From Anthracocystis setariae (lineage: Eukaryota; Basidiomycota; Ustilaginomycetes; Ustilaginales; Ustilaginaceae), in assembly GCA_928724745.1 (NCBI GenBank), contig CAKMXJ010000020.1, positions 1 through 64,000 of the forward strand: a stretch of 64,000 nucleotides of DNA, in the 5' to 3' direction. The translations under genes were made by a program, and so were the position numbers. How positions within the stretch are numbered: position 1 is the stretch's first letter; each line of letters starts with the position of its first letter. The notes beneath the pieces were generated by a model. The model ran no database searches. It saw only the letters and a list, made by a program, of their open reading frames with translations, and had not been told where the DNA came from. Of the stretch, positions 1 through 64,000 are shown one piece after another.

Positions 1-1551
1 AAGTCTTCCAGAGCTGCCTAACTGGGGATAAGCATTAGAACCCTAACCCTAAGTTGGACGCGTCCGGTCTAATTTGTATTGGACCGTCTTAATTTGTATT
101 GGACCGTCTTCCAATTTGAATACAGACACGTCTTCCAATTTTCAAATGGACCGTCTTCCAGAGCTGCCTAGCTGGGGATAAGCATTAGAACCCTAACCCC
201 CTACTCAGTTACCTGTACTTTGCCTAGGTTGATCATACCTGCCCGCACTTCCCTGCCGTATGTAGGTACTATGCTCCAGCCCACTTTGGCTGGCCAACTT
301 TGAACCGCCATATCTCTGCCACCTGACATGGCACAGCACTGATACTTTGCACACACACTCTCTATACACGTCCTAACACCTTTACTTAGTGGTCCAGCAT
401 CATTGGAGGTGATCCAAAAAAAATATTTTTTCTCCCGGGTGAATGACCCCATCAACTTTGACCGCCAATATCTCGGCAACTGGGTTAAACGGTAACCCAG
501 GACTTGGCGTGTGGGTAGTCCATATGTACCCCTATAACTCTCATTAGTACAGATTTGCAGTTGTAAAGCGGTTCAAAATAGACACCCTTGTAACCCACCT
601 GGGGATAAGCATTAGAACCAAACCTAAAATTAAATAGCCAAAAATTCCGGCTCTAAAATAAAGCAATTAATAAACACTGTTAGATTATGCCAGTCAACAC
701 AATCTCACATTGCAAAAAAGGAAGAATTATTCTGCCGTGTTAGATCAGCAGTGTCTGACATGGGAGGTGACCAACTTTGAACCACTCCTGAGCCGTGACA
801 AGACATAATGACGCACTGCAATGCTGGGAACATCACCGTATAACACCCCTCTACACATCCCATTAAAGCGTCAGCACCATCAGAGGTGATCAAAAACTTT
901 TTTTTTTTTCTTCCCCGCGTGAGCACTCCCCCCACACCTTCAACGCTAAATATCTCGGAATTGGCGTTAATCGGTTACGCCAAAGTTTGCATACACCCTC
1001 CGTTTGGGTCCCTCTACAAGTTTCATTAGTACAGATTTCACGGTGTGAACGGCCTCCGTGGGAATCACCTTGTAACCCAAACCTAACAATTAAATAGCCA
1101 AAAATTCCGGCTCTAAAATAAAGCAATTAATAAACAATGTTAGATTATGCCAGTCAACACAATCTCACATTGCAAAAAAGCGAGAATTATTCTGCCGTGT
1201 TAGATCAGAAGTGTCTGACACGGGAAGTGACCAACTTTGAACCACTCCTGAGCCGTGACAAGACATAATGACGCACTGCAATGCTGGGACCATCACCGTA
1301 TAACACCCCTCTACACATCCCATTAAAGCGTCAGCACCATCAGAGGTGATCCAAAAAAAAATTTCTTCCCCGGGTGATCACTCTAACCCAGGTTCAACGT
1401 CAAATATCTCAGAATTGGCGTTGATCGGTTACGCCAAAGTTTGCATACACCCTCCGTTTGGGTCCCTCTACAAGTTCTATTAGTACAGATTTCACGGTGT
1501 GAAGCACCTCCGTGGGAGAGCCCTTGTAACCCTAACCCTAACCCTAACCAC

Positions 1552-1804
1552 TTTGCGCCCTTCCATGGGAGTTTCAGGGTGTTCATTTGGGCCTATTTGA
1601 GCCATAGTTTACTATGGGTGCGTCCCTGAAAAGTGAAATTTTTGCCAACCCGAGTCGAGTCGGCCCAATATTGACGGAGCCGTACAGCAACATTTTATTA
1701 TGCAACTTGCGTAGGGTTAAGTAATCAAATATACCTATTTTGGGTAGATGAACAACTTTTATTAAGCAACCCTACCCTGTTTGTAATTCAGACCCCCTTG
1801 TAAG
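1552..1804 (+). repeat. Delta-type piece, outlying copy
   Basis: This is a copy of the piece that recurs at 18487-20266. It starts within the piece (ACCACTTTGCGCCC) directly after a run of CCCTAA repeats and ends with the shared TTCAGACCCCCTTGTAA. Left-end truncation against a telomere tract with an intact right end is the pattern of the whole subtelomere. Confidence 0.8.
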
Positions 1805-4800
1805 TGACAAGACATAATGACGCACTGCAATGCTGGGAACATCACCGTATAACACCCCTCTACACATCCCATTAAAGCGTCAGCACCATCAGAGGTGATC
1901 CAAAAAAAAATTTTCTTCCCCGGGTGATCACTCCCCCACAGGTTCAACGTCAAATATCTCGGAATTGGCGTTGATCGGTTACGCCAAAGTTTGCATACAC
2001 CCTCCGTTTGGGTCCCTTTACAAGTTTCATTAGTACAGATTTCACGGTGTGAAGCACCTCCGTGGGAGAGCCCTTGTAACCATTCCTTCGGCGTAGCGAC
2101 GCGTAGTGACAAGACATAATGACGCACTGCAATGCTGGGACCATCACCGTATAACACCCCTCTACACATCCCATTAAAGCGTCAGCACCATCAGAGGTGA
2201 TCCAAAAAAATTTTTTCTTCCCCGGGTGATCACTCCCCCACAGGTTCAACGTCAAATATCTCGGAATTGGCGTTGATCGGTTACGCCAAAGTTTGCATAC
2301 ACCCTCCGTTTGGGTCCCTCTACAAGTTCTATTAGTACAGATTTCACGGTGTGAAGCACCTCCGTGGGAGAGCCCTTGTAACCCTAAGCACACCCCCTTG
2401 TAAGTCTTCCAGAGCTGCCTAACTGGGGATAAGCATTAGAACCCTAACCCTAAGTTGGACGCGTCCGGTCTAATTTGTATTGGACCGTCTTAATTTGTAT
2501 TGGACCGTCTTCCAATTTGAATACAGACACGTCTTCCAATTTTCAAATGGACCGTCTTCCAGAGCTGCCTAGCTGGGGATAAGCATTAGAACCCTAACCC
2601 CCTACTCAGTTACCTGTACTTTGCCTAGGTTGATCATACCTGCCCGCACTTCCCTGCCGTATGTAGGTACTATGCTCCAGCCCACTTTGGCTGGCCAACT
2701 TTGAACCGCCATATCTCTGCCACCTGACATGGCACAGCACTGATACTTTGCACACACACTCTCTATACACGTCCTAACACCTTTACTTAGTGGTCCAGCA
2801 TCATTGGAGGTGATCCAAAAAAATATTTTTCTCCCCGGGTGAATGACCCCATCAACTTTGACCGCCAATATCTCGGCAACTGGGTTAAACGGTAACCCAG
2901 GACTTGGCGTGTGGGTAGTCCATATGTACCCCTATAACTCTCATTAGTACAGATTTGCAGTTGTAAAGCGGTTCAAAATAGACACCCTTGTAACCCACCT
3001 GGGGATAAGCATTAGAACCAAACCTAAAATTAAATAGCCAAAAATTCCGGCTCTAAAATAAAGCAATTAATAAACACTGTTAGATTATGCCAGTCAACAC
3101 AATCTCACATTGCAAAAAAGGAAGAATTATTCTGCCGTGTTAGATCAGCAGTGTCTGACATGGGAGGTGACCAACTTTGAACCACTCCTGAGCCGTGACA
3201 AGACATAATGACGCACTGCAATGCTGGGAACATCACCGTATAACACCCCTCTACACATCCCATTAAAGCGTCAGCACCATCAGAGGTGATCAAAAACTTT
3301 TTTTTTTCTTCCCGCGTGAGCACTCCCCCACACCTTCAACGCTAAATATCTCGGAATTGGCGTTAATCGGTTACGCCAAAGTTTGCATACACCCTCCGTT
3401 TGGGTCCCTCTACAAGTTTCATTAGTACAGATTTCACGGTGTGAACGGCCTCCGTGGGAATCACCTTGTAACCCAAACCTAACAATTAAATAGCCAAAAA
3501 TTCCGGCTCTAAAATAAAGCAATTAATAAACAATGTTAGATTATGCCAGTCAACACAATCTCACATTGCAAAAAAGCGAGAATTATTCTGCCGTGTTAGA
3601 TCAGAAGTGTCTGACACGGGAAGTGACCAACTTTGAACCACTCCTGAGCCGTGACAAGACATAATGACGCACTGCAATGCTGGGACCATCACCGTATAAC
3701 ACCCCTCTACACATCCCATTAAAGCGTCAGCACCATCAGAGGTGATCCAAAAAAAAAATTTCTTCCCCGGGTGATCACTCTAACCCAGGTTCAACGTCAA
3801 ATATCTCAGAATTGGCGTTGATCGGTTACGCCAAAGTTTGCATACACCCTCCGTTTGGGTCCCTCTACAAGTTTCATTAGTACAGATTTCACGGTGTGAA
3901 CGGCCTCCGTGGGAATCACCTTGTAACCCAAACCTAACAATTAAATAGCCAAAAATTCCGGCTCTAAAATAAAGCAATTAATAAACAATGTTAGATTATG
4001 CCAGTCAACACAATCTCACATTGCAAAAAAGCGAGAATTATTCTGCCGTGTTAGATCAGAAGTGTCTGACACGGGAAGTGACCAACTTTGAACCACTCCT
4101 GAGCCGTGACAAGACATAATGACGCACTGCAATGCTGGGACCATCACCGTATAACACCCCTCTACACATCCCATTAAAGCGTCAGCACCATCAGAGGTGA
4201 TCCAAAAAAAAAATTTCTTCCCCGGGTGATCACTCTAACCCAGGTTCAACGTCAAATATCTCAGAATTGGCGTTGATCGGTTACGCCAAAGTTTGCATAC
4301 ACCCTCCGTTTGGGTCCCTCTACAAGTTCTATTAGTACAGATTTCACGGTGTGAAGCACCTCCGTGGGAGAGCCCTTGTAACCCTAAGCACACCCCCTTG
4401 TAAGTCTTCCAGAGCTGCCTAACTGGGGATAAGCATTAGAACCCTAACCCTAAGTTGGACGCGTCCGGTCTAATTTGTATTGGACCGTCTTAATTTGTAT
4501 TGGACCGTCTTCCAATTTGAATACAGACACGTCTTCCAATTTTCAAATGGACCGTCTTCCAGAGCTGCCTAGCTGGGGATAAGCATTAGAACCCTAACCC
4601 CCTACTCAGTTACCTGTACTTTGCCTAGGTTGATCATACCTGCCCGCACTTCCCTGCCGTATGTAGGTACTATGCTCCAGCCCACTTTGGCTGGCCAACT
4701 TTGAACCGCCATATCTCTGCCACCTGACATGGCACAGCACTGATACTTTGCACACACACTCTCTATACACGTCCTAACACCTTTACTTAGTGGTCCAGCA

Positions 4801-5470
4801 TCATTGGAGGTGATCCAAAAAAATATTTTTTCTCCCCGGGTGAATGACCCCATCAACTTTGACCGCCAATATCTCGGCAACTGGGTTAAACGGTAACCCA
4901 GGACTTGGCGTGTGGGTAGTCCATATGTACCCCTATAACTCTCATTAGTACAGATTTGCAGTTGTAAAGCGGTTCAAAATAGACACCCTTGTAACCCACC
5001 TGGGGATAAGCATTAGAACCAAACCTAAAATTAAATAGCCAAAAATTCCGGCTCTAAAATAAAGCAATTAATAAACACTGTTAGATTATGCCAGTCAACA
5101 CAATCTCACATTGCAAAAAAGGAAGAATTATTCTGCCGTGTTAGATCAGCAGTGTCTGACATGGGAGGTGACCAACTTTGAACCACTCCTGAGCCGTGAC
5201 AAGACATAATGACGCACTGCAATGCTGGGAACATCACCGTATAACACCCCTCTACACATCCCATTAAAGCGTCAGCACCATCAGAGGTGATCAAAAACTT
5301 TTTTTTTCTTCCCCGCGTGAGCACTCCCCCACACCTTCAACGCTAAATATCTCGGAATTGGCGTTAATCGGTTACGCCAAAGTTTGCATACACCCTCCGT
5401 TTGGGTCCCTCTACAAGTTTCATTAGTACAGATTTCACGGTGTGAACGGCCTCCGTGGGAATCACCTTGT

Positions 5471-5518
5471 AACCCTAACCCTAACCCTAACCCTAACCCT
5501 AACCCTAACCTAACCCCT
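5471..5518 (+). repeat. Interstitial telomere repeat tract
   Basis: About seven CCCTAA units (one degenerate, CCTAA) follow the CCTTGTAA end of the alpha piece and precede module A. This is the longest telomere tract in the window. Shorter tracts occur at about 36-52, 1530-1551, 11381-11394, 11822-11838, 18475-18486, 25612-25626, 26265-26279, 26918-26932 and 42799-42811, always at joins between pieces. Confidence 0.95.
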
Positions 5519-5520
5519 AT

Positions 5521-6180
5521 ACCGAGGGAATTAATTCATTCGGAATGCAGCCCGAGGCAATCGGTGAGATCGGAAATTGTATCGAGAGGATCGGTGAGAA
5601 CCCAAAAATTAAAAAATTGCGCCCGAGGGAATCGGAAAGATCGGGATTTTTCTAATCGCGCCCGAGGCAATTCAATTGATCGGGATTTTCAAAGCTGCGC
5701 TCGAGGGGGTCGGAATGACTGAATTGATCACGGGAAGAGAGGTCACGCACGGAAATCATACCGAGGGAATTAATTCATTCGGAATGCAGCCCGAGGCAAT
5801 CGGTGAGATTCGAAAAATTAAAAAATTGCGCCCGAGGGGATCGGAAAGATCGGGATTTTTCAAATCGCGCCCGAGGCAATTCAATTGATCGGGATTTTCA
5901 AAGCTGCGCCCGAGGGGGTCGGAATGACTGAATTGATCACGGGAAGAGAGGTCACGCACGAAAATCATACCGAGGGAATTAATTCATTCGGAATGCAGCC
6001 CGAGGCAATCGGTGAGATCGGAAATTGTATCGAGAGGATCGGTGAGATCGGAAAAATTAAAAAATTGCGCCCGAGGGGATCAGAAAGATCGGGATTTTTC
6101 AAATCGCGCCCGAGAGGATCGGAATGATTACATGATCACGGAAAGTAAAGGTCACACACGGAATTTTTTCTAAGTCACTC
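5521..6180. repeat. CCGAG-rich low-complexity tandem region, left edge of module A
   Basis: Imperfect repeats of roughly 200-230 bp (around 5523, 5760 and 5970) are built from CCCGAGG, TCGGGA and ATCGGTGAGATCGG. A similar patchwork covers 7190-7800, with about 60-bp periods of alternating GATCCCGAGG and AAGATCGGAAATTC. Reading frames across it only translate the repeat. I see no gene here. Confidence 0.8.
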
Positions 6181-6226
6181 GGGCACACACAGAAAATTCA
6201 AAGGGAAAAATTTTTGATTCGGATTT

Positions 6227-7029
6227 TTAGTCGTCCTCGTCGGAAAGCTCGGATTCCGACTCGGACTCCTCGGGCTCCTCGGGCTGCTCGGGAAGCTCCA
6301 TTTCCACCACGGGATACTCGGGAAGCCTCTTGCAGGCATCGGATTCCAGCTGGTGAACACCGAGAATACCGTTGTACTTCTTGATCTCGATGTTCACATC
6401 CCGAGCCAGTCTGGCAACAACCCGAAGCCGGTTGATGAGCTCGGGACGCAGCGTGTTCACGTACTCCTTTCCGTGCTCGGGATCCACGAAAGCCAAGTCG
6501 AAACGAGTACTCACAGGGGTCAGGAATTTTCGTTTCTTGCTCGGGCTGCTTTCCGAGGCACCCGAGGCTTTCGGACAGCTTCGGGGACATCGGAATCTTC
6601 GGGTTGGCATCGAGCCACGCTTGGCAGCGTTTCCGAAGCTCGGGATCTTCGGAAAGGAGACCTTGGGAAATCCGAGGGTCGGGCGACACGGGAAGCCACT
6701 CGGACTCGGGTTTTCCCTCGTTCTTGTGCTTCAGGCGGTCCAAGTAGATGTCGCGGAGGAGGAGACCGTTCTCGGTCTCAATGTTGAATCCAGGCACTTC
6801 GGGAAAAAAAAAAAAAAAGCTCGGTCAGTACGGGATACACGGAATGAGCTCGGACTGTGAAAGAAGACTTGTACTTACTGCGCATTGAGTGATTGCATCG
6901 GGAATTCCCTTCCGAGCACTTTTGACACTTTTCCGAGGTGTCGGAGGTGAGGATGCACTCAAGCTTGTCCTTGAGGCATCGGAAACACTTGTGAGTGACG
7001 ACGGGCATTACAGGAGGATCGGAAAACAA
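6227..7029 (-). CDS. Zn-cluster (Zn2Cys6-like) protein of module A, spliced, with a probable frameshift
   Basis: Exon 1 (7029-6879, start at 7029 or 7008) encodes two half-clusters, CFRCLKDKLEC and CQKCSEGNSRC, each C-x2-C-x6-C. A GTAAGT donor at 6878, a CTGAC branch-like site and an AG acceptor at 6797 define an 82-nt intron; splicing rebuilds an ATG codon and stays in frame with exon 2 (NIETENGLLLRD...). Around 6560-6610 the sensible frame switches to one ending in an acidic tail (ESESELSDEDD) at 6227, so there is either a frameshift or an unrecognised second intron. The double C-x2-C-x(6-10)-C layout recurs in the module C protein and in the antisense genes of E1/E2, and the sequence after the cluster is weakly similar to E1/E2. 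A DNA-binding role is inferred from Zn2Cys6 factors; no target is proven. The coding DNA is itself full of CTCGG/CCGAG. Confidence 0.6.
6797..6878 (-). other. Intron of the module A Zn-cluster gene
   Basis: Donor GTAAGTACAAG, internal TACTGAC and acceptor CCCGAAG; 82 nt. Removing it joins the cysteine cluster to the downstream frame without a stop. Confidence 0.7.
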
Positions 7030-7938
7030 AAAAGAGGAGGGTCGGAAAGCTCGGTAAGTGACGGAAAGGTCGGAAAATGAGGGTCGGAATCGAAGAACAC
7101 GTTGGCAGTGAGAAGTAGGAAGGAAAGAAGTCAGAGTAACAGTTGAAAAAAATGTACCCCGAGCTAAGATCCGAATTCCGACCGAAAAGCTTCCCGAGGT
7201 TGAAAAAGTGCTTCCCGAGGTTAATGAAGTGCTTCCCGTGTTTCTCGAGTATCTCGGGAACTCGGAAAATAAAAACCCGCGCCCGAATATCTCGGTGAGA
7301 TCATAAAAAATAAAATATCGATTCCGAGGGGATCGGGGAGATCGGAAATTCGAAAACTGATCCCGAGAAAATCGAAGAGTTCGGAATTTTGAAAATTAAT
7401 CCCGAGGTGGATCGATAAGATCGGAAATTTCGACACTGATCCCGAGAGGATCGGGGAGTTCGGAAATTCGAAAATTGATCCCGAGGCTAATCGGTAAGAT
7501 CGGAAATTCCAAAATTGATCTCGAGGTGTATCGGTAAGATCGGAATAATTAAAATTGATCCCGAGGGGATCGGGGAGTTCGGAAATTCGAAAATTGATCC
7601 CGAGGTTGATCGGTAAGATCGGAAATTCCAAATTTGATCTCGAGGTGTATCGGTAAGATTGGAATAATTAAAATTGATCCCGAGGGGTTCGGGGAGTTCG
7701 GAAATTCGAAAATCGATCCCGAGGTGGATTGGTAAGGTCGGAAACACGGAAAATATCCTCAGAATGCTCGGAAAGCTCGAACAGCATCGGGATAGCTCGG
7801 GAAGCTCGGGAAGCTCGGAAAGCTCGGAAAAAAAGACGGCTCCCGCGAGGCTCAGAGACCCAACCCTCAGTGCTCAACCAAGCTAGTCATTCCGAGGCAC
7901 CGACCCAACCATGTTCCCCCGAAGGAAGGGCATCCTGT

Positions 7939-9831
7939 CTAAGGGCATGACCACCATGATTCCGAATTTACCAAGATCCACGGGATAGTTTCCGTGGCTG
8001 AGCAGATCCCGAGGTATGCCAGTGTCTCACTGTGATTCAACCGAGCTCCGCAGGTGTTGCACCGAAGCATCCACCTCTGCTTCCCGCCTACCGAGTGATA
8101 CCGAGTGTCTCGGTTCACATTCCGGCAGTCCCGACACGGAAAATACAACCGAATGTGATTCCAAATTTCCCGAGGATCGACCGACCTCGGAATGATCACC
8201 CGTACCCGTCCCGAGGGGTTGGCTGTGTTTGTCAAAGTGACCGAGGCTCCCGTGGGCTTCCGAAGCCACCAAGCATATGCATTGTTCCACCGAGTGAGTG
8301 CCCGATAGCCAGGGTTCCACCCGAGGCTGTTGAGAGCATCTGCTGTGATGCGCCGAGCTAATTCCGTGGTTTCCGAGGTGTTTCTTGCATGTAGCACCGA
8401 GTGTCCCGAGGCAGCAGCATGCATTTCCCGAGCATTCCGAAGCATTTCCGAGACTCGTACTGTATAGAGTCGGAGCTGAAGGCCTCGGGACCACGGTCGC
8501 TCGGCATGCATATAAGTCGGAAGCGAAAGGTACGGGATGCCTTGGATTGACTTCACAGCCTCGGAAAGGGTGGCACCCCAAACCGAGACCTCCATCCGAA
8601 GCCCCCCAAGCATCTCGGGAGGCACGGAAGCCAGATCTTCCACCAACCGACGCACCGAGGTCAGTCTTTTCCGAACTGTTTTCATGCTCCGAGGTTCCGA
8701 CCTTGCCATCTTGCTGTTGAATGCCTTGAGAGCATGAACTAGCCTCGGGTAGATCTTCAGCTGCATTCCGTACCCCTCGGGATGCCTGAGCTGCATGTCT
8801 ACTCCTCCGAAGCCCCTCCCGAGGGGGGTCAGCATCGGGAAGCTTCGGTTTGGCTTGTTCGGGGTTCGGAATGCGACCATCCATATGTCTGCACTGTCAT
8901 AGCTGACCCCGAGGTCCCATCGGTTTGTTCCCGAGAGCGGGTGCTCGGGATTGGCTGGTTCCGTGTACACTCCCGAGAGTGCAAGCTTCATTCCGTACGC
9001 CTGGATGCGCACCGAGTCACATCCGACCTTCCCGAGTGCTTGAATGAGCATTCCGATGGTTACCGTGGGGCAACCCGCGGAAAATGCGATTCCGAACTGG
9101 TTTGGTTGTATACTGAGGTGCTGCTGCAGAGCCCGAACCATCGGAAACTTGAACCGAGGCTCAATCTTCAGGTACCCGACCCCTTGGGCCAAGTACACCC
9201 AGTCTCAGTACATTCCGTGGTCTCGGATGATTGGGTACGGGGCTCGGGATACCAACCGAACCAATGTGATGCTTCTTCCGTGGATCCGAGCCAGGTCCGA
9301 GGGGTATACCGTGATATTCCAAGCATCAACATCCTCGGGACCATCCTTCCCGAGCTTGTCCAAGGTCGGGATTTCGGCACCAGGCTCGGTAAGTGGATTA
9401 GATGCATCGGGTAGGTCGGGTGCTGGTAGAGCTTTGGTCACCACCTCTTCATCACCTTCCGTCCACTCGGGATGCTCGGGATGCTCGGGATGCTCGAGAT
9501 GCTCGGGATGCTCGGCAACCTCCATGGCCTCCTCTTCATTCTCTTCGGGATGGTCGGAATAGTCGGTGTCATACGGATTGTCTGGTGGCTCGGGGATAGG
9601 CTCCTCGGGTGGGGTCGGTAACCTCGGAAATTCGGTGTTGGGAATCAGCACAACAACCGAGGGCTCGGTGGGCTCGGGTGATTCGGAGGGGACATTCCGT
9701 GGGTCGGAACGTTTTTTCGGAGGCTTGCGCTTCTTCGGGGGCCTTTGGGGTTTGGTGACAACAAGCTTTGGGATGTTTGAGCTTACCTTGACTCGGGCTT
9801 TGAATCGGGGACTTTTCCGTAGCTTTGGCAT
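7939..9831 (-). pseudogene. P1: YGMK-family protein, one in-frame stop, no OTU domain
   Basis: Starts at 9831 with a basic then acidic low-complexity N-terminus (HPEHPEHPE repeats). The family core begins at VDAWNITVYP. An in-frame TGA at 9207-9205 (codon 209) is followed without frame change by another 421 codons, which align fully with P2, P3 and P4: YGMK, PEHPL, GRGFGGV, KIYPRLVHALK, GGLRMEVSV, ALNSLGWNPG, AWW. A C4 zinc-ribbon-like element (CRDC...CNTC) lies near the end. The protein then stops at 7939 without the OTU domain seen in P2/P3. Core function unknown. The intact downstream frame suggests a recent single mutation, readthrough, or a base error. Confidence in family membership is high; confidence that it is dead is moderate. 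Confidence 0.85.
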
Positions 9832-9932
9832 GATCGGGAGGCTCGGGAGGCTCGGGATGTTCGGAATAAGGGGGTCAGTAACCTCGGAATGGATGGTTCC
9901 GTTAGAGTTAGGGTTGAAATGAAATGGGTCTG

Positions 9933-9942
9933 TATTTATATG
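9933..9942 (-). promoter_or_regulatory. Probable TATA box of P1
   Basis: TATAAATA on the minus strand about 100 bp upstream of the P1 ATG. A second TATATA-like site lies further upstream at about 10375. Confidence 0.4.
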
Positions 9943-10019
9943 TTTTTGCCTCTGTGTGAAATCCGAGTCGGACGCATTGCCGAGGCAACACCGTGTTGTC
10001 CCGTGCTTCCCGAGGTGCT

Positions 10020-10300
10020 ACTGTGGTCAGATCAAGCTACCCTAACCCCCCGTGCCTCCCGTGCCTGCCCGTGGAATGTCCGAAATTTCCAAATTGAGCC
10101 CTGGCTTCCGAGCACATTCCCGTGCTCAGGCCAAGCTACCCGTGCCTCCCGTGCCTGTCCGTGGAATTTCCGAAATTTCCAAATTGAGCCCTGGCTTCCG
10201 AGCAAACTCCCGTGCTCAGGCCAAGCTACCCGTGCCTCCCGTGCCTGCCTGTGGAATTTCCGAAATTTCGAAATTGGACCCTGGATACGGAACGCGGTTC
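10020..10300. repeat. 90-bp tandem repeat upstream of P1
   Basis: Three units, in phase at 10051, 10141 and 10231, built from CGTGCCTCCCGTGCC, CCGAAATTTCC and GAGCCCTGGCTTCCGAGC. They lie upstream of P1 and could carry promoter sites. Reading frames through them only translate the repeat. Confidence 0.85.
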
Positions 10301-10659
10301 CGTGCTTCCCGTGGCCATTCCCGTGCCTTCCGATCCTGCCGACCATTTCCGAGGGTCGGGAACCTTGGGGAAGTATATAGTCAACTCGACTCGTCACAGG
10401 TGGCCCCTAGCCATCTTCCTGTGCTCTGTTCTCTTTCCCATCCTTCCTCGCCAGACCATGCAGCAACACGAGCCAAGTCTTGATCGGTATGCTGGCAGTT
10501 CAAATGTTGCTATGCAACCCTAAGGCAAGCCATCACACAAGAGGACCGCCATAGAAGCTTCGTTGCCCGCTTCAAAAAAGCTCGCTTGCCAAGGCATGCA
10601 GCTACCATCCTCATCTTCCAAACACGCCGTTCTCAGTGCTCTTTGGCGACACCGGATGT

Positions 10660-10860
10660 GTTCGATCAACGTCATCGACACAATCCGACACCGCAAAAAA
10701 GCGAGGATTTTGGACATTCTTGAACATGTTAGATTGCGTTGAGTAGCATGTTCTGCATTGCAAAAAAAGCGGAAATTTCCTGACATTTCCAGATTTGTTA
10801 GATTGCGCCAATTAACACAATCTGTCATTGCAAAAAAGCGAAAAAAAATTTCCGACACGG
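10660..10860. repeat. GCAAAAAAGCG / TTAGATT repeat block
   Basis: Three imperfect copies of a motif with GTTAGATT, an ACACAATCT-type counterpart and then TTGCAAAAAAGCG. The same arrangement occurs in the alpha pieces of 1-5520 (for example 660-740). From 10860 to 11208 I see CCGAG-rich sequence, then CA-rich sequence without a convincing gene. Confidence 0.6.
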
Positions 10861-11208
10861 AAACTCGGAAAATCACCTCGGGGAGCTCGGAATGCGTCGG
10901 AATAGCTCGGGAAGCTCGGGAAGCTCGGGATCCTCCATGAGTCAAACTTGACTCCCCATCTGCGGCCCCTACGCTGCAGCTACTGCACCAAGCCTTGGCA
11001 TGCCAAAGTGTACCCATATAGTGCACACACTGACCCCAAGCAGCCCCCCAAAGTTTGGCTTGCTCACTGTCGCCACCAGCCAACATGTACGCGCAGACGT
11101 ACATTTACGTCAACTACGCCCGCTACGGTGCAGCCACCGTACCTGGTGTTTGTGTTCCCAAGTCTATCTATATACTGCACAAACTGACATAAAAAAAACC
11201 CCCAGGGT

Positions 11209-11392
11209 TATGCTTCCTCATCGACGCCCCCCAGCCAAAGTGTACGCGTGGACCTACGTTTACGTAATTTCGCAAAAAAAGTATGCAAACGATTTCGCCA
11301 GAATTTTCTGATCACAATCTACGAGAAAAGAGCTTTCCAACGGTACCAAATGATCACCATAACTCACACGGGGACCCATATGTAACCCTAAC
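11209..11392 (+). repeat. Eta-type right-end piece
   Basis: Repeated at 42903-43078 with few changes. Contains ATTTCGCAAAAAA and ends CATATGTAACCCTAACCC, running into telomere repeats. It closes module A on the right. Confidence 0.75.
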
Positions 11393-11824
11393 CCAGTTTC
11401 CGGCAAGTCCCCTTTTCTGACCAAGCCTGGGGGACTCTCCTGTTTTGGAAATTTCAAGTTGATTTCAGGCAAGTCCCCCTCCTGGCAATCTGCACATTTT
11501 CCTTCCGCTGGGGGACTCTCCTGTTTGAGAAATTTTCCTTTGATTTCAGATGTGTCTTTGCAATTGTAGTGGACTGTCTTCTGTTTTGTTACCGACCGTC
11601 TCCTGTTTCTTACTGATTGTCTTCAAATTGTTACTGACTGTCTTCCAATTTGAAGTAGACGGTCTGTCTTTTTTGTTTGAAGTGGACCGTCATCTGCTGA
11701 ATTCAAATCCAAAATAATTTTGAAGTGGCATGTCTTCCTGGCATTTCAAAATCCAGCACAGTTTTCAAATGGACCGTCTCATTTTCTCAGGGATGCGTCC
11801 AAACAACAATTTTTTGCCCATCAA
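11393..11824 (+). repeat. Epsilon piece, copy 1
   Basis: About 432 bp, nearly identical to 12529-12960 and partly to 19551-19832. Rich in GGGGGACTCTCCTGTTT and in GACCGTCTYC motifs. It ends TTTTTTGCCCATCAAACCC followed by CCCTAA repeats. Confidence 0.85.
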
Positions 11825-11837
11825 ACCCTAACCCTAA

Positions 11838-12528
11838 CCCTCTCCTCGGTGTCAGGAATGTCATAGAAGCTGCCTTGCCATCATAGCATGTCTGGCTGTA
11901 AAGTTACAGGCACATGGCTATAAGAGCTGCTTTTTCAGGTCTTATAGCCATATGGCTGCATCTCCGCAACGGCTGCATGGATTCTTGTGTAATAGGTCTT
12001 GTGACACTCTGCTTGGTCTCAGGAATGTCATGATACCTCTAGAATCCCAACAGCATGGCTGGTTGCTGCACAACAGCTGTTTGAAGGCGATGTGATTTTA
12101 TCTCCTGATTTTCTGGAATTAAAGTCACGTCGCCTTTGAGACTGTAGATCTTGCAGAATCATATTGCTGACAGTGTGGCATAGATGTTGCCGTGTTCCTG
12201 AGATGAATCTCTGTTTTTTATACTGGCGTTATGCCCTCTTTCCAATCTAAATTTGCGCCTCCACACTGATCAAAAATTTTATTCCAAGTTGAAATCCATC
12301 CACGCACCTGATTCTGTGCTGGCAACTCTCTGTACCAATTTTCTCCAAAGACAGCATCAAGCCTCTGCTTTGCTGTAATAGCTGTTGGAAGCATCTTAGA
12401 GGCAGATGGCTGCAATGGATGAATGCTGGCTGACATCCACTCCAGACCAAAAGATGAAGTGGGTCAAAATTCAAGCGGGTTCCAGTAGACCTGGGCCTGG
12501 GGGACTCTCCTGTTTGAGTATTTTTTGT
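11838..12528. other. Unassigned sequence between two epsilon copies
   Basis: No clear gene. A 72-codon minus-strand frame at 12436-12218 has a protein-like composition (for example DAVFGENWYRELP) but no recognisable domain and no supporting context, so I treat it as a possible remnant only. Confidence 0.35.
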
Positions 12529-12960
12529 CCAGTTTCCGGCAAGTCCCCTTTTCTGACCAAGCCTGGGGGACTCTCCTGTTTTGGAAATTTCAAGTTGATT
12601 TCAGGCAAGTCCCCCTCCTGGCAATCTGCACATTTTCCTTCCGCTGGGGGACTCTCCTGTTTGAGAAATTTTCCTTTGATTTCAGATGTGTCTTTGCAAT
12701 TGTAGTGGACTGTCTTCTGTTTTGTTACCGACCGTCTCCTGTTTCTTACTGATTGTCTTCAAATTGTTACTGACTGTCTTCCAATTTGAAGTAGACGGTC
12801 TGTCTTTTTGTTTGAAGTGGACCGTCATCTGCTGAATTCAAATCCAAAATAATTTTGAAGTGGCATGTCTTCCTGGCATTTCAAAATCCAGCACAGTTTT
12901 CAAATGGACCGTCTCATTTTCTCAGGGATGCGTCCAAACAACAATTTTTTGCCCATCAAA
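12529..12960 (+). repeat. Epsilon piece, copy 2
   Basis: Second copy of 11393-11824. Here the CCCATCAAACCC end passes directly into the 133-bp repeats rather than into telomere repeats. Confidence 0.85.
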
Positions 12961-12963
12961 CCC

Positions 12964-13500
12964 GAAGCCGATGGAAAGTGATAGAAGGTTCCGGAATGTT
13001 GTGGAAGCTTGGCTGTGCATGTGGCTGTGCATGGCAGAACCTTCTAGAACCTTCCGGTAGCTGATGGAAGCAGATGGAACCCAATAGAAGGTCATGGAAG
13101 CCGATGGAAAGTGATAGAAGGTTCCGGAATGTTGTGGAAGCTTGGCTGTGCATGCGGCTGTGCATGGCAGAACCTTCTAGAACCTTCCGGTAGCTGATGG
13201 AAGCAGATGGAACCCAATAGAAGGTCATGGAAGCCGATGGAAAGTGATAGAAGGTTCCAGAATCTTCCAGAATGTTGTGGAAATGTGGCTGTGCATGTGG
13301 CTGTGCAGTAGAAACTTCTGGAATCTTTCAGAATGTTCCAGAAACCAATGGAAGCATGTGGAACCCCATGGAAACTGGTTTTGGAACCTTCCGGAAGGTG
13401 ATGGAAAGTGCTGGAAGCGTGGCTGTGCATGTGGCTGTGCGTGGCTGTGCATGTGGCTGTGCGTGGCTGTGCATGTGGCTGTGCTCAGGAGCTTCCACTG
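12964..13500. repeat. 133-bp tandem repeat plus GGCTGTGCATGT microsatellite upstream of P2
   Basis: Units begin GAAGCCGATGGAAAGTG at 12964, 13097 and 13230. A degenerate remainder and short TGTGGCTGTGCATG repeats (13420-13485) follow. The block lies immediately upstream of the P2 promoter, parallel to the 90-bp repeats upstream of P1. Confidence 0.85.
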
Positions 13501-13521
13501 CTTTCTAGATGGCTCCACGGT

Positions 13522-13578
13522 GGCAAAAAAAGCGAATTTCTGCGCCATATGTCAGGGGGATGAAAGGTATATATACAG
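13522..13578 (+). promoter_or_regulatory. Probable P2 promoter: AAAAAAAGCGAATTT motif and TATA box
   Basis: GGCAAAAAAAGCGAATTTC at about 13522 is followed about 30 bp later by GGTATATATACAGG at about 13567. The P2 ATG is 530 bp downstream, so a long, CAAGACC-rich leader (possibly spliced) is implied. Related A-tract motifs lie upstream of P3 and P4. Confidence 0.5.
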
Positions 13579-14103
13579 GCCCTTTCTCCCACCTATCTGG
13601 CTCTTTCCTTGTCGCTTTTTCAGTGTGTGTGCGTATCCCTGTGCCTCAAGAAGTCTGCAAGTGAGTTGACGTGTTCTAAGACGACTGGTGCTGTCTCTTG
13701 ACTTAGGTGACTAGTCCCTATACAGAGCTCCTGCCCGGCGTCTTGTCTTCTGTATTCTCTGCTAGACGTGGCTTGGCCAACCATATCTAGTGGAGATTGG
13801 AAGATCACCTCTGGTGGAACAAAAAAAGTCAACAAACCTCAAGAGCATCAAGCAATCCAAAGCAAAGGACCTCAAGACAACAAGACCACCTCAAGACCTT
13901 GTCAATAGCCTCTTCTTGACGTTGCACCAAGCCCATTATCATCCACAGGAACCCTCCTCAAGATCCCAGGACATCAAGACCTCAAGCATTGGACAAATCA
14001 AACGACCGAGCAACATCAACTCACTTTGCGCCAGACACAGCACAGACGCCCAAGCAATCCTCTCTTCTTTTCAGCACCTCTCTATTCCCTTGAGAGCGTC
14101 ACA

Positions 14104-16464
14104 ATGGACCATCCATTGCCCATTAGGATGGACCATCAAGTCACCAAAGGATTCATGGCTCCACGTGACCTTGATGCGTGGAACATCAGCCTGTACCCCA
14201 AAGACTTACTCCAGGTGTTCAAGCCAATGTCACCTGTTCAGTTGGTCAGTCACGCTCCCACCATCAAGGACCATCCCACATTCAAGGACTGGGTCAGCGC
14301 TGGCCAGTGCGTCTTCAACATCAAGATCCACCCAAAGTTCAAGATCCCGCTCCTCAACGTCCTCATCTCCGCCGACATCATCATGCTGGGCTCCGACTAT
14401 CCTGAAGCTCTGATCCGGGGCAATCAGGTGATCACCTGCAGTGTCTTCATCAACTGTCTGCAGAAGGCAGGTGTTGATACTGTCAGAGTCCAAGGCTACG
14501 GCATGAAGATGTGGGTCAACTACCCATATGACGGTCCAGACCTTGGCAACCCTCAACACCCAATGTCGGACCTCAATACCTTTGACCTGGCATGTAACTG
14601 GCCCAGCCAGAACATCTGGCTTGTGACCAACCGACATGACAGCATCCCTGGCCTCCAGCAGTATCCCATCCTCACACCGGTGGGCCAGGGCTTTGGCGGT
14701 GTCCAGATGCCGGTCCAGTACGGTGGTGAGACATATCGGGTGAAGATCTATCCACGCATCGTCCACCAGATCAAGGCACAGGCTGGCAACCACATGCTCA
14801 ACAAGCCAAAGTCAATCTACATCTGCAAGAAGCGGAGAGCAACCCTGCTTGGCCATCTGGCGCACATGGAGAAGCTATCAAGCCAACAGCTTGGTGGCAT
14901 ACGGGTTGAGGCTACGATCACCAGCCCAACCCTCAGCCTTGCTGTACGCAACATCACGGCTACTCCTGTGCTCAATATAACCCAGTACATGACGCCACGG
15001 GTTGAGGCAATGGAGCTGTACAAGATACGGAGCATCAAGATCAACAAGGAGGACTACATCAAGAACCTGCGTGATCTGCTGGCCAAAGCAGATGAGCAAC
15101 AGGTGTTCTCTGGCAATAACAGCCGCTCTCCTCACCCTGACTCCCAGCAGATCATCATTGACCTCTTCAATGCGCTGGGTTGGCATACTGGACGCTTTGA
15201 GCCAACACGCTGGGATCATCCAGCTGCCTGGTGGCTCCACTCTCAAGGAGAAGCACCAGTGATCACCAGCAATGATGTGGAGATGGAAACACAGGCTGAG
15301 GAGCGCCGTCAGCCATCCAAGGCTCTCCTGAAGCGCCGTCTGCGCACCATGGATGCTCTGCGTAGCTTCTTTGGCCAGATCAAAGGTCAGACACCGTGTC
15401 CCAAGTGTCAGAAGCCAGCGCCAGCACTGTACAACCAAGGTGGGCGCCGTCAGTTCCGCCTGCAGTGCACTGGCTGCAAGGCACGCCTCAATCAAGAGCA
15501 GGCTCGAGAGTACTTTGGCCAGCTGCTTGATCAAGGCCGTCTGACGGTAGACCTGGGTCCAGAGCCAGTGCCAGAGCCAGAGGCAGCAGCAATGGAGGCA
15601 GTCACTACAGAGGAGGAGGATGTCGACATGCCTGACCTTGGCAGCAACTCTGATTCCTCAGCTGACCAGGCTCCTGTCCATCCTCTGCATGGTCCACGCC
15701 GTCAGAGCAACCGTCTGCGTAGGCGTCTCTCTCCTGCAGTGGCAGCACCAACGGTGGAGCTGCACACGCATGGCACAGATGCAGTGGTGCTCCTCCCAGC
15801 AGCATTGCCAGCCCCTGCTGTGGTTAGGAGCAGCAGCGCAGAGACCAGCGCTAGCATTCAGGCCATCTTGGATGAGCTTGATGCAGAGCTGGTCTCCAGC
15901 CCAGACCGCAGATGCAGGGAGACACCCAACCCCTTTGTGGCTGAGCTGATGGTATCACCAGCAGTCACCCTGCCCTCCCGTCAGCCACTGCAGAGCAAGC
16001 CCAGCCTCCATGCTGTTGACAGAGTCACTGTACTGGCTGCTACGCTTCGCAACCTGTATGGTCTGAAGGTCAGCAACATCATTGGCAGGGATGGCAACTG
16101 CATGTTCAGGGCCATGGCATACCACCTGACAGGCAACCAAGACCAGCATATGATGGTCAGGACAAAAGCAATCCACTGGCTGCAGCGGAATCCTGACATC
16201 CTGCTGGTATTTGCGGCCCAGGGCGATGGGCATCTCTCCGCTGCCACATACCTGGCTAACATGGCCAAGCCAGGAACATGGGGTGACGAGATCATGCTCA
16301 TGGCCATTGCGCAGGCATTCAGCATCTCAATCATGGTCTACTCTGGCACAGACCCTCAGACCGGTGACAGCCATGGCACCATCTACCCTCACAATGCAGA
16401 GGGACCCCACTATGGCCTGTTTCACCTGGCCAAGTCCCAGCATTATGAGCTCCTGTTCCCCTGA
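14104..16464 (+). CDS. P2: YGMK-family protein with C4 zinc ribbon and OTU cysteine protease domain
   Basis: Intact 786-residue frame. I chose the ATG at 14104 (GTCACAATGG context) over an upstream in-frame ATG at 14026. The family core runs from LDAWNISLYP to about residue 390, with YGMK, GQGFGGV, KIYPRIVHQIK, GGIRVEATI, LFNALGWHTG and AWW. A C4 ribbon follows (C432, C435, C455, C458), then a low-complexity acidic/basic linker, then a C-terminal OTU domain with D663-G-N-C666 (catalytic Cys) and H780 in QHYELL. OTU proteases cleave ubiquitin-like conjugates or polyproteins; the substrate here is unknown. The core shared by P1-P4 is not a family I recognise. Codon and motif use is ordinary, unlike P1 and P3. 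Confidence 0.9.
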   Translation: MDHPLPIRMDHQVTKGFMAPRDLDAWNISLYPKDLLQVFKPMSPVQLVSHAPTIKDHPTFKDWVSAGQCVFNIKIHPKFKIPLLNVLISADIIMLGSDYPEALIRGNQVITCSVFINCLQKAGVDTVRVQGYGMKMWVNYPYDGPDLGNPQHPMSDLNTFDLACNWPSQNIWLVTNRHDSIPGLQQYPILTPVGQGFGGVQMPVQYGGETYRVKIYPRIVHQIKAQAGNHMLNKPKSIYICKKRRATLLGHLAHMEKLSSQQLGGIRVEATITSPTLSLAVRNITATPVLNITQYMTPRVEAMELYKIRSIKINKEDYIKNLRDLLAKADEQQVFSGNNSRSPHPDSQQIIIDLFNALGWHTGRFEPTRWDHPAAWWLHSQGEAPVITSNDVEMETQAEERRQPSKALLKRRLRTMDALRSFFGQIKGQTPCPKCQKPAPALYNQGGRRQFRLQCTGCKARLNQEQAREYFGQLLDQGRLTVDLGPEPVPEPEAAAMEAVTTEEEDVDMPDLGSNSDSSADQAPVHPLHGPRRQSNRLRRRLSPAVAAPTVELHTHGTDAVVLLPAALPAPAVVRSSSAETSASIQAILDELDAELVSSPDRRCRETPNPFVAELMVSPAVTLPSRQPLQSKPSLHAVDRVTVLAATLRNLYGLKVSNIIGRDGNCMFRAMAYHLTGNQDQHMMVRTKAIHWLQRNPDILLVFAAQGDGHLSAATYLANMAKPGTWGDEIMLMAIAQAFSISIMVYSGTDPQTGDSHGTIYPHNAEGPHYGLFHLAKSQHYELLFP

Positions 16465-17414
16465 TCTGTTCCAAGTTCCAAGTTCTGTGTTCCGTATGTA
16501 AATAGTTGTGGGGTCTAGGGCACTTTTTTTCCCACTGGGTTTTTTCCCCTAGACCATGTAAATAGTCGCTCCAATACATAATAGTATACACGTCTACACC
16601 TTCCTGTCTGTGGTGTTTGGTGGCCCTACCGGTGACTGACCAAAAGAGGCAGACAGACCTGCAAAGTGGTTGAATCATCTTTAGAAGGTGTGAGAGCCTC
16701 ACCGCACATTCAACAGCAGTGTCTCAATATACAAGTTCAGGTCGGCCCTACCTGACCAGGGTAGGGCTAGGGCTAGGTTCAGGTCCCAAAAAATTTTAGC
16801 CCTAGGGCCTGGAAGACAACTTGCTTAGATAGTGTCTGATATGGCTCCTGCATGCCAGAGAACCCCAGCGCACATCAAAAAATGGCCACTTATTATGCCA
16901 GAAGAGTCCAACCCTACGGGGGTAGGGCCTGGCTGACACGTTTCACCCTTCCCCGCTGCAACCGCAACCGGTACAGCATTGACCTTGCAGATACAGCCAT
17001 TTGGCACCATTTGACATGTATGTCATTAAGAGATGCAGTCCATCCAAGCCACTTTTTTGGTCCACAAAATGCTCCCATGGTCCCCCCTTTGGATTTGGCC
17101 GTTTTTCAACTTCTGCTGCCCCTATACCCTCAGTATGCATTCCCCATCCCTGCTTTCTTGCATACATTCCTATTTCACCATTACGCACCTTCCTGCGGCA
17201 TCAGATCCCTCAAAATCCAAAAAAAGTTCTCAGACCCTACCTCGACCCGGGGTCCCGACCCTACTTTCGGTGACCCGCCCTGACCTGTTTTTATAGTCAA
17301 CTTGCGTAGGGCCACTTAATGACTTCAGCCAAACTCACCTAGCACTATCCAGTAATGCACAGAGAAGGGGGTGTTATGTCTTCAGCCCTACCACAAGATC
17401 CCCTTGTAACCCTA
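16465..17414 (+). other. P2 3' region ending at a telomere-type join
   Basis: Non-coding. Contains several GGGTAGGGC tracts and ends CCCCTTGTAACCCTAAG at about 17399-17415, the same kind of right end as the alpha to delta pieces. If P2 is transcribed to this point, its RNA 3' end would be complementary to the telomere G strand. Confidence 0.55.
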
Positions 17415-17634
17415 AGTCAGAACCTACCTTTCTAAGATGGCCAGGCATGGTACATGGGGGGATGATGCTACTTTAAGTGCAGCAGTCTCCATCTTCAAGC
17501 TCAGTTTGGTGATCATCAACCCAGATAGATCCTACTTTGAGGTCAACAAAGTACCTGCTCCTACCCAGTGGCATGCCCTCTACTACACAGGCAACCACTA
17601 TGAGCTTGTACTGAAGTACAACTCAGAGGCATAG
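17415..17634 (+). pseudogene. Left-truncated P3-like OTU tail
   Basis: Starting right after the CTTGTAACCCTAAG join, the frame reads GTWGDDATLSAAV...WHALYYTGNHYELV. It matches the last third of the P3 OTU domain, including the catalytic His, but the Cys half is missing. The stop at 17632-17634 and the following 3' region (GGTTTTTCCTCACAATGAAGTACC) match P3's downstream sequence. It is a 5'-truncated, 3'-complete copy, not a working gene. Confidence 0.85.
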
Positions 17635-18480
17635 GTACTTGGACCGAAGTTTGTATATAGTTGGCTCCTAGTTGTACATAGTTCCTGAAGTTCCCATGGA
17701 CTTCATCTGAGGTTTTTTCATCCTCTTCACTGAGGGTTTTTCCTCACAATGAAGTACCTTTCTCTTGATCAAAGTACCTTCCAACCTAGACTGAAGTAGG
17801 ATCAACCTCTGTGGACTGACCCTTGAACCCTAGGCAGACCTCATCCAAGTATGTTGGAACCTGAGTCCAACCAGGTTCAAGTACATTGCCAAGCCATGGT
17901 TGAAGATAGGCAGAAGTACCATCAACCTTAGTTGAAGTGCAGGAAGTACAGTTCAAGCTCGGTCCAAACTATACTTGGCACATACTTCAACTTCAAGTCA
18001 CCCAGCTTGGACTCCATCAGAACACCCCAGCCAGCATCCAAGTTTGAGCTTCAACCCTCAGTCAACCTACCCTCAACTTAGGTCAACCCCACCCTGAACT
18101 TTGGTCAACCCTACTTGGACCCCATCTTCAAACCTGGGTTGACCAAACTTGGACCTAGGTTCAAGGTACCTTGGTGTCAACTTTGAACCCCTGTAGCACC
18201 GCAACCACTTGCAATTTCACCACTCTTGACATGTGTACAGCCTCTCTATAGGTTCTTCTAGCTGTTCCACACATTGCCTCCACCCTTCCTCCGCTTTGAA
18301 AAAAAAATATTCTTCCCCGACAGAATCCTGGCAGCAACTTCAAATGCCCGTATCTCCGTCAATAGAGTAAACTTTACCCCAAACTCAATGGTTTCTGGCA
18401 GCTCTCAGCCAGCTCTACAACTCTCATTAGTACAGATTTGATGGTGAAATTCATAGTCGCTGAGGAGAGCCTTGTAACCC
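17635..18480 (+). repeat. P3-like 3' region with gamma right end
   Basis: Rich in TTCAACC, AAGTACC and GTACC. It contains CAACTTTGAACC, a poly-A/T turn, a TATCTCCG segment and CTCTCATTAGTACAGATTT, and ends GAGAGCCTTGTAACCC. Shared gamma ends occur at about 19410, 25492, 26145, 26798 and 27451. Confidence 0.8.
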
Positions 18481-20290
18481 TAACCCAATATTGACGGAGC
18501 CGTACAGCAACATTTTATTATGCAACTTGCGTAGGGTTAAGTAATCAAATATACCTATTTTGGGTAGATGAACAACTTTTATTAAGCAACCCTACCCTGT
18601 TTGTAAAAGCACACCCCCTTGTAACCCTGGTCCATTTTCCCACTTTCAAAGGGGGGACCCTTGGAGCTTCGACCGAAATCTCCAAAAACGACAAGTCGGC
18701 CATAGCTCCACAACCACTTTGCGCCCTTCCATGGGAGTTTCAGGGTGTTCATTTGGGCCTATTTGAGCCATAGTTTACTATGGGTGCGTCCCTGAAAAGT
18801 GAAATTTTTGCCAACCCGAGTCGAGTCGGGCCGATATTGACGGAGCCGTACAGCAACATTTTATTATGCAACTTGCGTAGGGTTAAGTAATCAAATATAC
18901 CTATTTTGGGTAGATGAACAACTTTTATTAAGCAACCCTACCCTGTTTGTAATTCAGACCCCCTTGTAACCAGAACACCCCAGCCAGCATCCAAGTTTGA
19001 ACTTCAACCCTCAGTCAACCTACCCTCAACTTCGGTCAACCCTACTTGGACCCCATCTTCAAACCTGGGTTGACCAAACTTGGACCTAGGTTCAAGGTAC
19101 CTTGGTGTCAACTTTGAACCCCTGTAGCACCGCAACCACTTGCAATTTCACCACTCTTGACATGTGTACAGCCTCTCTATAGGTTCTTCTAGCTGTTCCA
19201 CACATTGCCTCCACCCTTCCTCCGCTTTGAAAAAAAAATATTCTTCCCCGACAGAATCCTGGCAGCAACTTCAAATGCCCGTATCTCCGTCAATAGAGTA
19301 AACTTTACCCCAAACTCAATGGTTTCTGGCAGCTCTCAGCCAGCTCTACAACTCTCATTAGTACAGATTTGATGGTGAAATTCATAGTCGCTGAGGAGAG
19401 CCTTGTAACCCTACCCTGGAGCCGTACAGCAACATTTTATTATGCAACTTGCGTAGGGTTAAGTAATCAAATATACCTATTTTGGGTAGATGAACAACTT
19501 TTATTAAGCAACCCTACCCTGTTTGTAATTCAGACCCCCTTGTAACCCTAAGTCTGCCTGGCCTTTGCAATTGTAGTGGACTGTCTTCTGCTTTGTTACC
19601 AACCGTCTCCTGTTTCTTACTGATTGTCTTCAAATTGTTACTGACTGTCTTCCAATTTGAAGTAGACCGTCTGTCTTTTTCTTTGAAGTGGACCGTCATC
19701 TGCTGAATTCAAATCCAAAATAATTTTGAAGTGGCACGTCTTCCTGGCATTTCAAAATTCAGCACAATTTTCAAATCGACCGTCTCATTTTCTCAGGGAC
19801 GCGTCCAAACAACGATTTTTTGCCCATCAAACCCCAGGGTGTTCATTTGGGCCTATTTGAGCCATAGTTTACTATGGGTGCGTCCCTGAAAAGTGAAATT
19901 TTTGCCAACCCGAGTCGAGTTGGGCCGATATTGACGGAGCCGTACAGCAACATTTTATTATGCAACTTGCATAGGGTTAAGTAATCAAATATACCTATTT
20001 TGGGTAGATGAACAACTTTTATTAAGCAACCCTACCCTGTTTGTAATTCAGACCCCCTTGTAACCCTTTACTATGGGTGCGTCCCTGAAAAGTGAAATTT
20101 TTGCCAACCCGAGTCGAGTTGGGCCGATATTGACGGAGCCGTACAGCAACATTTTATTATGCAACTTGCATAGGGTTAAGTAATCAAATATACCTATTTT
20201 GGGTAGATGAACAACTTTTATTAAGCAACCCTACCCTGTTTGTAATTCAGACCCCCTTGTAACCCCCTAACCCTAAGATCCTGGGGATAA
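18481..20290 (+). repeat. Array of right-end-complete, left-truncated pieces joined by telomere remnants
   Basis: Order: delta (18487-18626), long delta (18627-18971), gamma (18972-19412), delta (19414-19549), epsilon part (19551-19832), delta (19833-20063), delta (20066-20266), then CCCTAACCCTAAG. Delta copies share a CTTGTAACCC right end but begin at different internal points (AATATTGACGG, GTCCATTTTCC, GGAGCCGTAC, CAGGGTGTTC, TTTACTATGGG), each next to CCC or CCCTAACCC. No gene. Confidence 0.85.
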
Positions 20291-20439
20291 GCATTATAAG
20301 CCCAATTATACATCACAATGGTGGATAGTGTGGGTGTTCATGGACATTATATTGCTTTTATGATTGTTGGGTCTGCCTCCCAAGGCAACCTGACTTATCC
20401 AGGGGGTCAGGGCATGTTATGAACTAAGATACAAAGAGA

Positions 20440-20799
20440 CTAGAGAGCATTGGCCTTGTCAAGGCACCTTTTGGCCATGGTGGTGAGCATGGCCTTGCCA
20501 CTAACATCATCATCAAGGCAGGAGATCATGGAGTGGAGCATGGTGATGTTCTCCTTGAGAGCTTGGAGGTCAGGGTTGTTGGCCTTCTTGAGCTTGCCAA
20601 TGGGCTCTGCAACCACCTTGCAGGGACCTAAGCCATTGCCAAAACACTTGGAACACTTGAGGGATCTGTCAGAGGGCATAGGGGTGCAGGAGGAAGGCTT
20701 GCCTGAGTCAATACAGAACTGGCATGGATGCTGGACTGGGAGATCAGCTGGGGCCTTGCCAGAAGGCTTGGAAGAGGTGGTAGAGCGATCAGCAGGCAT
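20440..20799 (-). CDS. Small Zn-cluster-like protein of module C
   Basis: 119 residues, single exon, start at 20799. It encodes CQFCIDSGKPSSC and CSKCFGNGLGPC, that is C-x2-C-x8-C and C-x2-C-x7-C, followed by a possibly helical tail. This is the same double half-cluster layout as the module A protein and the E1/E2 antisense proteins; spacing differs from canonical GAL4 clusters. It is divergent from P3, which starts 1.5 kb to the right. A sequence-specific DNA-binding role is inferred from the layout only. Confidence 0.6.
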   Translation of the reverse strand: MPADRSTTSSKPSGKAPADLPVQHPCQFCIDSGKPSSCTPMPSDRSLKCSKCFGNGLGPCKVVAEPIGKLKKANNPDLQALKENITMLHSMISCLDDDVSGKAMLTTMAKRCLDKANAL

Positions 20800-22292
20800 G
20801 TTGGAGAAGTTGGAAGAGGATGGATGGTGGTGGTAGGAAAGAAAGATGCAAAGTGCAAAAAACAGAATTTATCCTTTTTTCAACCCCAAATTTTTCAAAA
20901 TTTTCATCCATGGCTGTGGGAATTTTCAAAATTACAGTTAGTCACATGACTTGCTGTGGGAATTTTTGAAATTACAGTTAGTCACATGACATGGTCACAT
21001 GACATGGTCAGAACTATTACCTGGCATGTGTTAAACCTCACTCACCACCAAAAAATTGCGTTTTTATCAAACATAGGTTCATATAGGCCCCCAGGCAGGG
21101 AATTCTGACACGTAATTCTTTTGCTCAAACACGTAATTTTCACCGAGATACGGGCATCGGGAATATTGCTATTGATTTTCCACCGTAACTGACATAATAA
21201 TCATATGCAAATGAGGTATCATTTTGAACGTATTGAACGGCTCTAAACAGTAGCGCTGTTTGCGTGATGAAAATCCGACATCTATTTTTGGCCAATTTGG
21301 CCCGGCAACTGCTTCGAACTGAAATGGCTGCATCAAATGGAAAGCAAAGTGGGGCAAATGGGGGTGCGTTTGAACCGTACAACTCAGCTCCACATGATGG
21401 TACCATTTTCAGATCCATTGGAACTCATCTTGACATGGTCAAAATTCCAACTTTTCCAACGTTGGTTTGACTTAGGGTTGAGCTGCCAAACAGTACAAGG
21501 AAGTAGCTCACAGCTAGGTTCAACATAGGCTTGTGTAACCTTCCTGAGCTAAAAGCTAGGTTCAATGTAGGCTGGTGGGACCTTCCTGTGGTTGACCGTA
21601 TTTGCAAGGTATGGTCAACCAGGACTGGAGCACCTTCATTGCTTGCATCCTGCACTTGGAGGACGTTCAACCTAGGTCTAGTGAAGCTCCAGCCAAGTCC
21701 AGTTTAGGTTGGTGAAGTGTAACGTGTGTCAAAGGTGGTTGAACATACTTGCACCATTCTCATACGTAGGCTCAGCCTAGGAGCATCCACCTTGCCTGTG
21801 CCTGATGTACCTTCTGCCAAGGCGTACCTGGGCTTGACCTGCTTGAACTGAGGTTTGACTGCAGCTATGACAACAGTTGCCACACCTTGACTGGAGTCCA
21901 ACATAGGTTTGTGTATGTGAGACCCCACTTGACCGCACTTCAACGTGTTCAGCCAATGGTTGACCCTACTTGAACCCTACTTCACTACAGTTTACTGAGG
22001 CTGTTGGAGCCTTGACCCTACTAGAACATACGTGGAGGTGAGGCCAACTGCAACTGTGTACAACAATGATGTACCATGGTATGTTGAACTGCCGTTGAAC
22101 TGCCGTACATACTGGGACAAACGTAGGTCAACTTCTGCATTTAAAATTCGCTTTTTTGAGCCTTCTTTTATCACAATTTACTCCTTTCCTTCCTATTTAT
22201 CACTCCTCCACATTCTGATCCATCACCACACTTCACCAACTTCAACCTACCTCAACCTACCTTACCAAACTTGCACCTACCTTTTGCCTACC
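20800..22292. promoter_or_regulatory. Divergent intergenic region between the Zn-cluster gene and P3
   Basis: Left part: a TGCAAAAAACAGAATTT motif at about 20857, then a repeated GAAATTACAGTTAGTCACATGAC. Middle: a module-type segment (21100-21440). Right part: dense AACCTAGGTTCAA- and GTAC-type motifs without a gene. AAATTCGCTTTTTTGAG at about 22143 is the reverse complement of the A-tract motif upstream of P2 and lies about 150 bp from the P3 ATG. Confidence 0.45.
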
Positions 22293-24293
22293 ATGCCTTG
22301 GGTTTACCAGGAGCAGGAACTAGGGGATACTGACTTCCCTGACCCTATAAGGGTACCTTATCCCGAGACACCGGAGGATCTAGATGGGTTTAGCTTCACT
22401 TGCAACCCCTGGAACCTACTTTCAACCTTTGGCAAGTACAGTATTGTTACCTTAACCTCCCATGCACCCCAAATCAGGGATGTCAAGTACTATGAAGGTT
22501 GGGTCTACCTAGGTACAGGTCCCTGTGTACTGAAGATCCACCCTAGGTACAAGGTACCTCTCCTGCAGGAACTGAACTACACCCTCACTCTGCAGGCGTC
22601 AAACTACCCTACAACCATGATTGAGGGTAGTCAGCATGTTACCATGTATGACCTTGTAGATAGGTTGGAGTCGGTTGGCTGTACTTCAGTCCGGGTTCAA
22701 AGCTATGGAATGAAGTTCAACCTAGATGATGTACCGGTTGAACATCTGGTCAACCTAGGTGAACCCGAGCATCCCCTAGCTGCAACCAACTTCTATGACA
22801 TTGGAAGGAACTATGCCCAGGTTCATGTGGTGTTGGTCAAGGCTCCCAACCTACCTTCAGGTACTTGTACCACCTATCCCATGCTTACAAGGTTGGGTGA
22901 TGGTCATGGTTCCCTCAGTATGACTACCATGTACCGGGGTGATACCTACAAGATCAAGGTTTACCCCCTCCTTGTACATGCCATGAAGGCCACTTCAGGC
23001 AAGTTCAACAACTACAACCCTAGGTCCATCCATACTTGCCGCCTCAAGGAAACCAACTTGTTGAACCGTCAAGATAGGTTGGCCAAGTTCCCAGCAGTTA
23101 AACTTGGTGGACTCCGGGTTGAAGTTACTGTCCATGCCAGTACAGTGCAGGAAGCTAGGTTCAAGATCTATGTTAGTGGGTTCCTGGAACTCAAGGAGTG
23201 GTTGAACCCCACTTTACCCCACATGGCCAACTGCCAACTTAGCCTCAAGTTCATCAAACGTAGGGACTACCTCAACAACTTCAACCAACTGCTCACCAAA
23301 GCTCAGGAACTTAGGGTCTTCCAGGGTAGAGCTATCAAGAAACCAGGTAAGGTACGTACCTATATCATACAAGACCTGTTCAATGCCCTAGGTTGGAACT
23401 CAGGTATACGTACTTCAAGGTGGGAGAAGGACCTTGGACCCTGGTGGAACTGGACTCCAAGTACAGTTGACATCGATGAAGTGATGGAAACTGTGGTTGA
23501 CCCCCAGTCCAGGTTCAAGGATCCCCTCTTGGAGGAGGTTCACCTGCAGGAGATCCTAAGGTGTGTCAAGATCTACAAGAGGGGAAGTAAGTACAAGGCA
23601 TATGTACATGGGGACAACGGCAGGAACCAACCTTTTGGGTCCAGTACATCCAAGTTGGAGTTGGGTAAACAGGTCTTTGCCAAGTACAAGTACCAATGGA
23701 CCAAGCATTGCTACCTTGTAGATGACCCTTTCCCTACTTCAACCAAGTCAAGGGACCTTGACTCCAGTTTGGAGAAGTACAACATCCTGTCAACCCACGT
23801 TCTTGGACCTTTGGAGATCTTCTCTGAACTTCAAGGAAGTAAGAACTACCGTGTAACTGCCGGGTACATACAAGGAGATGGGAACTGCCAGTTCAGAGCT
23901 ATTGCCAAGTTGGTTTATGGTACCCAGAAGTACCATGGCAAGGTGCGTGAAGAGGTGGTCAAGTACCTTGAACACCACCAACCCATGGTAGAAGCTCTCC
24001 TTGTGGCCACCAATGGTACTCCCCATGCCTTCAACCCACCTTGTACTGTGGCACAGTACCTTGAAGGTATGTACACCCTAGGTACATGGGGAGATGACGC
24101 TACCTTGTCAGCTGCTGTCAACTACTATGGACTGAAGTTGGTGGTAGTTAATGTGGACTGTACCCACTTTGAAGTGCGGGCACAGCATGGAACCACAGAT
24201 AAAGGTCAGTGGCATGCACTTTACTACACTGGCAACCACTATGAACTGGTGTACAAGGTACCTTACCAGCCAGTTCCCTCCCCTTCACCCTAG
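22293..24293 (+). CDS. P3: YGMK-family protein with OTU cysteine protease domain
   Basis: 666 residues. I chose the ATG at 22293 (TACCATGCC) because the 87 upstream in-frame codons are T/H/L low-complexity leader. It shares the family core with P2 (YGMK, PEHPL, KVYPLLVHAMK, GGLRVEVTV, LFNALGWNSG). The zinc-ribbon position is present but its cysteines are lost. The OTU domain is intact: D529-G-N-C532, GTWGDDATLSAAV, and H649 in NHYELV. The DNA is unusual: by hand count about 36 GTAC in 2.0 kb against about 8 expected, with many CCTAGG and AGGTTCAA, and the same motifs fill the flanking non-coding DNA. P2 has only a normal GTAC number. Confidence 0.9.
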   Translation: MPWVYQEQELGDTDFPDPIRVPYPETPEDLDGFSFTCNPWNLLSTFGKYSIVTLTSHAPQIRDVKYYEGWVYLGTGPCVLKIHPRYKVPLLQELNYTLTLQASNYPTTMIEGSQHVTMYDLVDRLESVGCTSVRVQSYGMKFNLDDVPVEHLVNLGEPEHPLAATNFYDIGRNYAQVHVVLVKAPNLPSGTCTTYPMLTRLGDGHGSLSMTTMYRGDTYKIKVYPLLVHAMKATSGKFNNYNPRSIHTCRLKETNLLNRQDRLAKFPAVKLGGLRVEVTVHASTVQEARFKIYVSGFLELKEWLNPTLPHMANCQLSLKFIKRRDYLNNFNQLLTKAQELRVFQGRAIKKPGKVRTYIIQDLFNALGWNSGIRTSRWEKDLGPWWNWTPSTVDIDEVMETVVDPQSRFKDPLLEEVHLQEILRCVKIYKRGSKYKAYVHGDNGRNQPFGSSTSKLELGKQVFAKYKYQWTKHCYLVDDPFPTSTKSRDLDSSLEKYNILSTHVLGPLEIFSELQGSKNYRVTAGYIQGDGNCQFRAIAKLVYGTQKYHGKVREEVVKYLEHHQPMVEALLVATNGTPHAFNPPCTVAQYLEGMYTLGTWGDDATLSAAVNYYGLKLVVVNVDCTHFEVRAQHGTTDKGQWHALYYTGNHYELVYKVPYQPVPSPSP

Positions 24294-24974
24294 TTCAACT
24301 GTACACAGACCCTGCTTGTAGATACCTTGGCCCCAGTTGTAGATAGTTTCCAGGACCTCATCTGAGGTTTTTCATCCCCACTACATCCAGTAGATGGGGG
24401 TTTTCCTCACAATGAAGTACCTTTGTCCATGTTAAACGTACCTGACCAAGCTTGACATGCAGTTGATGTGGGGTGTGGGTACCTTTGACCTTGGGTCTAC
24501 TGACGTCAACACCATACCATAACCATGGTTGTACCAGGGTTGAAGTACCTTGAGAGTACTTTACCGCGCTTTACGGTACTTCCGGCAGTCAATGGCACTT
24601 CACCCTAGGTTCAACCTAGGTTGGCCCTAGGTTCACCCTAAGTACATACCCCAGGTCAACCCCCTGCTGAGACCAACTTTGAACCGCCATATCTCCGCAA
24701 CCACACACTTTCCAGGCTAGCCACGCTATGTACACACTCCCTACACACTCCTCTACATGTCTACTTAAGGCAGCAAGCCATTTGGAGGTGATCAAAAACT
24801 TTTTTTTCTTCCCCGGGTGATCAGCCCACCACACCTTCAACGTCAAATATCTCGGAATTGGCGTTAATCGGTAACGCCAAAGTTTGCATACACCCTCCGT
24901 TTGGGTCCCTCTACAAGTTTCATTAGTACAGATTTCACGGTGTGAACGGCCTCCGTGGGAATCACCTTGTAACC
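24294..24974 (+). repeat. P3 3' region ending in an alpha piece
   Basis: After the stop comes a GAGGTTTTTCATCC-type tract shared with 17690-17760, then from 24660 an alpha piece: CAACTTTGAACC, GGTGATCAAAAAC, CCCCGGGTGATCA, the hairpin GGCGTTAATCGGTAACGCC (about 24857-24875), TTTCATTAGTACAGATTTC, and the end CACCTTGTAACC. It links an intact gene to the same right end found gene-free in 1-5520. Confidence 0.75.
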
Positions 24975-27454
24975 AGGAAGTACAGTTCAACCTCGGTCCA
25001 AACTATGCTTGGCACATAGTTCAACTTCAAGTCACCCAGCTTGGACTCCATCATAACACCTCAGCCAGCATCCAAGTTTGAACTTCAACCCTCAGTCAAC
25101 CTACCCTCAACTTCGGTCAACCCTACTTGGACCCCATCTTCAAACCTGGGTTGACCGAACTTGGACCTAGGTTCAAGGTACCTTGGTGTCAACTTTGAAC
25201 CCCTGTAGCACCGCAACCACTTGCAATTTCACCACTCTTGACATGTGTACAGCCTCTCTATAGGTTCTTCTAGCTGTTCCACACATTGCCTCCACCCTTC
25301 CTCCGCTTTGAAAAAAAAATATTCTTCCCCGACAGAATCCTGGCGGCAACTTCAAATGCCCGTATCTCCGTCAATAGAGTAAACTTTACCCCAAACTCAA
25401 TGGTTTCTGGCAGCTCTCAGCCAGCTCTACAACTCTCATTAGTACAGATTTGATGGTGAAATTCATAGTCGCTGAGGAGAGCCTTGTAACCCCCGTCTTG
25501 CCAGATGAATACAGACGCGTCTCACAATTCAATTGGACCGTCTTCCAATTTTCAAATGGACCGTCTTCCAGAGGGCCAGACGCGAGCTGCCCACCTGGGG
25601 ATAAGCATTAGAACCCTAACCCTAACCAGGAAGTACAGTTCAACCTCGGTCCAAACTATGCTTGGCACATAGTTCAACTTCAAGTCACCCAGCTTGGACT
25701 CCATCATAACACCTCAGCCAGCATCCAAGTTTGAACTTCAACCCTCAGTCAACCTACCCTCAACTTCGGTCAACCCTACTTGGACCCCATCTTCAAACCT
25801 GGGTTGACCGAACTTGGACCTAGGTTCAAGGTACCTTGGTGTCAACTTTGAACCCCTGTAGCACCGCAACCACTTGCAATTTCACCACTCTTGACATGTG
25901 TACAGCCTCTCTATAGGTTCTTCTAGCTGTTCCACACATTGCCTCCACCCTTCCTCCGCTTTGAAAAAAAAATATTCTTCCCCGACAGAATCCTGGCGGC
26001 AACTTCAAATGCCCGTATCTCCGTCAATAGAGTAAACTTTACCCCAAACTCAATGGTTTCTGGCAGCTCTCAGCCAGCTCTACAACTCTCATTAGTACAG
26101 ATTTGATGGTGAAATTCATAGTCGCTGAGGAGAGCCTTGTAACCCCCGTCTTGCCAGATGAATACAGACGCGTCTCACAATTCAATTGGACCGTCTTCCA
26201 ATTTTCAAATGGACCGTCTTCCAGAGGGCCAGACGCGAGCTGCCCACCTGGGGATAAGCATTAGAACCCTAACCCTAACCAGGAAGTACAGTTCAACCTC
26301 GGTCCAAACTATGCTTGGCACATAGTTCAACTTCAAGTCACCCAGCTTGGACTCCATCATAACACCTCAGCCAGCATCCAAGTTTGAACTTCAACCCTCA
26401 GTCAACCTACCCTCAACTTCGGTCAACCCTACTTGGACCCCATCTTCAAACCTGGGTTGACCGAACTTGGACCTAGGTTCAAGGTACCTTGGTGTCAACT
26501 TTGAACCCCTGTAGCACCGCAACCACTTGCAATTTCACCACTCTTGACATGTGTACAGCCTCTCTATAGGTTCTTCTAGCTGTTCCACACATTGCCTCCA
26601 CCCTTCCTCCGCTTTGAAAAAAAAATATTCTTCCCCGACAGAATCCTGGCGGCAACTTCAAATGCCCGTATCTCCGTCAATAGAGTAAACTTTACCCCAA
26701 ACTCAATGGTTTCTGGCAGCTCTCAGCCAGCTCTACAACTCTCATTAGTACAGATTTGATGGTGAAATTCATAGTCGCTGAGGAGAGCCTTGTAACCCCC
26801 GTCTTGCCAGATGAATACAGACGCGTCTCACAATTCAATTGGACCGTCTTCCAATTTTCAAATGGACCGTCTTCCAGAGGGCCAGACGCAAGCTGCCCAC
26901 CTGGGGATAAGCATTAGAACCCTAACCCTAACCAGGAAGTACAGTTCAACCTCGGTCCAAACTATGCTTGGCACATAGTTCAACTTCAAGTCACCCAGCT
27001 TGGACTCCATCATAACACCTCAGCCAGCATCCAAGTTTGAACTTCAACCCTCAGTCAACCTACCCTCAACTTCGGTCAACCCTACTTGGACCCCATCTTC
27101 AAACCTGGGTTGACCGAACTTGGACCTAGGTTCAAGGTACCTTGGTGTCAACTTTGAACCCCTGTAGCACCGCAACCACTTGCAATTTCACCACTCTTGA
27201 CATGTGTACAGCCTCTCTATAGGTTCTTCTAGCTGTTCCACACATTGCCTCCACCCTTCCTCCGCTTTGAAAAAAAAATATTCTTCCCCGACAGAATCCT
27301 GGCGGCAACTTCAAATGCCCGTATCTCCGTCAATAGAGTAAACTTTACCCCAAACTCAATGGTTTCTGGCAGCTCTCAGCCAGCTCTACAACTCTCATTA
27401 GTACAGATTTGATGGTGAAATTCATAGTCGCTGAGGAGAGCCTTGTAACCCCAA
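24974..27454 (+). repeat. 653-bp tandem array, four copies
   Basis: Units begin at 24974, 25627, 26280 and 26933 (exactly 653 bp apart), with the last truncated at 27454. Each holds the gamma piece, a GTCTTGCCAGATGAATACAG segment with GGACCGTCTTCC motifs, and GATAAGCATTAGAACCCTAACCCTAACC. Copies are almost identical (one visible change, GACGCGAGC to GACGCAAGC), so the amplification is recent. Confidence 0.95.
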
Positions 27455-27842
27455 AAGCGAATTTAAACTTAACTAAATTAGTCTGGAACTAAATTAGTTT
27501 CCTGGCCTAAACTAGACCGCATAGCTTTGCGTGGGCTGTGCTATTGTGCTAGGCCCGCTTGTGGGCGCTTCTATTATACGCCCTGACGCCCACAGGGGCT
27601 TATCCACAAAGATCTAGGGGCACAGGGTGTTCCCAGGCCAAAGTAGTTCACTTTCCTTAGTGGAAACTTTGCTTTTTCACACTACATGACCTCCTATGCC
27701 GGATTTGACCGTTCTGGACCGCCCACACACCGCCCCTGACGCCTAGGCACGTCACCCTTGGCCCACAGGGCCTTATCTTCGAAGATCCAGGGCCTTCACT
27801 TAGTGGAAACTTTGCTTTTTCACACTAAAATGACCCCCTATG
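27455..27842 (+). repeat. Tandem host sequence (about 143-bp unit) hit by E1
   Basis: Units contain TTAGTGGAAACTTTGC, CACGTCACCCTTGGC and GAAGATCCAGGG, at about 27656 and 27799; a further diverged unit resumes after E1 at 36054-36180. No gene seen. Confidence 0.7.
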
Positions 27843-28201
27843 TGTTAAGCTCCTGGGGTCTTAGAACCTCGGAACGTGGCGGTGCGTCTGTGTCGAGGCC
27901 AGGGGCGTGGTACCGGGTGTTGCTCCCGGGATCGTTGCCAAGATAGCGGAGCGGGCGAGCGGGAGATCGGGAGAAGGTCTGATATTTCCACCTACTAGAG
28001 TGAGTAAGCTAAAATACAATCGACGTCCTGTCGTGAGTGTGGCGGGATCATTTCGTGAGATTATGTGGCCACCCGGATATCCCCCGGAAGATGCCGCAGT
28101 CTGTCCCGATCCTCGATCCGGGACTTCATCGGGGGGAACTACCCCCGTCAATGTTAATACTGAAACCAAACACTAACTCTCCCGATATCCCAATCATAAC
28201 A
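27843..28201 (-). repeat. E1 left LTR (3' LTR in element sense)
   Basis: 359 bp, begins TGTTAAGC and ends CATAACA on the + strand. Confidence 0.95.
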
Positions 28202-28402
28202 TTACCCCCCCCCCCCGGGAAGGCCGACGTCCTCGTGGCCTATATGGTTCTCCCGGGTCTTAAGCTCCACCCGGGAGGTTCCCGGACCCACCACGCGCGG
28301 TCCGCGCTGAGAACAAAGGAGTCAGGAACGGACGCTTTGTGTGCCTGGCGGGGCGTGCGCGGCGGAGCGTGCGCAGCGGGCTGAGCGCTAACTTTTCTTT
28401 TG

Positions 28403-28410
28403 TATATAAG
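28403..28410 (+). promoter_or_regulatory. TATA box of the E1 antisense gene
   Basis: TATATAAG, 82 bp before the ATG at 28492. It is conserved in E2 at 45645-45652 with the same following GACTCG, although the surroundings have diverged. Confidence 0.7.
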
Positions 28411-28491
28411 ACTCGTCTCGCTCCCGTTCCTGGTTCCTTCTTTCCCCCCACAACCCCTCGTTCTGCAACTCGGAACATATTCTTTGGCAAC

Positions 28492-30413
28492 ATGCGTAGT
28501 AAGTATAGTTCCGGGACCCGGGCTACGAGAGTGAGGCCGGTGACTGACATCTTTGCCTTCCCGTTTAATACAGCAACACGATCCTCCACCCGGCGAGGTG
28601 GCCCCGACGGTGGGGTAGCGGGAGGTTCTGCCCCCGCCCCCGAACAACTGGCTGTGGACGAGTCCCGGGGTGCTAATGCCCCGGAGGTTGTGGACGAGTC
28701 CCGGGGCGTGAGTGCCCCGGAGGGTGTGGATGAGTCGGGCCACTATGTGGCCCAAGAGGGAGACGTAGTCTCCCTGTACGTGGATGAGTCCCCCGTGCTC
28801 CCGCGCGGGGAAGCTGGCCCCGAATTGGTCCCGGGTGCCAGTGGTGTGGACGAGTCCCCGGTACAGGCTTCGGCCTCGTGCCGGGATGATGGGCAGCAGG
28901 CTCCCGGGCTCCCGGGCAGCGAAGCCAGCGGCGTGGTGGTTCCCTCCAGCGGGACCACCCCCGGGTCTTTGGTCGCGGCCACCCCGGCTCCCGGGGCAGG
29001 TGTACCGATCGGGGACCCTGGTAGGCTGGCGGCGCTTGTCCGGGAGGTTCGAGCACGGGGTACCCCTCCCGCTTCCGAGGGGTACGGGCATTGTTGGTCT
29101 TGCGCCAACAGCAAAAAGAAACCCCACCCGCAGTGCTCCCTGGGCTATGCGCACCGGGACGTCGGGGGTCCAGAGGACCCCCGGGACGGTCAGCATGCCG
29201 CGTGTGAGCGTTGCCACGACGCGGGGTATCCCTGCGACTGGCAGGGGCGCGTCCCGGACATCACGGGACGCCAGGAGGGCGGCTTCCTTATGGAAGCCTA
29301 TCTTGTCCTCCGGGCCCGGGGTCAACGTCCTAACCCCGGGATGCCCTTCACGTCGTTCTCCGCGGCGGACCTCCCGGAGTACCTGGCGGCCGAGTACGCC
29401 CCTGCGCGTGCTCGGTACGAGGCCCGTCGGCAGGCCAAGGCGGGGAGTCGTCCCCGGGCTCCCGAGTCTCCCGCTGGGGCGTCTTCCAGTGCTGGCGGCA
29501 GTGCCCCGGGTTCCCGGCCCCCTCGGGGTCAAAGGGGGTGGAAGCAAACCACCCTCATCCCCGATGCTCCCTTGGCCCTGCGCCAAGTTTGTCCCTTCGA
29601 TGCTCCGGGGGACCAACATATGGCCGGGGCCCGGGAGGCGGCATCCCACGCGGCGGGAGTGATCGCCGCGCTGGTACAGGTCCTTCGCCGGACCGCTGCC
29701 GTGGGGGCGGAGCGACGTCTCTCCTGGTCGTACCGGGACGAGAATATCCTCCGCTACGTGGAGGGGGTGAGTCATGCCTTCGGAGGCATCACTCAGGAGC
29801 TTGGCGTCCCGCCTCCTCCCCCGCCCCCGGTAGTGCCTCCCGCTGCTCCCGCCCCCGTCCCTGCTCCCGCTCCCGCGCCCCACTCGCGCGGCGGCGCCCC
29901 GAGGCGCAACGCCGAAGCTGGGCCGTCCCGGATCCGGGGGACCCCCCCTCCCCGGGATATGCCCCGGCGACCCCGGAGGTGGCGCGTGCTAAGAGGCAGC
30001 GCCCCGGGACGCCTACGCGGGAGCGAACTTCCCGTGCGAGTGGCTCCCGTTCCCAAACGGGAGGAAAGCGCCCTCCTCAGACGGGGGGGTAAGCGCCTCC
30101 CGGGGAGCTTCCAAACGGGCGGGAAGCGTCTCCCGGTGGGCGGACTTCGCCCTCCCTCTCCCGAACCCGGAGAGGCGTGCCCAGCGCCGCCGAGCTCAGG
30201 CGGTGGGTGCGGGACATGCGGGCCCCGATCCGTGCCCGCCGTCGGGAGAGCTCCCGGGAAGACTCCCGGGGTGAGTCCCGCGACGAGGAGTCCTCGGGGG
30301 CGGAGGACCGAAGCCGGGAGTCCGGGGAGGACTCCGACGAGGATGTGGTGATGGTGGACTCGGACGTATACGAGTCCCGTCCCCGCACCCCTCCACGTCG
30401 GGGGCATCGATAG
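28492..30413 (+). pseudogene. E1 antisense Zn-cluster gene, frame broken
   Basis: Same gene as the intact E2 copy (45733-47664). ATGCGTA is followed by a GTAAGT donor at 28499 and a CAG acceptor at 28573 (75 nt, a multiple of 3). It encodes CWSCANSKKK...C and CERCHDAGYPC, an Ala/Pro-rich middle with a proline run, QTGGKRLP-type basic repeats and an acidic DEDVVMVDSD tail. Compared with E2, the frame is lost in a C-rich run near 29941-29957 and again at a G7 run near 30083-30089, so the tail is read in another frame (to 30413). These may be true mutations or homopolymer base-calling errors. Confidence 0.75.
28499..28573 (+). other. Intron of the E1 antisense gene
   Basis: GTAAGTATAG donor, AATACAG acceptor, 75 nt. 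Its length is a multiple of three, so both spliced and unspliced forms keep the frame. Confidence 0.55.
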
Positions 30414-30499
30414 GCCCCCGGGAACTGTGTCATGTCGTGTGTCCGGGATCATTAGGATCCCGGGAATAAAATTGTGTTTGCCGTGAATTCCCGCGTGTT

Positions 30500-30560
30500 G
30501 AGGGTGTGTGTGTGTGTGTGTGAGTGAGGATGAGAGTGTGGGTGTGTGTGTGCGTGTGTC
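30500..30560 (+). repeat. GT microsatellite in E1
   Basis: (GT)n runs with interruptions just after the antisense gene. E2 has a shorter run at about 47755-47768. Confidence 0.9.
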
Positions 30561-30764
30561 GATGAGCCTTCTGTCCCCTGGGCGTGGTGACCGGGTCGAG
30601 GGGACACCCGGAGCACACTGAGTTTGGCGGGACGCCTGACTCCCGACAACTGTCCCGCGTCCCGGATCGGGCTGGTGCGTCCTCCGTTCCCTGGCTGCTG
30701 CTTCCCAAGGTGACCGCGCCGGCCGCTCCCGCGCTAGAGTCCGAGGGGCGGGGGCAATCGGGAG

Positions 30765-33700
30765 TCAGCAGTCCCGGGAGCTAGCTTGGCTCCCGGACTG
30801 CCGCTGATGGAATTCCTGGAGCAACTCCTGGCTATTCTCTAAGTGAGCCGCTGGCTCCCACGTAGGTTGGGTGTAGCCTGCCCACTTCACCCGGTACTGC
30901 CGCCCCCGACGTGTCTCTCGGGAAGCCAAAATATCTTCCACTTCGAAGTCCTGTCGGTCGTCCTCCAGGCGCCGGGACGTCGGGGCGTGCTCGGAGGGTC
31001 GGGTGTCCGGGGAGTGCGGTTCCAGGAGGCTGACGTGAAACACCGGGTGGATTTTCCAGGCGGGCGGGAGGTCCAACTTGTAGGCCCGGGGGCCCACCGC
31101 CTTGAGAACCCGGAACGGCCCCGCTAACGGGTTCCCTAACTTCCGGGACGGTCGATCTTGACGGAGATGTCGGGTGCGGAGTAGCACCATGTCACCCCCG
31201 GAAAAAGACCGGTCCATCCTGGAGCGGTTTGCGTATTTGGACATCAGGGTGGCAGCGTGGTTAATGTTGGCCCGGCAGTGTTGGAGGAGTCCCCGGAAAG
31301 CCGAATCGGAGGGCGGTATACCGCCCGGGGAAAGGGCTGGTGACCCGGGGAGGGTTTTCGGGGTGAATCCAAACAGGGGTAGGGTGGCCGGTAGCCCGGT
31401 TGTAGCTGACACTCTATTGTTTAGCGTAAGTTGGGCGTACGGTAGCCAGGACGCCCAGTCGTCCTGCTGGTAGTTGACATAGAATCGGAGGAAAACCTCT
31501 AGATTTTGATTAACACGCTCGGTTTGGCCATCTGTTTGCGGGTGATAGGCTGTGGAGAGGGCCGGAGTGGTCCCGAGGGCTGTTAGGATATCCTTCCACA
31601 GGGACGCTACAAACGTGCGCCCCGGTCTGACACGATGGTGTCCGGGAGTCCAAAATAGGCAAAGACGCGGGAGAACAGCATGTGGGCGAGATCTTTGGCC
31701 GTATCGGACTTCCGGGCCGGGAGGAAAAGGGAGTACTTGGTGAGACGATCGACGACGACGAGGATGGAGTCGAACGTGAGGCCACCGACCCGGGAAACCG
31801 GGAGACCCTCAATATGGTCCATGGTGATGGTCCCGAACGGCCGGGTCGGGGCGTCGAGCGGGAGCAGCAGTCCGTAAGGCTTATGCCGGGGCGCTTTAGC
31901 GCGCTTACAGGCTCCACAGGTCCGAACGTACTCCGTGACATCGTGCTTGAAATTGGGCCAGGAGTGGTGGCGGCGGACCAGTTCCAGGGTAGCGGCCACT
32001 CCCGGGTGTCCCGCCGTCGGGTGGTCGTGATAGCGCTCTAGGATTCGTTTCACTTCGGCGGGGGACGCGGGACTGGTCGGGAGAGGGTCGGGGCCCGGGA
32101 CTACGTCCGATATCCGGTGCGCAGCCGGTGTTCGTTGTTCCGCCAGCCCGAGATCTTGGAACAGGTAAGGGGGTAGGAGGACCGCGACGTTAGAGGGGTC
32201 ATGCTGATGATTGGTGGTGGTGGTGTTGGGATGACCATCGGAGCGCCGGGACAGAGCGTCTGGGCGGGTTGCCTGGGTCCCGGGTCGGTACGTAATGGTA
32301 AACGTGAACTCCCCGAGAGCCATGCTCCACCGGGCCTGCCGCCTGTTAAGTTGCCGTTTCGTTTGGAAATATTGGAGGGCCTGGTGGTCGGTGAGCACCT
32401 CAAACGGCTCCTGGAGCCCGTGGAGGTAATGTCTCCATTCTTGCAACGCGTCTACGATCGCTAGGAGTTCTTTATCGTGGATTTCGTAATTACGCTCTGC
32501 GGGTTGCATCTTTCGCGACCAATAGGCTACCGGATGGAGCCGGTGGGTCGAGGGCCGGGGTACAGCCTCGGGGTCGGTCCCCGGGGCGGCGTACCACTGT
32601 GAGAGTACGGCAGCCACGACGTAATCGCTAGCGTCTGTTTCGATCACTGTGAGCCGGGAGGGATCGAAGTGTTGTAGGATTGGGGCGGTAGTGAAGGCTT
32701 CTTTGAGTCGGATGAAAGCCTCCCGCTCCTGGGGCTCCAGGTTGATCTTACCGGAGGCCTTGTTCTTGAGCCGATCGGTGAGCGGGGACGCCACCCGGGA
32801 GTAGTGCCGGATGAAGCGGCGATAGAAGTTGGCAAACCCTAAGAAGACCTGGATGTCCCGGATGGTGACTGGTTCTGGCCAGGACGTCACCGCGTCCACC
32901 TTACCGGGGTCCATGCTGATCCCCCCGGGACTGACCCGGTACCCGAGGAACTCGACAGACGAGGTCCCGAAGTCACATTTTTCCGGGGCACAGTACAGCT
33001 TGTGGTCTCGGAGGCGTCTCAACACCTCCCGGACGTGAGAGGTGTGTTCTGCGGGGTCAACCGAGAATATGAGGATATCATCCAAATACACTATTACGGT
33101 GACATCCAAGAGGTCGTGGAGAACGTGGTTCATGAGACGCTGGAAAGTGGACGGGGCGTTACATAGTCCAAAGGGCATAACTAAGTATTCGTAGCTCCCG
33201 TACCTGGTCCGGAAGGCTGTTTTCCATTCGTCGCCCTCCGCGATGCGGACAAGATTGTAGGCCCCCTTAAGATCCAATTTTGTGTAAATCTTAGCCCGGG
33301 AGAGGCAGTCCAGGTGCTCGGAGATCAGGGGAATCGGATACTTGTCCTTGACGGTGATGCTGTTGAGGGCCCGGTAGTCGACGCAAAGGCGGAGTTTGCC
33401 ATCTTTCTTCGGGACGAAGATGATAGGGGCGGCTGCCGGGCTCTTGGACGGCCGGATGAACCCTATCTCAAGCATCTTATCAAGATAGGTCTTAAGTTCC
33501 TCCATTTCTCTCCCGGAGAGGGAGTATAGTGCGCCATGTGGGATCTGGGCTCCGGGGAGGAGGTTAATCTGGTGGTCGTGAGGCCGGCGAGGCGGGAGCA
33601 CGTCGGCGTTAACCTCATTGAACACGTCCGAGAAGTCCCGGTACTCTTCCGGGAGGCCTGGGGCCCGGGGTGGCCCCAAAGAGCTGGGGTGGATAGCGAA

Positions 33701-35642
33701 ACAATCCTCCCCCCGGGGCGGGTTCCTGGCTATTGGTAAGCAGCGGAGGGCCGGTAGGCTGAACAGAGGTGGTGGCGTAACCCCCTCCTCCCGGGAGCGG
33801 GAAGTGCATGGTTTGGGTTTGATAATTGAGTACCGGTTCGGTCTTCTCAATCCAATCCATTCCTAGGATGATATCATAATCGGAGATGCGGGGTGCGACA
33901 TAGAATGGATGATTCGGGGTAACCGGGACTCCCGCGAGGCTGACCGTTGCCCGGAGGGTGTGGGTGATGTCCTCTGAATGGGAATCGAAGGTTGCCGTGC
34001 GCACCGGGGCCCGGAGGGCCTCCGGGACGCCCACCTCCCGATCCAGCATGGCCCTGTCCACAAAAGACGCGGTGGCGCCCCCGTCAATGAGGGCCCGGGC
34101 ACGGCACCCGGCCAGCGTGACCCAGCACTCATACACCGGGATGCTGGGGTGTCGGTGTACTCGGATGGTGTCCCCGCTGATCACCGGCTCGGCGGGAGGG
34201 ATGAGGGCCGCTACATGGCTCTTGAGATCCACGAGTCCCGGGTCCTGGCGAAGTTGGGCGATGTTGGCCCTCACCGGGAGGGACTGAGGGTGGTCGGTGG
34301 ACTCGGGGTCCCACTCCGGGTCATAGGAAAGGACGGAGCGGTCATCGGGTAGGTCATCCTCGCCGTTGATAGGTGTGGCTTCGTCCTCCCCGGACCACCG
34401 GGTCTCCGGGACGTCCGGGACCAGGGGTTGGACCAAAAGCTCGCCGTTGGCGGGGTCTAGGATAGCCACGTTGGCCCGGAGGGGCCGAGTCTGGGCGGCC
34501 TTTGGGCAGTCCCGGACTGCGTGAGGGCCCCCGCACCCGTAGCAGAGGTTGTTTTCCCGATGGTACTTGCGGACCTCGTCGGGAAGCTCCCGGCTGGCCA
34601 GCCCGGGGCGGGGCGGATCACCCCGCTTGTTGGGGGTCTCCCGACGGGGTACCGTCGGATTGGGTGGGCGACCGCCCCGAAGTTCGGGGCGGCGTTCCGG
34701 GCGACCCGGGGTGTCCGAGTGACCCGGGGTCACCAAGCCGATTTCGTACATTCGCTGCTCTGTTCGGATAGCGGTGTCAATGTACTCGTGCAGGTCGTAG
34801 GTCTCCACGTGGAGGAGCTTCTGCCGGAGGCTCTCCCGGAGGCTAAGCTGGAAGGTCGTCAGCAATTGCTGATTGTCGGTAGCGTTAGCCTTAGTGGCTA
34901 GGGCCAAGAACTCGGCAGCGTGAGCGCTAACGCTTCCCGATTGACGCAGCCGCTGGAGCTTGACCCGGGCGGTGTGTCCCGGGTTAGGATCCCCGTAGGT
35001 GCGGCGAAGATCGGCGCAGAACGTGTCCCATTTGTGGAACAGGTTGATTTCCGGGCGGGCCTGGCGCAGGTTGCGGAGCCGCTCCCGGGGTACACCCGAG
35101 ATATGGGCTAGGGCCCATAAGACACGGCGGGGGTCGGAGGGGAAGCGCGCCGGGTTAAGATCGAAATGGAGGGCGCATTGTTCGATGAAAGCCTCCAGCT
35201 CGTCGCGCTTACCGTCCCAGGAGGGGGCGGCAACGCTAACTTCCGGGGTCTTGACCCGGGAGGAATAGTCCTCCGTAAGGTCCCAGTTGGGAGCCACGAC
35301 GGGAGCTCCCGGGGGCACCGGCTGGGGATTGGACCCGCGCTCGCCCATAAGGCGAGTAGCGCGGGCGTACCTTTCCTCTGAGGTCTCGCGTTCCAGAGAG
35401 AGGTCTCCCGGGTGCTCCATGGGCGGGAGGCCCGGTTCTGCCGGGGTCGGGACGGCGGGGTCGGGGGCTCGGCCGCTGTTGAGCAGCCGGATCTGGTCGG
35501 CCAATCCTCCGACCAGGGCGGTTAGGCTCTGCACGGCGGCGACTAGTCCCTGGACGGGGTCGACTCCCGAATCGGGGGTAGGGCTGCCCGAACCCGTAAC
35601 AGAGTCCGGGGAGCCGGGACGATGCTGGCTACGGGTTTGCAT
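30765..35642 (-). pseudogene. E1 gag-pol, broken by two single-base indels
   Basis: gag with a CCHC-like knuckle, protease, RT, RNase H, integrase and chromodomain, all colinear with E2. Relative to E2 there is one extra base in a C/G run at about 33708-33718, which splits gag (stop at 33615) from protease-RT (from 33850), and one missing C at about 31620-31623 inside the integrase, which splits the DDE core. Both indels lie in homopolymers and the rest is over 90% alike by eye, so a sequencing artefact is a real possibility. Confidence 0.9.
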
Positions 35643-35678
35643 GGTAGCTGGAGTCTCCGCGTTGACGGCAACGGGGAG

Positions 35679-35688
35679 GTCGATTGTA
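35679..35688 (-). promoter_or_regulatory. Probable self-priming primer-binding site of E1
   Basis: One base inside the 5' LTR, the minus strand reads TACAATCGAC. It is perfectly complementary to GTCGATTGTA inside the LTR (35871-35862, minus strand). No tRNA-type PBS (TGG-start) follows the LTR. Tf1/sushi chromoviruses prime with their own RNA 5' end in this way. Confidence 0.5.
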
Positions 35689-35689
35689 A

Positions 35690-36048
35690 TGTTAAGCTCC
35701 TGGGGTCTTAGAACCTCGGAACGTGGCGGTGCGTCTGTGTCGAGGCCAGGGGCGTGGTACCGGGTGTTGCTCCCGGGATCGTTGCCAAGATAGCGGAGCG
35801 GGCGAGCGGGAGATCGGGAGAAGGTCTGATATTTCCACCTACTAGAGTGAGTAAGCTAAAATACAATCGACGTCCTGTCGTGAGTGTGGCGGGATCATTT
35901 CGTGAGATTATGTGGCCACCCGGATATCCCCCGGAAGATGCCGCAGTCTGTCCCGATCCTCGATCCGGGACTTCATCGGGGGGAACTACCCCCGTCAATG
36001 TTAATACTGAAACCAAACACTAACTCTCCCGATATCCCAATCATAACA
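35690..36048 (-). repeat. E1 right LTR (5' LTR in element sense)
   Basis: 359 bp, TGTTAAGC to CATAACA, followed by the CTATG duplication. Confidence 0.95.
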
Positions 36049-36053
36049 CTATG

Positions 36054-37312
36054 CCGGATCTGAGCGTTCTAGACCGGTTTAAAGTGGCCTACACACTGCC
36101 CTTGACGCCTAGGCACGTCACCCCAGGCCCATAGGGGCTTATCTTCGAAGATCCAGGGGCTTTACTTAGTAAAGAGTGTGTAAAAGTGCCTGTTTGGGCA
36201 CTATACCAGTGTCTGAGCTCGCTCTGCTGGCTGGGGTGACGTTGCCCACCCCTCTGTGAGTGTGCACACGAAGCAGCGCCGCTTCAAACAGCCTGGGAGA
36301 GCTTCCAGAAGCATAAATATAGGTGAAAAATCACCATTTTGGTGGTTTCTGCTACTTTTACTTCGCATTCCTCAATTTCCTGCAAGATAACCTGTCATTC
36401 TGACTTCGGATTCGCGTTCCTGGACATTGATTTGGTTAGTACACGACCCTGGCATCCTTGTTCTGCGACTTTTATTTTTGCTCACACACTTTTTTCCCAC
36501 TTTAAGCTGCTCTACCATCAGATTTTCAGTCGTGACCCTCCATTATTCTTTCGGATTCGGACTCCTGGACATCGAATTGGGTAGTACAGACCCCTCACGG
36601 ACCATAGGCACGTCTCCCACAGGCCTGGAAAGCGTCAAGGTAAGTTTCATATCCACTTGCCCCTCCTCCTTTTTTTTTCTTATGACCACTTTCTTTTGAC
36701 CATATCTTCCTCATTTCTGCTTCGTTTGACCTCTGTATAGGCTCATTCTCTTCGTATTGTCAAGCTCTTTCGACCCATAACCATCAAGCACGACATCCTG
36801 CGCATCTGGGAGCCTGTATTGCCTCTTATTAGGTGTCCTAGGCACTTTAAAGAGTCTCAATCTCGCTTTCCTGCCCTGTTTTGCGTTGTAAGACACTATA
36901 GGCCTGGCCAGCCTCGTCTAGCAGCAGCTTAAAGGGTGATACTTAGGTGTATCTGCTCAAAAAGTCGATTTTTCAAGCAACTTTGGACTTCAAGACCCTC
37001 AAACTGCCCTCAAGAAATTTCCTTCCGGCCTCAAATTTGGCGTCAAGACACATCAATATAGTTAGTATTGAGATCCGGAAGCGATTTGCCTTTGCTAATT
37101 TTTTGGATTTGTTGCTGATTTTTAACTTTACCCACTTGTTGCTCATCACTGGAGAGCTCTACAGACACAAGACTCCGGGTACACACTGCTGGTATATAGC
37201 CCTACAACGCCTGAAATCGACGGAGCTGTAGCACATCAAGAATCCGCAGTGTTGTCATTTTTGTTTTCACTTTGGTGGTTTTTTTACCAATTTTTTTGGT
37301 TTTTCCATCATT
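36054..37312 (+). promoter_or_regulatory. Leader and promoter region of the TET/JBP-like gene
   Basis: It begins with the tail of the E1 target repeat. GCATAAATATAGG at about 36312 is a TATA candidate. A good intron, GTAAGTTTCATATCC at 36640 to CTGTATAG at 36740 (101 nt), lies in the presumed 5' leader. TGCTCAAAAAGTCGATTTTT at about 36955 resembles the A-tract motif of the other modules. No coding frame seen. Confidence 0.45.
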
Positions 37313-38578
37313 ATGGTGCTCCTGACCAGCCAGTGGAGGCCTAAGGACCACAGCACACGCTCTAGAGGCTTTGGAAGCGAGAAGGAAAGGAAGAAAGCAG
37401 AAGAAATGGTCAAGGGAGATCTCAGCAAACTTAGAGAAAATTTGGCAAAGTACCACGCCCCCAATTTGCCTCAGTACACCCCCAGTGCTGACACACTCAA
37501 GTTAGCCAAAGATGTAGCCAAGCTTGACGCTTCAAAGGCCCCTAAAAAGCAATCCAAGTGCCTTGTTAGCCAGTACACTCCTCAGTCTGATCTCTTCATA
37601 GGTTGGGACCAAGCAAGAGACCAAGGAAGAGCGGCAAAGCAGGCAAAGCTCCACAACCACACCGCCAGAGTTGTAGCTACCAATCAGCTCGATCTCAAGG
37701 CCTTCTTCAACAAGGAATACCAGCTGCCCAAGCTCAGCGTCCCTGCAGACACCACAGGATTCCAATCGGTCACCTTCGAGGGTCAGGAAGACACGGTCCA
37801 CCTTGTCGACTGCAATGGACTCCATTACGCCAGCATCATCAAGAAGCCAGACTCGCCAGAGTTTGACGCCATGTACCAGGAGTTCAGACGCCTTCAAGCA
37901 GCGCTGCCCAAGTCAGCCGGAGCGCCAGTAGAGTCTCTGCGTGGAGACTTCTTCACATTTCATCTCATGCTCAGCGGACAAGACACGGCCCACATGGACA
38001 AGCCCTACTTTAATGAACGCTTTGTAAGGAACTACAGGCCTATGATCAAGTTCCTCAGGAATAGGCACATCAAAGCGCTACGGGAGTACTGCAACACCAA
38101 GTTCTTCGAGTGCTTCCCTGAGCACGCAAGCCACCACATGCACATCGGAGCCTCCCACCACTACAGGCCCCACGGTGCCTTCCTGTGGGCGCCCTGCTTC
38201 CCTTCCCTTGCCATCAACCAGGAAGGCCAGGCGTACAGCTTGCCACACAGGGACAGGCGTGACTACCTGCAAGGGCTTGCCGGTGTCTTTAGCTACGGTG
38301 ACTACACCAAGCTGCAGATCAGCTTTGCAGAGGCCAAGGTCAGCCTTGACTTTCCCCCCGGTGCGCTCTGCTTCTTCCCCTCCCATGTGCTGCACCACTT
38401 CAACTCTCCTATTCTGGAAGGAGAGACTCGGGGAAGCATGACCATGTTCATGTCCAGTGATGTGGCCAAGTGGGATGGCTATGGCGGCCGGGCCTGTGAC
38501 ACACCTGAAGAGGTCAAGCAGGCCTACCGTCAACAGTGCCTGGATGCCTGGCAGCTGTTCCAGCCACTGCCTCAGTAG
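37313..38578 (+). CDS. TET/JBP-like 2-oxoglutarate/Fe(II) dioxygenase
   Basis: 421 residues, single exon. The C-terminal half carries the double-stranded beta-helix signature: metal ligands H312-R-D314 in SLPHRDRRDY, a small-residue-rich strand (GLAGVFSYGDYTKLQISF), FPPGALCFFPSHVLHH with H362 as the likely third ligand, and R373 as the likely 2-oxoglutarate-binding Arg in ETRGSMTMF. This spacing matches the TET/JBP-type dioxygenases carried by transposons in many basidiomycetes, which oxidise 5-methylpyrimidines in DNA. The N-terminal 150 residues are basic and unrecognised. It is convergent with P4 (600 bp apart) in the same module. Alternatives: another 2OG dioxygenase such as an AlkB or prolyl hydroxylase type. 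Confidence in the fold is high, in the DNA substrate moderate. Confidence 0.75.
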   Translation: MVLLTSQWRPKDHSTRSRGFGSEKERKKAEEMVKGDLSKLRENLAKYHAPNLPQYTPSADTLKLAKDVAKLDASKAPKKQSKCLVSQYTPQSDLFIGWDQARDQGRAAKQAKLHNHTARVVATNQLDLKAFFNKEYQLPKLSVPADTTGFQSVTFEGQEDTVHLVDCNGLHYASIIKKPDSPEFDAMYQEFRRLQAALPKSAGAPVESLRGDFFTFHLMLSGQDTAHMDKPYFNERFVRNYRPMIKFLRNRHIKALREYCNTKFFECFPEHASHHMHIGASHHYRPHGAFLWAPCFPSLAINQEGQAYSLPHRDRRDYLQGLAGVFSYGDYTKLQISFAEAKVSLDFPPGALCFFPSHVLHHFNSPILEGETRGSMTMFMSSDVAKWDGYGGRACDTPEEVKQAYRQQCLDAWQLFQPLPQ

Positions 38579-38584
38579 TTAGTT

Positions 38585-38670
38585 CATTCCATGTCTCAGC
38601 GTTCATTCCGTGTCTCAGTGTTCATTCCGTGTCTCAGTGTTCATTCCGTGTCTCAGTGTTAATCCCGTGT
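38585..38670 (+). repeat. 19-bp tandem repeat
   Basis: CATTCCGTGTCTCAGTGTT, about four and a half copies directly after the stop of the TET/JBP-like gene. Confidence 0.9.
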
Positions 38671-38904
38671 TTCCAATTTGATCTCAGAGTCTAGTGTCCT
38701 GTGTTTTCCAAAGTGGAGTGGCACGTGTTCAAAGTCTGGTGGCACATGTTCAAAGCCTGGTGATGTGTCTCTGACAAGCAAAAAACAAGGAATGCATCAA
38801 CATTTAGTGAGAGCGCACATCCGCCCAGGTCAAATTGCTGACTGTTATAGCTCGGTGTGGCGGAGGATTAACATTGCGTACAATGCGGCAACACCAGAAA
38901 TTCA

Positions 38905-39012
38905 AACCCCCCTTGGGATTCGAACCTGGTGCCCAGCCCGTCAAGGCCAGCCCCTTTTCCATAAATGGTTCTCAATGACTCCGAGGAGATCAACCACTGA
39001 GCTAATAGCACT
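38905..39012 (-). other. tRNA-like RNA polymerase III promoter boxes (SINE head or decayed tRNA)
   Basis: The minus strand shows an A box, TTAGCTCAGTGG (39005-38994), and a perfect B box, GGTTCGAATCC (38926-38916), 67 bp apart. The T-arm and acceptor stems do not pair well, so this is not a functional tRNA. It sits between the convergent TET/JBP-like gene and P4. Confidence 0.5.
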
Positions 39013-39178
39013 CTTGTTGCCGGTCTGGTCTCCTTTACCGTACATCAACCAATTTCTCTCACCATTGCTCACCGCTAATCCATTCAGCTCACCACACGTA
39101 CTTAAATCCTTCACCGCATTCAAGAAAAGGAATCCAAAATCACATCCCAAAATCACAGCACAAATTGGGAACACAAAA

Positions 39179-42022
39179 TCAACGTGAATGGACTACAATT
39201 TCATAGGCACCGCTATCCAACTTGACTACACCAAGGTACGGGCCAGAGCTGCCAACCGGGATGACCTGGCAAGAATACAACTTCCGTGACAGCTGAATGT
39301 GTCCGATGCTGACATTGAATGCTCCAGCTACACCGTGCAGCAGCAGCACCTCCTCCTGCTTGGTCAACTCTCCATACCGTTCTGCCAGCTTCTCCAGTAG
39401 CGTGTATCCTGCAACTCTGCTCCGTGTGCCCAAGTGGTTCTCCACCGCCTGCCTGTTCTCTGCCAGCCATGCCACTGCTTGCTCCCTGATCTCCACCGGG
39501 TCTGGATTACCACGCCGGTCCTCCAGCAGGAAAGTGAGGCACTCCATCAGTGAGTCCCGTAGTTCTGCAAAGCCAGTGGTACGGCAGAGACCTGCCAGCT
39601 CCCTGCGTTGACTGAGCTGCCGCACAGGATTATCCTCCGGTACTGGTGCAAAGACCATGCGTGCAGGATCCACCACCAGTGCACGGATGTTGACTCCCAG
39701 CTGATTGCGTGTTGCCAGCGTGGCAATGTGGGAACGGAATTTCTGAGCGCCAAGTGAATTCCGGCATTGGCTGCACCGGACACGGAATTGATTTGCACCT
39801 CCACACAGCGTGTAGGTGCCCACACGGTGGCAGCCTTGGCACTGCACATGAAGCTGCACATGTGTGAACAGGCTACGTGTGCCAATCGTAGTGTTGAAGT
39901 GCTCCAGCTCCTGTGCAATGTCCAGAGCTGCATCAGAGCTAGCCCACCACGCAGTTGGACTGTCCAATGCCGTAGGTCTCCTGCCAGGATGCCAGCCCAT
40001 GGCATTGTACAGGTCAATGACGGCCTGCCGCTGCAGCTGAGAGGATGCCTTTGAGTGGCAACCACGGAAGATCTGCTTCTCCTCTGCCAATGCAAGCAAC
40101 GCATTCAGGTCTGCAAACATGGCTGCCTTGGTGATTGTGTGCGTGAGGAGCTGCTGATCCCCTGCTGCTGCAGTGAACAAGTGCCGGTGGTCCAAGAATT
40201 TGCTGGCCACAGCAATGTCCCTGGCTGCCTGCATGGTGGGGGCCTGTACCGTAACCTCCAGGCGTACTCCACTTCCCACCTCTGGAGCTGTGTTGACAAT
40301 GCGGTCCCTCCAGCTCTGCAGCCTGGCAATGCGGTCCTGCACAATCTTGATGCTCATAGGCTGGCCTGCCTGTCCAGCGCCTGCAGCTCCTGCTTTGAGC
40401 AGATGCGTGAGCTTGGGATACCCTTTGAAATGAGAAATCCCATCCGGTCTGGATTTCCACTTCAATTCCACGCTGCCAAAGCCTCTGCCCACGCGCAGTG
40501 CCATAGGGTACTGCTTGTATTTCCCCTTTTTGGACTTGGGCGCAATGAGCGTGATGCAGCCTGTGTCCACTGTGCAGCCAATGTCAAAGACATTGGCATT
40601 ACGCAAAGGGTGCTCACTGAGCATGGCTGGATCCAGGAAGCGGTCAATGGGCACCTTGATGCCATAAGCTCCCATGCGGATGCTCTGGCAGCCAATGTCC
40701 TGCAATGCTTCCACCATGATGCCCACATCCACACGCAGCTCTCCATAGGTGAGCACTGTGGCGTGCTCAGAGGGAATGAGGATGGCACGCTGTGGAGGCT
40801 GCTGCAGGCGTGCAATGAGCGGCAGCTTGAAGCGTGGCTCAAAGCGGAAATTAACCTTGAGCTCAGCAAAGTACACCCAATGATTGAACAGCTCAGCGTC
40901 CTTGAAATCAGGGGAGTAGCTGCACAAGCTCAGGTAGCAGCCAGCAGGGTAGATGCGCAGCAGGTCTGCGGGAGAGATGGTCACCGCAAATGAATCCACA
41001 TCATACTCCACACAGCCATTCCAGTCAGTCACCGGGTTGAGAGCTGGAATGGGCGGCAAGGTTGCCCGCTCCTGCTGCCTAGCACTGTCAAGCAGGCTTA
41101 CAGGCGGTGGTGCTGCTGGCTCCATGTCATCCAGATCCATTGCTGGGAGCAAGACCACAATGCCATCCACCGGCATGTCCTCCACTTCCTCCAACTGCAA
41201 CTCTGGCTGCTGTTGCTGTTGCTCCGGCTGCTCTGGCACAGGTGCTGGCAGCTGCGGCAGTGTCTCCCCCTCTGCCTCTTCATCTGATGGGTCCTCCAAT
41301 TCCTCCACCTGCTGCTCCAGAGACAGAATGGGGAAAGGATCCGGCACTTCACCAGAGGACGCGTCAGGCTGGAAAATATTTTCCATTTCCTCAGCCTCTG
41401 GCTCCTGTGCCGGCACTAGCCCAGTCTCTCCGTCTGCCTCCTCTCCCAATTCTGCTGCCGCTTCCAGCTCAGCCTCTGCCTCTGCCTCCGCAAAGACCAC
41501 ATCCAAGTTGTCCTCCACAAGCGTCAGGGGAAAATCCTCTGAGCTCTCCACGCTAACCTCTGAATTTGAATTGGAATTCAATTCAATTGAACCCTCCTCT
41601 GCTAGAATTGCTGGATCCAACACGGCAAGGAAAGGGTTGGCACGTTGCTCTTCTGCCGCAGGCGCAGTTGCAAGCTCTGGACTCACCGCATCTTGAGTTA
41701 CTGCATGTTGAGAGACTGCTGATGCTGATATTGTTGTTGTTGTTGTTGTTGTTGCTGCTGGTGCTGATGCTGCCGGTGCTGGTGCAGGCGTAGGTTGAGC
41801 CTGACTTGATTGAGTTGCTGCACCTTGACATTTGCGGATGCCTTGATGCTTGAGGAGTGCTGCCGCATTCATCACAACTTGTCCGCAAGTACATGCTACA
41901 AGTCCTGCAGCTGCCGCTGCCTCTGGACTGACAGGCACACCACTGTGAGTCTTGCGCAAGTGGTTGGTGATGTTGCTTGCGGCATAGGCATAGTTGCATA
42001 CAGGGCAGGTGATCTGTGACAT
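39179..42022 (-). CDS. P4: YGMK-family protein with C2H2 finger and decayed OTU domain
   Basis: 947 residues from the ATG at 42022; an upstream in-frame ATG at 42256 would only translate the 21-bp repeats. N-terminus: C2H2 finger C6-P-V-C9...H21...H26, then a second CTC...H...KC element. Then about 350 residues rich in E, Q, A and P. Family core: WVYFAELKVNFRFEPRFKLP, YGIK, SEHPL, GRGFGSV, GYPKLTHLLK, GVRLEVTV, LYNAMGWHPG and AWW. A C4 ribbon (CQGC...CSQC) follows. The C-terminal domain aligns with OTU by its helices, but the DGNC signature is gone (FAELRDSLMEC region) and the final HYEL is AYEI, so both catalytic Cys and His are missing. It is probably a binding rather than cleaving domain. 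Confidence 0.85.
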   Translation of the reverse strand: MSQITCPVCNYAYAASNITNHLRKTHSGVPVSPEAAAAAGLVACTCGQVVMNAAALLKHQGIRKCQGAATQSSQAQPTPAPAPAASAPAATTTTTTTISASAVSQHAVTQDAVSPELATAPAAEEQRANPFLAVLDPAILAEEGSIELNSNSNSEVSVESSEDFPLTLVEDNLDVVFAEAEAEAELEAAAELGEEADGETGLVPAQEPEAEEMENIFQPDASSGEVPDPFPILSLEQQVEELEDPSDEEAEGETLPQLPAPVPEQPEQQQQQPELQLEEVEDMPVDGIVVLLPAMDLDDMEPAAPPPVSLLDSARQQERATLPPIPALNPVTDWNGCVEYDVDSFAVTISPADLLRIYPAGCYLSLCSYSPDFKDAELFNHWVYFAELKVNFRFEPRFKLPLIARLQQPPQRAILIPSEHATVLTYGELRVDVGIMVEALQDIGCQSIRMGAYGIKVPIDRFLDPAMLSEHPLRNANVFDIGCTVDTGCITLIAPKSKKGKYKQYPMALRVGRGFGSVELKWKSRPDGISHFKGYPKLTHLLKAGAAGAGQAGQPMSIKIVQDRIARLQSWRDRIVNTAPEVGSGVRLEVTVQAPTMQAARDIAVASKFLDHRHLFTAAAGDQQLLTHTITKAAMFADLNALLALAEEKQIFRGCHSKASSQLQRQAVIDLYNAMGWHPGRRPTALDSPTAWWASSDAALDIAQELEHFNTTIGTRSLFTHVQLHVQCQGCHRVGTYTLCGGANQFRVRCSQCRNSLGAQKFRSHIATLATRNQLGVNIRALVVDPARMVFAPVPEDNPVRQLSQRRELAGLCRTTGFAELRDSLMECLTFLLEDRRGNPDPVEIREQAVAWLAENRQAVENHLGTRSRVAGYTLLEKLAERYGELTKQEEVLLLHGVAGAFNVSIGHIQLSRKLYSCQVIPVGSSGPYLGVVKLDSGAYEIVVHSR

Positions 42023-42084
42023 GTTGATTGAGTATGATGAGCAGTTGTCAAAAAAGGAATGCAACGGTGTTGCAAATATCAAAG

Positions 42085-42660
42085 CTTTTGTAGTGGACCG
42101 TCTTGCTGTTGAAGCTGACCGTCTTCCAGTTCTAGTAGACTGTCTTGCAATTGTAGTGGACCGTCTCCAAATTGTAGTGTTGTAGTTGACCGTCTTCCAA
42201 TTGTAGTTGACCGTCTTGGACTTGTAGTGGACCGTCTTCCAGTTGTAGCAGACCATCTTGGATTTGTAGTGGACCGTCTTGGACTTGTAGTGGACCGTCT
42301 TGGATTTGTAGTGGACCGTCTTGGATTTGTAGTGGGCCGTCTTCCAGTTGTAGCAGACCGTCTTGGAGTTGTATTTGCCCGTCTTGGACTTGTAGTTGAC
42401 CGTCTTGGATTTGTAGTGGACCGTCTTGGATTTGTAGTGGACCGTCTTCCATTTGTAGCAGACCGTCTTGGATTTGTAGTAGACCGTCTTCCATTTGTAG
42501 TAGACCGTCTTGGAGTTGTAGTAGACCGTCTTGGACTTGTAGTTGACCGTCTTGGATTTGTAGTGGACCGTCTTCCAGTTGTAGTAGACCGTCTTCCATT
42601 TGTAGTAGACCGTCTTCCCTGCTCAGCACGCTCAAAAAAGTTGAATTTGTATTGGACCGT
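42085..42660 (-). repeat. 21-bp tandem array upstream of P4
   Basis: About 26 imperfect units of TTGGATTTGTAGTGGACCGTC type. The GGACCGTCTT core is the same as in the short terminal pieces across the subtelomere. It adjoins the P4 5' end and ends at GCTCAAAAAAGTTGAATTTG, which is related to the promoter motif of P2/P3. Confidence 0.9.
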
Positions 42661-43156
42661 CTTCCAATTTATATTGGACCGTCTTGCCAGATGAATACAG
42701 ACGCGTCTCACAATTCAAATGAACCGTCTTCCAATTTTCAAATGGACCGTCTTCCAGAGGGCCAGACGCAAGCTGCCTACCTGGGGATAAGCATTAGAAC
42801 CCTAACCCTAAATTCAAATGAACCGTCTTCCAATTTTCAAATGGACCGTCTTCCAGAGGGCCAGACGCAAGCTGCCCACCTGGGGATAAGCATTAGAACC
42901 CTATGCTTCCTCATCGACGCCCCCAGCCAAAGTGTACGCGTGGACCTACGTTTACGTAATTTCGCAAAAAAGTATGCAAACGATTTCGCCAAAATTTTCT
43001 GATCACAATCTACAAGATGAGAGCTTTCCAACGGTACCAAATGATCACCATAACTCACAAAGGGTCCCCCTATGTAATACAGACGCGTCTTCCAATTTTC
43101 AAATGGACCGTCTTCCGGAGCTGCCTAGCTGGGGATAAGCATTAGAACCCTAAGTC
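42661..43156 (+). repeat. Telomere-joined terminal pieces right of P4
   Basis: Three GATAAGCATTAGAACCCTA ends (about 42786, 42886 and 43136) with CCCTAACCCTAA after the first, plus an eta piece at 42903-43078. No gene. Confidence 0.8.
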
Positions 43157-44360
43157 AGCCCGATACTGCGGATCGGGCTTGGATCGGCGATCTGGGAAGC
43201 GTAATAGGAATGAGACGTCTCATGACACCTTCGCTTGCTCGAGTTTCGGCAAGCGAAGCTTTGTTTGGTCGATCTCCGTGCCCATCGTAAATGCGACGTT
43301 GCGTGTTAGTGCTTCAGGGGATGGGGTTAGAGATAGGGTAGATTCTTCGTCGTCTCCACTGGGTGTTCCAGTAATCGAATCGGAGCGACGGGTTCGTGAT
43401 CGGGTTCCTTTGTAGCTACCTTCCGAGTTTCCCGTAGGCTTTGGGCTCATAACCTGTTAGATTCTGCGTGCGTCTAATCACTATTGCGTGGTGGGTAGAC
43501 GTTCGAAGATGACTGCAAACACGCAAGGGCGCGTGTTTGCCGCGTTCCTTGACTGACTTCAAGCTGCGATCTTGGAAGTGTGTTTGGAGTCACTAAGTCA
43601 ATTGTCAACCCTCTTCGGCGATAGAGCCAGCAAGAGCGAAGTGAGATTGACCGTACTCGTCCGAGTGGGCGCTGTAGGCTAGGAAGCTTGGTGGGTTACT
43701 ACGTGAGAGACAAACACGCAAGCCTGCGTGTTGGTATGCTTGGTTTGTATGTTAGGAACACACTTTGTTAGTTGATGATTCGATAGATTTCCGATTACCA
43801 CACAGTGAAATGCAACCTCTATATATACATATGGCGTGAGCAAACGTATACAGCTAAGTGACGACCATCGTCGCTGTAGCGTTACTCCAGAAGGTCCCAT
43901 GACCGACGAGTGTTTGTTGCTAAACACGCAATCCTTGCGTGTCTTTCCTCCTCGTTGAGGACATCGCCGTGTATCTCGTTTTGTTGTCCTTCCTCTGATT
44001 GGTTCGGTTCAGCGTGGTCCGTGAATGGGGCTCACCCTTAATTATGAGGGTTGCCCATTGTTGTCCCGGCGTGTAATCTTCCATCGTACCCTGTTCTGTG
44101 GTGGTTGGTGAGGATTCGAGGGGATGGTTGCTGTTGCACACGCAAGCTCGCATATGTGGTCACCAGCTCGCTTGGGTGTTCGGCAACAATGTGTTTTCAG
44201 GGTCCATCCCTCGATATTCTGGAAAATGTGTAAAGTTTGCCCCCCCTTAATTGCACGCGCGTGCATCTCGCAGGGATCGACGCGTTAAAACACGCAAGCT
44301 TGCGTATTCAGTGCCGTCGAGTGAGATACTCTGAGTGCGAGATGACTCTCGGATCGCTGA
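43157..44360. other. Module F: unidentified sequence with five dyad sites
   Basis: Bounded by CCCTAAG on the left and by a GGACCATCTTCC terminal piece on the right. Five copies of an ACACGCAAG / CTTGCGTGT dyad lie at 43517, 43712, 43922, 44136 and 44287. A 76-codon minus-strand frame (43450-43220, MSPKPTGNSEG...) with a TATATATA on the minus strand at about 43822 could be a first exon, but I recognise nothing in it. Confidence 0.45.
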
Positions 44361-44469
44361 GATCCAACAGGACCATCTTCCAATTTGAATACAAAACGCG
44401 TCTCAGATTTCAAATTACAATTTTCAAATGGACCGTCTTCCGGAGCTGCCTAGCTGGGGATAAGCATTA

Positions 44470-44715
44470 GAAGACATGTTCAGAACAAGCAAAAAAGCAG
44501 GAATTTCGGACGCTTCCGGACGTGTTAGAGCACGTGTTGTGACACGTTCTGAACAAGCAAAAAAAGCAGGAATTTCGGACGCTTCCGGACATGTTAGAAC
44601 ACGTGTTGTGACACGTTCTGAACAAGCAGAAAAAAGCAGGAATTTCCAACGTCTCCGGACGTGTTAGAACACGTGTTGTGACACGTTCTGAACAAGCAAA
44701 AAAAGCAGGAATTTC
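44470..44715 (+). repeat. 69-bp tandem repeat with AACACGTGTTGTGACACGTT
   Basis: Units start at GTTCAGAAC/GTTCTGAAC at 44477, 44546, 44615 and 44685. Each holds CAAGCAAAAAAGCAGGAATTT and a GTGTTAGAACACG dyad, a diverged form of the block at 10660-10860 and of the alpha pieces. Confidence 0.9.
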
Positions 44716-44894
44716 GGACGCGTCCGGTCTAATTTGTATTGGACCGTCTTAATTTGTATTGGACCGTCTTAATTTGTATTGGACCGTCTTAATTTGTATT
44801 GGACCGTCTTCCAATTTGAATACAGACGCGTCTTCCAATTTTCAAATGGACCGTCTTCCAGAGCTGCCTAGCTCCGGATAAGCATTAGAACCCG
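44716..44894 (+). repeat. GGACCGTCTT terminal piece abutting an LTR remnant
   Basis: Four AATTTGTATTGGACCGTCTT units, then GATAAGCATTAGAACCC, then directly the G-run preceding LTR3. This is the innermost (rightmost) telomere-type join. Confidence 0.8.
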
Positions 44895-45096
44895 AGGCGG
44901 GGGGGTAATGTTACGGCTGGGCGAAGGCTCTCAGCCAGCGTGCTGTCCGACGGCCGCGCTGGGGAGAGGGCGTGCCACGCGGGGTGTTACCATTAAGGGG
45001 CGAGCTACGGGGGATGCTGGGAATGGAGGAGCGCGCCACGCGTCGCTTCCTGAAGAGGGAGGCGCGCCGCGCAGCGTTCGACACAGGGGCCCAACC

Positions 45097-45447
45097 TGTT
45101 ATGCTCCTGGGGTCTTAGAACCTCGGAACGTGGCGGTGCGTCTGTGTCGAGGCCAGGGGCGTGGTACCGGGTGTTGCTCCCGGGATCGTTGCCAAGATAG
45201 CGGAGCGGGTGAGCGGGAGATCGGGAGAAGGTCTGATATTTCCACCTACTAGAGTGAGTAAGCTAAAATACAATTGACGTCTGAACGTGAGTTAGTTGCA
45301 GGGAGGATCTCCGGTATGACTTCCGGGAGCCCCTCCCGGAGATTGCCGCAGTCCCCCCCTGGGCCCCGATCCCTAACATGGATCGGGAAAACCCCCCCCC
45401 CGCTCGCGACACAATTATGTTCCTGCCCGGCACTGATGTTCATAACA
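45097..45447 (-). repeat. E2 left LTR (3' LTR in element sense)
   Basis: 351 bp, TGTTATGC to CATAACA. A G12-13 polypurine run in element sense adjoins it at about 45451-45465. Confidence 0.95.
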
Positions 45448-45644
45448 TTACCCCCCCCCCGGGATGGCCGACGTCCCCGTGGCCTGTTGCACGTTCCCGG
45501 GTCTTAGGGCCCACGCGGGAGCCCCGGCCCCACCACGCGTAACCCGCTCCGCGAACAAAGGGGTCAGGAACGGACGCTTTGTGTGCCTGGCGGGGCGTGC
45601 GCGGCCGGGCGTGCGCAGCGGGCTGAGCGCTAACCTCTCTTCAG

Positions 45645-45652
45645 TATATAAG
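45645..45652 (+). promoter_or_regulatory. TATA box of the E2 antisense gene
   Basis: TATATAAG, 81 bp upstream of the ATG at 45733, conserved with E1. Confidence 0.7.
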
Positions 45653-45732
45653 ACTCGCCTCCCTCCCGTTCCTGGTTCTTTCCCTTCTTCCACATCCTTC
45701 GTTCTAAAGCTCGGGAACGTAACATCAAGACT

Positions 45733-47664
45733 ATGCGTAGTAAGTACTGTTCCGGGACCCGAGGTACGAGGCGGGGGCTGACCACTGACATCTTTTGCCC
45801 TTCCCGTTTGACCGCAGCAACACGATCCTCCACCCGGCGCGGTGGCTCCGACTCCGGGGTAGCGGGAGGCTCTGCCCCCGCCCCCGAACAAGCTATGGCC
45901 GTGGACAAGTCCCGGGGCGTTAGTGCCCCGGAGGTCGTGGACGAGTCCCGGGGAGTGAGTGCCCCGGAGGTCATGGACGAGTCGGGCCGGTACGTGGCCC
46001 AAGAGGGAGACGTGGTCTCCCTGTATGCGGACGAGTCCCCCGCTCGGGAGGGCGGGGAAGCTGGAGCCGATTTGATCCCGGCTTCCAGGGTTGTGGACGA
46101 GTCCCCGGCGCGAAGTACATCTCCGCGCCGGGAAGATGGGCAGCAGGCTCCCGGGCTCCCGGGCCAGGATGCCAGTGCCGCGGTGGCCTCCCGCAGTGGG
46201 GTCACCCCCGGGCCCTCGAACGTGGCCGCCCTTACTCCCGGGGTCGGTGTGACGATCGGGGATCCCGGGAGGCTGGCAGAATTGGTCCGGGAGGTCCGAG
46301 CACGGGGTACCCCTCCCGCTTCCGAGGGGTACGGGCAGTGTTGGTCGTGCGCCAACAGCAAGAAAAAGCCCCACCCGCAGTGCTCCCTGGGATTTGCGCA
46401 CCGGGACGTCGGGGGTCCGGGAGACCCCCGGGACGGTCAGCACGCCGCATGTGAGAGGTGCCATGCCGCGGGGTATCCCTGCGACTGGCAAGGTCGCGTC
46501 CCGGATATTACAGGGCGCCAGGAGGGTAGCTTCCTCATGGAAGCTTACCTTGTTCTCCGATCCCGGGGACAACGTCCTAACCCCGGGATGCCTTTCACCT
46601 CCTTCTCCGCGGCAGACCTCCCGGAATACCTGGCGGCCGAGTACGCCCCCGCGCGTGCTCGGTATGAGGCTCGGCGGCAAGCCAAGGCGGGGAGTCGACC
46701 CCGGGCTCCCGAGTCTCCCGCTGGGCCGTCCACCGGTGGGAGCAGCAGCGCCCCGAGCTCCCGGCCTCCCCGGGGCCAGCGGGGGTGGAGACAAACCACC
46801 CTCGTGCACGACGCACCCCTGGCCCTCCGCCAGATGTGCCCCTTCGATGCTCCCGGGGAGCAACATATGGCCGGGGCCCGGGAGGCCGCTTCGCACGCGG
46901 CGGGCGTCATTGCCGCCCTGGTGCAAGTGCTGCGCCGGACCGCTGCCGTGGGAGCGGAGCGCCGTCTCGCCTGGTCGTACCGGGACGAGAACATCCTCCG
47001 GTACGTGGAGGGTGTGAGTCATGCCTTTGGAGGCATCACTCAGGAGCTTGGCGTCCCGCCTCCTCCCCCGCCCCCGGTAGTGGCTCCCGCTGCCCCCGCT
47101 CCTGCCCCTGCTCTCGCCGCTGCCCCTGCTCGCGTGGCGGCTGCCCCCCGCCCCAGTGCTGAGGCTGGGCCGTCCCGCCCCCGGAGAGCCTCTCCTCCGG
47201 GTTATGCTCCGGCAACCCCGGAGTTGGCGCGCGCGAAAAGGCAGCGCCCCGGGACCCCGACGCGGGAAAGGCCCCCCCGGGCTGGAGGGTCTTGTCCCCA
47301 ATCCGGGGGAAAACGCCTGCCTGGGGGCTCCCAGACGGGAGGGAAACGCCTCCCGGGGAGCTTCCAGACCGGGGGGAAGCGCCTCCCGTTGGGTGGGCTG
47401 CGCCCCGCCTCTCCCGAGCCGGAGAGGCGTGCCCAGCGCCGCCGCGCTCAGGCGGTGGTGAGGGACATGCGGGCCCCCATCCGACCCCGCCGTCGTGGCA
47501 GCTCCCGGGAAGGCTCCCGGGAGGACTCCCGCGACGAGGAGTCCTCGGGAGCTGAGGATCGCAGCCGGGAGTCCGGGGAGGACTCCGACGAGGATGTGGT
47601 GATGGTGGACTCGGATGTGTACGAGTCCCGTCCCCGCACTCCTTCTCGCAGGGGGCGTCGGTAG
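45733..47664 (+). CDS. Antisense Zn-cluster protein of E2
   Basis: 643 codons unspliced, 617 if the 78-nt GTAAGT...CGCAG intron (45740-45817) is removed; both are in frame. Cysteines C203, C206, C217 and C240, C243, C250 form two half-clusters (CWSC...C, CERCHAAGYPC). After it comes a conserved ITGRQEGSFLMEAYLVLRSR block, an Ala-rich helical segment, a proline run, three QTGGKRLPG-type basic repeats and an acidic DEDVVMVDSD tail. Before the cluster, a VDESRG-type repeat occurs about seven times. The gene lies between pol and the 3' LTR but on the opposite strand, with its own TATA box. It is not an envelope: no signal peptide or membrane segment. Related in layout to the module A and C Zn-cluster proteins. 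Regulation of the element's own transcription or silencing is a reasonable inference. Confidence 0.85.
   Translation: MRSKYCSGTRGTRRGLTTDIFCPSRLTAATRSSTRRGGSDSGVAGGSAPAPEQAMAVDKSRGVSAPEVVDESRGVSAPEVMDESGRYVAQEGDVVSLYADESPAREGGEAGADLIPASRVVDESPARSTSPRREDGQQAPGLPGQDASAAVASRSGVTPGPSNVAALTPGVGVTIGDPGRLAELVREVRARGTPPASEGYGQCWSCANSKKKPHPQCSLGFAHRDVGGPGDPRDGQHAACERCHAAGYPCDWQGRVPDITGRQEGSFLMEAYLVLRSRGQRPNPGMPFTSFSAADLPEYLAAEYAPARARYEARRQAKAGSRPRAPESPAGPSTGGSSSAPSSRPPRGQRGWRQTTLVHDAPLALRQMCPFDAPGEQHMAGAREAASHAAGVIAALVQVLRRTAAVGAERRLAWSYRDENILRYVEGVSHAFGGITQELGVPPPPPPPVVAPAAPAPAPALAAAPARVAAAPRPSAEAGPSRPRRASPPGYAPATPELARAKRQRPGTPTRERPPRAGGSCPQSGGKRLPGGSQTGGKRLPGSFQTGGKRLPLGGLRPASPEPERRAQRRRAQAVVRDMRAPIRPRRRGSSREGSREDSRDEESSGAEDRSRESGEDSDEDVVMVDSDVYESRPRTPSRRGRR
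45740..45817 (+). other. Intron of the E2 antisense gene
   Basis: GTAAGTACTG donor and ACCGCAG acceptor, 78 nt; position and phase conserved with the 75-nt E1 intron. Confidence 0.6.
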
Positions 47665-47988
47665 GCTCCCGGGAGCCTGGTCGTGTACGTGTCCGGGGTC
47701 ATTAGGACCCCGGGAGTGAAAATGAAAATGTGTCCGCACCGAACCCCTGAGTGCTGTGTGTGTGTGTGATTGAGGAACGTTCTGTCCTTTGGGTGAGAAT
47801 GGAGAGGTGAGGAATAACCCTGGACGTAAAACGCCGGTCGGGGTGAGCTGTTCCCGACGTGTACCTTGTGTCCCGGGCGGGGGGGGTATTGTCACACCCC
47901 GTCCGAGGGTCACGTCAGGAGGGGGTCGCGGGAACGGCCGACGACGTGCCGGCCTGCCCATTCGGGACTGTGCGGTGGCAGCCGGGAG

Positions 47989-50900
47989 TCAGTAGCCCGG
48001 GGGGTCCTCCTGGCTCCCGGGTTGTTGCTCATGGAACTCCCGCAGTAATTCTTGGCTGTTCTCAAGATGAACTGCTGGCTCCCAGGTAGGTTGGGCGTAC
48101 CCGACCCATTTCACCCGGTACTGCCGTCCCCGGCGCGTCTCCCGGGAAGCAAGGATGCTTTCAACCTCAAAATCTTGTCGGTCGTCCTCCAGGCGCCGGG
48201 ATGTCGGAGCATGCTCAGAGGGCCGGGTATCCCGGGAGTATGGTTCCAGGAGACTGACGTGAAATACCGGATGAATTTTCCAGGCGGGCGGGAGGTCCAG
48301 CTTGTAGGCCCGGGGGCCTATTGCCTGGAGGATGCGGAACGGTCCCGCTAACGGGTTCCCTAACTTCTGGGACGGTCGGTCCTGTCGGAGGTGCCGGGTG
48401 CGGAGCAATACCATTTCACCCCCGGAAAAAGACCGGTCCATCCTGGAACGGTTTGCGTATTTTGACATGGCCAGGGAGGCCCGGCCAATGTTGGCCTGGC
48501 ATTGGTGAAGGAGTTGCTGGAAAGAAGATTGGGAAGGTGGTACACCGCCCGGGGACAGCGCTGGTGAGCCGGGAAGGGTGCGCGGGGTGAACCCAAACAG
48601 GGGAAGGGTGGCCGGGAGCCCGGTCGTGGCTGACACCCAATTGTTGAGGGTAAGCTGAGCGTAGGGCAACCAGGCGGCCCAGTCGTCTTGTTGATAATTG
48701 ATGTAGAAACGGAGGAAAACCTCTAAGTTTTGGTTAACCCGCTCAGTTTGGCCATCGGTTTGTGGATGATAGGCCGTTGAGAGGGCCGGGGTGGTCCCGA
48801 GGGCGGTTAATATGTCTTTCCATAACGACGCTATGAAGGTGCGCCCCCGGTCCGAGACGATGGTGTCGGGCAGGCCGAAATAGGCGAAGACGCGGGAGAA
48901 TAGCATGTGGGCAAGATCTTTGGCTGTATCGGACTTCCGAGCCGGGAGGAAAAGCGAGTATTTAGTGAGACGATCGACGACAACGAGGACGGAGTCGAAC
49001 GTGAGTCCACCGGACCGGGAAGGCGGGAGACCTTCGATATGGTCCATTGTGATGGTCCCGAAGGGCCGGGAAGGGGCTTCAAGCGGGAGCAGCAGTCCGT
49101 AAGGCTTGTGCCGAGGCGCTTTAGCGCGCTTACATGCTCCACAGGTCCGGACGTACTCCGCGACGTCGTGCTTGAGATTCGGCCAGGAGTGGTGACGGCG
49201 GACCAGTTCCAGTGTAGCGGCTACTCCCGGGTGTCCCGCTGTCGGGTGGTCGTGATAACGTTCTAGGATTTGTTTAATTTCGGCGGGGGACACGGGATCG
49301 GTCGGGAGAGGGTCGGGGTCCGGGGCAGCGTCAGATACCCGGTGCGCGGCCGGGGTCCGTTGCCCCGCAAGCCCGGAGTCTTGGAACAGGTAAGGGGGTA
49401 GTAGGACCGCAACGTTGGCGGGGTCATGCTGATGATTGGTAGTGATGGTGTTGGGATGCCCATCGGAGCGCCGGGACAGAGCGTCTGGGCGAGTAGCCTG
49501 GGTCCCGGGTTGGTACGTAATGGTAAACGTGAACTCCCCGAGAGCCATGCTCCACCGGGCCTGTCGCCTGTTCAGTTGCCGTTTCGTCTGAAAATATTGG
49601 AGGGCCTGGTGGTCGGTAAGCACCTCGAACGGCTCCTGGAGCCCGTGGAGATAGTGTCTCCATTCCTGCAACGCGTCCACGATGGCTAGGAGCTCCTTAT
49701 CGTGTATTTCGCAATTGCGCTCTGCGGGCTGCATCTTCCGCGACCAATAGGCTACCGGGTGGAGCCGGTGGGTCGAGGGCCGGGGTACGGCCTCGGGGTC
49801 GGTCCCCGGGATGGCGTACCACTGTGAGAGTACGGCGGCCACGACGTAATCGCTAGCATCTGTTTCAATCACTGTGAGCCGGGAGGGTTCGAAGTGTTGT
49901 AGGATTGGAGCGGTAGTGAAGGCTTCTTTAAGACGGGTGAACGCCTCCCGCTCCCGAGGCTCCAAGTTGATCTTACCGGCGGCTTTGTTCTTGAGCCGAT
50001 CGGTGAGTGGGGACGCCACCCGGGAGTAGTGCCGGATGAAACGACGATAGAAGTTGGCAAATCCTAGGAAAACCTGGATGTCCCGGATGGTGACCGGTTC
50101 TGGCCAGGACGTCACCGCGTCCACCTTACCGGGGTCCATGCTGATCCCCCCGGGACTGACCCGGTACCCGAGGAATTCGACAGACGAGGTCCTGAAGTCG
50201 CATTTTTCCGGGGCACAGTACAACTTGTGGTCCCGGAGGCGCCTTAACACCTCCCGGACGTGAGAGGTGTGTTCCGCGGGGTCGGCCGAAAAAATGAGGA
50301 TGTCATCCAAATACACTATTACCGTGACGTCCAAGAGGTCGTGGAGGACGTGGTTCATAAGACGCTGGAAGGTAGACGGGGCGTTACATAGTCCAAAGGG
50401 CATAACTAAGTACTCATAGCTCCCGTACCTGGTCCGGAAGGCTGTTTTCCATTCGTCGCCCTCCGCGATGCGAACCAGATTGTAGGCTCCTTTAAGATCC
50501 AATTTTGTGTAAATCCTAGCCCGGGAGAGGCAGTCCAGGTGCTCGGAGATCAAGGGAATCGGGTACTTGTCTTTGACGGTGATGCTGTTGAGGGCCCGGT
50601 AGTTGACGCAAAGGCGGAGCTTGCCATCTTTCTTCGGGACGAAGATGATAGGGGCGGCTGCCGGGCTCTTGGATGGCCGGATGAATCCTATCTCAAGCAT
50701 CTTATCAAGATAGGTCTTAAGTTCCTCCATTTCCCTCCCGGAGAGGGAGTATAGCGCGCCATGCGGGATCTGAGCTCCGGGGAGGAGGTTAATATGGTGG
50801 TCGTGGGGCCGGCGAGGCGGAAGCACGTCGGCGTTGGCCTCATCGAACACGTCCGAAAAGTCCCGGTACTCTTCCGGAAGGCCTGGGGCCCGGGATGGCT

Positions 50901-52875
50901 CCAAGGAGCTGGGGTGGATAGCGAAACAGTTCTCCCCCGGGACGGGATCCTGCCCATTGGTAAGCAGCGGGGGGCCGGTAGGTTGAACCGGGGTGGTGGC
51001 ATAACCCCCTCCTCCCGGGAGCGGGAAGTGCATGGTTTGGGTTTGATAATTGAGTACCGGTTCGGTCTTCTCAATCCAATCCATTCCTAGGATGATATCA
51101 TAATCGGAGATGCGGGGTGCGACGTAGAATTGATGACTCGGGGTAACCGGGACGCCCGCGAGGCTGACCGATGCCCGGATAGTGTGGGTGATATCCTCTG
51201 AGCGGGAATCGAAGGTTGCTGTGCGCACCGGGGCCCGGAGGGCCTCCGGGACGCCCACCTCCCGATCCAGCATGGCCCTGTCCACAAAAGAAGCGGTGGC
51301 GCCCCCGTCGATTAGGGCCCGGGCACGGCACCCGGCCAGCGTGACCCAGCACTCGTACACCGGGATGCTGGGGTGTCGGTGTACCCGGATGGTGTCCCCG
51401 CTGATCACCGGCTCGGCGGGGGGGATGAGGGCCGCTACATGGCTCCTGAGATCCACGAGTCCCGGGTCCTGGCGAAGTTGGGCGATGTTGGCCCTCACCG
51501 GGAGAGTCTGAGGGTGGTTGGTGGACTCGGGGTCCCACTCCGGGTCATAGGAAAGGACGGAGCGGTCATCGGGTAGGTCATCCTCGCCGTTGGTAGGTGT
51601 GGCTTCGTCCTCACCGGACCACCGGGTCTCCGGGACGTCCGGGACCAGGGGTTGGACCAGAAGCTCGCCGTTGGCGGGGTCCAGGATGGCCACGTTGGCC
51701 CGGAGGGGCCGAGTCTGGGCGGCCTTGGGGCAGTCCCGGACTGCGTGAGGGCCCCCACACCCGTAGCAGAGGTTGTTTTCCCGACGGTACTTGCGGACCT
51801 CGTCGGGAAGCTCCCGGCTGGCCAGCCCGGGGCGGGGCGGATCACCCCGCTTGTTGGGGGCCTCGCGACGGGGTACCGTCGAATTGGGTGAGCGACCGCC
51901 CCAAAGTTTGGGGCGGCGTTCCGGGCGACCCGGGGTGTCCGAGTGACCCGGGGTCACCAAGCCGATTTCGTACATTCGCTGCTCGGTTCGGATAGCGGTG
52001 TCAATGTACTCGTGCAGGTCATAGGTCTCCACGTGGAGGAGCTTCTGCCGGAGGCTCTCCTGGAGGCTAAGCTGGAAAGTCGTCAGCAATTGCTGATTAT
52101 TGGTAGCGTTAGCCTTAGTGGCTAGGGCCAAGAACTCGGCAGCGTGAGCGCTGACGCTTCCCGATTGACGCAGCCGCTGGAGCTTGACCCGGGCGGTGTG
52201 TCCCGGGTTAGGATCCCCGTAGGTGCGGCTGAGATCGGCGCAGAACGTGTCCCACTTGTGGAACAGGTTGATTTCCGGGCGGGCCTGGCGCAGGTTGCGG
52301 AGCCGCTCCCGGGGTACACCCGAGATATGGGCTAGGGCCCATAAGACACGGCGGGGGTCGGAGGGGAAGCGTGCCGGGTTAAGATCAAAATGGAGGGTGC
52401 ATTGTTTGATGAAAGCCTCCAGCTCGTTGCGCTTACCGTCCCAGGAGGGGGCGGCAACGCTAACTTCCGGGGTCTTGACCCGGGAAGAATAGTCCTCCGT
52501 AAGGTCCCAGTTGGGAGCCACGACGGGAGCTCCCGGGGGCACCGGCTGGGGATTGGACCCGCGCTCGCCCATAAGGCGAGTAGCGCGGGCGTACCTTTCC
52601 TCTGAGGTCTCGCGTTCCAGAGAGAGGTCTCCCGGGTGCTCCATGGGCGGGAGGCCCGGTTCTGCCGGGGTCGGGACGGCGGGGTCGGGGGCTCGGCCGC
52701 TGTTGAGCAGCCGGATCTGGTCGGCCAATCCTCCGACCAGGGCGGTTAGGCTCTGCACGGCGGCGACTAGCCCCTGGACGGGGTCGCCTCCTGAATCGGG
52801 ACTTCCGGGGGTAGGGCTGCCCGAACTCGTAACTGAGTCCGGGGAGCCGGGACGATGCTGGCTACGGGTTTGCAT
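47989..52875 (-). CDS. E2 gag-pol polyprotein with chromodomain
   Basis: 1628 residues in one frame from the ATG at 52875. gag with a zinc knuckle CYGCGGPHAVRDC near residue 366 (C-x2-C-x3-H-x4-C, one residue short of the usual form). Protease near 520 with IDGGATASF, that is D-G-G where most retropepsins have D-S/T-G. Reverse transcriptase with YLDD near 850. RNase H (TDASDYVVAA). Integrase with HHCC zinc finger (GHPGVAATL...CGACKRAK) and D, D, E residues in TMDHIEG, VSDRG and TERVNQN. A C-terminal chromodomain lies near 1560-1605 (VESILASR...YRVKWVGY...TWEP), which in chromoviruses directs integration to marked chromatin. No frameshift between gag and pol, as in Tf1/sushi-like elements. Confidence 0.97.
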   Translation of the reverse strand: MQTRSQHRPGSPDSVTSSGSPTPGSPDSGGDPVQGLVAAVQSLTALVGGLADQIRLLNSGRAPDPAVPTPAEPGLPPMEHPGDLSLERETSEERYARATRLMGERGSNPQPVPPGAPVVAPNWDLTEDYSSRVKTPEVSVAAPSWDGKRNELEAFIKQCTLHFDLNPARFPSDPRRVLWALAHISGVPRERLRNLRQARPEINLFHKWDTFCADLSRTYGDPNPGHTARVKLQRLRQSGSVSAHAAEFLALATKANATNNQQLLTTFQLSLQESLRQKLLHVETYDLHEYIDTAIRTEQRMYEIGLVTPGHSDTPGRPERRPKLWGGRSPNSTVPRREAPNKRGDPPRPGLASRELPDEVRKYRRENNLCYGCGGPHAVRDCPKAAQTRPLRANVAILDPANGELLVQPLVPDVPETRWSGEDEATPTNGEDDLPDDRSVLSYDPEWDPESTNHPQTLPVRANIAQLRQDPGLVDLRSHVAALIPPAEPVISGDTIRVHRHPSIPVYECWVTLAGCRARALIDGGATASFVDRAMLDREVGVPEALRAPVRTATFDSRSEDITHTIRASVSLAGVPVTPSHQFYVAPRISDYDIILGMDWIEKTEPVLNYQTQTMHFPLPGGGGYATTPVQPTGPPLLTNGQDPVPGENCFAIHPSSLEPSRAPGLPEEYRDFSDVFDEANADVLPPRRPHDHHINLLPGAQIPHGALYSLSGREMEELKTYLDKMLEIGFIRPSKSPAAAPIIFVPKKDGKLRLCVNYRALNSITVKDKYPIPLISEHLDCLSRARIYTKLDLKGAYNLVRIAEGDEWKTAFRTRYGSYEYLVMPFGLCNAPSTFQRLMNHVLHDLLDVTVIVYLDDILIFSADPAEHTSHVREVLRRLRDHKLYCAPEKCDFRTSSVEFLGYRVSPGGISMDPGKVDAVTSWPEPVTIRDIQVFLGFANFYRRFIRHYSRVASPLTDRLKNKAAGKINLEPREREAFTRLKEAFTTAPILQHFEPSRLTVIETDASDYVVAAVLSQWYAIPGTDPEAVPRPSTHRLHPVAYWSRKMQPAERNCEIHDKELLAIVDALQEWRHYLHGLQEPFEVLTDHQALQYFQTKRQLNRRQARWSMALGEFTFTITYQPGTQATRPDALSRRSDGHPNTITTNHQHDPANVAVLLPPYLFQDSGLAGQRTPAAHRVSDAAPDPDPLPTDPVSPAEIKQILERYHDHPTAGHPGVAATLELVRRHHSWPNLKHDVAEYVRTCGACKRAKAPRHKPYGLLLPLEAPSRPFGTITMDHIEGLPPSRSGGLTFDSVLVVVDRLTKYSLFLPARKSDTAKDLAHMLFSRVFAYFGLPDTIVSDRGRTFIASLWKDILTALGTTPALSTAYHPQTDGQTERVNQNLEVFLRFYINYQQDDWAAWLPYAQLTLNNWVSATTGLPATLPLFGFTPRTLPGSPALSPGGVPPSQSSFQQLLHQCQANIGRASLAMSKYANRSRMDRSFSGGEMVLLRTRHLRQDRPSQKLGNPLAGPFRILQAIGPRAYKLDLPPAWKIHPVFHVSLLEPYSRDTRPSEHAPTSRRLEDDRQDFEVESILASRETRRGRQYRVKWVGYAQPTWEPAVHLENSQELLREFHEQQPGSQEDPPGY

Positions 52876-52922
52876 GGTAGCTGGAGTCTCCGCGTTGATG
52901 GCAACGGGGAGGTCGATTGTAA

Positions 52923-53273
52923 TGTTATGCTCCTGGGGTCTTAGAACCTCGGAACGTGGCGGTGCGTCTGTGTCGAGGCCAGGGGCGTGGTACCGGGTGT
53001 TGCTCCCGGGATTGTTGCCAAGATAGCGGAGCGGGTGAGCGGGAGATCGGGAGAAGGTCTGATATTTCCACCTACTAGAGTGAGTAAGCTAAAATACAAT
53101 TGACGTCTGAACGTGAGTTAGTTGCAGGGAGGATCTCCGGTATGACTTCCGGGAGCCCCTCCCGGAGATTGCCGCAGTCCCCCCCTGGGCCCCGATCCCT
53201 AACATGGATCGGGAAAACCCCCCCCCCGCTCGCGACACAATTATGTTCCTGCCCGGCACTGATGTTCATAACA
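52923..53273 (-). repeat. E2 right LTR (5' LTR in element sense)
   Basis: 351 bp. The inside neighbour reads TTACAATCGACC in element sense; it pairs with GTCAATTGTA of the LTR with one mismatch, unlike the perfect match in E1. Confidence 0.95.
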
Positions 53274-53585
53274 CAACCCATATGTCGTGAGTCGGGGCCG
53301 CGCGCGAGCCGCGTGTTTCCAGGAAGAGGCGCGCGGCGCGTGGTACGCGTGATGCCTTATAAGGTGGGAGCCGCGCGCCACCTCCTTGTTGTCCGCCGTC
53401 GAATGTATTCTTAGTTACCTTGAGTAATAGCAAATATCAGACCCAACGGTAGAACCATTAACCTCAGGATTGTGCTCGGTGACTCTCGTGGCCACCACTC
53501 CCGCCACGCGCTCTCAAGCCCAAGCCTCGCGCACCGCATGCCACGCCGCACAGTCAGGAGGTTGTCAGACCCTTGGCGCATAACA

Positions 53586-53656
53586 GTACCACGCCCCTGG
53601 CCTCGACACAGACGCACCGCCACGTCCCGAGGTTCTAAGACCCCAGGAGCATAACA
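53586..53656 (+). repeat. E-type LTR fragment, inverted relative to E1/E2
   Basis: 71 bp whose reverse complement is TGTTATGCTCCTGG...GTGGTAC, the first part of an E-type LTR, cut where LTR3 inserted. Confidence 0.8.
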
Positions 53657-54179
53657 CATTGTTCGATGAAAGCCTCCAGCTCGTTGCGCTTGCCGTCCCA
53701 GGAAGGGGCGGCAACGCTAACTTCCGGGGTCTTGACCCGGGAGGAGTAGTCCTCCGTAAGGTCCCAGTTGGTAGCTACGACGGGAGCTCCCGGGGGTACC
53801 GGCTGGGGATTGGCCTCGCGCTCGCCCATAAGACGAGTAGCGCGGGCGTACCGTTCTTCCAAGGTCTCGCGTTCCGGAGAAAGGTCTCCCGGGTGCTCCA
53901 TGGGCGGGAGGCTAGGTTCTGCCGGGATCGGGACGGCGGGGTCGGGGGCTCGACCGCCGTTGAGTAGCCGGATCTGGTCGGCCAATCCTCCGACCAGGGC
54001 GGTTAGGCTCTGCACGGCGGCAACTAGCCCCTGGACGGGGTCGCCTCCTGAATCGGGACTTTCGGGGGTAGGGCTGCCCGAACACGTAACAGAGTCCGGG
54101 GAGCCGGGACAAGGCTGGCTACGGGTTTGCATAGTAGCTGGGGTCTCCGCGTTGATGGCAACGGGGAGGTCAATTGTAA
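53657..54179 (-). pseudogene. gag 5' fragment of a third E-type element
   Basis: Encodes MQTRSQPCPGSPDSV... from 54132 down to EAFIEQC, about 160 residues, matching E2 gag closely, then runs into the inverted LTR fragment. The 5' LTR follows at 54180. Confidence 0.9.
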
Positions 54180-54538
54180 TGTTATGCTCCTGGGGTCTGG
54201 GAACCTCGGAACGTGGCTGTGCGTCTGTATCGAGGCCAGGGGCGTGGTACCGGGTGTTGCTCCCGGGATCGTTGCCAAGATAGCGGAGCGGGTGAGCGGG
54301 GGATCGGGAGAAGGTCTGATATTTCCACCTACTATAGTGAGTAAGCTAAAATACAATCGACGTCTTAACGTGAGCGTGGTGGAATCAGGGCGTGGGATTA
54401 TGTGGCCTCCCGGATACCCCCCGGGAGATGCCGCAGTCTGCCCCAATCACCGATCCGGGGCTATATCGGGGGGAACTACCCCCGCCCATGTTAATACTAA
54501 AACCAAACACTAACTCTCCCGATATCCCAATCATAACA
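54180..54538 (-). repeat. 5' LTR of the truncated third element
   Basis: 359 bp, TGTTATGC to CATAACA, E1-type length with some substitutions. Confidence 0.9.
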
Positions 54539-55188
54539 GACACCTCCCAAATTGGGGGATTGGGACAGACTGCAGCATCTCCTGGGACGTAACCCGGGTG
54601 ATCATATCCTCATGTTGTTCAGCAACCAGACTCACATTAGGACGTTGATTGTATTTTAGCTTACTCACTCTAGTAGGTAGAAATCACAGACCTTCCCTGC
54701 TCTCCTGACTCCTGTTATGCTCCTGGGGTCTTAGAACCTCGGAACGTGGCTGTGCGTCTGTATCAAGGCCAGGGGCGTGGTGCCGGGTGTTGCTCCCGGG
54801 ATTGTTGCCAAGGTGGCGGAGCGGTAGAGCGGGAGATTGGGAGAAGGTCTGATATTTCCACCTACTAGAGTGAGTAAGCTAAAATACAATCAACATCCTG
54901 TCGTGAGTGTGGTGGACTTAGGACGTGAGATTATGTGGCCTCCCGGATACCCCCCGGGTGATGCCGCAGTCTGCCCCCAATCCCCGATTTGGGGCGTCAT
55001 CGGGGGGACCACTCCTGCCCGCTCTGATACTGAAACCAATCACTAACTCTCCCAATATCCCAATCATAACAACTCCCCGCTCCGCTATCTTGGCAACGAT
55101 CCCGGGAGCATCACCCGGTACCATGCCCCTGGCCTCGACACAGATGCACAACCACGTTCCAAGGTTCTAAGACCCCAGGAGCATAACA
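54539..55188 (+). repeat. Inverted, left-truncated E-type LTR interrupted by a solo LTR
   Basis: Segments 54539-54712 and 55077-55188 together form an older inverted LTR (ends AGCATAACA) split by the solo LTR. Confidence 0.8.
54713..55071 (-). mobile_element. Solo LTR with ACTCC target duplication
   Basis: 359 bp, TGTTATGC to CATAACA, flanked by ACTCC at 54708-54712 and 55072-55076. It is the product of LTR-LTR recombination of a former full element. Confidence 0.9.
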
Positions 55189-56767
55189 AAAACCATCATC
55201 TCAAGTACAGTATTGACGCTAGAAACAGTGATCAAGGAACTACTTGGTTACCAAACATGCCTGTTGTACCAAATTTGAAAGCAAACATTACCAAACTTGA
55301 TGTGTATTGTACCAAAAAGCATACATGATATCAAACAACTATACCAAAAAGCTGCAGTGCGCTTGGTACGAGCGCTAGCTTCACTGGGGCGTCGCGGGCG
55401 CTCACGTAAGCAGCGCGTAAGCAGAGGTGACGTGTACAAGCAGCTCAGCTTGCTCATCTCACTCTGTTCTTCTTCACCACCATCTCGCTCGCCGTCTCGC
55501 CTCGCGATTCGGCTTTTTCACCCGCCCTGACCCGTCCCTACGCAGCTCACGCTCTTATCTTATCAGTCTTAGTTATCTTCTTCTTAGTTATCTGTCAGTC
55601 TTAGTTATCTTCGCGGTCTCCCGCACCCTCTGCTACGCTCACACGCGACGCTCGACCGCCCGTGCCCTGTACGGCCACGGCTGGGAGCTCGCGAGCGACT
55701 CGCTCGAGTTCGGCAAATCGATTCTTCCTGTTCTCTTTCGTGCGAGTGGTGTGGAGGCGTGAGCAACCGCGAGCCAGCAACGGTGAAGTGTAGTTACCAA
55801 ACTTGTTACTAAGGTTGACAGCCTGGATTCTGAACTTGATTGCGAAAAGGTGTATTTCACAGCCGCGCAGGCCTCGTTTCGGGACAAGCCGGTAGAACAA
55901 TATCGGTGATGTGATGCCAAGAACCACTAAGTATGCGACGTTGATAGGCACGGTCCCTGCCCGCTGAGTTTCCACATGTCTGCTTAGCTTTATCTCACTT
56001 TGCTTCGCACCACCAACATCATAGTATACTGACCTTACCGTTGTTATAAACCAAGACCAGCTGTCCTTGCTCGTGCTGTCATCTGACTATATCGGCACGA
56101 TTCGATATTTCTACTTGGTTTCACATACACGATTTCTCCCATCCTGGAGCCAAGTTGCTAATTTAAGCAGATCGTCTTAATACTATATACAATTACAGAC
56201 CGGGTCGATCTCGAGCCAGACGGGTTTCCATAAAGTCAGACCTGCCTTGTGTCTACCCGCAATCAGCTGGATTTACAAAGTCGTTGCATGCCTTGGTGAG
56301 CCTGGCGAGATTACCGAAAGACTCGCAGCTGCGACAAGAAGCAAACCCGAGTTGTGGCTGTGAGACACACGGACGGTCGGTCAAGCATCGCAGGGCTGTG
56401 GGGCGGAGCGTGCGCGATCACGTACACGCAGGGAGTGAGGAACATGAATATCTACAAAAGATAGGGTCCGTGGAAGCAAAAGAAGGACGAAAGGAAAAGA
56501 ATCGAGGCTGAATCGTCTTGCAGGCAATCAGCGAATGAGGACGACGTCGCGAGGGGATCGTAAACGCAGCTTGATGAGCCAGGAGAGTAGCCGAGTGCAT
56601 CCCATCAAGCGCACTTCGTTCCGGTGAGGTTAGGCACTCGGACCGAGGCTGTGCATCTGTCGATACTGCATACACGCCAGCAATGCATGGACCACATTGA
56701 GGTTGGGTGCGATCTGCAATCCACGCGACTTGCAACCTTTGTTCGCTGAGATAGTCGGGAGGAGGTC
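55189..56767. other. Unassigned sequence at the repeat/unique boundary
   Basis: Base composition changes to single-copy type after the last LTR. The frames at 55427-55762 (+) and 55601-55975 (-) overlap and show no domain. I see no convincing gene. Confidence 0.4.
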
Positions 56768-57346
56768 TTAGAGGATAAGAGTGCCAGCAAGCGCAGAGCC
56801 GAGGAAGATGGTGACGGTGGCAACGACAGCGTTGAAGGGCATGCCGTGGTTCACGTTGACCAAGGCGGCGTTGGGCATCTGGGAAGGAAGCGACGAGGCT
56901 TGCGAGACGAGCGACGAGGCTTGCGAGAGGAGCGAAGAAGCGAGGGCAGTGGCAGAACTGACTGCCGCAGCTTGAACGGTGGTGGGAAGGGATGTTGAGG
57001 GGCTGACAGTGCTGGTAACGAAGCTGGTAGCGGTGCTGGAGGCGCCAAAGTCGATGGTGAAGTCACCGGCTCCGGTGTTGACATTCACGGTGTATGTATC
57101 GGTGCCGGCTGTGATGACTTGGACGCCATTGGTGGCAGTGGAAAGATCGCTCAGGATGGAGCTCAAGCCAATATCGCTGAACACTGAACTGATCACGGCA
57201 TTGACGTCGCCGCCTGACGCGGTCTCGAAGATTCCTTGAAGGTCGGAGTGCAGACCATGGAGGAAGCCGGCACGAGCCTGAGTGCCTGCAAACATTACAG
57301 CGAGGAGGCTGGCCTGGACGGCAAAGACGATCTTGGTGTACTGCAT
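56768..57346 (-). CDS. Small secreted, probably GPI-anchored Ser/Thr-rich protein
   Basis: 192 residues. An N-terminal signal peptide (MQYTKIVFAVQASLLAVMFAG, cleavage probably after QARA) is followed by a mature region with DIGLSSILSDLS, then a Ser/Ala-rich stretch with ASSLLSQASSLVSQASS repeats, and a hydrophobic C-terminus (AVVATVTIFLGSALAGTLIL) typical of GPI attachment. No cysteine in the mature part. Probably a cell-wall or surface protein; family not recognised. Single exon, typical of smut genes. It is the first ordinary gene next to the repeats. Confidence 0.8.
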   Translation of the reverse strand: MQYTKIVFAVQASLLAVMFAGTQARAGFLHGLHSDLQGIFETASGGDVNAVISSVFSDIGLSSILSDLSTATNGVQVITAGTDTYTVNVNTGAGDFTIDFGASSTATSFVTSTVSPSTSLPTTVQAAAVSSATALASSLLSQASSLVSQASSLPSQMPNAALVNVNHGMPFNAVVATVTIFLGSALAGTLIL

Positions 57347-59752
57347 ATTGGATGTTGGTACTGTAGGCGTATGGATGGATGCTAGAGAGTTGTTGGACGG
57401 ATCTTGGATGTTCGAATCGTTGCTTGGGGAGTCAGTTTATATAGGTCTATGGTGTCTAGCTACCTTTCAACGGGCGGCAAAGCGGTAAGCAGCACTATCT
57501 GACAGAAAAGTAGGCGTTCAGCGTTTGCATGGACAGTAGTTAGCGTGCAGAGAAGAGTGCGGGGGGGGGCCGCAAGCGTCGGTTTGGGTCGAACGCCAGG
57601 TGGCAGTGTGCAATTCATATGTTTCAGGACACATTCGGCCTAGGGTCCGGATGCGGTGCGGGATGCCATTTCGCAGGGCTACCGAAATCGTCGGGGCTGT
57701 GCGAGACTATTTAGCTGCCTCGCATGTCCGCACTGTGGATGATCTCTTACTCTGCGTCAATATCTCCGTGCCTTGAGCTCTCTGTCAGACCATGTCGAAG
57801 TACGGATAAAGATCAGTAAAAAAAAAGTAGCAACACGGATGGGAGCTTGAATATCACAAGCTGAAACCGACCCTTTCTATGAACACGAAACGACGAATAA
57901 AGCCTTTCATGCTGTATGGCAGGAGCTTCACCCGTTCAAGGAATCGCAGGCTCTCTTTCCGGCATCGCAAGGCAGTGGTGAAGAAGCTGGAGGAGAAGGC
58001 GCGGAAGCGGATCGTGGCATGGCATGGCATGGCATGGCATGGCATTGCGCGCTTTGCTTGTGCCTTTGTCCTCGGTGGTTGAGGCACGCTCAGGCTTATG
58101 TTGTCTGCAATGTCGGTCAGTCAAACCGCCGGGTGAGAGTGATGCCTCAGAGAACAAAGTGGGTACGGTAGGGCACTACTGGGTCGACGAAATCGGATTT
58201 GACCAGTATCGCCTGGATCGCATTTGTTGCGTGCAGAGGTTCTAGACCGGATGGGCGACCAAGCTCATGCAGCTCTGATGGGATCGCAAGTAGTGAGTAT
58301 TTCCGGACGAATTGTTTCTTTGCGCGCGCGATGGAGGTCTCAGGCAAAGTCTCGGCAATTGTTTGAAAGTGGACAGGACATGATCAATATCTGGCAGTAT
58401 GCCGGCGTAACCATGATTATCGCAGCTCGTCACTCATCGCTCATTCTCATGCGGAAAGGATGCTTTTTCATTGCACCGCATCCGTGGAGCACGAGATGTT
58501 GCGTGTAGCGGGAATCCGCAGAGTGTCTTTGCTGTCCTTTGGGTTCAAAGAACCGGTTGACCATGTGGCGAGAACCAAGGCATTTGACAAGCTTTGAGCG
58601 CCTTGCGGGCTACCGCGACGCCGGGCTCCGGAGAAACCGCCGGAAAGGATCTAGAAAATCTTTGCTCGGAGGTGACGAATTGCAGCAGCGGTTGTGCAAA
58701 GAAATCGGAGGCTTGAAATTCTACACTGAAATTCGACACTCTGAAATTCTACACTCCTAACTGTTGTAACTGTTCCTATTGCAAGCGGAGAAACGTGGCT
58801 GCCACGCATGCGGAAAATTGGAAAAATTAATTAATTGTTCTCCGACGGTGCCAACCTTGACCAAGAAACTGTTCACTACCGCTACCGTAATTGTGAATTG
58901 TCTCTTCTTTGAGTCCCAACGGTGTGGTTGGTCTACTTTGAGTGTTGATGGGTCTGAATCTGCCGGCAAGATTAGTCAACATGCTCTACCGATTGAGAGA
59001 CTGTGTTGGATTCTTATGCGTGGGTACCCATGGCAAGGTCATTGGCTCAAAGGTTGCGGAGCTCAGCATCACTGTCCCTGACCGATGCTTAGTCAGCATT
59101 CGGCTGGCACTCATGTCTTCACATGCCCGGCCTAGTACATACACGAGCCAGAGTTAGTATTTAATATAGATATTATAGCTTCGTTCAGATCCTTGCCCTG
59201 CAATCCACTCTGCCATTTCTCACACGCTCACGCATACAATCGTGCGATAGCGTGACAATCACGCACCTTCTATGAGTCAAAACAGCTTGATGTCCATAGA
59301 AACCTGCATAATTTGTGATTTTCAGCGAAACGATCATCGCTTCTGATCTACTTTGACCATTGTAACGCTTCGTTCGATCCTTTGTGCTTTTGCTAGCTAT
59401 AATTCACTAGGTCTCTCTCTCGATTATCAATTTGAGTGTCTCGACTTAAACGTTCTTCGTCAATGACAGGAGCATCTTGCATGAGCACAACTCGTGCCAT
59501 GGCATTCTGGCACGAGGGATCACTCATAGTTTGGACGCAATTGCCGTGCTGAGACAGCTCACTCCGGATTGGCAAGGCTGTGCCGAGGCGAGGTCAGATA
59601 GTAAGGGATTAGGTGGTTTTGCACACAGCTCAACAGATCCAAGACCCAGGATGGAACAACATGGAATACAGTTTCATTGCAAAGACAACCGCGATATCGA
59701 AAAAAAAGGTTCCGTTTTATAATAGCGCTTTTTCTTTAATGGAAAGCGTACA
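57347..59752. other. Gene-poor interval
   Basis: Contains a (GGCAT)6 microsatellite at 58016-58045 and AAATTCTACACT-type repeats at about 58715-58757. Only short unsupported frames; I see no RNA gene. Confidence 0.5.
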
Positions 59753-61456
59753 TCAAAGAGTAGTTTCGACCTTGATTCGAGCCATGTCGAGCTTCTTTTC
59801 GTCGCTTGTAGAGGACGACGAGGAGTAGGGTTCGCCAGTGCGAGGCAAGGTGGTGGTGACGCCAAGCTCCTCTGCAGCCACTGCCTTGGCCTGTGCTGTA
59901 CGGCGCATGGACCAGACGGGTCGCTCAAACACCTCGTCGATCTCCTCGAGCGGCAGACCGGCAGTCTCGGGCAGGAAGAGCGCGTAAAAAGGCAGCGCCA
60001 AAACCAGCGAAACACCGGCGTAGAATCCAAAGGTGCCTCCACCGCCCATGGGCGAGTTGAGCATCGGCTGCAGCGTTCGTGTAGCCGCGAACATGAGAAG
60101 GTAGTGCGTGGCCATCACCAACGAGCTCGCGAAAGTACGGATGTGCATATCGAAGATTTCCGAGCCAACAAGGTACTGTGCCAAGTTACCACCTGCCGAG
60201 AAACTGGCTCCCGAGATAAAGATAGCTGCTAGCGCGGCTCGGCCCGCGGGCTTCTCTCCCTTGGTGTCCTTGCCCTGGATGAACAGGCCGAGGTAGATGG
60301 CAACGTAGAGCATCGCCAGACCCTGGATCAAAACACCCACCAACAGCGTCTTTCGTCGTCCGAACAGATCGATGAAGAAGAGCGAAGAGATGATGCCGCA
60401 TCCGAGCTTGGTGGCGCCGAAGCCGACCGACATGATGTAACCGCTGCTGTCGCTGGCGCCGACGAGCGACATGATGCGGTTGGCGTAGGAAGCGATGGCA
60501 CCGGGACCTCCAAACTGCACGAGCACCTGGATCATAACGCCAAGGCCGACCTTGAGGAGGTTCTTGCGCGAAGTCATGACGATCTTGAGCTTGAGCAGGG
60601 TGTTGGACTTTCGCATCAACGAGTTGGCAGGCAGAGCTTCGAGTCGCTCGGTGTGACGCAGATGCTGTTCGACGATCGACTCGTGCATCATCTCGGTCTC
60701 CTCGATCATGGCAGGGTGGCTCTCATCCATCTGACGGTAGAAGTGAAGCGACTTGGTCGCCTTCTCGACTTGGCCGTGATCCAGAAGCCATCGTGGCGAC
60801 TCGTGGATGAACATGGTGCCCACCAAGAGCGTGAAGTGGTATACGATGGGCAGCACCAGGATGATCTGCCAGATCATGTTGCTGTTCTTGGGCTGGTTAC
60901 GCGTGGCGCCGAGGTTGACGGCATAACCCAGCATGGCACCGAGGTAGACCGAGACACTGTAGACGGATGTGCAGAGACCGCGGATCTGGCGAGGAGCAGT
61001 TTCGACGAGGAAGACAGGCGATGAGACCGAAGAGATACCGATACCGACACCGGTGATCATGCGTCCGGCGTAGAGAAGACCGATCTTATCGGGGCTGCCC
61101 ATCCACAGCGCAGAGCCGAAGATGATGAGCAAGCAGCTGAGTCGCGAAGCCATGACGCGGCCGAAGCGATCCGAAACTCCGTATCCGACGAGAGCACCAA
61201 GAACAGAGAGAAGCTGCACCAAGGCAACGATGTTGGACTCCTTGCTGGATTTCTTCTTGATGTGGAACGACTTCTCAAACGATGGTTGACCGATGGCTCC
61301 GGCGATAAGACCTTCGTCCATACCTCGACTTGCTCCGAGAAGGCCGATGGAGAGCACAGCAAGGAGCAAACGCCAGTTGAGCGCTTGCGAAGGTACCTCG
61401 TGGAGGTGACGCAGCTTGGAAGGCACCCATTTCTTGTCTGTGCCGGCGGTGGTCAT
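59753..61456 (-). CDS. MFS sugar transporter
   Basis: 567 residues. Sugar-porter signatures in order: GVSDRFGR at 93-100 (loop 2-3), GRMITGVGIG at 131-140, ESPRWLL at 219-225 (end of the first half), a central cytoplasmic loop of about 70 residues, QFGGPGAIASY, LFGRRK in the loop between helices 8 and 9, and PETAG at 496-500 after helix 12. Twelve membrane segments are expected at the plasma membrane, in proton-coupled sugar or polyol uptake. A Ser-rich, basic C-tail follows. The substrate cannot be read from the sequence; lactose/maltose- or quinate-type permeases are possible. Single exon. Confidence 0.9.
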   Translation of the reverse strand: MTTAGTDKKWVPSKLRHLHEVPSQALNWRLLLAVLSIGLLGASRGMDEGLIAGAIGQPSFEKSFHIKKKSSKESNIVALVQLLSVLGALVGYGVSDRFGRVMASRLSCLLIIFGSALWMGSPDKIGLLYAGRMITGVGIGISSVSSPVFLVETAPRQIRGLCTSVYSVSVYLGAMLGYAVNLGATRNQPKNSNMIWQIILVLPIVYHFTLLVGTMFIHESPRWLLDHGQVEKATKSLHFYRQMDESHPAMIEETEMMHESIVEQHLRHTERLEALPANSLMRKSNTLLKLKIVMTSRKNLLKVGLGVMIQVLVQFGGPGAIASYANRIMSLVGASDSSGYIMSVGFGATKLGCGIISSLFFIDLFGRRKTLLVGVLIQGLAMLYVAIYLGLFIQGKDTKGEKPAGRAALAAIFISGASFSAGGNLAQYLVGSEIFDMHIRTFASSLVMATHYLLMFAATRTLQPMLNSPMGGGGTFGFYAGVSLVLALPFYALFLPETAGLPLEEIDEVFERPVWSMRRTAQAKAVAAEELGVTTTLPRTGEPYSSSSSTSDEKKLDMARIKVETTL

Positions 61457-62725
61457 GCTGATCTGTTCGTGAAGGATGCGGTCTTGTGCAGTGTTGTGGG
61501 GGAACTTGGCGGTGCGCCGACAAAGCTCAAAGTCAAGGATGCGAGCCTGGTATGTTGGAAGCAGAGGTGTTGATGACGTGAAGAGGAGGCGCTAGGGAAG
61601 ACGGCTTGGGTGCGAGTGTGGGATGGAAGAGGGGCCCCACAACCTAGATGAGGGCGTAGGTCTTATACATATTGGAAGATGACGGAGTACGGGAGGGAGG
61701 TTGGGCGAGCCCCGCGTGCCTGATCAAGTTTGCCATTTGGACAGATGTACATGATTTGCGGAGCTTCGGCTTCGGCTTCACGGGAGTTTGTTTCGAGGCG
61801 GCACGGCACCAGGGTCAAAGTGCAAACGACGGGAAGCAACGCGGACAAGTCAAACGGAGTGCCGGCCACGAGGTATTGCCAGATAGAGACAGCCGCAGGA
61901 AACCTTCATGTTTGACACTATCTGCATTGTCATCTACCGTATCTCCGTAACTTCATGAGGATAGCGAGCTGATCTCAACAATACAGTGTACGCAACGGCA
62001 ACCGTCCAGCCAAAAGAGTGGAGCCCCGGTCTAGACTTTGCCCCAAACCGGTTGTGTGCTGTGCTTGCTGTGCTGTGCTGTGCTGTACTGTACTTTGCTG
62101 TATTGTACGTACTCTCCTGTTCAGTACTCTTGAAAAATCTTGACTCAAGTTTCACCACTAGGTACGGCGTTTCAAAAGGGACGGGGTAACGGAGAGCACG
62201 GAGTCACGGAGTGACGGGAAAAGCAGACACGGAGCGTCGGAGCAGCGGAGGGAATTCGCAGCGGACGGATCAACGGAGATGCCTCCGCCATTATTTGGCT
62301 GTCCACTTTCGCCCGCCCGAGATCCACGTCTTCACACCCATATCGAAGAAACTGTTGAACCCTTGATTTCGAAGACTTCGCTTGCAAAGTGTCCCTCAGG
62401 GTTCGTGTTCCGCCTGCTTGTATTGCCGCTTCTTCCGAATGCGACTCGTAGAGACGGACGGAGCTGATGTGACCTTGTCGCGGCCAGGCGGTGTGGATCT
62501 GTGTATGTTCCTGTGTGTTGTGGTTGTGAGGCTTCAAAGTTGATGCCGCCGGTGAACTCCGTATGGTTCGGAGTATCTCAGCAAAGTCACCGTTCAACAC
62601 CTCCGCCAGAATTCATCGTAGAAGTAATAAAAGTCGAACGAGCTTGTTGCTGTTCTATCACAGAATGATCTTTCCTTTTCACATCTACCATCAACAAACA
62701 GCTTTGCACAGCAAGCATATCCACC
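61457..62725. other. Intergenic region between transporter genes (divergent promoters)
   Basis: Upstream of both the sugar transporter (minus) and the carrier gene (plus). Contains a GCTGTGCTGTGCTGTGCTGT microsatellite at about 62060-62090 and an ACGGAG-rich stretch at 62180-62280. No gene seen. Confidence 0.5.
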
Positions 62726-63811
62726 ATGTCCAACTCTGAAAAGCGTCAGCCACCTACTGCGATTCATTCGTTGCTCGCTGGTACCATTGCTGGTGCCGTC
62801 GAGGGATTCATGACATATCCTACCGAATTTGTCAAGACCCAAGCTCAACTCGCCTCCAACGCTGCTGCAGCAAGTGCCAAAGCTAGTTCCAGTGCAATTG
62901 CCAGCAGCGCGCCGAAGCTTCCTTCTGCGGCAGGATCGGCTCGCTTCATCTCGTATGGCGCTCTGCCTGCACACAAGCTCAGCCTGGCTACCGGTGCTGC
63001 ACCCGCTGTTCCCATCCCACAAGCAGGAGCATCTGCGACGCAAATCGTGCGCGACACATGGAAAGCTCACGGCATCACCGGATTCTTCAAAGGTGCCGGC
63101 GCAATGGTGGTCGGAAACTCGGCCAAAGCAGGCGTCCGCTTCTTGACCTACGACACGATCCAAAACCTGCTGCGACCTAAGACCGCTGCCACTACTGCCG
63201 GAGGCAAGGAGAAGCTTGGTATGGGTCGATCCATCCTTGCCGGTTTCCTGGCTGGTTCTGCGGAAGCTATGTTCGCCGTGACGCCTTCGGATGCCATCAA
63301 GACGCGCATGATCCAAGATTCGTTGCAGCCCGCTCATCTTCGCAAGTACAAGGGTCCCATCGATGCTGTTCAGAAGATTGTCTCGGCGGAAGGTCTCGGT
63401 GGACTCTACCGCGGTCTTAGCGCTACCATTGCACGACAGGGAGCCAACTCGGCAGTGCGCCTTACCTCGTACTCGGTGCTCAAGTCGATGCAGACGCAGG
63501 CTGGTTACGGCAAGTCGACCGTGGCAACCTTCGGTTCCGGTGCCGGTGCAGGCCTGATCACCGTCTACCTCACCATGCCATTTGATGTCGTCAAGACGCG
63601 ACTGCAACAGTCGCCGCAAGCACAGAGCGGAGCCACCACTGCAGCCAAGCCAACGCTGTTGTCGTGCGGTGTCGACATTGTCAAAAAGGAAGGCGTCAAA
63701 AGTCTATGGAAAGGTACCACGCCTAGGTTGACCCGACTGATCTTCAGCGGTGGTATCGCATTCACCGCCTACGAAACGGTCATCGGCTGGCTCCAATCGC
63801 CGACACTATGA
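62726..63811 (+). CDS. CTP1: Mitochondrial tricarboxylate (citrate) carrier, CTP1-like
   Basis: 361 residues with three mitochondrial-carrier repeats marked by PTEFVKT (32-38), PSDAIKT (187-193) and PFDVVKT (285-291). NSAKAGVRFLTYDTI, LYRGL, QGANSAVRLTSY, MPFDVVKTR and LWKGTTPRL match citrate carriers rather than other family members. It exchanges citrate for malate or another tricarboxylate across the inner mitochondrial membrane, supplying cytosolic acetyl-CoA. Unusual: about 60 extra Ala/Ser-rich residues (41-105) between helices 1 and 2. The start at 62726 (CCACCATGTCC) is strong. A smut itaconate-cluster type carrier is an alternative, but no cluster genes are adjacent. Confidence 0.85.
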   Translation: MSNSEKRQPPTAIHSLLAGTIAGAVEGFMTYPTEFVKTQAQLASNAAAASAKASSSAIASSAPKLPSAAGSARFISYGALPAHKLSLATGAAPAVPIPQAGASATQIVRDTWKAHGITGFFKGAGAMVVGNSAKAGVRFLTYDTIQNLLRPKTAATTAGGKEKLGMGRSILAGFLAGSAEAMFAVTPSDAIKTRMIQDSLQPAHLRKYKGPIDAVQKIVSAEGLGGLYRGLSATIARQGANSAVRLTSYSVLKSMQTQAGYGKSTVATFGSGAGAGLITVYLTMPFDVVKTRLQQSPQAQSGATTAAKPTLLSCGVDIVKKEGVKSLWKGTTPRLTRLIFSGGIAFTAYETVIGWLQSPTL

Positions 63812-64000
63812 TTTCTGCCCAGTGTACTACATAGATGGACGATTGAAAGCTGATTATATACTCGCGAAAAAGCAGACTGTCAACTTGATGTTAGTGATGA
63901 CCTGAAGTGGGAGAGCGCAACAAGCCAAAGCGAGTTGGTTGCACTTGCATGCTTCGCTCAGCTTTGCGCAATCCACTGTGTTACGCTATCGATAGGGTTG
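63812..64000. other. 3' flank of the carrier gene
   Basis: 189 bp of non-coding sequence to the window end; nothing recognised. Confidence 0.6.

Follow-up and report, generated by a model that had tools for sequence, protein, structure and literature searches.

Short words specific to single mobile elements run through genes and spacers near a chromosome end of the smut fungus Anthracocystis setariae

Introduction

According to excerpts of two papers on Arabidopsis, VANDAL transposons carry dense short motifs that are specific to each family and are read by an element-encoded protein, VANC, and these motifs lie mainly in non-coding DNA as same-orientation tandem repeats (PMC5735166, PMC10398659). 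Here we describe mobile elements of A. setariae, in a 64-kb window (the whole stretch of DNA that was analysed) and at related loci, that resemble VANDAL in having a dense motif specific to one element family, with other motifs in sister families. Unlike the VANDAL motifs, the fungal words fill coding DNA, also that of gypsy retrotransposons, with both strands and all frames used, and they bend the amino-acid order of some elements. Short words placed throughout a whole replicon, genes included, are also known as the DNA uptake sequences of Neisseria and Pasteurellaceae, where they mark the genome for uptake; the fungal words are similarly abundant and present in genes, but there is one word per mobile element in one genome. 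Multicopy genes at chromosome ends have been reported for the subtelomeric RecQ helicase families of fungi, in the part of that article available (PMC7473861), and the P genes studied here are likewise multicopy and concentrated at chromosome ends, but their proteins consist of OTU or zinc-ribbon parts plus a separate, different core. No description of such words in smut fungi was recognised in the literature searched, as judged from titles and abstract starts, and 'motif' and 'subtelomer' do not occur in the available portion of an article on smut retrotransposons (PMC9603552).

Results

The first saturated element, module A, contains a P gene (P1) and a gene for a cysteine-cluster protein (Z):

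5470-5516, TTAGGG-type telomere tract, directly before the start of module A
5517-10935, no strand, module A, rich in CCGAG and also in CCCGAG and TCGGAA (word counts)
6201-6797, minus strand, exon 2 region of the Z gene
6880-7008, minus strand, exon 1 of the Z gene, cluster CX2CX6CX9CX2CX6C (pattern search)
7320-7744 and 9466-9515, tandem arrays (repeat listing)
7942-9831, minus strand, P1 gene with 53 CCGAG and, in this copy, one in-frame TGA at 9205-9207

Module A holds 126 CCGAG/CTCGG in 5.4 kb, with a gap lacking the word at 10381-10840, compared to 18.1 expected from an order-1 model (maximum 30) and 37.8 from an order-2 model (maximum 51; 100 simulations each). A sequence-only reading of this DNA had counted 13 copies in 8041-8400 with fewer than 1 expected. 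We find 12, and the enrichment holds against the order-1 model (1.2 expected), but the order-2 model expects 6.7 (maximum 13 in 100 simulations), since it was trained on those same 360 bases and absorbs the word. The same reading proposed that the words run through genes and non-coding DNA alike, and this is what the densities show, with 28.0 per kb in P1, 30.2 in Z exon 2 and 16.4 to 23.6 in the spacers, and with words on both strands and in all frames. Thus saturation is independent of coding status and, unlike the non-coding bias of VANDAL, the P1 and Z coding regions are at least as dense as spacer DNA. Enrichment across the whole genome, which would have spoken against an element-bound signal, was looked for with CCCGAG; the 21.47-Mb genome has 10,170 copies of it, or 0.47 per kb (8,884 for the reversed word as a control), compared to 70 copies, or about 13 per kb, in 5517-10950.

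Coding regions were compared with strict shuffles that keep amino acids, codon usage and dinucleotides. The presence of CCGAG inside the P1 coding region was upheld, with 53 copies in 7942-9831 against 25.3±3.4 in the shuffles (maximum 34 of 200). Some features of module A would fit words seeded by tandem-repeat slippage and then spread locally: the most frequent spacings are 9, 39 and 30 bp, adjacent words share a strand more often than expected (90 compared to 62.9), which is locally VANDAL-like, and the module contains the two arrays listed above. We nevertheless regard slippage as a very unlikely source of the words, which lie in all frames and on both strands, because only one array is listed within P1 and none within the gag-pol gene of the gypsy element E2 (see below). 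The P1 core (7942-9204), which excludes the 9-bp array, still has 34 copies compared to 15.4 in the shuffles (maximum 22 of 300), and a pure tandem-repeat origin is rejected for it.

The window also contains an unsaturated P gene and a second saturated module, C:

14026-16461, plus strand, P2, unsaturated paralogue with an OTU cysteine-protease domain
20443-20799, minus strand, Z gene of module C, 119 aa, cluster CX2CX8CX10CX2CX7C
21301-24700, no strand, body of module C, with 15.6 GTAC, 3.8 GGTTGAA and 3.2 CCTAGG per kb (word counts)
22293-24293, plus strand, P3 gene with OTU domain

P2 was said to show none of the words, and it does not: CCGAG (0), CCCGG (1) and GTAC (8) all stay within their strict shuffles. 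Both P2 and P3 are assigned to the OTU cysteine proteases (PF02338) by a profile score above the cut-off and by fold. The estimate of about 36 GTAC in P3, against about 8 expected, was exact as a count, but the strict shuffle nearly reproduces it (39 in 22032-24290 compared to 32.0±2.4, maximum 38 of 200), indicating that most of the excess is codon and dinucleotide choice. The proposed excess of CCTAGG is present, with 6 copies compared to 1.9 (maximum 5 of 200), but a repeat with 100 shuffles reached 6. GGTTGAA is in excess (9 compared to 3.9, maximum 6), and the claimed enrichment of AGGTTCAA in P3 was not borne out (2 compared to 1.9). Among homologous modules, the C11 module, related to A, has CCGAA as its own word, and the C12 and C15 modules use AACTTC together with GTAC.

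Two gypsy elements, E1 and E2, are marked by a different word:

27913-35965, no strand, CCCGG-rich stretch around E1, 24.6 per kb
28339-30351, plus strand, E1 cysteine-cluster ORF, 670 aa, on the strand opposite to gag and pol
30765-35642, minus strand, gag and pol of E1, open in several separate pieces
45167-55114, no strand, CCCGG-rich stretch around E2, 24.7 per kb over 45201-53100
45733-47664, plus strand, E2 cysteine-cluster ORF, 643 aa from ATG
47989-52875, minus strand, E2 gag-pol, uninterrupted reading frame

The densities of both stretches agree with the earlier description of E1 and E2 as packed with CCCGG, and in E2 the packing goes beyond GC content, as had been proposed, with 113 copies in gag-pol compared to 81.8 in strict shuffles (maximum 97 of 200) and 62 in the zinc ORF compared to 43.5 (maximum 54 of 100). 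The only reason for including a relative, gypsy F, was the resemblance (32%) of one of its ORFs to the zinc ORF of E, a resemblance seen at 14 places, of which F is one; F turned out to have its own word, CGCGC. CCCGG occurs at 24.6 per kb in E and 4.6 in F, and CGCGC at 19.3 per kb in F and 2.8 in E. The pol proteins are 71% identical, and at homologous positions where both pols could encode the word, CCCGG is found at 30 (E) and 9 (F) of 55, and CGCGC at 3 (E) and 17 (F) of 40, consistent with the claim that homologous proteins are written in different local words.

These comparisons bear on whether codon preference, base composition or a foreign origin with different codon usage could account for the words. 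Much of the GTAC in P3 and of the CGCGC in F is reproduced once the shuffles preserve dinucleotides, the F count lying only at the edge of its strict shuffles, and for these two the artefact is not fully rejected, so that the earlier statement that neither cause explains the words stands for A, B and E, with F borderline. In A, B and E, strict shuffles fall short of the own-word counts, spacer DNA is dense too, and E and F differ in their words at equal GC (0.64-0.65). Neither codon choice nor composition therefore explains word density in A, B and E, and as a general account such an artefact is scarcely credible.

A table of word density by element is nearly diagonal, each element type being rich in its own word; CCGAG, for example, reaches 20-24 per kb in four A copies, 13 in B and 0.3-4.2 in all remaining rows. 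The words are thus element-specific, not genome-wide. Own words occupy a large share of the positions at which they could be encoded (A, 64/122 CCGAG; B, 36/92 CCGAA; C, 36/64 GTAC; Px, 18/39 AACTTC; E2, 113/240 CCCGG), and CCGAG occupies 0-4 of 41-78 such positions in P2, L022, L023 and P4. Permutation of residue order shows that own words leave an imprint on amino-acid order for four of the six element types, with z of 6.9 for CCGAG in A, 7.3 for CCGAA in B, 5.1 for AACTTC in Px and 5.2 for CCCGG in E2; C leans weakly to its own word and F does not by this permutation. Ranking all 512 five-letter words from protein sequence only puts CCGAA first for B and CCCGG first for E2. This imprint on protein raises the prospect that relatives from other smut fungi have dialects as well; for proteins P0010-P0017, which include ones of Ustilago trichophora and Pseudozyma flocculosa, protein sequence by itself points to AACTT/AGTTC and CCGAA as candidate words.

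Discussion

For every one of the six saturated element types (A, B, C, Px, E and F), one or more copies carry a cysteine-cluster ORF, and the pattern search gave none at the unsaturated P2 and P4 loci, which makes the earlier suggestion of a binding site for an element-encoded factor a good reading. We put at about even chances that the own word is the target of an element-encoded DNA-binding protein, most likely Z, and that its sites let Z keep the element readable. We infer binding of Z to the word, an anti-silencing effect and selection that keeps word density. Many weak sites across the whole element would allow Z to coat elements of its own kind alone, and coating would keep the element readable, for example by holding silencing off, as VANC does for plant VANDAL transposons; the likeness to VANC is an analogy in motif pattern, and binding by Z is a prediction. 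Divergence of Z would then lead to divergence of the word, giving related but distinct words in sisters (CCGAG in A, CCGAA in B).

Zn(2)-Cys(6) binuclear cluster factors (PF00172) have the spacing CX2CX6CX5-12CX2CX6-8C and bind CGG triplets. The Z proteins of A and B have the Gal4-like spacing CX2CX6CX9CX2CX6C, and CGG forms part of the A, B and E words. The Z proteins of C and Px deviate (X8, X10, X7), and that of E is looser. Pfam Zn_clus scores are all below the gathering cut-off of 21 bits (A 12.5, B 17.9, L052 19.7), and the profile has no match in C, Px, E1, E2, F or L051. Exon 1 of the module A Z gene is identical at C5, C15 and C36, with a 14-residue piece at C8, and is followed by GTAAGT, which looks splice-like to us. 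A C11-like stretch changes reading frame within exon 2, so that by our reading this copy appears broken.

The words might instead be read by the P protein, through its zinc ribbon and core, or by a factor of the host, in which case Z would be a bystander. This seems improbable to us, because E1, E2 and F are saturated in the absence of P protein matches, P2 and P4 are P proteins yet unsaturated, and what saturated elements have in common is Z-type ORFs.

Molecular drive without function, in which element-tied, sequence-dependent mutation, protection or gene conversion produces or spares the word (for example, bound sites shielded from CpG decay), is a somewhat unlikely alternative with evidence on both sides. 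Outside the word, P modules contain little CpG; in B, 139 of 230 CpG lie in CCGAR and the rest have an observed/expected ratio of 0.30, and the ratio is 0.41 in P2 and 0.25 in L023. Decayed-looking forms are visible, such as TGCCAAA beside TGCCGAA, and in four close, recent copies of module A the words are as variable as the remaining sequence, with no constraint seen. However, no CpG occurs in GTAC, CCTAGG or AACTTC, which are the words of C and Px, E and F are not CpG-poor (0.91-1.08), the bent residue order of several elements would mean a neutral process overriding protein constraint, and an element-specific reader would be needed all the same.

Comparison of relatives shows that A and B share 34 sites compared to 11.1 in shuffles, although the shuffles hold fewer sites and the density-scaled expectation is about 34. 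At 72 positions encodable in both, with 39 words each, 33 are shared compared to 21.1 expected (p 1.4e-8), and a second A copy shares 35 of 71 positions with B (23.7 expected). Word-touching synonymous codons of A and B agree at 0.556, compared to 0.444 under independence, but off-word codons also agree above independence (0.447 compared to 0.358), and common ancestry can therefore explain part or all of the sharing. C and Px share 14 of 38 positions for GTAC (10.4 expected, p 0.025) and 3 of 11 for AACTTC (2.5 expected).

Returning to Z as the reader, a broader and more tentative proposal is that the chromosome-end P modules and the gypsy elements, which are unrelated, have private dialects paired with cysteine-cluster readers, and that selection on density dictates synonymous codons and, in several elements, amino-acid order, such that proteins would evolve to spell the address of their own gene. 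If the words do serve as a self-label for an element's own protein to read, sequence-specific anti-silencing or self-recognition would extend from plant non-coding repeats to whole fungal elements, the self-label would reach coding DNA and LTR retrotransposons, and a DNA-level signal would be seen to shape protein sequence. For decoding zinc-protein residue against word, A/B, C/Px and E/F are a natural set of matched pairs, and the way in which codons and proteins of these elements evolve should not be read as coding signal alone.

The unsaturated P4 gene has distinct surroundings:

37313-38578, plus strand, dioxygenase-like gene resembling TET/JBP by weak scores, adjoining P4
39179-42022, minus strand, P4, unsaturated paralogue, with an N-terminal region that we read as possible C2H2-like fingers
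42087-42616, no strand, 21-bp tandem array with GACCGTCTT, upstream of P4

In fold searches, matches to whole P models were filled by the OTU domain, and the core alone gave a weak lead to rolling-circle initiators (Rep_trans, PF02486). This lead had no support from Foldseek or sequence: the Rep_trans profile had no match in the genome itself (E 10) or in 21 A4 members, and the A4 profile matched no PDB Rep chain. Nothing was found in the 64-kb window by Rfam at its gathering threshold or by ARAGORN. At L052, AAGTTG is mildly in excess (16 compared to 4.3), with no other excess. Fungal DNA transposons with a TET/JBP dioxygenase are known, from the part of the source available (PMC12730594). 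The gene at 37313-38578 scores 13.7 bits with the TET/JBP profile PF12851, below the cut-off of 34.9, and matches the Tet-like dioxygenase chain 5cg8 at E 0.8. None of the 13 dioxygenase places found lies in the saturated modules examined, and a TET/JBP-like gene stands next to several P4 copies, a likeness to those transposons.

Word saturation in the window modules

Motif-saturated elements were of two kinds, chromosome-end modules carrying a P gene and gypsy elements. The genes P1, P2, P3 and P4 are paralogues.

Features referred to in the window
5517-10935, module A
7942-9831, minus strand, P1, the P gene of module A
14026-16461, plus strand, P2, an unsaturated P gene
21301-24700, body of module C
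22293-24293, plus strand, P3, the P gene of module C
27913-35965, CCCGG-rich stretch that contains E1, a copy of gypsy element E
39179-42022, minus strand, P4, an unsaturated P gene
45167-55114, second CCCGG-rich stretch, which contains E2, another copy of E

The sequence-only reading had described module A as packed with CCGAG/CTCGG, P1 coding sequence included, and this was borne out: the module contains 126 copies, compared with 18.1 (order-1) or 37.8 (order-2) expected, and P1 contains 53 CCGAG, where a strict shuffle, which keeps amino acids, codon usage and dinucleotides, gives 25.3±3.4. Density per kb was 28.0 in P1, 30.2 in exon 2 of Z (the element's cysteine-cluster ORF) and 16.4 to 23.6 in the spacers, with a gap lacking words at 10381-10840; in the P1 homologues of contigs C5 and C11 the word lies on both strands and in all three frames. 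The CCCGG packing of E beyond composition and codons likewise held for the E2 gag-pol (113 observed, 81.8 in strict shuffles). For module C the claim stood in part: in P3, GGTTGAA (9, shuffle maximum 6) was clearer than GTAC, CCTAGG (6) lay above the maximum of 5 in one shuffle run and equalled the maximum of 6 in another, and AGGTTCAA showed no excess over strict shuffles. GTAC in P3 is the weakest of the earlier examples, because its 39 copies compare with 32.0 in strict shuffles and a maximum of 38 among 200. P2, read as unsaturated, is indeed low in all words, as are P4 and two other loci, L022 and L023.

Module A looks broken on this chromosome end, P1 being interrupted by an in-frame stop (9205-9207) and exon 2 of Z changing reading frame (6201-6797); an open P1 frame is present in copies on other contigs.

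A separate word for each element type

We compared four copies of A (C5, C8, C15, C19), two of B (the C11 relative), copies of C from C19, C36, C23 and C27, two of Px, which is related to C (C12, C15), and E1 and E2.

Words per kb by element type (C23 copy of C and one of two C27 copies left out)
A (four copies): CCGAG 20-24
B: CCGAA 17-18, CCGAG 13
C: GTAC 13-16
Px: AACTTC 7.4, GTAC 12
E: CCCGG 24.6
P2, P4, L022, L023: all words low; GTAC at most 3.4, CCGAG at most 2.2

The words differ from one element type to another. Strict-shuffle maxima were exceeded by CCGAG in the C5 copy of A (64, maximum 40), CCGAA in B (36, maximum 24) and AACTTC in Px (18, maximum 16); GTAC in Px only matched its maximum of 30. 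A groups with B in the tree, and C with Px, and the words of sister modules are therefore related but different.

Weak relatives of the E zinc ORF (32-38%) occur at 14 places, and a second gypsy family, F, was found from one of these, which supplied all F data. The E and F pols are 71% identical over 861 aligned residues, and the two elements are a matched control for word specificity. At nearly the same GC (0.64 in E, 0.65 in F), CCCGG reaches 24.6 per kb in E vs 4.6 in F, and CGCGC 19.3 in F vs 2.8 in E. Where both pols could hold CCCGG, E writes it at 30 of 55 positions and F at 9; where both could hold CGCGC, F writes it at 17 of 40 and E at 3. Against strict shuffles F lies only at the edge (43, maximum 42; 37, maximum 38; zinc ORF 33, maximum 37).

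Selection on the words finds no support in the four A copies, in which word variation was not lower than elsewhere (11.1% vs 10.2%). A and B share 33 word sites at 72 positions (21.1 expected), and this strong sharing may reflect ancestry.

L051 (C27:35800-38600), a Z-like remnant next to an E element, is without a clear word; its TGCCAAA-type words (6 vs 1.5) are possibly a decayed CCGAA dialect.

The words reach into proteins

The words reach into the proteins themselves. CCGAG is used at 64 of the 122 positions where the A protein could encode it, and at 0 to 4 of 41 to 78 such positions in P2, L022, L023 and P4. When residues were permuted within each protein and positions able to hold its own word were counted, capacity exceeded expectation in A (z 6.9), B (7.3), Px (5.1) and E2 (5.2), weakly in C (GTAC 1.5, AACTTC 2.7), and not in F (-0.6, 1.0); the controls P2, P4, L022, L023 and MFS gave -2.4 to 1.5 across six words.

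In a protein-only scan scoring all 512 words per protein, CCGAA led for B (6.8), CCCGG for E2 (5.6), and CGGAA, CCGAG and CCGAA for the A protein of C5; in the C19 A core (421 residues) CTGAA led with CCGAA second. Px gave AACTT (4.3), AGTTC (3.8) and GGTAC (3.4), the best word in C reached just 3.7, and the F pol scored 4.0 for a word other than its own. Maxima were 2.4 to 3.9 in 15 comparison proteins (P2, P4, L022, L023, MFS, dioxygenase, P0001-P0009). P3 has annotated relatives in Ustilago trichophora (64% identity) and Pseudozyma flocculosa (44%), which makes a smut-type source fungus very probable. Among the P3 relatives P0010-P0015, AACTT, AGTTC or ACTTG stood within the top six words (z 3.1-5.3), the top word of P0011 being AAATT; CCGAA was top in P0017 (4.5) and not in its relative P0016. 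These signals in P0010-P0017 may stem from descent shared with P3, Px or A.

A candidate reader

Z-type ORFs were found in at least one copy of every saturated element type.

Cysteine-cluster ORFs by element type
A and B: CX2CX6CX9CX2CX6C, small proteins
C and Px: CX2CX8CX10CX2CX7C, small proteins
E: looser cysteine pair, 640-670-residue ORF
F: 600-residue frame similar to the E zinc ORF

Z adjoins the P gene in A, B, C and Px, though not in all copies: it was looked for and not found beside the C15 Px and C23 C copies, and is reduced to 16-residue pieces at C27 and C36:650929. A cysteine-pattern search of unspliced frames gave no match at the window P2 and P4; at other unsaturated loci, whose flanks are short, the only hits were in L017, to a repeat-like frame, and in L040, to a fragment of P4. 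Z scores under the cut-off of Pfam Zn_clus. Own-genome searches with P2 and P4 gave no P match within E1, E2 or F, and P is therefore not common to all saturated elements. Because Z-type ORFs are, Z rather than P is put forward, from sequence, as the candidate word reader.

VANC/VANDAL is the nearest described system known to us. According to PMC5735166, VANC21 motifs form high-density same-orientation arrays, chiefly in non-coding regions. The 21-bp GACCGTCTT array of P4 looks like the VANC21 arrangement, and A, B, C, Px, E and F are unlike it, the word being written through their genes; they would therefore represent a variant of VANC/VANDAL-like action, the likeness being one of mode of action, with membership not claimed.

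Chromosome-end setting

The window (C19:1-64000, from an assembly of 21.47 Mb in 36 contigs) opens with 5.5 kb of chromosome-end repeat DNA, including TTAGGG-type tracts. Matching stretches in the genome numbered 62 with P2 as query and 60 with P4, and most of those on contigs of known length lie no more than about 30 kb from an end. The repeats at 1-5460 and 24980-27440 form long tandem and mosaic blocks with TTGTAACCCTAACC-like junctions, an arrangement that would fit the addition of segments at telomere tracts. The tandem array with GACCGTCTT lies upstream of P4 at 42087-42616, and GACCGTCTT appears again near 80-160 and 4481-4561, within the repeats of the chromosome end. A TET/JBP-like dioxygenase gene lies at 37313-38578 and, among loci L039-L048, beside several P4 copies (C7, C10, C14, C22), and two further relatives, L047 (C15) and L048 (C26), carry repeated GGAACTACGGAACTAC-like words.
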